From assembly GCA_033439255.1 (NCBI GenBank), contig JAVRDV010000018.1:310001-374000 (forward strand): a DNA stretch of 64,000 nucleotides. The letters are read 5' to 3'. Every line of letters begins with the position of its first letter. Within the stretch, counting starts at the first letter, position 1. Source of the DNA: Hericium rajendrae (taxonomy: Eukaryota > Basidiomycota > Agaricomycetes > Russulales > Hericiaceae). The position numbers were made by a program, and so were the translations under genes. Positions 1 to 64,000 of the stretch are shown here, piece by piece. Under the pieces are notes generated by a model. The model had not been told where the DNA came from, made no database searches, and saw only the letters and a list, made by a program, of their open reading frames with translations.

Positions 1-520
1 CACTTGTTCACATGCTCGTCTGCTCACCTGCTTGTTTGCATGCTCATCCACTCACCTGCTTGCCTACATGCCCACCTGCTCACTCACATGCCCACCTGCT
101 CACTTGCATGTCTGTCTGACCTACGTATGTACTACAGTAGAGGGGACTGGTGTTTATATATCTGTGAGATGACAGCACAAGTGGCCTAATGTAGTACGGA
201 GTAGTAATTAGCTAGCTCATGTTATGTAGTTATTCTTAAATAAAGTTTTTGAATGTTCTGATATATTGCAATTGAGTGAAATATAAGGATATCAACAGTT
301 GTTTATACATTGAATTGTATAACTACTGTAAAGAGATTCATTGCTACAGTAGAGACATATTCACTACAGGTCACTACGGCTCACTATCGGAGCCACGGTA
401 GTAGGGGGGGGTCCTACGAGTACTACAGGAGCTATGGGAGCTACAGGTCACTACGGTAGGATTCTAATCACTACTGTAGCTCATGGTAGCCCACTGTAGC
501 TCTTCCTGTTTTTCCAGATG
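1..520. mobile_element. Partial element abutting the left end of the KDZ transposon
   Basis: Positions 1-120 are C-rich low-complexity DNA with many CACCTGCTCA-like words. Positions 120-360 are AT-rich. Positions 350-510 are crowded with CTACAGTAG, GCTCACTA and CTGTAGCTC words in both orientations. This order (C-rich core, AT-rich tail, short-motif array) matches the insertion at 12.57-15.19 kb, although the motif differs. At 520/521 the sequence switches abruptly to the KDZ inverted repeat. The other end lies outside the window, so family and length are unknown. Confidence 0.4.
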
Positions 521-1978
521 AGTTAGTTACCATGCAGTATTGTCTGGCCAAGTATACCATTTCTGCAATCGAATATGCCTGGCCAAGCACAAAATATGCC
601 TCAGCCTACCGCGGCATATTGCGGCATATCAGTATGCTTGGCCAATATCCAATATGCCGCAAGGCTGCATGATCTTATGATTGGCCAATGTGCATATCCT
701 TTCTGCACCAACATGCCGCTATGGTTGACCAACATCCCATATAATTATACGCTACCATTCTGGCTTGATTGACCAACCTCACATATCTTTAACTGCGGCA
801 TGCCTCTGCGGTTGGCCAACGTCCCGTATATTCATACGGTGGCATTCCGGCTTGGTTGGCCAACGTCGCGCTGAAATAACTCAATCATGCCGCCATGGTT
901 GGCCAATGTCCTACTGTATTTGACTCAACCATTCTGGCTTGGCTGGCCAGCGTCTGATATTATATACCCCACCATTGCGCCTTGGTTGGCCAGCCTCCGA
1001 CATATTTTACCGCGGCATGCCGCCATGGTTGGCCAAACACGTACATCCTGCCTGCATCATCATCCCGCTATGGTTGGCCAACATCCGAAGTACTATACCA
1101 TACCATGTGACGTTGGTTGGCCAACACAAATATTGGTTCTTTTGTGTCATGCCCGCATGGTTGGCCAACACAAATATTGGTTCTTCTGTGTCATGCCCGC
1201 ATGGTTGGCCAATGTCAGACATGGTTTACTGCACCATGCCCCTACGGTTGGCCAACATATGAAATAGTGTACCGTACCATGCTGGTATGGTTGGCCAATG
1301 CGGACATCCTGTCTGTGTTGTCATGCTGCTATGGTTGGCCAACTCGCATATTCTCTCTTCAGGACCATGCCCGCATGGTTGGCCAACAGCCGAAGATACT
1401 ATTATACTGTGTGACATTGGTTGGCCAATGCACGTATTATCTCTTCTGTACCGTGGCCGCATGGTTGGCCAATGTCTGACTCACTTTACCGCGGCATGCC
1501 CCTATGGTTGGCCAACATCTGACGGACCATGCTATACCGTGCGACATTGGTTGGCCAACCCACATGTTCATTCTCCTGTACCATGCCAGCATGGTTGGCC
1601 AATGTCTGACTCACGTTACCGCGGCATGCCCCTATGGTTGGCCAACATCTGACGGACCGTGCTATACCGTGCGACATTGGTTGGTCAACCCACATGTTCG
1701 TTCTCCTGTACCATGCCAGCATGGTTGGTCAATGTCTGACTCACGTTACCGCGGCATGCCCCTATGGTTGGCCAACATCTGACGGACCATACTATACCGT
1801 GCGACATTGGTTGGCCAACCCACATGTTCGTTCTCCTGTACCATGCCAGCATGGTTGGCCAATGTCTGACTCATTTTACCGCGGCATGCCCCTATGGTTG
1901 GTCAACATCTGAAATAGTATACCATACTATGCTGGTATGGTTGGCCAACACACATTATAGATTGCACATGCTCATTTC
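521..1978 (+). repeat. Left terminal inverted repeat: TTGGCCAA array
   Basis: A palindromic TTGGCCAA(C) motif recurs every 50-70 bp, usually next to CATGCC or CATGGT. It mirrors 22913-24100. Positions 1494-1913 contain three head-to-tail copies of a 130-bp unit; the right arm has about one, which explains most of the roughly 270-bp length difference. The open frames in this block are by-products of the repeat and are not listed as genes. Confidence 0.9.
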
Positions 1979-2790
1979 TTAGCATACTACATACAATGTC
2001 TATTTACCGCTATTTCACGCCACACTGCCATACCTACATTGGTTGGTCAGCCATGAACTCACCACTGCTTGTATGGATGCTCTACATCAACAGGGAGGTG
2101 ATGCTGGTGGTGACCGGCTCCTCGTGTTGTATTGCAATACGAGCGATGCTACAACCTTATCCAGAAGACCGTACCCCATGCCCGTAACATCCCCAAGCAG
2201 CCACGTCCCGTGATTCTCTGCATACCTCTGGTCATCATTCGTTCCATTGTATGCTCATATGGACTTGTATCGCAGACCGAGTGCATGCGTGCTAATGTAC
2301 TATGCTTCCCAGGTATGCCGCGGCATACTTACAGCATATGCCGCGGTTGATCTCTGGAATGTACAGGAATACGAGCGATGCTACAACCTTATCCAGAAGA
2401 CCGTACCCCACGCCCGTAACATCCCCAAACAGCCATGTCCAGAGATTCTCTGCATATCTCTGGTCGTCTGTGGACTTGTATCGCAGACCACGTGCGTGCG
2501 TACTAATGTACTATGCTGCCCATGTATGCCGCGGCATAATCTCAGAATATGCCGCAGCCTAGCTCCAGAATGTACAATGATACAAGTGATGCTAGAACCT
2601 TATCCAGAAGACCGTACCCCATTCCTGTAAAATCCCCAAGCAGCCACGTCCAGAGATTCTCTGCGTATCTCTGGTCGTCTATGGACTTGTATCGCAGACC
2701 ATGTGTGTGCGTACGAATGTACTGCATGACTAATATATGCCGCGGCATAATGTGGACCAATCTCATACAGATGCAATGAGTGGCAGTTCG
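1979..2790 (+). repeat. Inner part of left inverted repeat, three ~200-bp units
   Basis: After a short AT-rich stretch, about 2130-2760 holds three tandem units sharing ACCTTATCCAGAAGACCGTA, CCCCAAGCAGCC and GACTTGTATCGCAGACC. Each unit ends near a perfect ATGCCGCGGCAT palindrome (2315, 2526, 2737). The right arm has two units (about 22,376-22,750), so unit number differs between arms. Positions 2790-3247 hold no gene that I can support. Confidence 0.8.
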
Positions 2791-3247
2791 GAGTTTGATG
2801 AACATTCAGGAGCCCGGTCTCATTTACTACCTTTTGATATATGTGTTGCATTTGTTTTCGATTTCAGAAATTGCAGCGTCCTTGCACTTTCAATATCGTC
2901 TGATCTGTCTTGATTCTATGCTCTCAACGACTTGAAGTGCCCATAATATGTTTCGACAATCCCCACAGATGCCGCCTCAGCTGCCGCGGCATTTGTACGA
3001 TCTCTGTCTGGCTTGCATGTAATTTGAAACACATTGTAGGAGGCTGTCCATGTACTAATTGAAGGAATACAGTTTCCGTCTATGCCGCGGAGACTTCTGT
3101 ATAGCATATCCATCCCCATGTCGTACAATCATTATAGAATGCCGCCAATGTTGTTATCATTCATGCGGCATTTTGCTGGTATATGAACCTCAATCTCTGA
3201 TATAAAGTATATCTACCCTACAAGAATACTAAGATACGGATAGCCAC

Positions 3248-4394
3248 CTAGTACTTTTCAACTGCCATTCGGTAGCTATCCCGTGCATCCTCTAGGTAAC
3301 TCTTCATTCTCTCATGGCCTTTCGCTAACGTTCGGAAGAGGTTTAATTCTGTCTCGAACCATGCTGCTTCCGCTGCCATGACCTGCTGAAGTACCATCAT
3401 ACCGACAGATCCCGGATGGAGGCGACGGGACATGCTGAGATATCGGTGAAACGGGAAGTCCTGTGATATTTTGACCATCAGCTATAGGGACAGTCACTCA
3501 TCTCAAGTTAAAACGCACCTCGACCAATGGTGGCGGACTGCTACTATCCTGTTGGCCAGAAGAGAGGCATCATTAACATCTCATCACACATCAGCACAAA
3601 ATGTCCGCACCTCAGCCTGTTCAGTAGCCATGATTACCAGTCCATCACCTTTCTCCACCATTCTCTCCTTTCCCTTTCCCTTACCGGATACCTGGATTAA
3701 TTTAGGACTTAGTATATTGGCCGTGGTCATAGCCATAGTACATACCGATCCCGTGGGACTGCCTACTCCAGCCTTCGCAGGTGTCGCGATGGCATTACGA
3801 CCCGCCTCGCACTGCACATCCGGGCTTATGCCATCATCACGAATGACACCGCTGATCATCGTTTTGGTAAGCGCAACTGCAGCCGATATGTCCCCTGGAC
3901 CTCGCGAGGCATATCCCACCCCATCCGCAGATGCAGAATTCGGTAAATCAGTTTAAATTCAGGTAGAATGGGTTGACAACATACCTCCTCACCCAGAGTA
4001 GGACTACCGCATATGTCCATAAACATGCCCTCCATCTCCCGTAGCTCGTCCATTGCTCCCTGAGAAATATCAGCAACCAATTTCCCAGGGCTCGCACCCT
4101 ACTCACCTTTTCAACTTCCTGGACATCGGACCCTGTGCGCTCGTGAGCTACATTCATAGTCGGCAGATCAAGGACACCGCAGAACATGTCCTCCATCGCC
4201 TGAATGTCATCAGGATCTCCCTGCCCGCTATAAGCGTTGAAATCCAATGCTCTAACAATAGCACTCACCTGGTCCCCGCGTGCTGCCTGGCCTGCGGGCA
4301 TATGGTTCTGCGGGTTGTCAGAATACATATCCGCATCATGTTCAGACTCCTCAGCGAGTCCTACCATGAATGAATCCAGGTCGTCAGCGTTCAT
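3248..4394 (-). CDS. Unknown KDZ-element cargo protein A (301 codons)
   Basis: I do not recognise this protein. It reads as five exons on the minus strand: 4394-4107, 4059-3993, 3894-3590, 3548-3519 and 3460-3248. All four introns have GT/AG ends and the exons total 903 nt, an unbroken frame. It begins MNADDLDSFMVGLAEESEHD, so the N-terminus is acidic. The middle (near FMDICGSP and the KGKGKER stretch) is low-complexity. The C-terminal 70 residues look helical (LQQVMAAEAAWFETEL, LAKGHERMKSYLEDA). No membrane segment or catalytic motif is evident. It is divergent from gene B, with 143 bp between the starts, so the two may share a promoter. The second donor (GTGAGG) and third donor (GTGTGA) are less canonical, so exon edges there are the weakest part. 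Confidence 0.7.
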
Positions 4395-4537
4395 TGTAGT
4401 AGAGAGTCAACAGTGACACCAGCACCAATCTACGCGAGTTCACCGTGCGGCGCAACGGTCATGTGATCTGGCTCTCACTTCCCCGCGGACGCGGCTAAGT
4501 CGACATCCTGTCCCACTCTCACTTTGCACTCACCACC
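4395..4537. promoter_or_regulatory. Shared upstream region of divergent genes A and B
   Basis: These 143 bp separate the start codons of two divergently oriented cargo genes. The sequence is CpG-containing (CCCCGCGGACGCGG near 4480) and has no clear TATA box. A bidirectional promoter is inferred from layout only. Confidence 0.4.
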
Positions 4538-7013
4538 ATGTCATCCCCCTACACCCCACTTGAAAAGGATGTCATGCGCTGTGCTCTTCGTGTCCTCCTT
4601 GCCCTTGGTTCTCTAAAGCACCGGGACATTATCAGCAGGGATGAGTGGGAGCGATGTTTCACTGCGGAACAAGTATGTTTTCAGTTCTTAACTTCATATG
4701 CTGCTGACCACGTTACGTCTCTGCAGAAATCTCTAGCACAGGCATTTCTGGCCGTGCAACAAGCCGGCGAATGCAAGATAATCCCGCCGCTTGTCATCAG
4801 CTGGATGCTTGAGATGGTAGATGCCTGCCGCATGTCCCGGCCAGTGGACTTCGCTTCCATCTCCTCTGCGGATTCCCATCTCAAGGAGGAAATGATGGGG
4901 CACTACCACTCTGAGTTGTGGCCAACAAACTACCATGATCTCGACGATTCCCAGGGCGGCAGTGTGCTTGAAGGTGGGTGGTGGTTAGAGCTAGGTGTGT
5001 CGGTATTCGGTCCTGCATCATATTCAATCCATTGATGTATTGTTAGATCGTAATGAATCCCCAGTTTCCATTGCATCGTCATCCGACCATCCTGCTGGTC
5101 GTTCCTCCACTCAGACCACCCGCCCCGCCGTCGTACCTACTGCGAAACCTCCCCAGCCTGATCCTGAACGTCGCCAACCCCCACGACCTCGGCCTAAGGT
5201 TGTGCTCCAGCCCACGAAGAATGGCATTCGCATCCAAATCCCTGCAGATGATGCCGCCGAGATCCAAGAGCAAATTGATCGCAACCGCGCGCAGGTAGAG
5301 GCTTCTAAGATGCCCTCAAGGCCTGCAGAGCATGTCCCTGCCGCGCCGACCCCACCAGAGCCCCGCCGAAGCAAGCGCCGTGCGGAAGCCATGGCCTCTG
5401 ATGACAATGCCTTACCCGATGCCGCCCAACCAAAGACAAAGGTGCAGAAGACGAAGAACGTGCCTGCATCCAAGAAGGCTGCACCAATGAAGGCTGGGGC
5501 CAGCAAGACCACTTCTGCCTCGAAGAAGCCAGCAGCAGGCAAGACCGCTGCGAAGCCCCAAAAGGGCGGACGTGGCTGCAAGAATGCAGCGGCGACCAGC
5601 CAAGAAGTCCAGCAGTTGCAGGCCATTGAGGACGCCAGAGAGCAGGAGGAGAACCAGCAGGGAGATCAGGGTGTGGAGAGCGAGCAGCAGCAAAATGAGG
5701 ACCAGCTTCCTCCACAGGTAAGTCTGTAATTTGTTACCATATTCTTCCAATGCTCACATATACCTTTGCTCCAGCGGGTATTCACAGCTGACGAGCTTCG
5801 ATACATCAAGCAGGCCAAATTGGTAGCGGTACGCTTGCAAATTTCATTGTTACTTTATCATAAGCAATACTGATGAAGGTTTCAAATATCTTAGCTGGAT
5901 TCCTGCGAGCACTGCGTAACGGACCAGAAGCCTTGCTTCCCCAGGGGCCCATGCAACGCCTGCCTCGCCTGCAAGGGCCTCAAGCACAAATGCTCCCACC
6001 GGGCCCAAGGCACAGGCAGCGGGAATAGGCGTAACTGGGACCCAGAGGACTACTATGATGTGCTCTGGCGGCATGCAGCTGGGCCGATGCCCAAATGGCC
6101 CCTGGACCGCTCTGTCGACTGGGAACCTGAGGTGCAGGGTAATGTCTCATCATGGGGCTACTGGTCTGACGCAGCCTCGGCGACAGCTGCCGCAGCTCAG
6201 GCAGCCTCGGCTTCGAAGGCGGAAGCACAGCAGGCCGCAGTTACTCAGGCACCCGCTGACTTTGACGTCGACATGGAGGATGAGCCGCATATGCCAACAC
6301 TGCCAATGCAGGTCAACTTGGATGACCGTGCTCCTGGACCATCTTGGCGTAAGGACAAGGGCAAGGCTCCAGTGCACGCCCAGGACCAACACTTCGACAG
6401 TCCTGCACACGCTGATCCAGATCACCAGTCTGAAATTCCCCTGGATGTCACCCCTCCTCGCCGACTGAATCTGTCTCCTCATCCCCCTATTGCTTGCATT
6501 GACGATCCAATGCCGCAAGACCCGTGGGAATACGACCCACACTCCCAACAGCTGGTTGAGGATCTTGCCGTGAATATCAAGCGTATTCGCCTGCAATTGG
6601 GCACGCACAAAGGTGTCATTCAAGGCATGGCCCATCTCTCCACGGACGTGCAACGCCTCTCTGAGCGAGTGTCCAGCATTGACACCACACAAGGCTGCCA
6701 TCAGGAGTCAGTGGAACAGCGACTCAAGGAGCATGAGGACCATCTTCAAAACATTGATAGGGGCCTCACCACACTATCCAGCAACCTGCACACTGACATC
6801 TCCGACATGTCCTCCAGGATGGCCTCCTGGTTCGAAGAGCTGCGTGGCATGGTCAACATGGCCCCGCAACAAGTTCTGGTTCCCGCGGGACTATTTGGTG
6901 GGCGGTTTAGCACGGCGGCGGCAGTTCAGTGGGGTGGAGCTACTGATGCAGACCGCGGCAATGCTGGGGCCTTATCCAGCCAGTCTAGCACAGGTTCAAA
7001 ACCTGCCGAGTAG
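4538..7013 (+). CDS. Cysteine-cluster KDZ-element cargo protein B (741 aa)
   Basis: Five exons (4538-4672, 4727-4973, 5047-5717, 5775-5828, 5895-7013) total 2226 nt in one open frame with GT/AG introns. Domains in order: an N-terminal helical region (about residues 1-125); a long basic Ala/Lys/Pro-rich linker (about 130-330) with KKPAAGK-type tracts; a Gln/Glu-rich stretch; then a cysteine cluster near residues 372-402, CEHCVTDQKPC followed by CNACLACKGLKHKC. The C-terminal part is low-complexity, then coiled (about 540-650, spaced Leu/Ile/Val). The cluster resembles fungal Zn2Cys6-like clusters but has an extra Cys, so nucleic-acid binding is an inference. Gene C is convergent, with 732 bp between the stops. 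Confidence 0.8.
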
Positions 7014-7744
7014 GTATATCCATGCCCGCGGCATCCGGCGGCATTTTCACTATTATTTCATGAGTCCTGCATGCTCTTCGCCCTTGTACTTAAATAGATA
7101 ATGAATGATCAATCTCTCCTATCTAAGATAAAATGTGTGACCTGAGATGAATGATTCTTGGGCTTAAGACAGTTATATAACCCGTTTCAAGTCTCGCATG
7201 GCAATATCTGTGTATACAACATCCTGAACTGCGACCAGATATGAGTATCTATGATATGATGCACCAGAGTCTACATCACATGGAGTATTGACCCCGCCTT
7301 TCTCCATGTTCCACACACTGCTTTGAATCTCTGCGGCATGCTACTGACAACCTAAGGACATCGCCCGACAGCACACCACTGATTTATCATGCCGCGGCAT
7401 ATCTATTGACGTAGCCTATGCTCCTGCACCCTGCTTCGGGACTTCCAGAGCCATCACCCTCCTCTCTATATCCTACAGCCCACTGTAAATGTTGTTCGCG
7501 TCGGCCCACGGCCGCGTGAGGCATGTTGAAGCCCCTATCGTTCGGTATACAATGCCGCGGCATATCTGTTGAAGGATGCCGCATGCCGGCGAGAGTCCAA
7601 TGGGCTCTCTCAAGCTTTCCTGCCACCGGATGGACGTGCTGCAGGGATCGCAACCTCCACTGTCAGCTTCGGATTGCGGCCAGAACGTGGGGGTTGTCTA
7701 CATTGTGAATCAGCAAGACGCCTGGGTGCTGACAGCAGCATAAC
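7014..7744. other. Intergenic region between convergent genes B and C
   Basis: I see no gene. Two perfect copies of the 12-bp palindrome ATGCCGCGGCAT (7389-7400, 7552-7563) and several GCGGCAT half-sites lie here, at or beyond the 3' ends of two converging genes. Confidence 0.6.
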
Positions 7745-10700
7745 TTACTCAAGGGCCTTAGCCGTCGGCCGCTTTCTCCTAGACCCTTCAACAATGTTCT
7801 CATCCTGCACTTCAGGCTTTCTTTGCCGCCTTGCAGGCGGCTTGATTGGGGGATGCATCGAGCTCGGCCCAGCCTTTGGGGGACTATCAGGAGATCGAAG
7901 ACGTTTCCCTAGCAGATGGGGGCCTCCACGATCATTGGCGGCATTGCTGGCCCTCGTGACATTGGCATTCTGTCCAGAGGATGGAGCCTGCTGCCCGGAT
8001 AGTTTAGCATCATTGCCGCATAAATAAAGAGATAATTAATGTTGCCTACAGTTTCGGTAGTGCCTTCCGGATCATCTAACGCCTTGCAGGCTTTCGTAAT
8101 TGCAGGGATTATCAGACTCGCAATGTAAGCGAAAGCAAGAGGTGATCCGTTCAAATAGCCAGGTCCTGAGCTCTCCTTGTCTGCGTCCTCTGCGAATTGG
8201 CCTTCATGCATATCATGTATAGCACTACCCATGGCCAAAGCAAAGGTTTCCATGCTTGTCCTAGATTGGACACTCCTCGACCTGTTCTGCGTTGGTGTAG
8301 AAAGCCAGGGCTTCGTACCAATCCATGTGGTGAGGTCCTCTAGCCCCTCCTGCCTATGAACTTCAGCAGGAAGCCACATTTCCTGGCTCTCCCAGTCTTT
8401 CCAGTGCGTTCTCCAGCTTGCTGGAAGTGGAATTAGTGGCGCAGCACCCATTCCCTAAGTCCAGTTAATGTTTGAAACTTTGAGATGTCATAATAGCATC
8501 ACTCACTCCTTGCATCTGTGCAATCAGCTCCAGAAGCTTGCAATACTCCTTTTCATTGGATAACGAGGCCAGGTATTGCATGCGGAGTCGGGTGTGGCGT
8601 CGTGTGTCTGCAGGGCATTCCAAAGTGGCTGGACGATTACCACGGCGTTGCGGAGCACCACCTGCAGCAGCGAGAGACCCTCCGGCAGGGCCGCCTGAGC
8701 TTCCAGTCCACCCAGGAGGTCTCTCCAGCTCCTGTAGGCTCTGGTCTGCCACTTCGTCCACCATGATCAACACCTCATCCTCCTCATCAGTCGATGGAAT
8801 TCCAGACTCCTTCTGCTGTCCTTTGGTTTCCTTTGCCTTCTTCCCCTTCCCAAGCTTCACCAGATTAGCCTTCGTTATGGTCAGTCGTTCCTGATAGGCT
8901 TTATTCTTCACCTCCTTCGCTTTCGTCTTTGCCTCCCTCGCCTTTGCCTCCCTCGCCTTTGCCTCCCTCGCCTTTGCCTCCCTCGCCTTTGCCTCCCTCG
9001 CCTCCTTCGCCTGAGCCTCCGCCTGAGCCTCCGCCTGAGCCTCCGCCTTCACCGCGGCCTTCGCCTGGGCCTTCGCCTGAGCCTTCTCCCCCATGGTCTT
9101 TGCCACCGCGACTTTGGCCTTCATGGCGTTTGCCTTGGCTGCAATTGCCTTGGCCTCCATCGCCTTGGCCGCCTTAGTGGTTTTCGCTTTTGCCTGCGAG
9201 GCATTCTCCTGAGCCACCTGCACCTCATGCTGTTTGGCCAGGGTCTGCGTTGCCGCCTTTGGATGCTGTGCGTCACTCTCCAAGTCTATATCAGACGGGT
9301 TTGCCTCCTCTACTTCTGCTTCGGAGTCCTCCTCTGCTGCTGCAGTAATGCCGCTGTAGTCCGCATCAGATAGAACATCCCCTGCCTTGGACGCATCAGT
9401 GTCCGAAAGGTGGATGATGTCTTCACCACCTAGTGACGACGAGGTAAGGTCCTCATCGGTGTCGTAATCCCTTGGGGGCCTGTCCTTGCCTTTCCGCCTG
9501 ATTGCAGGTGGCGGGGTGTCTTGTACATCTGGTGACGATGGGGTCTGGTCATCCTGGCTGTCGTAATCAACGTGCACCCGTTCCTTGCCTTTTCCCAAGG
9601 TCGCCATCGGTGTACGGCTTTGTGCGGAGGTATTGGAGAACCCAGCGGCATTCCAGGACGCTGTTGGGGGCCTGTCCTTGCTTTTCCGCCTGATTACAGG
9701 TGGCGGGGTGTCTTGTACATCTGGTGACGATGGGGTCTGGTCATCCTGGCTGTCGTAATCAACGTGCGCCCATTCCTTGCCTTTTCCCAAGGTCGCCGTC
9801 GGTGTACGGCTTTGCACGGAGGTATTGGAGAGCTCCGCGGCATTCCCGGACCCTGTGGAGGGGGACATGGCATGGCGGGCCTTCAATGCGGCTTTCCTGC
9901 CTTTAGCAGGAGGTCCCTGCATTGGAGTAGGAGCTTTGGCAAAGCATTGAACAGTGTCATCACCGTCAACCTCCGGAAAATAATCCCACTTGAAGGGAAT
10001 CAAGCCTTCGTCTATGCGGTGGTGCCAGTGCCTGTATACATCTTCAATGCAATATTGGTTCCACTTTGACGGGTGAATCCAGAATTGGTATCCTGGCGGG
10101 AAGCAATCTAGGGAGAAGTAGTCGCTGTCCTCGGTAAAAACCAATCCCCATGGCACCGCACCCTTCACTTCACCTATTGCAATATCTGATCTACATGTCA
10201 GCTTCTGCTCCACGAGATGATACTCTGGCTTACAGAAGTGTGCAGTCATCCACTGAGTGATCAAGGCCTTCCGCTCTTGCCTCTCCAGCTTATCGAATAC
10301 CTCTAGCGATGGCAAGATCGGCCAGCCTTCATCGTCATAATCCAGTTCCGGGAGGTCTAGGCTTTCGCTTGGAGCATCTGGAGCTTCACAAAGCAGGGGA
10401 TCTGAAGCATGGCATCAGCGCTTGCCAGCCAGATATATTGAAGTACTCACCTGATGCCTTTGTTGACCACTCCGTCCATTGTGTAAATATGCCGGTGTCT
10501 GCCCAGTTCAGATTTGCCTCGCTGAACCCCTTTGTCCCAGACAGGTCTTCTGTATAGTCTTGCCTACTCGGGGTTAACTCAAGTCAAATGTTAAAGCAGC
10601 AAATGACTTACATGGCATGGGCCAGACGGCCATCAGGGCATTTAAAAGATGTGAAAATGATCATTTGCATGCCGCACTGCTGATACATTTCTTTGGCAAA

Positions 10701-11395
10701 GCCGTGCATGTGGGCGACTGCATATTTGGATGCATTTCTATTCAGGATTAGCCCCCGCGGTTGCTAGAAGAGAAGTTTGACACGTACTTGCATTGCACAT
10801 CAGGCGGGGGGCCCATCTGATTCCACTCATTCGCCATCTCCTCATACTTCGCCTTATCCGCGTCACTGAACTTCGCACACCACGCCATTAGGGTGTTCTG
10901 TCGCAATCCAACCCACTTCGGGGACCCGACTTTGACCCCGTTCACCCGCTCGAAGTATGCATGGAACGAATCCTTCTGCTCATGTGCGGCCACGTTCCTC
11001 CAGTCTGCCTTCTTCACGTACTTCTTGACCTGGGTACTTGCGGTCTTACGGCCATTATTTCGGAACCAGATCACGACGCGCTGTGCTGAAAGTCAGAAAG
11101 GGAGATTTCAAGTAAAACAGATATGGACCTCCTTGACCCGATGCCTCCACTTCTTCCAGGGAGCAAACTCGTGGGCAAATTTGACCTCCAGGTGGTCCAC
11201 ACATTCGTTTGCAATGGCTGTCTTTCGGGCAGAGTCCGCCAAACGATACTCGGCCACTCATGTGAAGAGATATGCAATGTGGCGGGGCTGGAGGGTGAGC
11301 TGGACTTCCAATGCTGCTGAGGTGCTTGCGGTTGCCTCATCCGCGGCTTTGGACATGTGCTTGTTGGCTTTGGTTATCTTTTTCGCCCTAGCCAT
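7745..11395 (-). CDS. Large unknown KDZ-element cargo protein C, with one in-frame TGA
   Basis: Seven exons on the minus strand: 11395-11129, 11080-10788, 10737-10612, 10563-10451, 10401-8507, 8454-8050 and 7990-7745. They sum to 3345 nt (1115 codons) with GT/AG introns. The N-terminus has a basic region ending VVIWFRNNGRK, then a module around KWVGLRQNTLMAWCAKFSD and YEEMANEWNQMGPPP. A conserved-looking central region follows (PPGYQFWIHPSKWNQYC). After it come a tandemly duplicated block of about 60 residues (DYDSQDDQTPSSPDVQDTPP twice), an Ala/Lys/Glu coiled stretch with repeated EAKAR, and a basic C-terminus (SRRKRPTAK). A TGA at 11260-11258 interrupts exon 1 between LFT and VAEYRLAD and would arise from CGA by one C-to-T change. 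A DNA- or chromatin-associated role is inferred from composition only. Confidence 0.75.
8929..9060 (-). repeat. 15-bp coding repeat (EAKAR) in gene C
   Basis: About five head-to-tail copies of CCTTTGCCTCCCTCG (plus-strand view), then GCCTCCGCCTGA copies, encode the Ala/Glu/Lys/Arg heptad-like stretch of protein C. Such tracts usually form long single helices and vary in length between alleles. Confidence 0.75.
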
Positions 11396-12250
11396 TAGGA
11401 AGGGGAAATGTAGGGGATGGCCAGAAAGGACATGCGACCTTGAACGAATTTTTGCAATATAATTCGTCCGTCTTCCATCACGCACCGGCCAGGATCGAAT
11501 TGGGAACCCATCCGATCACACCATGGCAGGTATTGAAATACCGGTAAGGCAACCAACAGGGCCAGCCGAAATAATCCTTGCCGAACGGAGAGCAACGGGC
11601 ATGTTGCTCCATTCGAAAGAAGACAGGTTTCCCGTTGTCACTCACTACAACAATCACATGCCCATCGCTTCATTTGCCAACTAGTACTGAGATTGAGCAT
11701 AATGCTAGCTTGATACACATATTCCATCCGTATATCATGTATTTCTGGGAAGAGAAGTCAGTAGGATCTTTGAATGTGTCTGTGGATCGATAGACGCAAA
11801 TAAGAAGTCCAGCGCGCCAAACATCTGGGCACGGCCCCCACCGGATAATCTATCCACAATCAATCGGTTACTCGTCATAATACATAATACAGCTATCAAG
11901 TCTGGTCCGAAGTCCACAATCGTGATGCGAGAAAGCATTAATGAGCCATATACACAATTGTGTAGTATCAAAGACTGTGGAGAATGTTGGGTTATTGTTA
12001 AGTTTATAGTGTACAATTCCCGAAACATAGATTCATGCTGATTGAGTCAACCGCTGGACAATAGAAAGGTACAAAAACAGCGGTAGCTTCATAGGACAAT
12101 AGAATGACATTGGCAATTCCAAATTGATGGGACAATAGAACAATGTAATATGTGGACAATGGAAGCTCGAGTACGATCATGGCTGCCTCATTGTCCCTGC
12201 AAGTATTTCAGTCTGCGGTATTCCAGAGACAACTATACCACAGAGTCATC
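11396..12250. other. Divergent intergenic region between genes C and D
   Basis: About 850 bp separate the start of gene C (minus) from the likely start of gene D (plus). Near 12,040-12,165 the phrase GGACAATAGAA recurs at short intervals. I see no further gene. Confidence 0.4.
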
Positions 12251-12566
12251 ATGTCTTCTGCACCTACATCCCATGCGGCATCTTCATCTCCTTGTCCTTA
12301 TGCCTCAGCCATGGCAGAGTATCTCTCCCACCGATTTTGCAATGTGCTCAGACAACGTCAATGCGCGGTATTGAACCGGGCTGTGCCTGGTGATATTGAC
12401 CGTCCTGCTATGACAATACCAATTACTGTTTTATCTGAGCTCGACTTCGCCGCGGATATGCTTGTCACTGCCTTTTTGGATCGTGGTATGTAATTATGTG
12501 TATGCGGCATTCTCCCCCATTGCTTAATTCCCATTAGTTGTGATCACATCTGAGAAAAGGACCAGT
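12251..12566 (+). CDS. Likely 5' exons of the TET/JBP gene, upstream of an insertion
   Basis: An open frame from ATG at 12251 (MSSAPTSHAASSSPC) runs to a GTATGT donor at 12486. A short second exon from 12538 reads VVITSEKRT before the inserted sequence begins near 12,570. The part YLSHRFCNVLRQRQCAVLN looks like a folded domain start. Position and strand make it the 5' part of the dioxygenase gene at 15215-16316. Its last phase does not match the phase needed at 15215 with any splice pair I could find, so either an exon was lost or the insertion broke the gene. An in-frame ATG at 12152 is an alternative start. Confidence 0.5.
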
Positions 12567-13703
12567 GGTATATGGCACTATATAGTCTACATAGCTCTGA
12601 TAGGGCCATAGGAGTCCTCTTTTCTACATAGCTACTCCATAGTAGTGAAGTAATCTATATAGAGCTATCATAGCTATCATAGCTATCATAGCATAGACTA
12701 TAAGCTATCATAACTCTCATAGCTGCTATAACATATGATGGCTATCATAGCTATGTCAGCTATGTGGTATATCTCTGTTATCATATCATGTCTAGCTAGT
12801 AAGGCTGCTATCTACTCTATATCACCTATGTCTTGTATGCTGCTTAAGAGTGCTAAAAATATATTTAAATATACATATATAATATATTTGAATCTTGTTG
12901 CATCTATAACATTTAAAACATCAAAAATTTAAAAGCATTATATTTCAAACAATATTAAATTACAACACATTTAGCACAAAGCTACAACTACACATCTATG
13001 ATACACTGTAAAGATCAACACTTCAAGATAAGATAACAAAACATACAAAGATAAGATGAGATAAGATACAAAGATAAGATAAGATAGAACTTAAAGATAA
13101 AACATAGACAAAAAAGATAAGATAAGACTTACTCTACAGATAAGAAAAAGCGAAAATAATCTAAAGGCAAAGTCAACAAATTAGTATACAAAGATACAGA
13201 TATAGAAAAACATAAGACTTACTTAAGATAATAAAGCAAAGATATAAAAGTCTACAAAGAACAGTAGGGTTAGTAAACAATAGAATAATATAGCAACAAT
13301 ATAACAACTTACCGAACATTAGAAAGTTGAAGCAGAAGAAGAGAGAGCGACGAAAGACGAGGGATGGTAGTGGTAGGGAAGAGAGAGAGACAGCGCGTCG
13401 TGCATGTCTTATATAGACGTGGCAATCGGAGCGTCAAATGTAGCTTGCCGAGACCGGGCCGGGCATAGCCGGGCATCGTGCCAGAGGCTGGCCGTTAGAT
13501 TCTATTAAGTGGATTTTGATACCTGCGAGCGTGTCGTAAAGTAATTACATAGATGGCTCATTCATTGTATTTATACCGGTGTGCTATATCTTCTCACTTT
13601 TTTCGTGAATTAAACGGATTTTATTCGATTTGTTAGAGTCGAAACCGCTGAACGCGCGAGTTGAATGCTGCTGTGGCTGTAAGTCGTCGCGTGACTTGTA
13701 TCT

Positions 13704-14943
13704 ATGCAACACTCCCTCCACCCATCTCCCCCTTCGTCTGCCTCTCTCTCTCCATACGCACGGCGTCTTCAAGACTCGGGAGGACTTAGTAGACGGCTTG
13801 AGGGGCTAATAGGTATGTTTAAAAACTCTCTTTCATTTGTTTCTTGTACTAACACAGCGAGTATCGCTCGTTCACCGAGCGATACTCGTGCTTTCGTTCT
13901 TGCAACCGCGCGCACCACGCCCCCATCGCCTTCGACAACCCCGCGGTCCACGTCCACGAGCTCGCAGCAGCCCCATCCCCGACAACAACGCCGTCCACGT
14001 CCGCGTTGTCGTGCCTCGTTGCCGTGGCAACGGGGCACGACACGTCGCTCGGACTCCCGCGCTCACCCTCAACGACACCCGCACGTCCTCAACAGGTTCG
14101 TGCGGGTCATACAACCACCTCGCCGTCGACAATGCGCTCGCGGCCGCGACATCCGGCTGTGCGCACACAGCTACGCAAGGTCGCAAGCCCGCGCGAGGTC
14201 TGAGCTGCGCGTGCACGCCGCGGACGGCCTCTCCAGCCGTTTCCCATGCGGGCGCACACTCTCGCATGCCCGGACGGCACGAACACGTCCGCCCCAGCGT
14301 CCGCACGCAAACGCGCGACCAGGCGGGTCTACACGAGTGCGCGCACGGCCAGCACGACCGGCGCACCCCGCCTGCTCCGGCATCGCCTGTGCGCCGATGC
14401 CCTGCCCCGCACACGACCCCCGCACCCCGCGTGCGAGCAAGGCCACGCAAGACCGTGCCAACTCACGTGCGGCCATGCACGATCCGTGACACCCCGCCCC
14501 GCCCCGTCCCGCGCATGACCCGTGCGCCGACACCATGCCCCGCACATGGCCGCCTCGCCCCATGCACGCGCGTACAGCCAGGGACGGCCGCGCCAGCTCG
14601 CGCGCGGCCACGCCGATCTGCGCCCCCCCGCCTCGTCCCATGCATGGCCCTGCGCCGATGCCTCACCCCGCACATGGCCGCCTCGCCCCGTGCGCGCGCG
14701 CACGGCCAAGCACGGCCATGCCAGCTCGCGCGCGGCCCGCGCACCCCGTTTCGTCGCCCTCCGCCTGACAGCATGCATCCGCCGGGCGAGAGCGCACCTG
14801 TCCGTTCACACACAGATGGTGATGCGCAAGAGGTGCGAGGGCGCGAGGTCTATTTAGGACCTTCGTTTGCTAGTGTAATAGTGTTAGATTTTGTATTTTC
14901 CTTGTTTGTAGTAGTCTACCCCTTGAATATAAGAAAATTTTGA
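13704..14943 (+). CDS. CpG-rich Arg/Pro/Ala-rich open frame within the insertion, doubtful gene
   Basis: A leader with ATG at 13704 (MQHSLHPSPPSSASLSPYAR) reaches a GTATGT donor at 13813. The intron has a textbook CTAAC branch site and ends CAG at 13857. Beyond it, two reading frames stay open for 750-1,000 bp, mainly because the DNA is over 65 percent GC with few TA-containing stops. The predicted residues are almost all Arg, Pro, Ala, His and Thr, with no recognisable domain. A long non-coding spliced transcript fits as well as a protein. A perfect 13-bp inverted repeat follows the acceptor (13858-13888). Confidence 0.25.
13858..13888 (+). other. Hairpin directly after the 3' splice site
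   Basis: CGAGTATCGCTCG and its exact reverse complement flank a 5-base loop TTCAC, starting at the first base after the intron's CAG. A related but different hairpin occurs at the equivalent place at 24404-24439. Confidence 0.7.
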
Positions 14944-15214
14944 CTTAAATGTCTTGACTACCTATGTGGCTCATCATAAGGAGTATAGTAGCCATAGTAG
15001 TCATAGTTTCCCTTGGTAAGTATCATAGTCCTATGTATATGACACCCCTAGCTATAAAGGCTATGACACCCTATGTATTTGACACTTCATGCTATGGAGG
15101 CTATCATAGGCCCCATAGCTCCACATAGCTAAATAGTCCAAGTTCATAGCCCTCATAGCTCACTGATAGGGCCCATAATAGGACTTGCTGCTATATACAA
15201 AACAGATTTCTCAG

Positions 15215-16316
15215 ATGCAACTGGGACATGGAGCGCTATGCAGAATGTAAACGAGAGCAGGACTCTCCAGTATTTCTGCAACGATATCCGCAGGTATCAG
15301 GACATCCCGAGTATACCAAGCCCTGCATCGGCATTGATCGGCATGGACGAATTTTCTTCTGGTACTTGCCTGGTCTTATATCCAAGGAGCGCGAGGTATT
15401 GTCTTTTGCAGGTACATACAATCAAAACCACTAATTTCGTTCACAGATCAAGATGGCGAGGGCAACAGAACATTTGAACGCACATGTTCGAAGGTCCAAT
15501 CCATCTCGGAAAAAGCCTGGAAGCACCAAGGATGGCACATGGAGGGAATCGCCCCAGCTCTTTCATCCTGCAGAGGCATGTAGCCGATTCACCCCAGGGA
15601 CGGTGTCTGTGTCTCCTGCATGGTTTCAGCAGGTGCACACTGTGTGTATCATATTTCCCAATTCATATCTATGTCTCCAGCTCATGCACTGGTTCATATA
15701 GGGGCCCAACGATGACTTGTTTACTTCGCCACTGATAAACCCGGCAAAACGCAACATTGATGGTGCGAACTGGGTGGCTGACATTGCAGAGTCGGCTGCG
15801 CTATTCAGCGCTATTCTAAGCATTGTTCATCCAGAGCTCTACGATGCCGCGGCATCTGTCATGAAGGAGCTCAAGGGCATTGAACGACTTGCTCCAGCCC
15901 TTCAGCAATGGCCATCTGTGTTCAATGGAGTTGCGGTCATATCTAACCAGCAAACACCAGCTCATCGCGATGGGCAGAGTCGTGCCTCATGGTATGACAT
16001 TCTCTGCACCATCGGTCCCTATCAGAGCGCAATGTTTGCGCTTCCAGGAACTGGCCTAGAACTGAATTACAAACCCCGCACTGTCATAGCAGTGTCTGGC
16101 AAAGCCCTGGAACATTCAGTCTCAGACTTTGTTGGGGAGCGCATTTGTTACGCATGGTTCATGAGAGATGCCGTGCATGATCGCATTGGGCAGGAGGCAG
16201 CCGGATGGATGCGGGTCAGCAGGTATGAGACCATGCACGCTGAGGCGGCTGTTGGCGATTCCGAAGATGATCTGGAGCAATCGGTGCTGGATCTCCGGAG
16301 ATTGGCGTTATCTTGA
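15215..16316 (+). CDS. TET/JBP-family Fe(II)/2-oxoglutarate dioxygenase (5-methylcytosine oxidase)
   Basis: Three exons (15215-15395, 15447-15632, 15702-16316) with GT/AG introns encode about 327 residues, starting mid-codon. The family oxidises 5-methylcytosine or thymine in DNA in the nucleus, using iron and 2-oxoglutarate. The double-stranded beta-helix core is complete: the HxD motif in TPAHRDGQSRASWYDI (His codon 15963, Asp 15969), the distal iron His in GKALEHSV (16113), and the 2-oxoglutarate Arg in GERICYAWF (16140). An N-terminal segment CIGIDRHGRIFFWYLPG matches the pre-core region of fungal members as I know them. It lies upstream of the transposase on the same strand, the arrangement known for basidiomycete KDZ elements. 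Its 5' exons are separated by the 12.57-15.19 kb insertion, so expression of the full protein is uncertain although the catalytic part is undamaged. Confidence 0.9.
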
Positions 16317-16480
16317 GATCATATGGACATCTAGAATATACCACGGCTTCTCGGAAGCATGTCATTTGCCACCATTTGTTCCTTAGTAATGAGTGTAAAA
16401 CTGAGGGTCCTAATCGTTCAAACATTGTGGCGTTATTATATGCGCCTTAACACCAAGGCCCATGCACCATCAGTCCCAGC

Positions 16481-19400
16481 ATGGCCCGCACCAAGCCGGG
16501 CAGGAATAAAGTACGATATACTGCACCCCTCCATGGCAATGTCCATGTCACCCTGGTTGTGCAGAAGACGTCCCGCGGGTGGAACCAAGTCGGAATTGAA
16601 AAGGCTGGATCACGTAGACTGCTGAGCGAAACCCCTTCTAACCTCACTCCTACGCCTGACAGGGAGGGAAGTGGACCATCCAGGGATGCTGTCTTCAATG
16701 CTCTCCCAGGGCCACGTACTGCCGACTATGAAGTCATGAACAATGACTTTGTAGAGGAGGAGGACGGGATTCGTGACCCATTAGCAGATGTACATCACAA
16801 GGTGGGTAGGATAACCTCGGCATGCTGCAGGACACGGTGCTGATGCCGCGAGCAAGGGACAGCATGATTACTTGCGCGAATGGCTACCCAAACGTTCAGA
16901 CTACATCCATGCCATGTTGGATACCGAGTGCCCACCAGTTGATACCCAGTGCGTTACCTGCAAGAGTCAAGAAGGTGTCTGGCGATGTATGGACTGTCTA
17001 GGGCAGATGTTTGAATGCACTCCCTGTTTCTCTAAATGTCATACGGCCTTGCCATTCCACCACGTCGAACGCTGGACTGGCGAATTCTTTTCTCCATCAT
17101 GGCTTCGCTTCGCCGGTGTCAAGATTCATGTAGGCCATTCAGGACATCCTTGCCCTTATGCCAGTCGAGAGGACGTTGAATCAAGTGTGGATCTGGAGGA
17201 GGACGCTGAGGAGGATCCACCAATTGACGATGAGGATCCTACTGCACCATGGCCTGCTGATGATGAGGACCTGCTGTCCTTTCAGACTGACGTCTTGCCG
17301 AAGAAGGCCCGTGATGCCGACGGGAATCCAATTCTATGTATTGTGGACTCGAGTGGTGTGCACCGCATGCCGGTTGTCTGGTGTCAATGTCCTAATGCAG
17401 ATCCCCTCCCCTGCAACTCTTCCGTATGCAGATGTTCCCATCTACATTCCACTCACCTGAGACGGCATTTACCTTCCGCGTTCTGGATGACTTTCGGCTG
17501 GACAACCTGGAATGCAAGACGACGGCTTACCATTTCTATCATAAGTTGCAAAGGCTCACGAATAGTGCATTTCCGTCCAGTGTACCAGTATGTGTCTGTC
17601 TCGACGTGGGCCATCACCATGCTGACTGTAATCCAGGATAGATACCGGGAGTTGTTGCGGGTTGAGCGGCAATGGCGGGATATGAAACTCAGGAAGTGGT
17701 TTGGTATGGGTCACGACCCAGAGGATTCAGAAACACCAGGATGCTGCACGATGTTCTGCCCTACCTGCGCACAGCCAGAATTCAATCTACCAGATGACTG
17801 GAAGACAGCTGACCCCAGACGGTAACTCGCTCCTCACATGGTGCATGACCTATGGCTTACCGTCCTGCATGTAGTTGGATTTTTCTCAGGACGTTTGTGA
17901 TGGACAGCAACTTTGAGTCCACAGGAAGCAAGATGCGCAGACCGGCCAATGACGTCCAGCTTAGCGAAGGGGCCGGATTCATGGTTGGACAAGCAGAGTA
18001 CAAGAAGCACTTGAAGGTGGCTAATGACCAACGCGAGGTGCGCATCATTTGACCATATCACCAGAACACCGTTGAGGTATCCCGCGGCATATAGCGATCC
18101 ACCTGCAATGAGCACCGGGCGGTCAATCATGTCAATGCTGATCGCCATCACGTTGAACATACCGGAATTGGAGCAACGGCTTGCTGCCATGGGTGCTTCT
18201 ACCCGCACTCTACAGTTGATTTTCAGAAGGGCGAGCGGTTGGTCTATGATTTCAGCCATGTGGAATGAACATGCTGACCAGTGTAACAGACAAATGAACA
18301 TGGACTACTCCGCGTGTCAGGCCATTAACTTTAGAAGCAAAGGTATAGAAATCGTCATGAAAATATACGACATCATATGCCAGTGGCGCAAGAAATTCTG
18401 AGAACACGTGGCTAACAGTGAATTCCTATCTCTTCCTGATAGCATCGTCAAGATGAAGACTGCAATTGGACTGTTTCATGTGCATGGGCACAAGGATGAA
18501 TGCATCCCAGCATTTTCACCGAATTATATCATCGGTGCACGGCAATTCGATGGTGAAGTTGTCGAGATGCTCTGGGCTCCACTGAATGAGATTTCTAGAA
18601 GCACCAGTGGCATGTCGACATCCCACTGTCGGGAAGTTCTAGACGACCATATGAATGATTCAAACTGGAAGAAGCTCATTGGAATGGGTACTGATCTGAA
18701 TCGCCATATCCTGTTTATGCCGCTGACCCACTATACAGTGAACTACCTATCGTGGCGGTATCGGGCTGGAAAGGTAGAATTAGAAAAGGCAATCACGGCA
18801 TTCAAGAGTATCAATTCCACGGTCTCACGGGATAAACGGGATGACTGGGCGAACGAGGAGGAAGAGGCACAAAGCAAACGGGAAGATGATCCCATGGTGA
18901 TGGTCAAAATCTATGACACTACGGTAAAGAAAGGTACTGTGGTATCCTGTCCATAACCTGGAGCCAGTACTAATATATTATATGTTGTGGAAGGGCCGAC
19001 AAGAGCCGATATCCTCGTCAGGCTAAACAAACTAGAATTGGACCGTGGACAGGGCCTTGGTGCTGCGGCATGGATAACACTGGGCCTCCGGATTCAAGAG
19101 ACACAGTTCGTTGTTTCACCTGATGTATTTGATTTGATCTCAACCTAAATCTCAAACCGCAGGCTGTCTATTGTATCGCTTGTCTGCAAAGTGGGGTCGA
19201 GCCCTACCTCGGCACAAAAGAATGATCTCGAGGACAAACGAAGACGTCTGCAATCCCGTGTGACAACCTTTGAGCATGCTGCATGCCAGTTTTTACCCTA
19301 CGACATTGATACGGCTAATCACGGCATCCCTCTCTCCGCTGGAGATGGAGATCAGTTTGATCACATTGGAGAAGAAGACGAGGACAATGATACCCACGCT

Positions 19401-20253
19401 ACTGCAGTACCCCATAGATCTGGCGGTTACATCCCCATTGAACGCGTGGCTATCAGCCTACCATCTCGTCTTGATAAGGAGGTTCTCCGTATGCCTCAGA
19501 TGAAGACATTGGTGGAAGCTGAACTGGAATTGCGGGAAGGCCAGGCCAATGATGCATTGCAAAGCTTACGACTAGCCTTGGGATACAAGGCCTATGTTTT
19601 CAGGACTGATGTGCGGCAGGCCAATAGTCAACGCAAGAAGACACGGGCATGGGAGGGTGTGACCTCTATCGAAAGCACCGTTCAACACCAGGCACGTGTG
19701 TATTCAAGATGTAGAGAGGCTATGGAAGATCTGGGTGCTAAGGAGGACATGCTCGAGAGGTTCCAATCTCTCCTTCCAGAGCATCTGAAGGTCCGCACTG
19801 CTGTCCTGGATCCATCGGTCAGGGGTCTACGCAATTCAACTCTGCCTTGGTTCTGGACGATGGATGTCTCTGGTGATTCACTTGAAGGCGAATGGCTTGC
19901 AGACTGTAAGTCGGACATTCAGTCTTTATCAGAGACGTATGCCGCAACATGATTAATTCACACTATTCTCAGTCCACCGAGTTCAGTGGCTTCGTGCACG
20001 GGCAAGGATGCATCGTTGGCATGAGGAGATGGTTGTTCTTCCATTTGAAATGGATTGGACTGTGAGAGGATTTCAGAAGCGTGCAGATGATTGGGGGAGC
20101 AGGGTGGAGAAGGCCGGTGAAGAGGGGTTGCGCGGCCATGCGGCATATGGTGCACGGCAGAAGGCGATGTGGAAGGAGTTTTCTGGAAGCGCAGACACAA
20201 TGTTCAAGTCTGTGTTAGGGGATGATGAACGTTCTAAATATGGTCTAGACTAA
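16481..20253 (+). pseudogene. KDZ transposase with CxC2 zinc cluster, broken
   Basis: The N-terminal part starts MARTKPGRNKVRYTAPLHGN. The CxC2 cluster (from about 16,940) reads CVTCKSQEGVWRCMDCLGQM, then CTPCFSKCH, LPFHHVERW and GHSGHPC. The KDZ core follows: AFTFRVLDDFRLDNLECKT, LRKWFGMGH, CNEHRAVNHVNADRH, GIGATACCHGCF, VDFQKGERQMNMDY, IYDIICQW, GLFHVHGHKDEC and DDHMNDSNWKKLIGM. A long helical tail runs to 20253. Introns include 17588-17636. The transposase would cut and join element ends at the terminal repeats. Defects: an in-frame TGA at 18399-18401 (explained by CGA to TGA), a frame shift near 17,400-17,425 in a C-rich run, and a frame mismatch near 16,800-16,830 not solved by a normal-length intron. 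The acidic core residues seem present, so inactivation looks recent. Confidence 0.92.
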
Positions 20254-20355
20254 TGTACATGTACTTGGCTGGACATACTATGCTTCACACAAATGTGGAT
20301 GGATTCTCACTGTGATCACATACCGCGGCATATCAGAGATCATTCGAACTGGCCT

Positions 20356-22115
20356 TTAGTCATGCAGAGACCTATTCAAGGTTTGCCAGGCCCCGCCTTC
20401 ATCCTGCATCCAATCCTCCATATGTTGCAAGTCGTCGAGGATGACGGAACGCTCCTTGCACCATGCATCGATGTAATTGGACAGATTCTCTGCCACAGAT
20501 ACAGCCTGATCCAATGCATAGTAGATGCGGTCTGCACGTCGCACCTACCGCGGCATCAGCAAGATAGCCAATGGCATAGGAGGTATGTACATACCGATTC
20601 CACATGGGCACGTACAGATAGGGCAAGAGTTCCTAAAATATCAGGGGGCGATGGTGTACGCTGAGCTGCCATCTGCCCTTGGCCTCCATTACCCCTACAG
20701 TCTGTTAGCAGTGTTCTGTGACGCATACCAGACAGGTTCTGCTGACCTTCCGCTCTGCGCAGGTCTGTGCGATTGACCTGCCGTCCTAGTTGTGGTCCGG
20801 AGCTCCTCCCTTATATCGTCTGGCCACCACTGGGAGCGGGGAAGCCACCACCGTGGCATGTATCGCATAATCGGGTCACCCCACGGGAATGTGGGAGCAG
20901 GTGGCAGCGCTGAATGACGACCTTCGGATAGAGCACGACCAAGGATATCTAGGTGGGTCCCAGTATCCCGTAGCAATGTAGGAATGATAATCGGCGTCTT
21001 GGCGAACTCCGCGAATCCAATGATGACAGCTGCGGCATTCTGAACACATGCTCAAATGCTGTTGCATTATGTGGTCTATGCAACGTACCAGTTCATTTTG
21101 TACTGCATTGAATGCATACCAGTACTCATATGTGCCGGGGGGAGTGGAAATCGTCTGCATTGCATCGTGAATTCGCCATGCGATTTCGTTCAGTATGGCC
21201 TGTCCAAGCGATCCAAAAGGTGGTCTGGAAGTAAAGGCAGTCGTAGCATTAGGGGTGGTCATTGTTAGCTCACAATACTTGGCACAGTATTGAGTGAAGG
21301 TGAGTAGTTGAGCGGCGAACGACTGGTATTGATTGCCGCCCAAGGGGGATTGCAAGCACGTGCAGCACACAGACTACGTCATATTCCCACGGCATGGAAC
21401 AACGGCTTCAGGCAAAACATCAAAGGATAGCATAACATGCGAAATACGATGCGACAGGTTCTACTGAGTCGACCCATGAAGGAGACAAAATCTTCCAGTC
21501 TTATGCAGCTATTCCTGGTTCTCCCTTTTCATCCTCATGACGTCCTGCAGAGCATCATTGGCCAATGTCCGCTTCAGCTGCCATCAGTCCAATTGGTCCT
21601 TTATGGAACCAGCTACATATTTATGAAGATGTTCTGCCTGGGTGATGTCGTCGAAGACCTTCGCACGTGCAGCAAGAATGTCTGCGGGTGGCGTGGGCGG
21701 TCCTTCGGCATATGTGCCACTCTAAAAATGACTCAGGTTGAGTTTTTAAATGGACGAAAGACTGGTGCCTACCTGCGTGAGAAGTGCGGGAACATATCCC
21801 AATATCCCTCTTTCATTGGCTGTGTGAGCATCAACTGCCCGGCGAAATTTCTTCGACATGCGAGTACGGATACGGAATGGATCAGGTTGCCCATCAGCCT
21901 GATGGAGTTTGAGCAACCCAATATCCCGGGATAAATCCACCTTGGTCGTAGTGAGCAAACAGAATAAGTCAAGGATATATTCGATATACCCATTGTGCTG
22001 CTGTCATCTGGGGATCCACATCGGTGGAGGCAATCTGCAAGAGTGCCTGCTCCACGCTTGCAGAGATGGCTGAGATATTTGGGCAGGTACAAGCCCATGT
22101 ATTGTCAAGAGACAT
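20356..22115 (-). pseudogene. Unknown KDZ-element gene F, decayed
   Basis: Minus-strand gene starting MSLDNTWACTCPNIS at 22115; exons 22115-21990 and 21940-21773 splice cleanly (VDLSRDIGLLKLH, then RTRMSKKFRRAVDAHTANE). Exon 3 (from 21721, AEGPPTPPADILAARAKVFD) has an in-frame TGA at 21586-21584 where Trp is expected and a TAG at 21511-21509 where Gln is expected. Farther on, good coding segments remain: LLTFTQYCAKYCEL, IIGFAEFAKTPIIIPTLLRD, PRWWLPRSQWWPDDI, and the end YYALDQAVSVAENLSNYID. A further frame break lies near 20,690. No known domain is visible. A decayed homologue at 26.5-26.8 kb (VQLSCDIELLKL) shows that gene F belongs to the element family. Confidence 0.7.
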
Positions 22116-22375
22116 GTTGGAGTCGATAACAGATCCGGTATCACGATTGCAATCACACTGGTGCCTGTGTCCCACAACGTCACATGACTTTCATTTATGT
22201 GTTTGGAGTCACGGGGCATTGTTCTGGCAGACGGGCATCAGAAGCATGGTGGCATGCCATGGCATATTGCCCACCTATGCCGCGGCATGATTCCGGACTA
22301 GCCTGCGGCATATGGTAGAATTACGGTCGGGCATACACTGGCGGCATAGTACCCTAGTACATACTGAGGTGCATT

Positions 22376-24288
22376 AAGATACAAGTCCATATGAGCCTAC
22401 AACGGAAAGAATGATGGCCAGAGGTACGCAGAGAATCATGGGACATGGCTGCTTGGGGATGTTACGGGCGTGGGGTACGGTCTTCTGGATAAGGTTGTAG
22501 CATCGCTCGTATTCCTGTACATTCCAGAGATCAACCGCGGCATATGCTGTAAGTATGCCGCGGCATACCTGGGAAGCATAGTACATTAGCACGCATGCAC
22601 TCGGTCTGCGATACAAGTCCATATGAGCATACAATGGAATGAATGACGACCAGAGGTACACAGAGAATCATGGGACGTGGCTGCTTGGGGATGTTACGGG
22701 CATGGGGTACGGTCTTCTGGATAAGGTTGTAGCATTGCTTGTATTGCGGTACAACACGAGGAGCCGGTCACCACCAGCATCACCTCCCTGTTGATGTAGA
22801 GCATCCATATGAGCAGTGGTGAGTTCATGGCTGACCAACCAATGTAGGTATGGCAGTGTGGCGTGAAATAGCGGTAAATAGACATTGTATGTAGTATGCT
22901 AAGAAATGAGCATGTGCAATCTATAATGTGTGTTGGCCAACCATACCAGCATAGTACGGTATACTATTTCAGATGTTGGCCAACCATAGGGGCATGCTGC
23001 GGTAATGTGAGTCAGACATTGGCCAACCATGCTGGCATGGTACAGGAGAACGAACATGTGGGTTGGCCAACCAATGTCGCACGGTATAGCACGGTCCGTC
23101 AGATGTTGGCCAACCATAGGGGCATGCCGTGGTAAAGTGAGTCAGACATTGGCCAACCATGCAGCCACGGTACAGAAGAGATAATACGTGCGTTGGCCAA
23201 CCAATGTCACACAGTATAATAGTATCTTCGGCTGTTGGCCAACCATGCAGGCATGGTCCTGAAGAGAGAATATGCGAGTTGGCCAACCATAGCAGCATGA
23301 CAACACAGACAGGATGTCTGCGTTGGCCAACCATACCAGCATGGTACGGTACACTATTTCATATGTTGGCCAACCGTAGGGGCATGGTGCGGTAAACCAT
23401 GTCTGACATTGGCCAACCATGCGGGCATGACACAGAAGAACCAATATTTGTGTTGGCCAACCATGCGGGCATGACACAGAAGAACCAATATTTGTGTTGG
23501 CCAACCAACGTCACATGGTATGGTATAGTACTTCGGATGTTGGCCAACCATAGCGGGATGATGATGCAGGCAGGATGTACGTGTTTGGCCAACCATGGCG
23601 GCATGCCGTGGTAAAATACGTCGGAGGCTGGCCAACCAAGGTGCAATGGTGGGGTATATAATATCAGACGCTGGCCAGCCAAGCCAGAATGGTTGAGTCA
23701 AATACAGTAGGACATTGGCCAACCATGGCAGCATGATTGAGTTATTTCAGCGCGACATTGGCCAACCAAGCCGGAATGCCACCGTATGAATATACGGGAC
23801 GTTGGCCAACCGCAGAGGCATGCCGTAGTTAAAGATATGTGAGGTTGGCCAATCAAGCCAGAATGGTAGCGTATAATTATATGGGATATTGGTCAACCAT
23901 AGCAGCATGTTGGTGCAGAAAGGATATGCACATTGGCCAATCATAAGGTCATGCAGCCTTGCGGCATATTGGATATTGGCCAAGCATACTGATATGCTGC
24001 AATATGCCGTGGTAGGCTGAGGCATATTTTGTGCTTGGCCAGGCATATTCGATTGCAGAAATGGTATACTTGGCCAGATAATACTGCATGGTAACTAACT
24101 GTCAGGTATAGGGGCATAGGCGAACATTCCCGGGCAACGCAGTATGATAATTAAGATTGTCATTCTGGCCATACTACTATGACTACACCAGGACGTTGGC
24201 CAACGTGAGCTCACCAATCTAGAATGCGACGGTGTCAGTTTGGCTCAACATGGTCTTATGGAAAATCAGTACTGAATCATGTGCGATT
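22376..24288 (-). repeat. Right terminal inverted repeat
   Basis: 22,376-22,750 holds two ~200-bp units matching the left inner repeat, and 22,913-24,100 is the inverted TTGGCCAA array. From 24,101 to 24,288 the sequence has no counterpart at the left end but does match the decayed relative at 27,880-28,053 (CTACTAT...GTTGGCCA...GTGAGCTC...). The outermost ~190 bp of the original inverted repeat therefore survive only on this side. Confidence 0.85.
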
Positions 24289-24960
24289 GCTTGATTCATC
24301 ACGATTCGAAGGGTAGAGGAATGATTTGAAAGTGGTAGGGGGTTGAGAGAACACCGAGGTAAGTAATGAAAAAAAAAGTTTACTCATATCTGTCGTACTA
24401 ATGCAGGGAGTATTGCCTGTTATCGAGCAGTACTCCCTGTTCCATGTTTGTACTCAACATCCACATCCCCATCTATTGTCTCTCCCTTTTACCATGCCCT
24501 GCACCTCACCCATCGTGTGTCCAGCCCCTGCAAACATTCCACTCTCCTGCACACTCTGTGATATGCTCACTGCATGTCTGCGTACCCAGCACTTCCCCAC
24601 AAATGGCTGTGCACAGACACCCAGTCATATACATGGTTGGCATTGCATGCACAGCATGGCTGTTGTATGCTTGGCCTTGTTGTCACATACGTGGCCTTGC
24701 CATTGCGTGCATGGTCTCTAGGTGAGTATAACACCTTTTCTTTACTTGTTATCATGTTAACCTTTCTGTTTCTCCCCATTTCTGCACCCTGCACCTCGCA
24801 CGCACCTCTGCTATGCCTCATTTCATATCATCCGCAAGTCAATGTGTCCGTTGTATCCTGCTGCCCTCTGTGCCTCTCTCAATGCCATCTTCGCATCCTC
24901 CAAGCTATCATTCGCAAATGTATTCTTGGATAAACCTAGTTTCTTAGCTTATGATGGGGA
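24289..24960 (+). mobile_element. Degenerate CpG/C-rich island with spliced leader
   Basis: A GTAAGT donor at 24359 and an acceptor after GTACTAATGCAG (24406) bound a 48-bp intron. A hairpin (24404-24439) and a C-rich, CpG-poor stretch (24,440-24,930) follow. The order mirrors 13,700-14,850, but most CpG has become TG or CA, as expected from deamination of methylated cytosine. No convincing protein is encoded. Confidence 0.5.
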
Positions 24961-24999
24961 ATCTAACATTCAACTTAGAGTTTACATAGCATAGTTCGT

Positions 25000-26440
25000 A
25001 TAAGTCTGTCTGACTGAATTTGAGTCCGAGTTTCAGTTTGAGTTCAAGTCTGACTTGAACTTTGATTTTGAGTTTAATTTTTAATTATGTCTGAAACATC
25101 TTAGCATTCTTATACTTATTCTGATGTCTGAGAGTAATATGGAAATCTTATAAATCTTATAAAGTCTGATTAATCTGATTAGGTCTGAATATCTGATAAC
25201 AATCTTTATATCTAACAATATGTCAAAGTCTGAATTGTCTGACTTTGTCTGAAAGATAGAGATCTACATGATTATATCTGACATTTGTTATTTTTCTAAA
25301 GGTTTCTAAAATGTCTGACAATAATTCTCATATCTGACAATATGTTAAAATCTGAATTGTCTAACTTGGTCTGAAAATTTGAGACCTACATGATGATGTG
25401 TGATATTTTTCATTTGTCTGATAGCAGTTCAAGTCTCTGATGATATGTCAAAGTCTAAAAGGTCTGACTTTGTCTGAAAAATAGAGACCTACATGATTAT
25501 GTCTGACATTTGTTATTTTTTTGAAGGTTTTTCAAATATCTGATGACAATTTTGTTATCTGACAATATATCATAGTCTGAAAGATCTGATTTTTTCTGAG
25601 AGATAGAGACCTACATGATTATATCTGGCATTTGTAATTTATCTGACTACTTGTTCAATGTCTATGGTGTGGGACACCTGTAGGTCGCTACTTATGTACA
25701 ACCAAAATAAGAAGGTGAGTTTTTACCCAATTTTCTATTCCTCTAGCCAAAGTGCTCCATTTGAGGGAAGAAACAATCTTGCCAGAGCAATTGTCGCTAG
25801 GGTCAAAACTGACAGACTTATTAATTTTGGTCCTGTAAATTTGGCCAACCACATAAGCATATATCATATTTGGCACATATACACATGATAATTGCCTAAT
25901 TTGGATGGCATCTAATAGAGAGCACTGCTCAAAACTTGCCCGAAACAAACTATTTAGAGGGAAAAGCACCATAAAATGAGTTCGAATCAGCATCAGCTTG
26001 CATTCTAAAAGTGTACAGATGTGTTAATCAGCAAAAACTCATATATCTGGGCCCTTAATAAAAAAAAATTTCGGCTGCACTGATTTGGCCACAGTACAAA
26101 AGTAGCAGTCTACAGGTGTCCCACACCATAATAACAATTGAGATTTCTGAGAAAACTTTCAATTCTGATAGTTCTGATTTGATTTGAAAAACAGAGACCT
26201 ACATGATTATGTCTGATATATCAAATTTTTGCTGAAAGCATGTTCAATTTCTGAAAAAAATACTTATTTCTGAAAAGATTTAAAAATCTGATAGCTCTGA
26301 CAGCATCTGAAGCATGTCTGAAGTCGAAAAACTATCTACTCATTGTTTTATTCATATTTGAGTATCAGACATTAAAAAAATTTCAGACCAGTCAGATTAT
26401 CAGACCAGTCATTAAATTTGGCTCTTTCTGATGTGGTCCA
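25000..26440. repeat. GTCTGA-rich array with ~120-bp tandem units
   Basis: GTCTGA / TCTGAC words are packed throughout. Five diverged copies of GAGACCTACATGATTATGTC occur near 25,259, 25,381, 25,487, 25,606 and 26,195. The first four are 106-122 bp apart. The last gap equals one unit plus the 464-bp MITE inserted at 25,665. Confidence 0.8.
25665..26128. mobile_element. MITE with TA target duplication (464 bp)
   Basis: The ends are TGGTGTGGGACACCTGTAG and its reverse complement, with similarity continuing inward (GCTACTT.TGTAC). TA flanks both sides (25663-25664 and 26129-26130), as in Tc1/mariner-type elements. It has no transposase. It interrupts the GTCTGA tandem array, so it is younger than the array. 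Confidence 0.9.
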
Positions 26441-28640
26441 GTTGTCCTGGCATCTTGGGTGCATCTTGGGACTCTATCCCTCAGTATCTGATGTCCATCA
26501 CAGGTGGTTCTTTGGCATAAATTCTACTCTGAACATTGTTGAATTGGTCTTTACATATGCCAAACAGGACTGGTAATATTTACATACGTGTGTGAGAAAG
26601 GCAGAAACATTTCCAAAGATCTCTGCTATCACTGCGGCATAATTCTGCACTGACTGGCAGAATATCATGAGAATGCAGGAGTCTAGCAGTCCTCTGATGT
26701 TGTAAAGTTTCAATAATTCAATATCACAGGATAACTGAACCTTAGAAATAGTCAGCATTGTGTGTATCGAGCATATATTGATATATTCATTGTGTTCTTA
26801 TCATCTGTTTATCAGATGAGGATGCTATCTTAGAGAGCAATGATATCACATGTATATGGATGGCATGGATGTCAGGGGTATGGCAAGCCCATGTATTTGC
26901 ATTTGGTGATTGAGACATGATGGTGGGTGGGAGGAATGTGTTATTGCAGTTGTAAAGACTCTTGTGCTTGCAGCACCTAATGTCATGTGACAGTACCCCT
27001 GAGCAGTTCTCTTATTAGTATGCTGCAACATATTATATCTCTGTTCTATCCCTTCATGATGATAGCAATTGAATATGGCAGAATACCCAGTGATATCTAG
27101 TAACATATAGCAGTTATTATGCTGTATATAAGTTGTTGTCCTAGCAGGTATACCCTAATAGGCAGCAGCATACATGAGTGCATGCTGTGGGATACATGGA
27201 AAAATGCTGCAGGATACATGGAGGAATGCTGCAAGTAACAATCTGATATGTTTGATCTGTTGCAGGATATACAGCTGTATGTGGCATCTAAAGGGATATG
27301 GTCTGATATGTACATATTTGCATGGTGGCCTATACCCGAGATAACCAGGATATGCCATGGCATAGAATATGGCAAAGAGCTGGCCATACCACATGATTCC
27401 AATGATGATAACAGGATGTGCCATGAAATATCTGAGTTTCATTTAGAATGTGTAGATGCAGTGGAGACTGTGGAACTCCTCAAAAAATCATATAGCCCAA
27501 TGTCTCATATGTATTTATGCAGTCTGATTATTATATTGAAGCACACAGACATGCAATGGTCAAATGGTAGCTTTTACATAAACTGAGATAGGCAAAGCTA
27601 TAGTAGCATGTGATATTGCACATTGACCAACCCATAGCGGTATGCAATAGGATGCAGAATTGCATGCTGGCCAACCCATACTGGCATGTAACAGTTGCAA
27701 AATTCCATCTTGGCCAACTCATATCAGCATGGAGGTGGTTTCAGCATGCTGTGATATATGGCATTATGAGTAGGCCAACCCATAGCAACATGCACACTAC
27801 TTGGAATATAGTACATTTGGCCCAGGCATATATCATTGCAGAATTGACATGTACCTGACCAATCAATGTATCATGGTGATTAACTATCAGAATGAGGGAC
27901 CCTAGCCCAGGATTTCTGAGCAAGGAGACATGGAGAAAGTTATATTTATTCTATGCATACTACTATAATTACACTCGAATGTTGGCCAGTGTGAGCTCCG
28001 TGATCTAGGATGCAATGGTGTTAAGCTGACTCACCATACTTATATGAGAATTACTGTACCATTTCGATCGTAGGCTCATGTCACAGGTCACAGCGACCTC
28101 TGAGCTACGCTAAATTGCACTTTGGTCACGGTTCATATAGGCTCATGAGCCTAAGGGGTCATAGCTAAAATCTAAAAAATTTTCACGTCTGTAAATCTGT
28201 ATGTAAATCTCAGATGTTGTGTACATTATTCAAGTAAAGTGAGTACAAAAGACCAAAAAGACCTGTATTTTTTTGCAACAAGTCTTTGTGCATGAAGAAA
28301 TCCATCATAATGAGTCTAAAATCACCTTATACGACAACTTCAACAAGTATAATGTCGTAGCCAGACCGTGAGCCTAGTGCAAAATGAGCCTAATTTTTTC
28401 TCGGTCACAGGTCACATCTATGCATGAGCCTACCAGGTCAAATGAGCCTACTAAATTTTCGGTCACAGCTCAACCCCCATAAGCCTACGATCGAAATGGT
28501 ACAGTAGTACTGAATGGGCTCACCAACAAATGATCTCAGAACCACCCTTGAAGCTCAGTAGCTCTGAATCAGTTTGAGAGTGGCAAAAAGGCCAATTTTA
28601 GCTCTAAAAATTTGATTTAAATTGGTCATACATGCACAAA
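26440..28640 (+). mobile_element. Decayed AT-rich relic of a related KDZ element, right end
   Basis: From 26,490 the minus strand encodes a mutated version of gene F (VQLSCDIELLKLYNIRG). A reduced TTGGCCAA-like array follows at 27,610-27,860, then a terminal segment matching 24,090-24,288. It is strongly AT-shifted compared with the 521-24,288 copy. It is a fragment: the left end and transposase are missing. A MITE at 28,054-28,504 interrupts its terminal part. Positions 26,830-27,600 in between carry no recognisable gene. Confidence 0.75.
28054..28504. mobile_element. MITE with TA target duplication (451 bp)
   Basis: The ends are CTGTACCATTTCGATCGTAG and its reverse complement (about 23 bp perfect). 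TA stands at both sides (28052-28053, 28505-28506). The interior has many TAGGCTCA / TGAGCCTA words. Removing it joins GAGAATTA to GTACTGAAT, matching GAAAATCAGTACTGAAT at the intact KDZ end and confirming the insertion. Confidence 0.93.
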
Positions 28641-28854
28641 ATATGCATTAAGACCATGGAACAGGACCTCAAGCCACAGAAATAGGTAGAATAAGCAGAA
28701 CAAGGTGAGAGGTGAGCCAGTGATGCAGTGGCATGGTGTGCTGTGCAGGAAAATTCAACCATGGACTCTCTGGTTGCTATGGAAGTGAACCACAACATAC
28801 CGGAGACAACCAGGAGACTCGAGCAATGCAGAAGGCGGCATCAGGATAACAGGC

Positions 28855-30420
28855 AAGTCCTTGAAGTGTCTTGCAAGAAACTCAAGAGCCCAAGCACATT
28901 CAAGGACTCTTATGTTCTGGATAGTTACTTTCAAGCTCGAATGCTCTTTTCCAGCACTTGCAAGAGCTGTCAAGACACCTTTCCAAATCTGGAAGAGCAT
29001 CCTAACACGGCAGTTGCAGGCTCTTGAGGGCTCTTGAAGGCATTTGAGACAATATTTAGTTTGAAAACAGCATTATATTTTTAATGATACAGACTACAAT
29101 ATATACACTACTACAGAAGAAAGCAAAACTCGAAAGCAAAGACAACTATATCTCTTTACCAGCCCCGCATCGGCATCGAGTAGCCACACGCACATGCGCT
29201 CAGTCTCGCGCGAGCCGCAGAGTGTGCCCAAAAATGCGGGCTTGTAGATGTGGGAGGTTACGGTGGGCATCCGCGCCTCTCGCAGCCTCGTCACACCACA
29301 TGGCGCATTGTGTTTCGCCCTCGCCCTCGCCCGGCGCGACATCACCCACGGACCTCGAGACGTAAACTGCACCACATGTGCAGTCGCTACGCCTGCGGCA
29401 ACCACTCATACACATCCAGATTGTGGAGAAAAACGCAGCAGGCGAGGAGCGCCAAATGCATCCCGTGCCGAGATCCGTGGGTGGTAGAACCGCCAGTTCC
29501 GCGGTGACGTGCCGCACGCGCACCTTGGGCTCAGCACGGCCGCGCGCCATCTAGCACGTGCACGATGGAGAACGACGGGTCGTGCCTAAGCACATCCGCT
29601 GCCGCCGCCGCCGCTCTCTTGCACTCATGCACGCCAGCCCTGCACGGTGTGAGCTCCTGCGGCTGGATAGCGAGCCAGCGCCGCCCAGCACACCCACACC
29701 TACACGTGTGTCGCTCTTTGCTGCGACCCCGCGCAAAAGTGGATAGAGCATGGCGCACGGACAGCGGGCGAGCAGCGCAGTGTGTGGCCATGGTGCGCGA
29801 TTGTTGTCGTCGTCGTGATGCCGAGGCTAAGCAGTTGTCAGAACAAGTGTAAGTAAGACACTCACTTACCAGTCGCGAGTGCCCCATGCATCACCTCCTT
29901 CTCTCGTTTTATCTCCATGTACACAGTGAGTAGAGGCTGAAGTTAGTTCTTTGGAGATGCGGGAGAAGGCGTTGGATGTACGAAAGCAGCGCACGATACG
30001 CGATGACGTGGCGAAATCCCTCGTTGAAGCTGACTCGAATGAGCTGACACATCGGTGCGGGAGTCGTCAATTGGAATAGGGATATCATTTCGTGGTAGGT
30101 GGGTGCGGGTGCAGGTGGGAACATGGGTGTGGTCCTGCATATGCAGTCAGTGGTGTAAGGAGAGATGAGCAGAAATTTACAAGACAAGTCGTTGAACTTC
30201 GGAGTTGCCCGAGATCAGTCGACACTCCATTGAGTTAAACATCTTGAAGGTCTCTTGAGAGCACTTGAAAAGAGAGACCGTCGTGCCCAAAAGTACTAGG
30301 ATGAAACCAAAATCGAGCGACGTCGTACTCTTTAGGAAATGACCAAATCTCACGGTAACTTGCAAGTGAACTTCAAGAAGCGTCAAGCGCTTGAGCTCTC
30401 TTGGAGCTCTTGAGCCTTCC
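28855..30420. mobile_element. Element with CTCTTGA arrays at both ends and a CpG-rich core
   Basis: CTCTTGA / TCAAGAG / CTTGAAG words cluster at 28,855-29,045 and again at 30,185-30,420. Between them lies a CpG-rich segment (29,160-29,860) flanked by AT-rich DNA. The architecture is that of the 12.57-15.19 kb insertion with another motif. Exact ends were not found. Confidence 0.55.
29160..29900 (-). CDS. Possible spliced gene in the CpG-rich core, unknown
   Basis: On the minus strand an ATG at 29890 (MGHSRL) is followed by a GTAAGT donor and an acceptor (GCTTAG) before a CpG-rich stretch open in more than one frame. Peptides such as HECKRAAAAAADVLRHDPSF, HNLDVYEWLPQA and TSHIYKPAFLGTLCGSR look less random than those of the other islands. 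No single frame stays open throughout, and I recognise no family. Confidence 0.25.
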
Positions 30421-30760
30421 CGACCGTTTTACTGATGAATACAGCTCGTCAAAAACATCTCAGAGATAGCTGTCCTTGTCACCCGTACTCTCGCTTGTTG
30501 AGGCTGGGTGCTGAGTTCCATCAGGAGCAGTCATAGCAGTGGGACCCATGCCAATGGATCAGAAGTGCCTGCGTTATAATAAGAAGCCGAGATCGGGATG
30601 ATGGTATTTTGATTGTGATAAAAAAAAGGACCAGAAATCGATAGTGGACTCGACAAAGTATTGTATGTACGCATTTCGAGCCCGTCACGCATTCGAGTCA
30701 CGTCATTGTAGAACCACTGCACCCCGCCCTCGCCCCTGCTCCTTGCGCTGCTGACAAGTC

Positions 30761-30890
30761 CCGCTAGAGGACTCGATCAACCGCTAGAGGACTCGATCAA
30801 CCGCTAGAGGACTCGATCGACCGCTAGAGAACCCGCAACCTTCCGCTAGAGGATCCGTCTTCCTCCGCTAGAGGACACCGACACCAGTAG
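30761..30890 (+). repeat. Short tandem repeat, about 20-bp unit
   Basis: Five to six copies of a unit beginning CCGCTAGAGGA occur head to tail. The first three are nearly identical (CCGCTAGAGGACTCGATCAA) and the later ones diverge. There are no spacers, so it is a minisatellite and not a CRISPR array. Confidence 0.85.
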
Positions 30891-31183
30891 CGTGCCCGAA
30901 AACGCGTTGGAAGGATTGCATTCACTCTGGGTAGATGTCAAGGTAGGGAACGGCGAGCCCGAGTCTGAGACGAGTCGGTCACACTGGGGAGCTTGAGCAC
31001 GTTGATTGCGGTGTACGAAACACGCACGTACCTCTGGTCATTGGAAGACGAACCCGAGGGGGGATTCGAGGTGCATGGATGTGGTTTGGGAGGGCTGGCT
31101 CTGGGTATTACAGCTCTGCAGGCTCTGGGTTGCCGTTGCCATTACTGCACCTGCGTCACTGCCCTGTGAGGTACCGACCGGGG

Positions 31184-31564
31184 TCACATGCTCCAGGAGT
31201 CATCGAGCGCGTCCACACAGACGATCTTGGCACGCTCCCTGCAGCCCGCCTGCGAGACCAAGACACAATTGCAGAAGCCATCTGCGGTGGTCATTGAGAC
31301 AAGACAGGACTTGCCGTCCGCATCGCCGGTGCATGTCGTACCGGCGGGCAGCGCGGCGGTAACCTGCTGCTGACCATTGTCAGTGAGAGCCTGGGACGCA
31401 ACATTGTCAGCCAAAAATGCGAGTATGTGGACGTGAGCAGAACGAAACAGGTCGCTATTCTTAGTGATCATGCAACCCGCTTTGAAGCTCTTCCCGATGC
31501 CGGTCGCATCGACCTGCATCTTGACCGCGATGATCTGGCGCGAGTGGTCCTCGCCACTAAAGTA
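31184..31564 (-). CDS. Fragment of a possible secreted Egh16-like protein
   Basis: One exon from a TTTAG acceptor (next to 31564) reads YFSGEDHSRQIIAVKMQVDA, then LPAGTTCTGDADGKSCLVSM and DGFCNCVLVSQ. The LP.GTTCTG / CLVS / GF..CV order recalls the C-terminal half of fungal Egh16/Gas1-like secreted proteins, which are cysteine-containing extracellular proteins. This is recalled similarity, not a search result. The 5' exon with a signal peptide was not found upstream (31,565-31,700), and the end after VSQ may run into an unspliced intron, so the gene is partial or mis-bounded. Confidence 0.4.
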   Translation of the reverse strand, partial: YFSGEDHSRQIIAVKMQVDATGIGKSFKAGCMITKNSDLFRSAHVHILAFLADNVASQALTDNGQQQVTAALPAGTTCTGDADGKSCLVSMTTADGFCNCVLVSQAGCRERAKIVCVDALDDSWSM

Positions 31565-31659
31565 CTAAAGCCTTGTGCTGTAGGCTCCACAAATATATGC
31601 ATTCCACTGCAATTAGCAATGAGTGGTTTTGATGTACTTTCTGCGTGAGTCTTCATGGA

Positions 31660-32690
31660 TGTTCACCACATAGAAACCAACTAGGAAAGGTGTTATAAGG
31701 TGTCAATTGAGCGAGGCGGTGACTCCATCGATTCTGTCCTGCTGTTATGTAAATGTCACGGCACGTCACAGTCATGACGTTTTCGTTCAAGAGTCATGCA
31801 AATTTACAACTGTTCTCTGACATGTCATCCTACAACAAGATATGTGTATCATAAACTGCTGCTACAATATAACAACTGTAGAAAGTGGGCATTTCTCGTG
31901 TTTCATTGTGAAGACCTTGTTGGAAGCCGACTGTTGTCATGCCAGCCAGAAGGAACGACGTGAAGCATCGTGATGCGTCGTGCCCGGTTAGGAAGTCATT
32001 GGCACGTTTTAGGTACTGTAAATGATCGATAAATTCCTTGATGAAAGACGGAAGCTGCGCTGGTTTAATTACGTACGCACACACTGTAACAGGTATTGCG
32101 ATGTGCTGCTTGTACAAGTCAAGGCGGTCCTGACCGACAGAATTCCCATTGTTCTGCCTGGGCTATGAAAGATCTGCGAAGAAAGGTGGTGAGGATGCAG
32201 GAACTAGTACTAGTACATGGACGATCAACACGCGACTCCGTCCAACTTGAAGTGCACTGGTGACGTTTAGTTTGGCCTCCACCAATCAAAGCATTCGGCT
32301 GAGGGTATATCTGCCTGCTTGGCCAAATCTTGCCCTTCCTCTCTTTGTCTCATATTAATGCGGCAGCAGCTGGTGCGCCGGTTCTCATTTCCTATACTTC
32401 GACGCAGCTCCCACTTGAACCTCATCGAGCGTTGCCGCCAGGCCGTCCTAATAGTGAAGGCTCAAATGTTGTATCCAGAATCGAAATATCCCCCTCTAGA
32501 AGAGCGCCGTATGTAATACCGGAGGCATCCTCTTAAATCTGGCTTAAATCCCTTAAATCTGGTGTAAATCCACAGCCTCGAGCTCCTTAGTTGAGTACCT
32601 TAGTTGACAAGATTTAGAGCGATGCTTCCCCACGAACAGAATATTTTAATAACGCCATGCTGCGTGGTTCGGTCGCCGTGTGGTTCAGTC
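31660..32690. other. Region without a supported gene
   Basis: A 95-codon minus-strand frame at 31830-32117 (DASRCFTSFLLAGMTTVGFQ) is the longest, without partner exons or a recognised motif. Near 32,530-32,570 there is a short repeat TTAAATCTGG(C/T)(G/T)TAAATC. Confidence 0.4.
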
Positions 32691-35180
32691 CTTGTGATGA
32701 CCATCTCCTCTGCAGAAATGTGACTTCCTTAAACGCCTGACTGCAAGGTGTATCTTTCTGACAGGTGTCTGCGCAGTTAGATTTTGACGCAGCTGGAACA
32801 GGCATACTTCTAACGGCGTTCGCTCCGTCAAATTCCGACGCCTTGTGGCAGGGTGTCCTTCTGATAGCCGTCGACTCTGCAGAGATCTGATCTTCTCGAG
32901 GCCGTCAGATTCCAATGCCTGGCTGCGAGGTGTATCCTTTTGACAGATGTCTGCACAGTCAGATTTTGATGCGGCTGGAATAGGATACTTCTAACGACCT
33001 TCACTCCGTCAAAATCCGACGCCTTGCGGTGGTGGGGTGTCCCTCTGACGACCATTGACTCTCTGCAGAAATCTGACCTCCTCGAGGCCGTCAGATTCCA
33101 ACGCCTGGCTGTGAAATGTATCTTTCTGACAGGCGTCTACGATTCTGACGCAGCTGAAACAGGCATATCTATATTTTAATTCCCGACGCCTTGCGGCGGG
33201 GTACCCTTCTGACGACCATCTGCTCGGTGGAAATATGACCTTTTTAAGGCCGTCAGATTCGAACGCCTCGCTGCGAGGTGTATTTTTTTGACAGGCGTAC
33301 GCACAGTCAAATTTTGACGCAGCTGGAACAGGCATACTTCTAACGGCGTTCGCTCCGTCAAATTCCGACGCCTTGCGGTGGGGTGTCCTTCTGATAGCCA
33401 TCGACTCTGCAGAAATCTGACCTCCTCGAGGCCGTCAGATTCCAATGCCTGGCTGTGAGGTGTATCTTTCTGACAGGCGTCTAGGCAGTCAGATTCTGAC
33501 ACAGCTGGAACAGGCATACTTCCAGTTAAATTCCGACGCCTTGCGGCGGGGTGTCCTTCTGACGGCCATCTGCTCGGTGGAAATATGACCTCTTTAAGGC
33601 CGTCAGATTCGAATGCCTCGCTGCGAGGTGTATCCTTTTGACAGGCATATGCACAGTCAAATTTTGACGCGGCTGGAATAGGCATACTTCTAACGGCGTT
33701 CGCTCCGTCAAATTCCGACGCCTTGCGGTGGGGTGTCCTTCTGATAGCCATCGACTCTGCAGAAATCTGACCTCCTCGAGGCTGTCAGATTCCAACGCCT
33801 CGCTGCAAGGTGTATCCTTTTGACAGGCGTATGCACAGTCAGATTTTGACGCGGCTGGAATAGGCATACTTCTAAGTTCGTTCGCTCCATCAAATTCCGA
33901 CGCCTTGCGGTGGGGTGTCCCTCTGACGACCATTGACTCTCTGCAGAAATCTGATCTCCTCGAGGCCGTCAGATCCCAATACCCAGCTGTGAGATGTATC
34001 TTTCTGACAGGTGTCTACGCAGTCAGATTCTGATGCAGCTGGAATAGGTAAATGGCATACTTCTAACGGCGTTCACTTCGTCAAACTCCGACGCCTTGCG
34101 GCGGGGTGTCCTTCTGACGGCCATCGACTCTGCAGAAATCTGACCTCCTCGAGGCCGTCAGATTCCAATGCCTGGCTGTGAGATGTATCTTTCTGACAGG
34201 CATCTAGGCAGTTAGATTCTGACGCAGCTGGAACAGGCATACTTCCAGTTAAATTTCGACGCCTTGCGGCGGGGTGTCCTTCTGACGGCCATCTGCTCGG
34301 TAGAAATCTGACCTCTTCAAGACCGTCAGATCTTCAAGGCCATCAGATTCCAACGCCTCGCTGCGAGGTGTATCCTTTTGACAGGCGTATGCACAGTCAA
34401 ATTTTGACGCAGCTGGAACAGGCATACTTCTAACGGCGTTCGCTCCGTCAAATTCCGACGCCTTGCGGTGGGGTGTCCCTCTGACGGCCATTGACTCTTT
34501 GCAGAAATCTGACCTCCTCGAGGCCGTCAGATTCCAATGCCTGGCTGTGAGATGTATCTTTCTGACAGGCGTCTAGGCAGTCAGATTCTGACGCAGCTGG
34601 AACAGGCATACTTCCAGTTAAATTCCGACGCCTTGCAGCAAGGCGTCCTTCTGACGGCCATCTGCTCGGTAGAAATATGACCTTTTCGAGGCCGTCAGGT
34701 TCCAACGCCTGGCTGTGAGGTGCGTTCTGCTGACAGGTATCTGCGCAGTCAGATTCTGATGCGGCTGGGGCAGGTGCGCTTCTAATGGCCTTGCCCGGCT
34801 TAATCGGATGCCTTGCGGCATGGCGTCCGTCTGACGGCCATCTGCTCTGCAGAAATTTGACTTCCTCGAGACTGTTAGATTCCGACGCCTGGCTGTGAGT
34901 TGCGTTCTTCTGACAGGCATCCGCACAGTCAGATTCTGACACAGCCTGAACAGGTATGCTGCTAACGGTCTTTGCCCGGTCACGTCCCGAACAAGACTGC
35001 GTGACGTACTCTTCTGACAGCGATTTTCGCTGTAGAGTTGCCAGCCATCGAAGAGGGCAAAGTAGGTATCATTCAGACCTTTCTGGCTCCCGTCAAATCA
35101 TGACAACTGATCGTGGAATGCGTTCTTCCTATTACCATCCGCAGTCGGGTTCTGACCTTCGAGGAGGCTGTCAAAGTCGC
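32690..35180. repeat. Minisatellite of 167-200 bp units, about 13 copies
   Basis: The word GACGCCTTGCGG recurs near 32,838, 33,018, 33,186, 33,367, 33,534, 33,717, 33,899, 34,091, 34,258, 34,458, 34,627 and 34,809. Each unit also has GAGGCCGTCAGATTCCAA and TTTCTGACAGGCGTC. Length steps alternate because of internal deletions. The long minus-strand frames here are repeat artefacts, since the unit happens to lack stops in some phases. The array ends about 90 bp before the gene at 35,271. Confidence 0.93.
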
Positions 35181-35270
35181 ACCTTGCGCTGAATCATCGG
35201 GGCCCCACACAGCCGGTATGACCTGCACCCCTCGTTCATTCTGTATCTCATCCTACGTCTCCACCTTACC

Positions 35271-37021
35271 ATGAGTTCTCTCCAACTCGTCCAAGAGCAG
35301 TTGGATGCTCTTACGCTCAAGGCCTCTTTGTTTGAGAAAGCTGGTAAGGATAGGAAGAAGAGAATGGCCCGCGGGATGGGGAAGAGCCCTTCTGGTAACG
35401 CCTCGTCATCCTCCCATTAATTTCAGCATTAATGTTCTGGCATCGCGCACTGAATAGGTTACAAAGACGAGCTCAGAGAGAAAATCAGGAACCTAGAGGC
35501 CCAATTGAAGGATGACGGAAAAGGTACGCATGCGCTCCTATGTCCGAATTCTCATTATGTTCAACTTCGTATCCGCCGATGGTTCAGAGCAGGAGCGCGA
35601 GGACTTACCCCAGGACAAGTCTTCGGGCGAGCACGAGGATGAGCGCGAGGATGAGCGCGAGGATGAGCCAGAAGACGAGCCTCAGGACGAGGGAGACGGT
35701 GAGCTATGGCATCTCTTAATGGGACCCTGTCTTCGGGTAGATTCTCAAACGTGGTGATACAGGTCTGTCCACCGTGATGTCTATCACGAATTCGTGTTCG
35801 CCGGAGGCTATGGAAACCCGTGCCGATGGACAGAGGCCCGTGTCTCTCTCTCCTGCTGCTCTCGTCAACACATACGGTGAATCAGAAGAAGACGATATTC
35901 AAGTCGAAGACTATGAAGGCCATCCAGTAAGGTTTTTCGTGAATTTATTTAATCCCAAGTTAATATCCATTTTGTCAGGGCGCTTCGGATGATGGTGCTT
36001 CGACGACCGCTTCATCGACCGTAAGAGTCCTGTCTGAAGCTGGTACAAGTAAGGCATCTCCCATAGTTATAAAAATGGTGCTGAGTAGATCGGATTCTAC
36101 AGAGCTACGCAAGAATATCCCTCCAGCCATCCTCGCGGACTTCAAACGGGCCTTCAACATCTGGCGCATCCACCCCAGTGGCAATTCTGTTAGTGAAATC
36201 ACTGATCCGATCAGGAATCTCCACGATACCGTGGTCTTCGTGGGTAACCAGCTGGATATCAGTCTGAGCGATGCGAAGTGGCCGCTCCAGAGCGTCGGCA
36301 CTGGGTTCAACACCACCCAGATTGACGAGGTCCATCGCTGGCTTGAGGGCCCTGGCTATCAAGCAAAGGCAAAATGCTTGAAATTTTGGGATCATCGTGA
36401 ACAGAAGTACCGGGACCTTACCATCCGGGTTGCTAGTGAAGCTCGGTCGCACAGAGATCTGCATATCGGCGTAGTTGAGGCGGGACGGGAGACGGCTCTG
36501 CGCGTCTTTGTCAATCAAGTACGCTCCGCTTTCTCCGGTGCTCAGCGGGCAGACCCTCATAGATCGTTCTCCAGAACCAGAGAACGAAATGCATCTCATG
36601 CACAGATGGTCCTCGCGGAAAATCAGCATCAAAGAAGGCCGCCAGCCAGCGTGGGTCTGGGCAGGGATATCTAGACTGCATGTGTCCTGAAGACACCGCT
36701 CTTTTAGAGCTTTGGCTCCTCAAAACCTCGGCCAAGTACGAGGTACCCACTGGCGATACTGCGCCTGAACTCAAAACAGGCCACCACAAACTAGATTTCC
36801 ATGCTCTCAACCTCCCGTACATTGCAGCGGGTATCAAGGAGGTCTCGGGCCTTGGTGTAGAAGCTCTGTTGCAGTCGAAGTCGCGGCGCCTGGTTGATAC
36901 GCTCGTTTGGTCAGCAGTTCAACTTGGTGGGGAGATGGGGGCAGGCCACAGGGCCGAAGACAAGTACAACAAAGTTATCGAGCAGATTGGGTTGCTGGTT
37001 GCCGGCTTGAATGAGATGTAG
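35271..37021 (+). CDS. Unknown six-exon gene (470 aa) downstream of the minisatellite
   Basis: Exons 35271-35343, 35458-35523, 35588-35698, 35763-35926, 35979-36518 and 36563-37021 total 1413 nt, one open frame with GT/AG introns. Three of the first four exons end in phase 1. The protein starts MSSLQLVQEQLDALTLKASL, a coiled coil to about residue 46. An acidic repeat (EDEREDEREDEPEDEPQDE) and a Ser/Thr-rich linker follow, then a globular region from about 160 (IPPAILADFKRAFNIWRIHP, HRWLEGPGYQAKAKCLKFWD, RVASEARSHRDLHIGVVEAG) and a C-terminal part with CISC, DCMC and LNLPYIAAGIKEVSGLGVEA. I do not recognise the family; it may be element-borne, judging by its position next to the array. The intact frame argues that it is or was recently functional. 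Confidence 0.75.
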
Positions 37022-38400
37022 AGTAAGATATCTTGTCGTTACAATGTTTCGAATATACATTGTTTCCTACGTTGTTACATGCAATGCCCCATCGACAGCG
37101 ATGGCAAATGGTGTTTGGCTTTTGAACACTGCCCACGGACTCGTGCAAGTCGAACTTGTGTGAGATACGGTCGATTTGACGAAGAGGAAGCCCTCAACAT
37201 GGCCCGTTCCTCGTGAACACATATTGATCCGAGTTCCACACGAAATTGACTGAATTGACGTGCAGGAGGTCCAGAAAGACCTAAGTAAATGACCAAAGCT
37301 CGTATTAGTATGTGAAAGTGGTAGGCAACCCGCGGTCCCGGATACCAATGCATACAGTAGACTAGGGCGTCGGGCACGTAATGCAGAAGACAGGGTCCAC
37401 CTAAAAACGGAGACAAGAAACAAGGATGAAGAAAGAGAGACCGAGAGAAGCGAGGAATGATAACATGAGAATGAAATAAACGAGAGAAACGAGAAGCAAG
37501 ACCGGAACGAAACTAGATCGATAAAGGAACCGAAGGTGCAGGGGCTCACATGGTAATCGAGACTGCAGGGAGATGGTAACGCAGAAATCGGCCCGCCGCA
37601 TGCGCGTAAGAAAGCCAGCACACCTGCATGTATCTGCTGCGTAAAAATGAGATCGGTGCGCAGAGATGTTCCCTCCGACCGTTGGCCCGCAGCTGACATC
37701 AGGCTACTACATGCCATGGGGACTGGGTGACCATATCAGGCACGTCGCACGTGTTGAAATCAGCGACCTTGATACCCCTGGCCTTGACGGTACACAGAGA
37801 AACATCAAGCTGATGCGCCCGGTACGAATCTGCACGGATTGAAACTGGCTTCCACTCATGCTTCAATTCACATATAAACATTTGGGCGCCAACTCGTGAG
37901 AGGCCTAGGTTTGAGGTGGCGAGTAGGACCGCTCTTGAGGAAGAACCGCTCTCGGCCAGCCGAGAATGTGTAGACCCGCACCCGCTCCTGTGCAGTCAAT
38001 GCCAATCCACTAACGGGGAGACAAGCGGCGGACCAACGAAGGTCATGCGAGAGTGGCGAAAAGTGGTCCTGGACACGAGGAGATACATATACACATTCTC
38101 CTTTGTTTCAACGGTTGAGCCACTAGATAATAGTGTCCACCACTCGAGGATTAAGCCTACCTCATGCCATAGGCTTTTCGCCGTTTCAAGCTCTGGAAGG
38201 TATGCAACGAGATCTCGCCTAGACGAACAAAGAGAAGAGCTGGAAGAAAGGGCGACATGGGAAAGAGGAAAGTGAACGGCCGGATGCATGCAGACACCAC
38301 GGTGAACGCGAGAGCCTTTGCGAGAGAAACTCGGATTCAGATCCGCCAGCCAGAATTTCTTCCGGTCTCGCTTCTAGTCTCGTCTCGCGAGATCGAAATA
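37022..38400. other. Region without a supported gene
   Basis: A 216-codon minus-strand frame (37067-37717) is mostly Ser/Leu/Phe from an antisense purine-rich tract (37,400-37,500) and has no domain or splice support. Confidence 0.4.
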
Positions 38401-38429
38401 TCATGAACAGAGTTCGCGCATTGGGCTTG

Positions 38430-38600
38430 ACACAGAGCGGCTCAAGGTGCGACTTGCAAGGCTGTTCCCGAAAGCGAATGGTTTTCTCCGAGCATCCCCA
38501 GTGTGCCGCATCCATGTCACGCCGTACAAGTGCTTCCTGCAAGGCTAGTCGCCCCAGGGTTCCACCAGACACAGCGTCGACGCAGCACACAACACTGCCA
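38430..38600. repeat. Diverged third copy of the 39.49-40.16 kb repeat
   Basis: This stretch shares CAAGGCTAG.CGCCCCAGGGTT and ACACAGCGTCGACGC with the two copies at 39,490-40,160, together with the surrounding order of words. It is more diverged than the pair is from each other. Confidence 0.7.
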
Positions 38601-38699
38601 CTAACGCCTGGGATCCCGACTCTGAAAATTGTCCTAGATATAGCGCCGGCAGAGCGTCCTTGGCGTTGACTGTGCGGCGGATCGCCAGAAGATGATAGT

Positions 38700-39480
38700 T
38701 ATATGACACCCTCAGCTCATTGACAAGGCCCACGCTACCTCGCTCTCAAACTGTTCGGGAGTAGCAGCATGCTGACGAAAGCCAGGGATAACGGGCGAGG
38801 ACCATCGCGAGCATGCCACACTTGACGATGGTGCCCTTGGCGTGTGACGGAGGTACAGATGAGACCGAGAATCCCGCGCGGAGGTCAACATCTAGGGAAA
38901 CGCGTCTCGCAGCACCATCGATGGCGAGGGAATCCAGAAGACAAGGACGCGATCCACTTGAGGAATCTCAGCGCGAGTTCGAATGCGCGTCGCACGGGGG
39001 ACACAGCCAAGAGGGGTGAGTAATATGCGCACATGGAGTAGTTGTATACGTGGCTGAGCAGGGCAGGCATCTGCTCAGCCGTGGATAAGGGAGGGAGCGG
39101 ATTCATGACGGACAGGTAGGTGATGTACGGCGAAGAAGACGTCAGACAACCATGCTCGGTAGCGTTAGCGAGGGCAAGCGCGCCGTCCATGGCGGGGCGA
39201 AGCAGCCGTTCCCGCGATAGAAGGAGCGCGTGGTGGAGAAAACGAAGAAGCAGCTGCAGCCGCCGGATAGCGCAGGGGTTCCAAACCAGTTTCGGTGGAC
39301 GATAAGCATAAAATTGAGGCTGCACCAAGCAACAAGGGCGTCGAGCTGGTGTTGAAGAGGCAGTAGAACAGCGTCGTCTAGGCAGACGCGGCAGCTCTCA
39401 TCCCGCGAATAGCCCAGAAGAAATCGACGGAGCGACCAGTAAGGCGAGCGAGATGCAACGCTAGGCACAAGTCGCAGTAT
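38700..39480 (-). CDS. Weak coding candidate, unknown
   Basis: A minus-strand frame at 38885-39328 (LLSRERLLRPAMDGALALAN, PALLSHVYNYSMCAYYSPLL) is open for 147 codons and has a protein-like composition, but I found no supporting splice sites or motif. It lies between repeat copies. Confidence 0.2.
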
Positions 39481-39489
39481 TAGGAGTAT

Positions 39490-40160
39490 TTTGATTTTGT
39501 TGGCTGTGATTCAAACAACAATCAGTCACGATAGCCAGCTAACACAACAACGGACTTTCGTCTAACCTATCTCTGGAGTTCGTGGGAGGAAGATGCGATC
39601 TTGAAAACGACCGATTTTCTTCGACATCCTCGCCAACGCTGTGCCATATACGTCGCGCCGTACAAGGTGCCTCCTGCAAGGCTAGCCGCCCCAGGGTTTC
39701 ACCGAACACAGCGTCGACGCGACACGCTACGGTCGATGACCCTTCTTCGAATCAAGAGCGACGGTAAATGATGTTGGTATTGAAGGCATCGAATGGGCGG
39801 AAGAAGACTGTGGATATGGACGGGGAATGTTTCGATTTCGTTGGCTGTGATTCAAGCAACAATTAGTAAATGGTCACAATAGCCAGCTAACACAACAACG
39901 GACTTTCGTCTAACCTATCTCTGGAGTTCGTGGGAGGAAGATGCGATCTTGAAAGCGACCGATTTTCTTCGACATCCTCGCCAACGCTGTGCCATATACG
40001 TCGCGCCGTACAAGGTGCCTCCTGCAAGGCTAGCCGCCCCAGGGTTTCACCGAACACAGCATCGACGTCACACGCTGCGGTCGACGACCCCTCTTCGAAC
40101 CAAGAGCAACGGTGGGCGACGCCGGTATTGAAGGCATCGAATGGGCGGAAGGAAACCATG
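39490..40160. repeat. Tandem duplication of a ~345-bp unit
   Basis: GTTGGCTGTGATTCAA at 39,499 and 39,842 starts two near-identical blocks, each with GGACTTTCGTCTAACCTATC, GACATCCTCGCCAACGCTGT and CCCAGGGTTTCACCGAACAC. On the minus strand each copy encodes a similar peptide (FGETLGRLALQEAPCTARRI). A repeated coding exon is possible, but no full gene can be built. Confidence 0.85.
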
Positions 40161-40388
40161 TAGACACGCGCTTACGATCACCGCCTTACGTGGGAAAAAA
40201 CGGGCGCACGCCGGCTCATGTGCCGCCTGCTGCATCTACACGCCCGCCGCCGCCCGATTGCTCCCCATGAACGTATATTACCTCCACGACTAGTATACCT
40301 TGAGTATACCCGCACATACCTGTTCGCACCGAGGACCACCTGTTTCCCTGTTCGCTTAAGCTTCTACTAGTTTCTCTCCCTGACAGAG

Positions 40389-40830
40389 ATGAATGCCAGC
40401 AGATCGGTTTCGAGTGCGCTGCGAACGCACTTGAACCAGCATATTGGGACGGCAGCGAGGAAATCCCAGAGTCACATATCTACCATGTACATACCTTGTT
40501 TTTCGCATTCTCGCTCCCCTGAAAACTGCCTGAATTTGATTTATACAGAGCTCAAATATGTAAATGATCTCATCAACTCGTCGCTGTATCTTCGTAGAAC
40601 ACGCATCTAATGCGGAGTTCGCTGCGTTCTGCCTGCCGATATCATGCCGCTACGCGATATCAGCATAACGCGTCCTTATACGGATTTCTGGATGGTCTCC
40701 AAGACTGCGAGACTGACTCTGCCGAAAGAGACGACGTGTACACCTTATTTGCAAATTTGCAGCGGTTACTAGTCACTCAACATTATGGAAGACAACGTAG
40801 GCTCCAACTTCCAACGCGCGGCGGACAGTC
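40389..40830 (+). CDS. Possible small gene or fragment, unknown
   Basis: An ATG at 40389 opens MNASRSVSSALRTHLNQHIG, which reaches a possible donor (CATGTACATA) followed by an acceptor TTATACAG. Downstream, the frame ending at 40830 reads RPYTDFWMVSKTARLTLPKE then TTCTPYLQICSGY. Both parts look like protein, but the joining frame contains a TAA near 40,610 and the splice phases do not agree. A broken gene or a missed intron are both possible. Confidence 0.3.
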
Positions 40831-41416
40831 TTGTAGGCGGTCAGGTCTCTGCAATATTCGCTATCTATCCCAATCTTAGCTAGGCTTTCCAACGGCGACA
40901 GACTGATCCCATGGAATCCGTCCTGGTAACTTCATCACGCAGCATCCCCGCCTGTTGTACCTCTCACAGTTTCAGCGACGAGCGGCTTTCATTTGAAAGT
41001 TGCGAATATGGAAGTTGAAGGTAGCACATCTGTGCCTGGCTGCCCTGTACGTTCCCGCTATGTTCGTCATTGGGACCGCTGCGGAATATATCTTTCTTTC
41101 TTTCTTCCTTCCTTCCTAAACAAGCAAACCCGGTGTTCTTCTGTTACGCTGTTATAGAATTCAACGAACTGCCCTTAACGCACCTGAGCGGCGACTGTGG
41201 ACTCGCAAATGCTTATCATGGATGTCATCCGGCAAGCCATGAGGTTCCAGAAAGCCCGCATTCATAGACGGTAGATGATCTACTACTTCTGGCTAAGGCA
41301 TCTACGCTCAGCCGTATATATGTAGGGTATCTACTGTCGCCTATCAGGCTCTGGTTCCACTGTACCTCCCCCTCGAGTCTCCCCTCTTAGGACACCACGT
41401 CGTCCTCGTTATTTAC

Positions 41417-42250
41417 ATGTCTTCGGTGTCTCGTTCCTCTTCTGCTGTTCGTGCCGCAGAGGAGGATGACGACCGGCAGGAGAATATACTGCTGCATGCT
41501 CACCGTGTCTTAGGTAGGTAACTGTCGTCTTTGAAAGTCGTTTCTAATGAATATAACACAATCGCAACGACCGTATAGGAAACTGGATTTTCACCTTTTT
41601 CTTATGCGACTGTTACAACGGCTTCAGATGCCACCACGTCGTTTCGCATGAAGAAGCCTTGGCCTTTCGACAACCTGAAAAAGTTGTCACCTGGCCCTCT
41701 TTCCTCAGCCGCCAGCCGCTGGGTATTGTTCTTAGGCGGAGAATTGAGTTCGTGCATAGCACAGAGACGAGCTGCCTGCTGAAAGGTGGGCTAGCATACA
41801 CGTGCTCATCCAATAATTGACCCCATTCCTGAACCAGATATCCAACGGGCGCAGGAGTCGTATCACCTAAAGTCCACCGAGCTCCTAGGTTCCCGGCTGA
41901 CATTCATGCCGGTGGAGGAGTATGCGATTTTCTTCGAAGAAGCTATAGACGGCCTCAGGAAGAGCGGCCTGATTATGCCCAGCAAAGTGTACCATGAGGG
42001 AGACGGGCACGGCGTGGAACATATCAACACCTGGTGCACTGTCGCGCCTTGTGAAGAACACGGCTGGGTGGAGGATCCCCCTCTGAACTATGCGGCTAAC
42101 GCCCCACTCCTCAAGAATAGAGACACAGAAGGTCACTTGCTTGTACCGGTCCTCGTTCGGCCGGCCAGCGGCTCCTGGAAAGAGGTAGAAGAAATCGCGG
42201 AGCTGGACATTGTGCATCCGATGGAGGGCAAGCTGAAATGGGGTATATAA
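41417..42250 (+). CDS. Unknown three-exon gene (238 aa)
   Basis: Exons 41417-41513, 41579-41785 and 41838-42250 total 717 nt; both introns are GT/AG and in phase 1. The protein starts MSSVSRSSSAVRAAEEDDDR. Exon 2 is rich in Cys/His and aromatic residues (NWIFTFFLCDCYNGFRCHHV), and the C-terminal domain contains MPVEEYAIFFEEAIDGLRKS, HEGDGHGVEHINTWCTVAP and HLLVPVLVRPASGSWKEVEE. There is no signal peptide, and the hydrophobic patch in exon 2 is too short for a sure membrane span. I do not recognise it. The clean frame suggests a real, possibly host, gene. The stop (GGTATATAA) ends at 42250. Confidence 0.7.
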
Positions 42251-42950
42251 ATGCACTTCAGAGATTGTATCTTGCCTTGTTACCGTATCGGATTCTGTGA
42301 TTTTTGGTCAAGGAGCTCCGAACGCGATGAATTTGAAATCGCCTACTAACAATCCTCTGAGTTAGGGGTGGCCAGGACTTCATCTTGGGTTCTACAGAGC
42401 ATAAGACCAGGTCAAGTGTTCTCGACGTGAGTAAAAACATCTATGCTCTTGCTCGGTTTAGAATCTTGGATCCAGGAGCACCTCCTTGCAGCCGTCCATG
42501 ACTACCGTCTTTCGGGAGCTATGAGATTGCCGGGACTGAGCTTTTGCCTCACGTTTTGGGAGAATACTTCCAGCGGAAGAGCTAAGGCAAAACGGCACCT
42601 TCCCTGAAGGAGGCAACCGGACAACCAAAGTGGACTTGCGGGCGCATCACAAGGGACCACGACTGATACAAACAGGCGAACGACAAAATAGAAAGGTTTA
42701 CATGATAATCGCAGCGGAGGCACGAGGCGCGGCAGCATTTTGAGCAAAGCATAACAAGTATTTGATATCATCAAGTAATACCTTGGATAACACGGATAAA
42801 AATTAAAAGCAAATAAACACGTTCATCAACATGCGGCGAACAGATGCTGTATAGATATAGGCTATTCAGAGCGACATGAAGGGCGAGAGCTGAGAAAGCA
42901 CGCAAACAAGGTCTAGGATCAAAATTGAATGCTGTGGTATTTACCATTGC
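42251..42950. other. Region without a supported gene
   Basis: Only short frames are present. Positions 42,860-42,950 probably hold the 3' untranslated region of the minus-strand cyclin gene. Confidence 0.4.
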
Positions 42951-42953
42951 CAT

Positions 42954-44048
42954 TCACCAAACCGCCACTACCGGGAAGGCGAACTGTCGGTACCCAATTT
43001 TCGACCGCTTCGAACAACAAGACGCGTCCGATGAGCATGAGATGACAGTGGGCATTCCAACTTCAACGAGCTGGACAAATGATGCCGAGGAAGGTCTTCC
43101 GGCGATGCTGTTGTTGTATGGAGGGGTGGTAAGGGTGTGCATAGGATAGTTTGAGCTGTTCTGTTCGGCGTTGCGCCGCGTTGTCGTCCATGTCGTTAAT
43201 GCAGGCCATTCCCCGAGTGAGCCTGTGAAAAACGGCGTCCAGAACCCTGACCTGGCCTCGGCATATGGAACGGGACTGCTCCTATTAAAAATTTGACTAG
43301 ACCCCTGCGGATGCACGTAACGACCGTCGCCGAAGGATGATTTGGAAGTCGGGATGTCCATATGATAGTTGGAAAATGGAGCAGGCATGGATAGGGTGAA
43401 GTGTAGTTGGGGGGCACCAAAGTCTCGACGGATCTCTGCCTCGAAACTGTGCAACGTGGACGCATCGATGTTGAGCTGCCAATCAAGGTAGTGGCACAGC
43501 TTCCGCTCCATCCTATTGATCTCGAACAAGCTGAATATCCCTTTCGCGATGATGCACCAGGACCTGTTTGAGTAGGTGTCGTCGGAGATGACCTTAGCTG
43601 CCACCATGAGAGAAGCGATAAATAAACGGTGGCTTGCCCAGCCCTTCGCCAGTGGAAACCGAGCATGCAATCGCCGGAGAAAATGCATAGCTGCAAATGT
43701 GACAGATGAATGAAGTTGTGTTCGATGGAGGGCATAAGCGATGAAATGGTCCAGCCGAGGAATTGGCAGCCAGGCTGAGTGCAGCAGGGTTGTTTCTGCA
43801 TCTGGACATGCGAAAAGGTGGATAATGAATCGAGAACATAGGGTTGATATATGTTCGTGGCCATGGTAAGGGCCGGCGGTCGATGATTCCTAGAATATAC
43901 AGGCGGCATTTGAGAAAAATGCAGAAGTGTATATCGCCATCGTGCGCACCTTGGAAAATCGTGGGAGCTCCCATGGTAGAACCTCCTGCTTCTCTGGAGA
44001 AAGCCAATTATGGCGGTAGATGATAACTGGGCTGCTTATGCTGTCCAT
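42954..44048 (-). CDS. Pcl/Pho80-type cyclin (344 aa)
   Basis: Two exons (44048-43950, 43889-42954; 60-bp GT/AG intron) give 345 codons including the stop. Cyclins of this fungal class bind a Pho85-like cyclin-dependent kinase and steer it to cell-cycle or nutrient targets. After a 33-residue lead (MDSISSPVIIYRHNWLSPEK) the cyclin box spans about residues 45-165: CSRFIIHLFACP, LDHFIAYALHRTQLHSSVTF, AAMHFLRRLHARFPLAKG, HRLFIASLMVAAKVISDDTY, WCIIAKGIFSLFEINRMERK and LCHYLDWQLNID. The Lys of VAAK and the acidic residues of INRMERK match positions usual in the family. The C-terminal 180 residues are Ser/Pro-rich and look disordered. It is probably a host gene, distinct in composition from the surrounding repeats. 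Confidence 0.92.
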
Positions 44049-45540
44049 GGAATGAAAAGCCGTTGGTAAAGGCTGGAAAAAGAGAGTCGAGCAGCAATTG
44101 AAATGCTAGAAAAATGTGCTTGGCAGCCGACGCAAGTGAAAAGGGCCCTATCCAGAAGAGCTGCGCCCTCGGGATCCAAATGCTCATGCCTGGCGATCAC
44201 TAGTGGATCACCGGTGGATCACCGTGTCTAGGGATCTGCTGGAAGCCAGAAGACTGCTCCCGGAAAGCGACATACGCGTCATTCAGAAGTCTGATTACAA
44301 AAACTGATGCATCAGTAAATCTACTTTCAGAACCGCGATGCCAGGTTTCTTACAGAGGGTGGTGTATCGGTAGAAGTAATAACCAGGTGAGTTCGCGTAT
44401 GTCCTCACACATATCAGCCGGACCAGCCTGGCGGAGTCGGGATACGTCAAACCAACACCTCGGCGCAAGGTAATAGTAGCCAAGTAGTCGACCGATAGCA
44501 GAGTTAAAATGAAGACCCATGTAGTCGGGGCCGGAGTAGCTCAGGCCAGGAGACAGACGATCCTGAGGTACGAAGCGTTGAGTCCTGTCTACTCTGCCTC
44601 TGGGAGACTAAGGCCAGGGTCAGACTAGTGAATCCATAGCCGGCCCTCTTACCCGCTTGTTCACGCGCGTTAGCGCTGCCGCATTTGACGATTGTCACAC
44701 CCAGTATGAAACACAAAACAAAGCTCGTATCGAGGATAAATTTGACCATGATACATGCATTTACTTATATTAAATGATAAGGCGAGAAAATGAATATGAA
44801 TGCAGCATGGGCCCCGGCCTCTTCATTAGCGCTCAGCCCCCGCCCATCCATCGGTCGGTACGTTGTAACAGAACTAGGATGCATCCTTATGATTCATTGA
44901 CTACTCTAGTTACATGCTGACACGTGTTCTACTCCGATCACTGCCTTGGAAAATCCAGTAATTCCGAAATGTACCAGAGTCAATGAGCCCGATGAAGGCC
45001 TTACGTTCGGAAAAACTGGTATTGTTACAGAAGCCACAGCTATGGAAAAACCAAGTCCAAGAGAAGCTGTCAATCCTACGCAGTATCCCATAGAACGTTT
45101 TGTGAGCAACTGAGATTAGTCGCAATGCCACGCCCGCCAAAAGAACCATAAATGCATTATACTCGTCATAAGCCAACGCAAGGCGATAGACAAGAGCTGG
45201 GGCACGGAAATAGCTGCAGGGCAGTATGGAGAGGTGGACATGACTGATGAAGGTATGATATATGGAGAGATCCAGCCACGCGAAGTAGTCAGATTACGCA
45301 CGCATTCCGCGGAGCGCAAGACAGGCGCTGAAAGCGGTTGGCGGGCGATGGGCAGAGGCGGGACGAGAAGCACGTGGTCGTGAGTGACAAGCTTTGTGGC
45401 CGTGAGGCCAGCGGGAACGAGCTCGGTGATGTCAGAGGCGGCAGCGAGAATGTGCTCAGCGCCATGAACGACAATGGCGACAGCATGACCTGTCCCGCGC
45501 TAGACGAGAGTCAAGCCAGCGTGGCATAGCTAAAGACCTC
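44049..45540. other. Region with only weak coding signals
   Basis: A minus-strand frame at 44504-44749 starts MVKFILDTSFVLCFILGVTI, which could be a signal peptide, but I could not extend it into a recognisable secreted protein. Frames at 44906-45373 (minus) show no motif. Near 44,200 there is a short repeat GGATCACCGG / GGATCACCGT. Confidence 0.3.
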
Positions 45541-46640
45541 AGAGCCAGACAAGGGGCACAGTGTAGCGTACGACTCAGGAGGGGCAAGCCAACACAGGGC
45601 AGACAGCCAGACCCCTGAGGGGACGACGAGCGCATTGTGCCATACTATGGCAGTAGAATTTGATAACGTGAGTCACGCGCAAGATATTGCTAAGCGATTG
45701 GACGTCGGCAGCAGCAGCATGAGCGCACGCTGAGGCCCCAGCGACAATCGATGATGGCTCCGTGATCACCAGCGATTTCATAGCCAGAGTAGAGGACTGC
45801 ACGGCATCGAGGGGGCGGCGAGAGAACGTGTGCAGTATAACTTGAACCTGCTCGCATTCTGTGGCCCCGACAACAGTGAACACTTCGAAGCGTCGAGGAC
45901 GGTGGTGAGAACGCACTCTGCGGTCAGGCATAGCAGAAGGCAGCGGCGAGACAAGGTCGACGACGAGCACGGTATAACTTGAACCGGCTCGCGCTCTGTG
46001 GCGTCAACGACAGCGACGCGGGCGAAAGCTGTCAGCGGCGAAAATACAACATACTGCGAGATGACGAGCTTGGTGTAACTAGAACCTGCTTGTCGCCTGC
46101 TCGAAGGCGCGAAAACTAGTGCATGCTGGTGACGCTAGTGTACCGAGGTATACGGCATCCAGCGTGCAACGACGAGTTTGGTGCCCGTTATCGAAGCACG
46201 GGCCTCACACTGACAAACTCTGCGGCCTTGACGGCGAGAGCAGGCTCTGCGATCAGGCGTGCCAGAAGGTGGCAAAGAAACGACGAGGACGGTACACTTT
46301 AGACCGACAAATCATCTGCAGCGCCAACGACAGCGAGCGAAGAAGATAGCTCGAGACAGCGTTACTGCGTGCGCAGGAGCATCAGCATGCCAGAAGACAG
46401 TGGCGAGACGACGAGGACGGTATATCATTTACCAACATGTCGTCTGCGGCGCCAACGACAGCGGTGGTGTCTCGACGTCGGCCTAACGCATGATACTACT
46501 GTGCGCCGACCACGCGGCTGTCCCGAAGAATGAGGAAAGGGAGCATGGGGGCATCGAGCGCGGCGTCGAAGGCGACGACAAGAGTAAATTCTGCGGCCTT
46601 GATGGCGGCGGGAGTGGGCTCTACGAATTCTCAAGCTGCA
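45540..46640. repeat. Diverged tandem repeats, about 85-110 bp
   Basis: Words GGCGACAC..., GACGACGAGCACGGTATAAC, GACGACGAGGACGGTA and CAACGACAGCG recur roughly every 100 bp with TGCGGC / TGTGGC between them. On the minus strand part of it reads as a repeated Ala/Val-rich peptide (ASACAHAAAADVQSL). An old minisatellite or a decayed repeat-protein gene are both possible. Confidence 0.55.
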
Positions 46641-46714
46641 TACATGCATGTAGATTTCTACAACGCGGGAGCGCTTCACAGGCTGCATAAAAAGGCGGCG
46701 GGCTGGGGAGCTTC

Positions 46715-47766
46715 TCAAGAAGTCAATTCAACAACTCTACACGGACCTGGAAGGGCATGCCACTGCACAATATGCATGATTTGAAGTTAATTCATCTTCC
46801 GCACCGCGAGATAAACAGCTTACTCACTTGACTTGGATGGTACGGGAATGCTGATGCGCCGCTGGACGTGTGTAGCCCTGCCCGGAGACTGGGCACCGCT
46901 GCAGGAAACGAGACGGGCGAATTTCCCGGACCATCCTCCCAGGACGTCACGAGGTGGAAGAGGCTCTTCGGCAGCCAGCATGCGCCTTCATTAGGCTCAA
47001 AATTGGATGAAGGGGATGCCGCGTGCACCAAGGGCATGCCTAACGCAGGGACTGTGGGGTGTGTGCGGATGTGGCGCTTCGCATTCGAGCGGACGTTGAA
47101 CGTTTTACCGCAGGATTCGACAGGACACTGGAATGCTATTTCCAATTATCTGGTCAGTGAAAATACCCAAACATCGTAGATATAGATACACACGTCTGGC
47201 ACCGGAGTGCTTGTTCATGTGTGTGGAGAGCCCACTTGGACGAAGGAAACTCTTGCGGCACAGAATGCACCCGTACTTCTTGGTTTTGCGTTCGGAGCGT
47301 CTTCTGGTTCTGGAAGGTGTTGATGACTGGACGGGCTGGTCCCCCACTGCAAGGCTGGGTACTGTAGGGGAAGCATCAACAGACAAGGGAGGGAACGACT
47401 GTGATCCAGGGGCTTGACACAGACCAGCTCGATCTGTGTATATATCGAAGTCTGGCTGGATGGTGTCGTCTGATGTAAAGCTAGGGGCCGGGGAGGAGGG
47501 AATGGATTGATTTATGCGCAGGCGAGACTCATCTAGGGCATGGGCCAGCTCAGATGTATATGATGTCCCATGAGGGTGTAAGCCGAAAACTTGCGGAGAG
47601 CTAACTAGGGTAACTGACGCAGAATCACTGTGAAAAAAGAGTTCTAGATTAAAAAGTAGGAAGACACGGCCGCAGGAGCTCACCGCAAATACGAGACGCT
47701 GCGGAGGTCGTGATCTAGGCTCGCCGCTGGAAAGGAGAGGTGCTGGAAGCAGTTGGAGAGCCCCAT
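46715..47766 (-). CDS. C2H2 zinc-finger transcription factor, two fingers (290 aa)
   Basis: Four exons (47766-47684, 47627-47194, 47135-46828, 46762-46715) total 873 nt with GT/AG introns. The protein begins MGLSNCFQHLSFPAASLDHD, has a Ser/Pro-rich N-terminal half, then RTRRRSERKTKKYG (probable nuclear signal). Finger 1 is CILCRKSFLRPSGLSTHMNK ending H. Finger 2 is CPVESCGKTFNVRSNAKRHI ending RTH. The GARPFQC linker is split by the phase-1 intron 47136-47193. The C-terminus ends SQWHALPGPCRVVELTS. Tandem C2H2 pairs of this kind are common fungal DNA-binding proteins acting in the nucleus. All four Cys and four His are present. The start at 47766 is the first ATG in frame; an upstream exon cannot be excluded. 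Confidence 0.85.
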
Positions 47767-47769
47767 ATT

Positions 47770-49120
47770 TCCGACCAATTCGGTGATAGCTGCAGGCCTC
47801 GTTGATTTCTGAGTACACGAGATGATATAAAGCTTCACATCCAGATTTGAAGGCGGAGAAGAGTCAGACGCATATTTCTGGCGTTAAGGCCGCTCAGAAC
47901 CTTGCAGCGCAGATGCCTGTCAGAAGCACCCATGAGCATCACGGGCCCGGCGTGTCGGGATGTAACGGTCTTGAGAAACATCAGAATTATAGATCGTCGC
48001 GATAGGGACGCACTAGCACGCGGCGAGGTGTTGTGAACTGACAGGGGTCAAGAAGGTCATAACCATGCCTGTTCGGTTGAGGCCAGGTCAGAACCTTAGC
48101 GCGGTTGCGGATACCAGAATTGTACAACGCAGATAGCTGTCATGCACCATGCAGCGAAGCGTCGTGATTTGACAGGCCTAAAAAGAGGGCCAGTCCAAGC
48201 AAGTCTGTTCGTCAAGGCATTTACAAAATCTCTAAGTATCTACAATTAAAACGAGGGTTGTGACGTGACAAACAGTGTCACAAACAGAAAGACAAACCGG
48301 AATATAAGCAGAAGCCTCGCAAATCGTGATGCAAGCATGGAACTGTTAGGGTATAGCGAGCTGTATCCCATCCTTATGTCTGTATGTTGTAGATTTAGCC
48401 AGTCACGGGAAGTAAGTGATTCCGCAACGGTAAGTAGCTGTAAGCAGGGGGATTTTGTGCGGTCACATTATGTCACAACGGCAGCAAGGGCAGGACGGCG
48501 AACATATTTGCGTGCTCTTGAACGTCGATTGTTGTATCGCTTATAAGTACGTGTTTCAGGATATATCACGCAGTGGACAGTATGATTCTCTGACAACGGG
48601 ATGCAACTCTACGGGCAGAAGCAGTAGGCTGTATATGATACTGTACCTACGAGCAGTAAACTTCAATTACAGTGAGGGCTGTATTGAATTCCGGCCCTAC
48701 GGAAAGTAACTTTGCTGCTGCAGAAACCAAAGATTCAAGCTAAAAATTGACCTTGAAAGTTGAAACAATGAAGGCCGTGCGACAGCACGGGTCATTGCTA
48801 GTCCCTACCATAAGTAAACACGGTTGTCTCGAGACAAACGTCAGAGACAAACGTAAGCGAGATCCGCGAGATAATCAGACAACCTGATTGGTTGACCAGT
48901 TAGCCGAGTGGCAAGCTCGGAGATGTCTAGAAAGTTCTCCATACCGCTGTCAACGGAAATAGCTCAAGCAATCCTGTATATCACGACGCGCTCACACAAC
49001 ACATCCGATTGCTACTGGTACTACGAAAACTAAGTTTTCAACTGATTGATGGTGTAAGTATAACAGAACAAGATAAGTACGTCACGGTATTCGTCGCGCA
49101 GACGTCGTTTCAGCCGTGCT
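47770..49120. other. Region without a supported gene
   Basis: Short repeated phrases occur (GCGCAGATGCCTGTCAGAAGCACC near 47,910 and CGCAGATAGCTGTCATGCACC near 48,130), and a tRNA A-box-like word TAGCCGAGTGGC lies at about 48,901. No gene is visible. Confidence 0.4.
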
Positions 49121-49127
49121 ACAGGCA

Positions 49128-49240
49128 AGTCACGGGAGCCGCTTCAGTAGGACGGTTGGAACAGTCCAGAGAAATACTCACGTTAACGATCTACCCGTAC
49201 AGAGTATTTGCACAGCCACAACCAGCGCTAACACGCTGGT
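49128..49240 (+). repeat. Inverted repeat arm, partner at 50,555-50,655
   Basis: CAGTAGGACGGTTG...GAGAAATACTCACGTTAA...GATCTACCCGTACAGAGTAT is found inverted at 50,555-50,655 at roughly 90 percent identity by eye. The 1.3 kb between carries two tRNA-like fragments and no gene, so it may be a non-autonomous element or two inverted copies of one repeat. Confidence 0.75.
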
Positions 49241-49324
49241 GTCACCCGTAATACAGATGCAACGGTCTCGTGCCGAGACCGATGAATCCGTATCGCCGCA
49301 AGCCGAATTAATCGAGCAAAATAA

Positions 49325-49402
49325 TGGCTTGTGCAAGGATTGAACCCAGAACGTCGCAAGAGAGTAAATATGCTAAAGCCGCTGTACCAAGAGGGCTATC
49401 TA
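49325..49402 (-). repeat. tRNA-like fragment, possible SINE head
   Basis: On the minus strand TGGTACAGCGG (A-box-like) is followed 40 bases later by GGGTTCAATCC (B-box). The acceptor ends do not pair, so it is not a working tRNA gene. Confidence 0.4.
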
Positions 49403-50454
49403 TATTGCTTTATATATTTTTGTATCTATATGATAGGATATCACTTCGACTTGGAGAATTTCGAAGATGTAAATGCCAAGGTCAGTGTAAAGACCGATAT
49501 ATCAGTCCCACTTCCGAGCAAACATATACCTGCCAACTCAACCTAAACCCAACCCCAACCCAACTGCCAACCCCAACCCCAACCCCAACTCAGCCCATCC
49601 CAACCTCAACCGGTGTTATAGCGTACAGGAGCGGACAAAAGTATGATGGCCTGGTGCGTTGGAAGTTCGTATGGAATTTCGACTTATGTGGGTGTGACTT
49701 GACTTCCGCCGTTTGGCTTTGACTTTCGGCAATAGCCGGACACATTCCGATGGATTCCCGTTATGGCAAGTCACGGCGCTCTGCGCCGAGCGCGCCACGG
49801 TTGATATTGCTTGTTTGACACGGTAGATGACTGCAGAAAGTTTCTTACATTCAGTAACCTAATGAGTTACAAGGCTTGAGTATTGTGGCATTTTTAATAC
49901 CTCTCTCCTGCATCAGAGGTACGAGCCCGCAACATACTGTGGCCGATCGCCGGCAGACGCCGCTTATCTAAGGCTGAGGCAACTGAGCCCGGCCGCTCTG
50001 GCCGTTTGAAGCCGTTGCTCAGACGGGATATTTTTTTCAAAGAATAAGTACGAGGGAATGTTTCCTTGCTATAGTTCTAGTTCAAATACAAATCGATGTT
50101 CCAAAGACTATTCTGCTCTTTAAAGTCGAAGTTGAAAGCCAAAGTACGTCGCCGAAAGCCTGATCCGCACGCCCAAAGCGGAATTTTGAACGCCGAAAAC
50201 GAAAAGTCATGTAGTTCTAGTGCTAAACCCACACCCTTCGCAAAGGCTAATCCTGTTTCCAAATCCCAAGTTGTCCTCCGAAGCCTAGTAATTTCGTCCG
50301 CTGGCGCCCCTCATACGGTGTGCACGCAAACGAGAGTATCCAGTTACCGATAGATCTGTCTCACGGCTGATACTGATAGATCTGTACATTTGAATATTAG
50401 GGCATGCGACACTACACAGCTAATATAATATTTGATTATTATCTAAAGCAATCT

Positions 50455-50532
50455 GCCTTAGTGGCTGAATTGTCTACGTTGTGTTTATGTTTTCTTATCT
50501 GAGGCGTGGTTCGAGTCCCGCTCCAGTCTCTT
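50455..50532 (+). repeat. tRNA-like fragment, possible SINE head
   Basis: TTAGTGGCTGAATTG (A-box-like) and GTGGTTCGAGTCCCGC (B-box) lie at tRNA spacing, followed by CTCTTTTT, which could end an RNA polymerase III transcript. The T stem has a bulge and the acceptor arms do not match, so a pseudogene or SINE is likelier than a functional tRNA. Confidence 0.4.
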
Positions 50533-50554
50533 TTTCAGCGGTAATGGCTATGAT

Positions 50555-50655
50555 TGTGGCTGTGCAAATACTCTGTACGGGTAGATCATTAACGTGAGTA
50601 TTTCTCTAGACTGGTACAACCGTCCTACTGAATACCTTCGTCACGGGTCAACTGC
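50555..50655 (-). repeat. Inverted repeat arm, partner at 49,128-49,240
   Basis: This is the reverse complement of the left arm, including ATACTCTGTACGGGTAGATC and CTCACGTTAA (read on the opposite strand). Confidence 0.75.
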
Positions 50656-50659
50656 AGGG

Positions 50660-53600
50660 AAATGGGCTTCACAGGTGTGCTCGAACTGGACCGGGTTGAG
50701 CCCCCGTGTGGGATAAGCAGTAAGTAGTACTCGCTGGATGGAGGTTATGATTCCAACTGATCTCAACAGGACAGAGACAATGTGTACGGCTATGATTTAC
50801 GCTCGCAAGGGTCGACCCGGTCGAGCATGATGAGGTCTACATGGAGCCGCTGGCGGCATCACATACTTAAAGGACGACCAGCTCAGGCATGATGCATGCA
50901 CACAAGGGTACTTGCAACTGAATTCTGGCAGGAAGGCAGTGTACATTTTAGAGAGGTACGTCGCTAGGTTTTCATCTCAGTCTTGACATGGTGGGCTCCC
51001 GCTGTAAGTGTACTACTGAAGAAGGCTTGGTATATAGGCAGCTTAGATCATACTTTTATAAGTAATTGGCAGCGTGGTATGTAGTATTCCACATTGAATA
51101 TTGATTCGGTAATGAGCCGGTCCGAATGGCTACTTACCAGACCCTTCGAAACACCCATTTTTTCATCTTTTTTTTTCAAGGTCCATTGGCTCACGCTGAA
51201 CGGCCTCCACACTCATAGGACAAGGTTCGGAGTCAGCGGCGACAGAGGCCCGTTGATCCTGATGATGCATGTGCGGGCACCTGGCATAGCTCGGCACATG
51301 TTCTCACATTGCTGATGCTGATCACGTCTGCATGCCATATAGTGAGTCCATCGCACTGACATGAGCTGAGTGAAAATAGGACTTACGAGGGCCTTGGAAC
51401 ATCAATCTTCATCCCTTTTCCCCCAGAATTCGAAAGCTTGCGATGAGCGGCACTCGCTGCTGAGGGACGGTAGTTCATCATCGAGCGATCCGTTGACGTC
51501 AATGACTCCACTGCGAGCGCTGGATGCAGCGCGGCGTGAGTGCTTCGGCGTGGGTGCTTCGTGGTGCGTGGACAGGTGAGTTGCGGCCGTTTTGACATGG
51601 GAAGTATACTCACCTCATTTTACTGCCTGCCCATACATTTTCGACATCTATTCCACCCTGCAATTCGATCGGTACTTCACCATGGGTATCATCGTCAAGT
51701 ACGCGGTGGTGGACCGAGGATGAGGGGGTGTCATCGTCAACTATCGGAATGACGCGTCTCGCTGTCAGGTTCTGCGGTGCTTGGGAACGGCACCGTCATC
51801 TGTCCGTCGACGAGTGCGTGTGAAGACCGCGAGGCCACGACGTCGTGGCATTAGTATTCGCCCGCGATTGTGGCCTGGATCCGTGAATCATGCTCAGGGG
51901 CAGCTTCTATCTCGCCTGAGATGCCGCCGGGCGTTATCGTCAAGTTTGATCCCTTCTGTCTGCGAGTCGAGTCGCAAATTCGTCAAGGTAAGTAATTATT
52001 CACAGGCGTATACCACTCGGTACATGTGATTTGCATGGAGGTACCTGGGACTCGGGAGAGTAGGATGTCTGGATGCATGCTGACGCTGCACTCACGGAGC
52101 CACAGTGAGATGGGCATCAAGGGCGACTTGAGTCCGATGCCATTATCCGCGGTTTCGCCTGAGCATGAGCACGTACTCAACTTAGCACTGAAGCTCGGCA
52201 ACAATGGCATTTTCGGACTTATTGTGAGGACCATGGTATGCTGTGGTGGTAAAGCAGGACAAGTTCATGACACTCGACACCATCGTAAACACTTAGACTA
52301 TCATGACTACATACAGTGAACAGGTTTTCCAAGTCATCTCAAACTGAAGTCACCGTGCATCGCACGGGTAACGGCTAGCTATTATATACAGCACACAGCT
52401 ATGTATGTGGGCAGTTGAGCCACCCGTAGGCCGAACTGAGAATTTCCTTCTTAGGGCTTTCTTAGCGAAGGACGCTGTGCGAAGAGGAGCGCCGCTCGTC
52501 CGGATGAGCTATACTTAATAAGAATCTGGTTGACGATGCTTTTGGCATGTGCATCCCAGAAGTGGGTCACGGCGACTTCCTTGAAGTTCCCGCTCACTTA
52601 ATTCGTTCTCTACATAACCGATCGGCCTCGAAAATGTCATAGAGCACTAGTAAAACAAGCACAGATTAGAGATATGTAGTGCACAGATTTAATAAGCACG
52701 ACGTACGAGTATTACAAATATTTTGCGGCGAAGAGCGCTTCTGCCCCAGAAGTGGGTCAGCGTGGGGATCAAGCTATCAGCACGTCCTCCCTGCATGCCG
52801 ATGACCCGAATAGAGCACTGTCTCCCACTCGCCACGCATTTATCTACGCTTCCACTCGATTTATGCCAATTTTCGCTCGATTATCAGGAAGCTTCGATTA
52901 ACCCGGATGCTGTTATCGAAACTTTAAGGCTTGAAAGCAAACCAAATTCCGGTGACCAGCCAAAGAGTAAAACTAAGCTCTTTTGGGGCAACCTGGTTAC
53001 AATGTCGATCTGCCGTTACTTCCTATCTTTTAACAAATTGCCAAAAAATGCCTGCCAGCATACCATTTATATTCGCATTTACGAACGGCACTCGCGCCAG
53101 CACGATCTCGCTCTCGGCCCCGGCCACACGGTTCTCGAGGCCCGGGACGTCGCACGTCTGCCCCTCCTGTAGGGTTCGGGAAGGGACTGTGGACGGTGCG
53201 ATGTTCAGTTACCTTGCTTGTCAAGGTATCTCGCACCCCCGTAATTATTAGCGCCCCGACTCACATCGTCAATAAGGACAAACAAAGGCTCGGCACACCT
53301 ACTCCTCTGTCTAGCGCTCCAGTCATGTACCGGAACCATTTCTCTCATCGTTATTGATCATTTTTATGCTTAAAATGTGATATATCGCCTTGTTTGTCTT
53401 AAATTTGGACGGGCAAGAATTTTTTTACAACTCGAAGAGCCGACATTGTGACTGGTCACAAAATCGGTGACTTCAGTCACAGCTCCCATTTCTCGACAGT
53501 CGGCAAACTCGAAGACAACAATGATCCTACGATTTACCAGCATCCAGAGCAGTTGGTGCTGCCTAGTGCATATTTTCGACATCCCATGAACGAGTAAGTG

Positions 53601-54770
53601 AATTTGAGGCAAGTAATCTAACAGCTCCTGCAGCAAATATGAACATGCCTATGCCGGTGGCAATCTCACCTAGCAGACCGCAGACCGTGCACCTGCGCAT
53701 GATCCAGTCCCTCAGCAAACTGCCTGATCCCAGCTTCATTTTCCCCTCGATACTCACTCACAAGCTCCCCGGGTGCAACGTTGCATAAGCTGAACACGCA
53801 CGGGACGATCTCCGACAGGGTCTCAAGGTGTGTCTTCCAGACTTACGCACGTCTGCAGCGTGCAGCAAGGTGCAGCATTTCTTCTCAGCCTCCAAAATCA
53901 GCAAAGGCCTAGATCACGTCCTCTGCGGGACCAAATGTGAGAAGTGATCGGTTACTCCTCAGAGTCCGTGTGCAAGCGCGACTGGCGGCGAAGGAGAACA
54001 CGGGCAAAACGAGGGCGTCCGACGGGGTCCACGAGTCGGCGTGCTGGGGCTTGTTGGCGAGGGCATGGTGACGATGGAGGTCCGTGGGCGGTCCTGCTGC
54101 TCCTGCTGTTCGTTCGGGATCTGCTGGTCTGTGAATTCATTGCTTGCACAAACGAGGCATTTACCGGCACTGCGCGGCCTATCGTAAGCTTACTATTTGG
54201 AAGTCCACCCTTGTCTTTATTGGCCCATAGCTGACACTGATTAAAGAAAGAGGACAATCATCGGGGGACGTGTGCTGGCGTGCAATGTCCGAACTTGTTT
54301 TCGAGCTATTTGTAGTAAGACACAGACATACCACGCGGCGGCACGCCCGAACTTCTTAATAGTCTTTAGCACCCATAAGAACCACCAAGGATGAGGAAAC
54401 TGTCTCTTCGTCAAGACAAGCAAGGTTCATGCCGACGCAGTCGGTGCTTCCCTAGTTCTGCTTACTATAGAAAAGAAGAAAGAACACCCTTCGAAGTTCG
54501 GCGACAGCCGGCGACGCGCCACAACCACATCACGTGTTGTTGGCCAGGACAGCCAATGCACGTGACCACGACGCATCGCACGAGAGAATGAGAAAAACTT
54601 CCATAACACAATCTGGAATACGGTCACTGAATCCTCCCAGCCATCTGGAACGGTTTGCACATCGTCACGTGCCACTTTCGGTTTGCCGAATGATGGCTTT
54701 ACGGATGCGCGCAACCAAGCCTTTGGGTCGAACAAAAGGTTTCCAGATGGCGAGTCTGACTGAGTTCTGT
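50660..54770. other. 4-kb region without a supported gene
   Basis: Frames of 60-150 codons occur on both strands (longest 52723-53172 plus) but none has recognised motifs or consistent splice partners. The segment 51,390-52,030 has possible donors (CAGGTGAGTT, CAAGGTAAGT) and Ser-rich open segments, which may be a decayed gene. Confidence 0.35.
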
Positions 54771-54777
54771 GCCCTCT

Positions 54778-55475
54778 CCATGCACAGATAAATATGAATA
54801 ATGTTCCATGATGTGTCAAGGTAATTTAAAAGCCTTCTGTGGAAGAAAAATGAGAAATTCACCATTAGAATCACATAAATTCAATTTCTATTGAGGAACA
54901 ATTGAATCAGGACAAAGATCAATTGTTGGAGGCCTCAGAGACCCACAGAAATCAGAATATGAACAAAAAGAGGATGGAAATAAGGTTCAGCTATTCAAGA
55001 ACATCTAGATTAGCAATAAACAGAGTTTTAGCCCCTCAGGATGCCTTCCACAGGCCCCTTTTCAGAACCTTCCCTTTTTCTATCTTCTGTTGGTTCATAT
55101 TCTGGTTTCTGTGGATCTCTGAGGCCTCCAACAATTGATCTTTGTCCTGATTCAATTGTTCCTCAATAGAAATTCAATTTATATGATTCTAACAGTGGAT
55201 TTCTCATTTTTCTTCCACAGAAGGCTTTTAAATTGCCTTGACACATCATGGAACATTATTCATATTTATCTGTGCATGGAGGAACATTGAATCAGACAGA
55301 GATCAATTGTTTTCAGAGACCCACAGAAATCAGAATATGAACAAAAAGAGGATGGAAATAAGGTTCAGCTATTCAAGAACATCTAGATTAGCAATAAACA
55401 GAGTTTTACGTTCCCCCCTCAGGATGCCTCCCACAGTCCCCTTTTCAGAACCTTCCTTTTTCTATCTTCTATTGG
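54778..55475. mobile_element. Fold-back element with an extra direct copy
   Basis: 54,778-54,975 and 55,092-55,280 are inverted copies of about 190-200 bp (sharing GTTCCATGATGTGTCAAGG, GCCTTCTGTGGAAG, AATTGAATCAGGACAAAGAT) around a loop of about 115 bp. A third, direct copy of the loop and half-arm follows at 55,280-55,475. No coding capacity is evident. Confidence 0.88.
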
Positions 55476-55554
55476 TTCGGGACAGTCTGGATTTGCCTTA
55501 TTCGGACACCTCTTCGAGTTGTCCACCACGCATCCCTTTTTGTCGCTGATTCAC

Positions 55555-55800
55555 GCCGGTTGGGGTTGGGATGGGATGGGTTCGGTTGGGTTGATTCGGT
55601 TGGGTTGGATTTTAGTTTTTGGGTTGGCGGGTATATTGACGATTTTCGCCTTGGGATGTGAGATATTGAGTTTGGGTTGGGTTGGAGAGGGCGACAGAAC
55701 TCAGTCCCAACCGTCCCAACTGTCCACAATTGAATGGCTTACTTAAGCATTTTGGGATGGTTGAGACGGTTGAGATGGTCGAGACGGTTGAGACACTTCT
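55555..55800. repeat. Short-motif arrays GGTTGGG and GGTTGAGAC
   Basis: GGTTGGG / GGGATGGG words fill 55,555-55,690, and GGTTGAGA(C/T) occurs several times at 55,755-55,795. An array of the opposite orientation (CCCAACC) lies at 49,541-49,614. Confidence 0.75.
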
Positions 55801-55979
55801 AGAAACCGTAAACCCTCCCGCATAACGCGGTGGGAGGATTGCATTCAGTGCAGGCACAGCGTCCTCGAACAAACAAATGCCTTATTAGGATAAAATTTCT
55901 ATTTTGGCTGGCAATGACCTCAGCGACAGTCGTGATCTCATGCTGAAGTCATCGTGCTGCGCACCGACTGCCAGCCTTC

Positions 55980-56450
55980 CAGCTGAACTCGAACTCGAAT
56001 CGAACTCGAACAGTACTCGAACTCGAACTCCGAGCAAGGGCTCCGCCGTCCCCGGCGGCACTCGAGTGCAGACAAACTGTTACGGAATGAACTCAGCGCA
56101 GGAAGAGAAAACGCTTGAATTAGTATAACTACCTGTTACGGAATGAACTAAGGTAGTATATGAGCTAAATAGAACGGGAACGAGATACGAAAGATACTCA
56201 CCTCAGCGCAGGAAGAGAAAACGCCGAGGTGCTACAGACACGCGGTATGGGCAAGTACAGTACGGTTCGGGAAAGTCCGAAAAGGGAAAACGTGCTTTAC
56301 GAGTGGCGGTCTGACTACAGTACTACTCTCAACACAAACTCAGCAAATGACCGACGTGCTCGTATCCTCAAACTGCTTCCAACTCCGGAGCCGAGCAAGG
56401 GCTCCGCCGCTGCGGGCGGCACTCGAGTGGGAAGGGAGAGAAGAGCGTTC
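55980..56450. repeat. Local duplications with CGAACT array
   Basis: CGAACTCGAACTCGAA words at 55,985-56,030 are followed by CCGAGCAAGGGCTCCGCCG...GGCGGCACTCGAGTG, which recurs at 56,388-56,430. CTGTTACGGAATGAACT and CTCAGCGCAGGAAGAGAAAA are each present twice. No gene. Confidence 0.7.
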
Positions 56451-56800
56451 GGCATTTGCCAATCCCTCCGATAGCAGGGCTAATAGCGCAAACCTCCGGA
56501 CGGCCAATTGACCCGAACCAAAAGTTGGATAAGTTGGGCTCACAGGCTATAGCCCAAGGCTAGAGCTAGAGGGCTAATACCCTACTGTGCTGGCAGTCGG
56601 GCGGTTGGATGTTCTGCGCTCCACGGCCCTCCCAGTGCGCATATAATAATACAGTAATCCCCCCACTGAACTTGCCAGCACCGTCGCGAACAACTCGCGT
56701 CTCATCGGCTGCATTATGCGTGACCTTCCGGTCGGTCTTGAAGTGTTGGAGCAAACCCAAAAAAATCTTTTATATATCAAGCAAGTTAAGCGAGGGTAGA

Positions 56801-57748
56801 TTATTGCCATTTGCAGCGAAGTTGGCGCCGCGTCGTTTTCGACGCGTCGCGCGATCTTCCGCGTCGAATCTTCCGGTCGCCATAGCTCCTCGAGGAGCCA
56901 CCCGATTGCCATGAAAAAAAGTGCGCTGAACTCGCCTTGATGAGTACTTGTGCGCCCCGGCTTTTTTTGGGCGATTTGGTGCACGTAGTAAAAAGTCAAT
57001 AAATCGTCCCTTCTATACGTTGTGAGCCCTGTAGGGGCGAAAGTAAGACATTTTAAAATAAACGAAAGCCATAGAATGGTGTCGCATGGTCCAAAGACGT
57101 GCGCCCCAACGTCGATTTGACGAAAAACGATTCAGAAATGACGGAGATATGGACTTCGCGGGGGGACTGCTCCTGCCCTGAGGTTGTGGCTGTGCTGTGG
57201 GTGCATACGGTGTCAATTAATGTCATTAGAAGAGGCTTCACTTCCCGGATCTAACATGGCATAGGAGTATCTTAAGTATGGGAGTATACTGGCACAAGTA
57301 CAGTTCCAGTAAAGCAAGTCCAGGAGGCCTTAGGCGAGGAGGTCAAGCCGACAGCACAGCCACAACCTCAGGGCAGGAGCAGTCCCCCCGCGAAGTTCAT
57401 ATCTCCGTCATTTCTGAATCGTTTTTCGTCAAATCGACGTTGGGGCGCACGTCTTTGGACCATGCGACACCCTTCTATGGCTTTCGTTTATTTTAAAATG
57501 TCTTACTTTCGCCCCTACAGGGCTCACAACGTATAGAAGGGATGATTTATTGACTTTTTACTACGTGCACCAAATCGCCCAAAAAAAGCTGGGGCGCACA
57601 AGTACTCATCAAGGCGAGTTCAGCGCACGTTTTTTCATGGCAATCGGGTGGCTCCTTAAGGAGCTACGGCGACCGGAAGATTCGACGCGGAAGATCGCGC
57701 GACGCGTCGAAAACGACGCGGCGCCAACTTCGCTGCAAATGGCAATAA
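56801..57748. mobile_element. 948-bp element with ~400-bp terminal inverted repeats
   Basis: 56,801-57,200 and 57,349-57,748 are inverted copies starting TTATTGCCATTTGCAGCG, leaving about 150 bp in the middle. Identity looks above 95 percent by eye, so it is young. Each arm holds an open frame (YYVHQIAQKK...GRTSTHQGEF) and the reverse frame SESFFVKSTLGRTSLDHATP, probably by chance or as remnants. A transcript across it would fold into a very long hairpin. Confidence 0.9.
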
Positions 57749-58116
57749 CACAGAATACTAATCAAGGAAGAGCGACAGACAAAAGAGAGTGACAAGAGCA
57801 GGTGATAAGAGCCAGCAATAAGAGCCAGTGACATATCAAAAATCAAATCAAAAGCATGACTCCGAAAACAATGTCCAGATAAACCACACCAAAAATTTAG
57901 TGAAGTGACCATAGGATGGTGAAGAGTCGATCAAGAACCGATGCAAGTCATGGAATCATATGCAGCGGACGAGATGGTCCAGGATGGCATACGATGCACT
58001 GTGATGTGATGCCAGTGAAAAGACGACATTAACCCGGGATGGTGTGCGAGGCCATTGGGTACCTGAACTATTTTGAGCAGACTGTACATTCAATACCCAC
58101 ATGATAAAACTCACCT

Positions 58117-58818
58117 TCATTCATCTCTGACCAACTTGGCCTCCACCAGATCACGTCCGGTACGTCCACCTACTACTCCTGCGATGCAAGCCTTGTGACG
58201 GATAAGGAAAGGCCGGATATCGGCCGGGACAACCGGCCCGTCAAAGATCCCATAGCGAAGACGAATCTTGTCCAGCCACGACTGCTGGTAAGCATCTTTA
58301 TGGACAATCAACTTCCTGGTGTCCCATTTGTTTGCTGTGTCCAGCTCGAAGACGGCCCAGTGAGCCTCAATGCCCAGCCTCCGTTTTACAACCCCTCGCA
58401 CCTCACGACCCGAGTCACGCTCCATGTCCACTAAATGGACCCGCCTTCCTGACTTGACTCTCGTCTGCCCGTTTGTGTCACGGACTACCCAGATGTGGTA
58501 GCGGGGAAACGAGGCATGTGCAGGCAGCGGCTCGGGCATTGCGTGTACTGTGGAGATCAATGTCTCACTGATTGAAGCCAACCATGCGAGTTCATTTTCA
58601 ATCATGAAGCGAGTAGGGAGGGCAACGTACAGATCACCGGCGATCTTAGCTGCAGAGGTCTCTGCTGAACTAGCAGCAGGCACAGTAGCAATGTATGGCT
58701 TGCTTTCTTCAAGCTCGAATTCATTGTTGAGACTAAGGATGGGAGGGTTGGTGAAAGAGGAGCGCATCAATGAAAGAGTGTGATCACAGTCAGCAGAGGC
58801 ATAGCCACTGTTGTTCAT
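58117..58818 (-). CDS. Unknown single-exon protein (233 aa)
   Basis: An uninterrupted frame on the minus strand starts MNNSGYASADCDHTLSLMRS. The N-terminal half is Ser/Ala-rich, followed by SASFPRYHIWVV-like text (FPRYHIWVVRDTNGQTRVKS), GRRVHLVDMERDSGREVRGV, VFELDTANKWDTRKLIVHKD and LDKIRLRYGIFDGPVVPADI. The basic/aromatic C-terminal half looks globular. There is no signal peptide, membrane segment or known catalytic motif, and I do not recognise the family. The codon pattern and protein-like composition set it apart from neighbouring repeat frames. An in-frame intron or upstream exon was not evident. Confidence 0.65.
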   Translation of the reverse strand: MNNSGYASADCDHTLSLMRSSFTNPPILSLNNEFELEESKPYIATVPAASSAETSAAKIAGDLYVALPTRFMIENELAWLASISETLISTVHAMPEPLPAHASFPRYHIWVVRDTNGQTRVKSGRRVHLVDMERDSGREVRGVVKRRLGIEAHWAVFELDTANKWDTRKLIVHKDAYQQSWLDKIRLRYGIFDGPVVPADIRPFLIRHKACIAGVVGGRTGRDLVEAKLVRDE

Positions 58819-59115
58819 GACGGTGGAGCACAGGAAGAAGAGAAAATGGTTGAGAAGGGGATCAGAAGTGCACCATATTTATAATGTCACATTCTCAGTA
58901 GATCCCTGTATCTCGCCTAGTTCAAATAACATGTTCAAATATTGTTATGGCATGTTGCTCATGCACCTTGGTCATCACAATGACACATCTTTCAATATGA
59001 TCGAAATTACTTTGATCCCATCAGCCGCACACTCACCGCTCTCCCACATCTTCAACGGCGTTCAATGCTTTGTCTTCATTTTCTGAACATACTCAAAGTA
59101 GTATCTTTGTGATTT

Positions 59116-59890
59116 TTGCTGGATCACACCCTGCTGCATGACAGCCATTGTCCACCGTGGCTCTTCTCATGCCGCCCCTCATGCTGCAGAGTTTGTGCTT
59201 GCTGCCCTTGAGGCCACAGAGCGTCGTTCTCGCCGCTATGGGAGGCGCCGCGTTCGTTTTCGCGCCCGCCGTGCTTCTGCTCATGCCGCCCCTGATGCCG
59301 CCGCGCCATCCGCCCTTGAGGCCATGGCGCATCTACATGTTCCTACAACATGCTCCAACTACCTCCCTGTCCACCCTGCCCGTCTCGACGTGTCCTGGCT
59401 ATGCACCGCTCACGCTGCCAATCCATACGTTGAGGAACAGACTCGCTTTGCGAGTCCGATTGGGACATGCGCGACAGTGTTCAGGCCCTCGCTCAGGCTC
59501 ATATGTTGGGGAATACACTCGTTTTGCGGGTCTCCTTGGGCATCCCACGTTTCGGTGGTTCGTTGACGAACAGCCTTGCTCTGCAAGTCCATTCCACCCA
59601 CACCACGAGACGTCACGCCGCCGCCCCGCGCTACGCGCCGCGCGGTGGCCTGCCTGCATCTTCTGCTACGCCTCGTCGTCCGCACCGTCTTTTTCGACAC
59701 GTCGTCTCTACGTGTCCTGCGTACCATAGTCATACTACCCATGCTCTACGTTGCACCCCTGTTGCATGCCAATGCTCCTAAGGTAGGCCTCACTCATCAT
59801 GGGGGACATCACGTGCCGCGGCGATGGACATGCTCGCGCGTCTCCTCCTCACGACCATTTCGTCTATTGCCTTCCAGTGAATCCCGAAAC
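59116..59890 (+). mobile_element. CpG-rich island (third to fifth copy of the island type)
   Basis: CATGCCGCCCCTGATGCCG-like text, high CpG and open frames in all three plus phases over about 700 bp repeat the character of 13,880-14,850. Predicted peptides are Arg/Pro/His/Ala-rich without a domain. AT-rich DNA follows to 60,290. Confidence 0.45.
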
Positions 59891-60324
59891 AGATAATCAG
59901 CCTTCACAGGCATTAGAAAATATCTTTCAGAGAACGATCACGAAGTCCGATTAGAATTAGAGTCGATATTGGTGGAGTAGATACACGATCTTTAAAACGA
60001 CATCTTTTCTACCTCTCGAGACAGATTGGGGGTTTTCTCCACTAGCAAAACAGATATAAAAGATCAGCATCCGTAGAATTGTTATAACGACATCCTCTTC
60101 ACTGAAAATGTAGTTTATCGGGCTCTATACCGAAAATCTGTAGAGGAAATAGACAATCTTTCGTTCTGGAGGCCAAATTGGCCTATCCGTTGCGAGAGAT
60201 ATGCTATCTGCACCTCGGGAAAATGAGATAGCACAGATAAAACTTCGTATTATAATTCTTTCGTCGAGAGACATTCCATCGCCGCGGCACGTGATGTCCC
60301 CCATGATAGGTGAGGCCTACCTTT

Positions 60325-60560
60325 ATGGTCGCACACGGTCGCAAACGGTCGCAGACGGTCGCGTTCGGTCCCGAAAGGACCTCTCCTCTCCTGGCATGAC
60401 GCAGCCGCCGACAGTTCGGACAGACTGGACGGACTGGACGGACTGGACGGATAGGACGCTTCTGGAAGTCGAACGACCTGTTACATCTGAAATCTGATGT
60501 CCAAATTTGGAAATCCAGTTTTCAGTGGCTCGGTGGCTCGGTGGCTCGGTGACTCGGCTC
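60325..60560. repeat. Short-motif arrays GGTCGCA, GGACTGGAC, GGCTCGGT
   Basis: Three successive arrays: CGGTCGCA(A/G)A at 60,333-60,370, GGACGGACT at 60,418-60,450 and GGTGGCTCGGTGGCTCGGTG at 60,525-60,560. GGCTCGGTGCT recurs at 61,020-61,045. Confidence 0.75.
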
Positions 60561-60569
60561 GGTGCAGCT

Positions 60570-62160
60570 GAGGCAATTTTTTTACAATGATGTTCTGAGC
60601 TTGTGTCGCGCACGGTTAATGGCTTTCAGGAACATCTGAAATGTCAGCGGTGTGTTCTTGCATTGTAAAGATATGCCTAAAACAAGATTTGACTCCCATT
60701 TTTCAGAGATTTTGCCCCTGAGGCATGAGTTCTGCACCTATCATGGTGGATGAGGGCTTGTCCAAAAGTGATTGATGAAATGAGGTCCTTCAGACGAGCC
60801 AGAAACATTTCTGGCAGATTACAGCCGTTTGCGAAATTATGCGGAATCGCCGTTCGTTTGCAGCAAGTTTGCAGCGGCGGTGGCGTTCTGTCCACACCGG
60901 TCCGGAAATTAGTAAGTAAGCGCAGGTCGGCACCAAAGGCAATCAACGTATGTTGCTGCCGGACAGTCGCAGTGCAGCTGTCCTGGATGACCATATTTGT
61001 CCTTGATACCACAGTGCAGTGGCTCGGTGCTGGCTCGGTGCTGGCTTGATGTGGTTTTGAGGCAGTTCCACCACCGCACTATAAGAACTACATGGTATAC
61101 TGTAATTCCCAAAAAATGTCATGCAGAGGCTACATTAGGTGGATGACAGAATGTCCACAGCTTGATCCAATCTAAATGCAAGAAAACCCCTCCCAACGCT
61201 CCAGCAGCACTTATTCCAGCACAGAGAAATTGACCTACAATTTCCCGAGGTGCTCTCTGGAAGAGCAAACACCCTTTCGTTGAAACAATTACCTACCTGA
61301 AAAGGAGAACTGCAACCTGCCAGCATGAGCTCTGCATATCATCAATGGGCCATCCACTTACCCATAAGCTTCTGTCGGTTTGATCTTTTTCCATCAGTGC
61401 TGCAGCATGACCAAATTCTTGAGAAACAGAGCATCACCCAAATCCTAGCCATAAAGTCTTGTGGCACAATAGAAAATAAGATGCCTAGAACTGCAACAGT
61501 CGTGGGAATCAGAGACGAATGTGCGAACATCATGGCTGGAATGATTTACTTACTTCATTATAATCAGCAAAGAAGCGCCTTACGACGAAACACCAACATG
61601 CCCCCTTTCTCCTCAACCGTCCACCCTATCAACCCTGAAGATCTCAAACAGCATGAGAGATGGAAAACCTACCTTGAAGCTTGAACAACAGATGGAAGAA
61701 AAACCGACCTTGAACGGAAAACAGAAACTTGACACCGACCTTAGATAACAAGCAGAAACGCGGAACTGACCTTGAACAGCAGAGGGGAGGACTGTGTTCC
61801 TGTTCCCGCCGAGGAGTGCCTCCACCTCATGGGCAGCCAACGTCAGTCTCGACGCATTGGGGTACGGCCGGGGCGACGTCAGTCTCGACGCACTGCTGCC
61901 CAAGGAACGCTTGTAAGATGCGCCTCCTTCCTCACTCAATGAAAGACAGCTGCCGTGCGTCTGGGGAAACGCAAGGAGCTGGACCCAGGGGCATGCAAGC
62001 ACGCCTCGAGCCAGAGCTGTTGCACCGGAGCCCACCACCCCCTTCCACCTAGGTCATTTAACATCGCCGCATGCATTCCCAGGTGCATATAGCAACGCGG
62101 AACAGCCTTTCCAATCCAACGAGCCAGAACAACGAAGGGCCTTTCGCAGCACTGGGGTCG
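60570..62160. other. Region without a supported gene
   Basis: The longest frames are 61325-61684 (plus, MSSAYHQWAIHLPISFCRFD) and 61613-62038 (minus). CAGTCTCGACGCA is present twice near 61,840-61,885, and CCTTGAA(C/G) words recur at 61,670-61,775. Neither frame shows a motif. Confidence 0.35.
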
Positions 62161-62269
62161 TGGAAATGGCGAGTTGCCGTAGGTTGAAGACCGCATCCCC
62201 GCCGAAGCGCCGAGCTATTCAACAATTTGGTCACGTGTTACCCAGATCGACAACAACAAACCAGTTCAG

Positions 62270-62425
62270 ATTGTGCAGGTTGTTCGACTTATGGAAGTCC
62301 GGGGACATGTCCGGGTTTCTTCCCCCGGACAGTCCGGATCCGGGTTTCGGGGGTTTCCGGCAAAATTCGGACGTCCGGGAAAAAACCCGGACAGCGTCGC
62401 TGTAACCCGGACGTGACATCTGAGA
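62270..62425. repeat. Short-motif array TCCGGG / CCCGGA
   Basis: Over ten TCCGG(G) or CCGGA words in both orientations occur within 150 bp, just upstream of a CpG-rich island. Confidence 0.8.
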
Positions 62426-62697
62426 TATGATGGTCACATCCTTATGTCAGCTTCCTTGTCCGGATGCGACCCGCGGGCCCTATTCTTGCGACCCGCCATG
62501 CTATAAGGCAAGTCCTCTAATTTCTTGCCAGTTCTTGCTCGCTTACGGTGCCAAAAATTTGCTCAACGCTTGCCTCTGTCTCAAGCGCAGACACTGCTGC
62601 GGTCTCTATGGTAAGAACGGTACCGACACTGATGCATGCGATGACCATAGGGTTAGTATTCTTCTTACTACTTCTGCGGCGAACTCTTGGTTGACAT

Positions 62698-63240
62698 GTG
62701 GTTGCAGCTAAATTGAGGGCTTCCCCTCCCCTTCGTGCTTTTGCATGTCCTGCCCCCGGCTATGTGCCTGGGCATACTCGCCGCTGCCGCTCGCTCTCCG
62801 ATGCACCTCCTGCCGTGGCTATGAGCCCGTGCGCCTCCCGCACTCGATTATGCAAGCCTCTTCCTGCGGCATCTCATCCCCCGCCGCCGTTGCCGCATCG
62901 CACACTATCAGCACCGTTGGCGCTGCTGCATCACTTGCGAGTGCCACGTGCGGCGTGCCACCGTTGGGGCCCGTGCGTGGTTGCTACGCACGGTTGCTGG
63001 GGCGTTCCGCGTTGCGGCTGATATCATGCGTGGCTTTTGGCATTGCGCGACGCGCGTGGCTGCTGGCGTGCTGGGGACTGAATGCAGTTGCTGGGGGAGG
63101 TACGCCGTGCGCTGTGTGCTGTCCCCGGGGCGCCGCACGCCGCACACGGGTGCTGGGGACCCGGTGTTGACTGATGCTAGAGGGTGTTGGGGCCCACGAG
63201 CGATGCATCATGCATGTTGTATCTCTGTGGCTTAGCGAAA
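62698..63240 (+). mobile_element. CpG-rich island with possible 3' splice site
   Basis: A TGTGGTTGCAG acceptor-like sequence (62,697-62,708) precedes 530 bp of CpG-rich DNA with multiple open frames encoding Cys/Arg/Pro-rich peptides without a domain. This is the same character as 13,858-14,850. Confidence 0.45.
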
Positions 63241-63848
63241 AAATTTTAAAGCCTTTGAGAAATGTATACGCCGAGTTTCAATTTTTGTGGACTTGAGACC
63301 AGGGCTTGAGAGGCGTCTAAAGGCATAGTCCATCCAGCGAAAAACCATGTGTCTACCTAGATCCTAAAGATCAGACCCGTTAGAAATTATAAAAAGAAGG
63401 TTCGTTACATTAGCGAGATGTGCTGCATGAGACATGCTGCGTGCTGCATAATTGCAGCTCGAATCTTGTGCCCGACATGTCCGAGGCTCGATTCGAGCTT
63501 GACGCGTTTTGCATGTTTTAGACTTTCTTATCGGTGTCTCAGCATTTCTCGCCTCTATCATACTCTATTGATGACAAACTTCGTAGTATATTGTTTTCAT
63601 ACTATATACATCTACTGTATTAATTATAGGTTTTAGATGAATTTAGTTGCTCCTGAAAACCCTCTTCGACGACGAGGCATCTAGCCTAGTTCGGCAGTTG
63701 CCGAACTATGCCTCAAGGTCCGTTGCTTGAACCTCAAGTTCCTCCTCCCATCAACCGGGGATGCTGTAGGGCTCAATAGCTCATAAATTCCTAAGTTTTA
63801 ATTCTCTTCTCCTCTCTACATGGTTTGCTGACGAGCTCTTCATATTTC
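63241..63848. other. Region without a supported gene
   Basis: AT-rich spacer between two CpG-rich islands with no gene-like features. Confidence 0.4.
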
Positions 63849-64000
63849 AGCCCGTAAACGTGCTGACGTGGCACCGCACGCAGCCAGAACGACACCCACC
63901 CTCGTCCGCACATTCCCCTCCCCTTGCGCTTGCAAATGCGCCTCCATCATCGCCTGCACATTCACGCACTCGTGCAGTGCGACACACCGTCCTCACGACG
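63849..64000 (+). mobile_element. Start of another CpG-rich island, cut by the window end
   Basis: CATATTTCAG (acceptor-like) is followed by CCCGTAAACGTGCTGACG and C-rich, CpG-rich text to the window end. Confidence 0.4.

Follow-up and report, generated by a model that had tools for sequence, protein, structure and literature searches.

The region between positions 521 and 24288 of the DNA analysed here, a 64,000-nucleotide stretch from Hericium rajendrae (the window), is best read, with a probability of roughly 0.7, as a single decaying TET-carrying DNA transposon of the KDZ superfamily, 23.8 kb or more in length and most probably of the Kyakuja type. Between two long inverted arms, the genes for a CxC2-KDZ transposase and for a TET/JBP dioxygenase are neighbours on one strand, and the analysis supports a KDZ element that combines an intact-looking TET/JBP gene with array-type ends. 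The present copy lends no support to the idea that the element is complete and active and controls its own methylation. The KDZ class was reportedly named by Iyer et al. in 2014, who are also said to have dealt with TET-carrying KDZ elements.

Inverted arms and site arrays

The left arm (521-2468, plus strand) and the right arm (22413-24100, minus strand) are inverted with respect to each other and surround about 20 kb, with 45 mismatches in 1688 aligned bases distributed over two blocks. In end-to-end alignments, positions 521-1642 pair with 24100-22979 at 97.8% identity and positions 1903-2468 pair with 22978-22413 at 96.5%; between these blocks, 260 extra bases of the left arm correspond to two 130-base units. 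The long inverted repeats that a sequence-only reading had described as enclosing the genes are thus real. Each arm is built up of tandem units, 43 or 44 bases long, that carry the palindrome TTGGCCAA, with sites mostly 43-44 bases apart; in the left arm, where the units form 130-base repeats, the cores lie at 638-1941, and inner repeats of 211 and 232 bases continue to about 2751. The window contains 51 copies of TTGGCCAA, 24 of them in 521-2751, 23 in 22378-24288 and four elsewhere. When one mismatch is allowed, each arm has about 14 sites per kb, compared with 0.51 per kb between the arms and 0.25 per kb in 36-64 kb, an enrichment that is far above chance. These arms and their site arrays support the array-type ends proposed in the sequence-only reading, and the long inverted ends built of tandem repeats that mark Galileo- or Foldback-like elements are found here. 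Neighbouring 130-base units within one arm share 89-92% identity, which is below the agreement of the two arms in register, and this relation fits two ends of one element.

Termini and a relic copy

The arms are probably not the termini of the element. A diverged right-end relic of a related element lies at 26503-28068 (plus strand) and comprises part of gene F, an array and a terminal stretch. Within the window, positions 24035-24287 match 27817-28068 with a score of 69 (at most 20 in 100 shuffles), positions 21696-22188 match 26503-26991 with a score of 61 (shuffle maximum 21), and the stretch 24162-24287, taken without the arm, still matches the relic with a score of 46 (shuffle maximum 19). 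The gene F part is recognisable in the relic at protein level, with 37.7% identity over 77 amino acids (E 7e-8), and cores with at most one mismatch lie at 27623, 27667 and 27710, 44 and 43 bases apart. Since the relic joins the gene F part, the array and the terminal stretch in the same order as in the element, the three belong together. The similarity runs past the arm and stops at 24287; the right terminus is therefore placed at about that position, 187 bases beyond the right arm, which leaves a right terminal stretch (24101-24287, plus strand) outside the arm. Identities from a gap-permissive aligner were discarded in favour of the shuffle test because random pairs scored as high: against 70-76% for the copies, random pairs averaged 72% with a maximum of 81%, and the sequence past the terminus gave 72.5%.

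The right terminal stretch has no inverted counterpart on the left, its score against the left 540 bases being 11 where shuffles reached up to 15, and no inverted repeat was found at the very right end of the element, the long inverted arrays sitting just inside it. Searches for exact or near-exact target duplications of 7-9 bases, a comparison that had been proposed as a check from sequence alone, returned scattered matches in the window, none of them acceptable. For right ends at 24270-24293 a single exact 7-base match was found, GATTCAT (335-341 and 24293-24299), about one being expected by chance; this pair, which lacks the CA..TG form, was not accepted. TG dinucleotides near the right end are candidates, yet they also arise by chance. 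Because nothing like the right stretch occurs in the left 540 bases and no duplication convinces, the left terminus may lie outside the window. As for the limits 521-24288 given in the sequence-only reading, the end coordinate agrees with the terminus defined by the relic, whereas the start coincides with the outer boundary of the left arm; an end is thus defined in two ways, on the left by the arm edge and on the right by a point 187 bases outside the arm.

No second full copy with both arms was found within the window. Searches of viral_contigs with the KDZ and TET stretches, and of genome_contigs with the TET stretch, returned no relative, a result of little weight given that neither collection is one of fungal genomes.

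The TET/JBP gene

The TET/JBP dioxygenase gene (15228-16316, plus strand) consists of three exons (15228-15395, 15447-15641 and 15702-16316) that are open to the stop and separated by two introns, both of the form GT...AG. Its last exon (15702-16313) matches the Pfam family Tet_JBP with an E value of 3.4e-19. Among PDB sequences two distinct ones were matched (E 2.5e-25 and 2.7e-25), namely CcTet of Coprinopsis cinerea (PDB 7vpn, 7w5p) and a second chain (8jkk) named 2OGFeDO JBP1/TET oxygenase domain-containing protein. The alignment with CcTet covers query residues 73-284 and conserves the HxD motif (HRD), the distal His and the Arg; counting from HRD, the position of CcTet Asp337 is likewise occupied by Asp, whereas Ser stands here in the position of Gly331, and the N-terminal part is shorter in the present gene model. 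All the residues expected of the AG type are present, that is, HxD rather than HxE, the distal His, the Arg and the Asp at the CcTet 337 position, and it is the HxD that sets the gene apart from the PE type of Kojima 2025 (PMC12730594). According to the same source, Kyakuja TETs have Asp at the 337 position, while the 331 position is taken by either Gly or Ser. The earlier description of the gene as having HxD, distal His and Arg is confirmed, and its wording "catalytically intact" holds as far as the residues go, the activity itself being predicted.

The transposase gene

The CxC2-KDZ transposase gene (16481-20762, plus strand, outer limits approximate) matches two Pfam families. For KDZ (PF18758), positions 5-132 were recovered with an E value of 4.2e-22 by a spliced query that contained one incorrect residue, and positions 142-217 were matched at 4.7e-18, the two matches lying in the same frame and being separated by an in-frame TGA at 18399-18401. 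For CxC2 (PF18803), positions 25-50 end at base 17402 (E 3.6e-4, below the Pfam cut-off) and positions 53-105 start at base 17408 in a different frame (E 6.8e-17). The profile searches suggested earlier for TET/JBP and KDZ thus returned both families, and the two features of the KDZ superfamily, the KDZ domain and the CxC2 cysteine cluster, were found in this gene. The gene contains the motifs MDSNF, YDIICQW and DGEVVE, whose D, D and E we take to be the catalytic residues of the transposase. The frame is broken at 17403-17407, as five bases are too few for an intron, barring an assembly error in the C-rich run. The sequence-only reading was hence right about the two domains and missed the frame break and the TGA, and the present copy, as assembled, is without the capacity to encode a whole transposase.

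Other genes

Four further genes had been proposed, and all are tentative. Gene A (3248-4394, minus strand) is a six-exon model of 249 amino acids without a Pfam match, a weak product of a home-made gene finder. Gene B (4538-7013, plus strand) holds an open frame of 372 amino acids (5895-7010) with a cysteine-rich motif, CxxC ... CxxCxxxxxxC. Gene C (7610-11612, minus strand) holds an open frame of 649 amino acids (8468-10414, minus strand) and an upstream exon with a hint of an HMG-box (E 0.27, below the cut-off). The gene F region (20747-22311, minus strand), which may contain one or two genes, includes the part at 21696-22188 that recurs in the relic. The gene finder disallowed introns of less than 40 bases and did not list models of less than 90 amino acids; it over-predicts, fusing the TET and KDZ genes into one 21-exon model and adding models on the opposite strand, and only models backed by a domain, a long open frame or the relic were kept. 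Two of the four genes stand as real candidates by virtue of their long open frames (gene C and gene B), and the other two rest on a rough splicing model.

In the scanned parts of genes A, B, C and F, which comprise all of gene B except its middle (5047-5717), no match reached the Pfam cut-off, and the long frame of gene C had no match among PDB sequences up to E 0.1. The fold model of a gene C exon was too poor for use (mean pLDDT 53), its comparison with the PDB giving 21 matches with E values up to 10, none of them at or below 0.001, and that of the gene F part (two rows) was likewise too poor (mean pLDDT 60.6). The cysteine motif of gene B and the HMG-box hint of gene C are leads only, and the proposal that these genes are co-selected cargo concerned with DNA methylation or chromatin gained nothing from the scanned parts, where no family was matched. 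Among these genes, only the one adjoining the right arm is backed by a second copy; the relic bears on the gene F side and not on genes A, B and C.

A CpG-transition scar in the arms

In the aligned arm blocks, transitions were counted at 28 of 264 C/G positions within CpG and at 15 of 1400 other C/G positions (Fisher p 2e-13, a test in which the two positions of each CpG are non-independent and the ancestral state is not given). The losses affect both arms, the CpG being kept by the left arm in 18 cases and by the right in 10. The 211-base tandem of the arm shows the same tendency (9/48 vs 9/164, p 0.007). In contrast, the tandem inside gene C does not (3/52 vs 6/173, p 0.4), which speaks against the methylation reading since it is located within the element. 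Outside the element, a direct duplication at 39.5 kb has no CpG bias (10/116 vs 14/222, p 0.5), whereas an inverted repeat at 57 kb leans to CpG too (5/150 vs 1/260, p 0.03), so that the scar may not be special to the element; two repeats near 55 kb, with 0 and 1 CpG positions, are uninformative. The observed/expected ratio of CpG is 0.14 in the relic, 0.63-0.76 in the arms and interior, 0.32-0.33 in the near flanks, 0.91 in 28-36 kb and 0.97 in 36-64 kb. The region is full of other repeats, and the flanks of the element are CpG-poor.

CpG transitions account for most of the differences between the arms, which is the trace that cytosine methylation would be expected to leave, and this scar suggests that methylation did reach the present copy. 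On the plain reading of these counts, the arms would have been CpG-methylated and now be decaying, and the relic would have been decaying for longer. Either the TET gene failed to prevent the scar, or the scar arose once TET was silent.

Possible mechanism and alternative explanations

We know of no worked-out account of end recognition by KDZ transposases. In an intact relative, the transposase would, by analogy, bind the arrays in many copies, with TTGGCCAA as putative binding site, and would bring both ends together so that the element moves by cut and paste. The TET/JBP enzyme would oxidise 5-methylcytosine in the element DNA and so ease silencing; the present copy would be mobile only with transposase supplied from elsewhere. 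It may be speculated further that a KDZ family independently evolved Foldback-like ends, in which regular arrays of palindromic sites inside unique termini, kept across deep divergence, bring transposase together in a multimeric complex and attract CpG methylation, the element's own TET/JBP acts on the arrays, and copies without transposase but with TET serve as helpers for relatives; we consider this extended scheme rather unlikely as a whole.

The part given to the TET/JBP enzyme could also be the reverse, the oxidised cytosine being a repressive or self-limiting mark rather than a means of freeing the element. In a study of Laccaria and Coprinopsis (PMC8889193), oxidised cytosines in transposable elements are reported to accompany silencing and an autoregulation is proposed, and at the present locus an intact-looking TET gene occurs together with methylation scars; however, Kojima 2025 (PMC12730594) holds that such elements evade silencing, and the scar could have arisen after TET expression was lost, so that we regard a repressive role as a serious alternative, if on the unlikely side. 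It is improbable, in our judgement, that the transposase is intact in the organism and the element autonomous, with the frame change an assembly error and the TGA either another such error or part of a very short intron. The frame change does fall in a C-rich run, a usual site of such errors, the profile scores on both sides of each defect are good, and the TGA lies within a stretch of 36 bases (18383-18418) bounded by GT..AG, the removal of which would keep the frame. Nevertheless, this stretch is an implausible intron, being poorly bordered (it starts GTGGCG) and shorter than the 50-68 bases of the other model introns, its removal would cost residues that align with the KDZ profile, which is matched up to position 132, a separate explanation would be needed for each of the two defects, and the arms are decaying.

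Finally, the arms may be a separate foldback-like repeat, or two opposite insertions, with older insertions and host genes nested between them. The missing target duplication, the want of a second copy with both arms, genes A-C without a family match in their scanned parts, the abundance of other repeats and the CpG-poor flanks would all agree with such a nest. Yet it would leave aside the relic, in which the gene F part is followed by the array and then by the terminal stretch as in the element, the arm identities that exceed those of the 130-base units, and the near restriction of TTGGCCAA to the arms (47/51), and we hold it to be quite improbable. A single decaying KDZ element accommodates these observations better. 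Read as such, the locus lets the contest between methylation and a transposon-borne TET be read from sequence, and arms in which transitions are roughly tenfold more frequent at CpG than elsewhere among C/G positions, beside an intact-looking TET/JBP gene, make a useful test case; moreover, the adjacent relic locates the right end for such elements, and the regular site arrays offer a ready binding assay for KDZ transposases.

Comparison with known systems

Elements of this general kind have been described. TET-carrying Kyakuja are reported from five orders of Agaricomycotina in the main text of Kojima 2025 (PMC12730594), in line with the earlier remark that KDZ elements with TET/JBP genes occur in basidiomycetes. 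The present element resembles Kyakuja, as presented there, in its KDZ transposase gene and AG-type TET/JBP gene and in the Asp and Ser at the CcTet 337 and 331 positions; that no inverted repeat was found at the very right end, and the candidate TG near it, would also be compatible with Kyakuja. Two Laccaria families of Kyakuja have 7-base duplications, CA..TG termini and no terminal inverted repeats (PMC12730594), in contrast to the long inverted arrays found here just inside the end, and in that main text, supplements aside, array-type (multi-site) ends are not described for Kyakuja and the word "subterminal" is absent. The present element has at least 23.8 kb and several further genes, a comparison limited to the main text, family sizes and gene contents being given in the supplements. 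Zisupton, which shares the KDZ-superfamily transposase, differs by its 8-base duplications and terminal inverted repeats (PMC12730594), neither of which was found at the right end of the present element. The closest likeness to the arms is seen in Galileo and Foldback elements, whose long inverted ends are also made of tandem repeats; in Galileo, of the P superfamily, these ends hold several transposase binding sites (PMC3688188). The Galileo transposase is unrelated to KDZ, however, and its long repeats are the terminal inverted repeats themselves, whereas a unique stretch of 187 bases follows the right arm here. As the Marasmius oreades genome paper states that the TIR motifs of KDZ and Plavaka elements were characterised in its supplement (PMC8290104), array-type ends may already be drawn there. 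Taken together, KDZ elements with a TET gene belong to a known kind, and the long regular inverted arrays beside an extra terminal stretch, kept in a diverged copy, represent a variant worth recording.

Repeats within and beside the element

In the arms of the element, the large CxC2-KDZ transposon that carries a TET/JBP gene, most copies of the palindromic core TTGGCCAA follow one another at a distance of 43 or 44 bases (window 521-1941 and 22933-23976), a spacing that corresponds to one third of the 130-base unit and to about four helical turns. Two further repeats lie inside the element. A G+C-rich tandem repeat of 128 bases occupies 14497-14737, with the tentative gene C on one side and the TET/JBP gene on the other, and within gene C itself the long open frame contains an in-frame tandem duplication of 192 bases (9472-9856), the copies of which are 94% alike.

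At 26503-28068 lies what is left of the right end of a related element; this relic is diverged and has a CpG observed/expected ratio of 0.14. Tandem repeats of 103/122 bases were also observed at 25192-25663 and 26131-26311; their surroundings are CpG-poor and A+T-rich, with the element on one side and the relic on the other.

Duplications compared at CpG positions and other features of the window

The CpG count, in which transitions at CpG are set against those at other C/G positions between repeat copies, included for comparison the direct duplication at 39483-39808 and 39824-40156 (90% alike). In the alignment of the inverted repeat at 54776-54985 and 55073-55281, whose arms are 94% alike, zero CpG positions were counted. 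The arms of a second inverted repeat (56801-57201 and 57348-57748), each of about 400 bases, are separated by about 150 bases and are 98% alike; the changes between them are few and lean to CpG.

Elsewhere, a large tandem array with unit lengths of about 182 and about 350 bases spans 32732-34968, and the minus strand at 42954-43889 carries a host gene whose product matches the N-terminal domain of cyclins (Cyclin_N) with E 6.5e-12.
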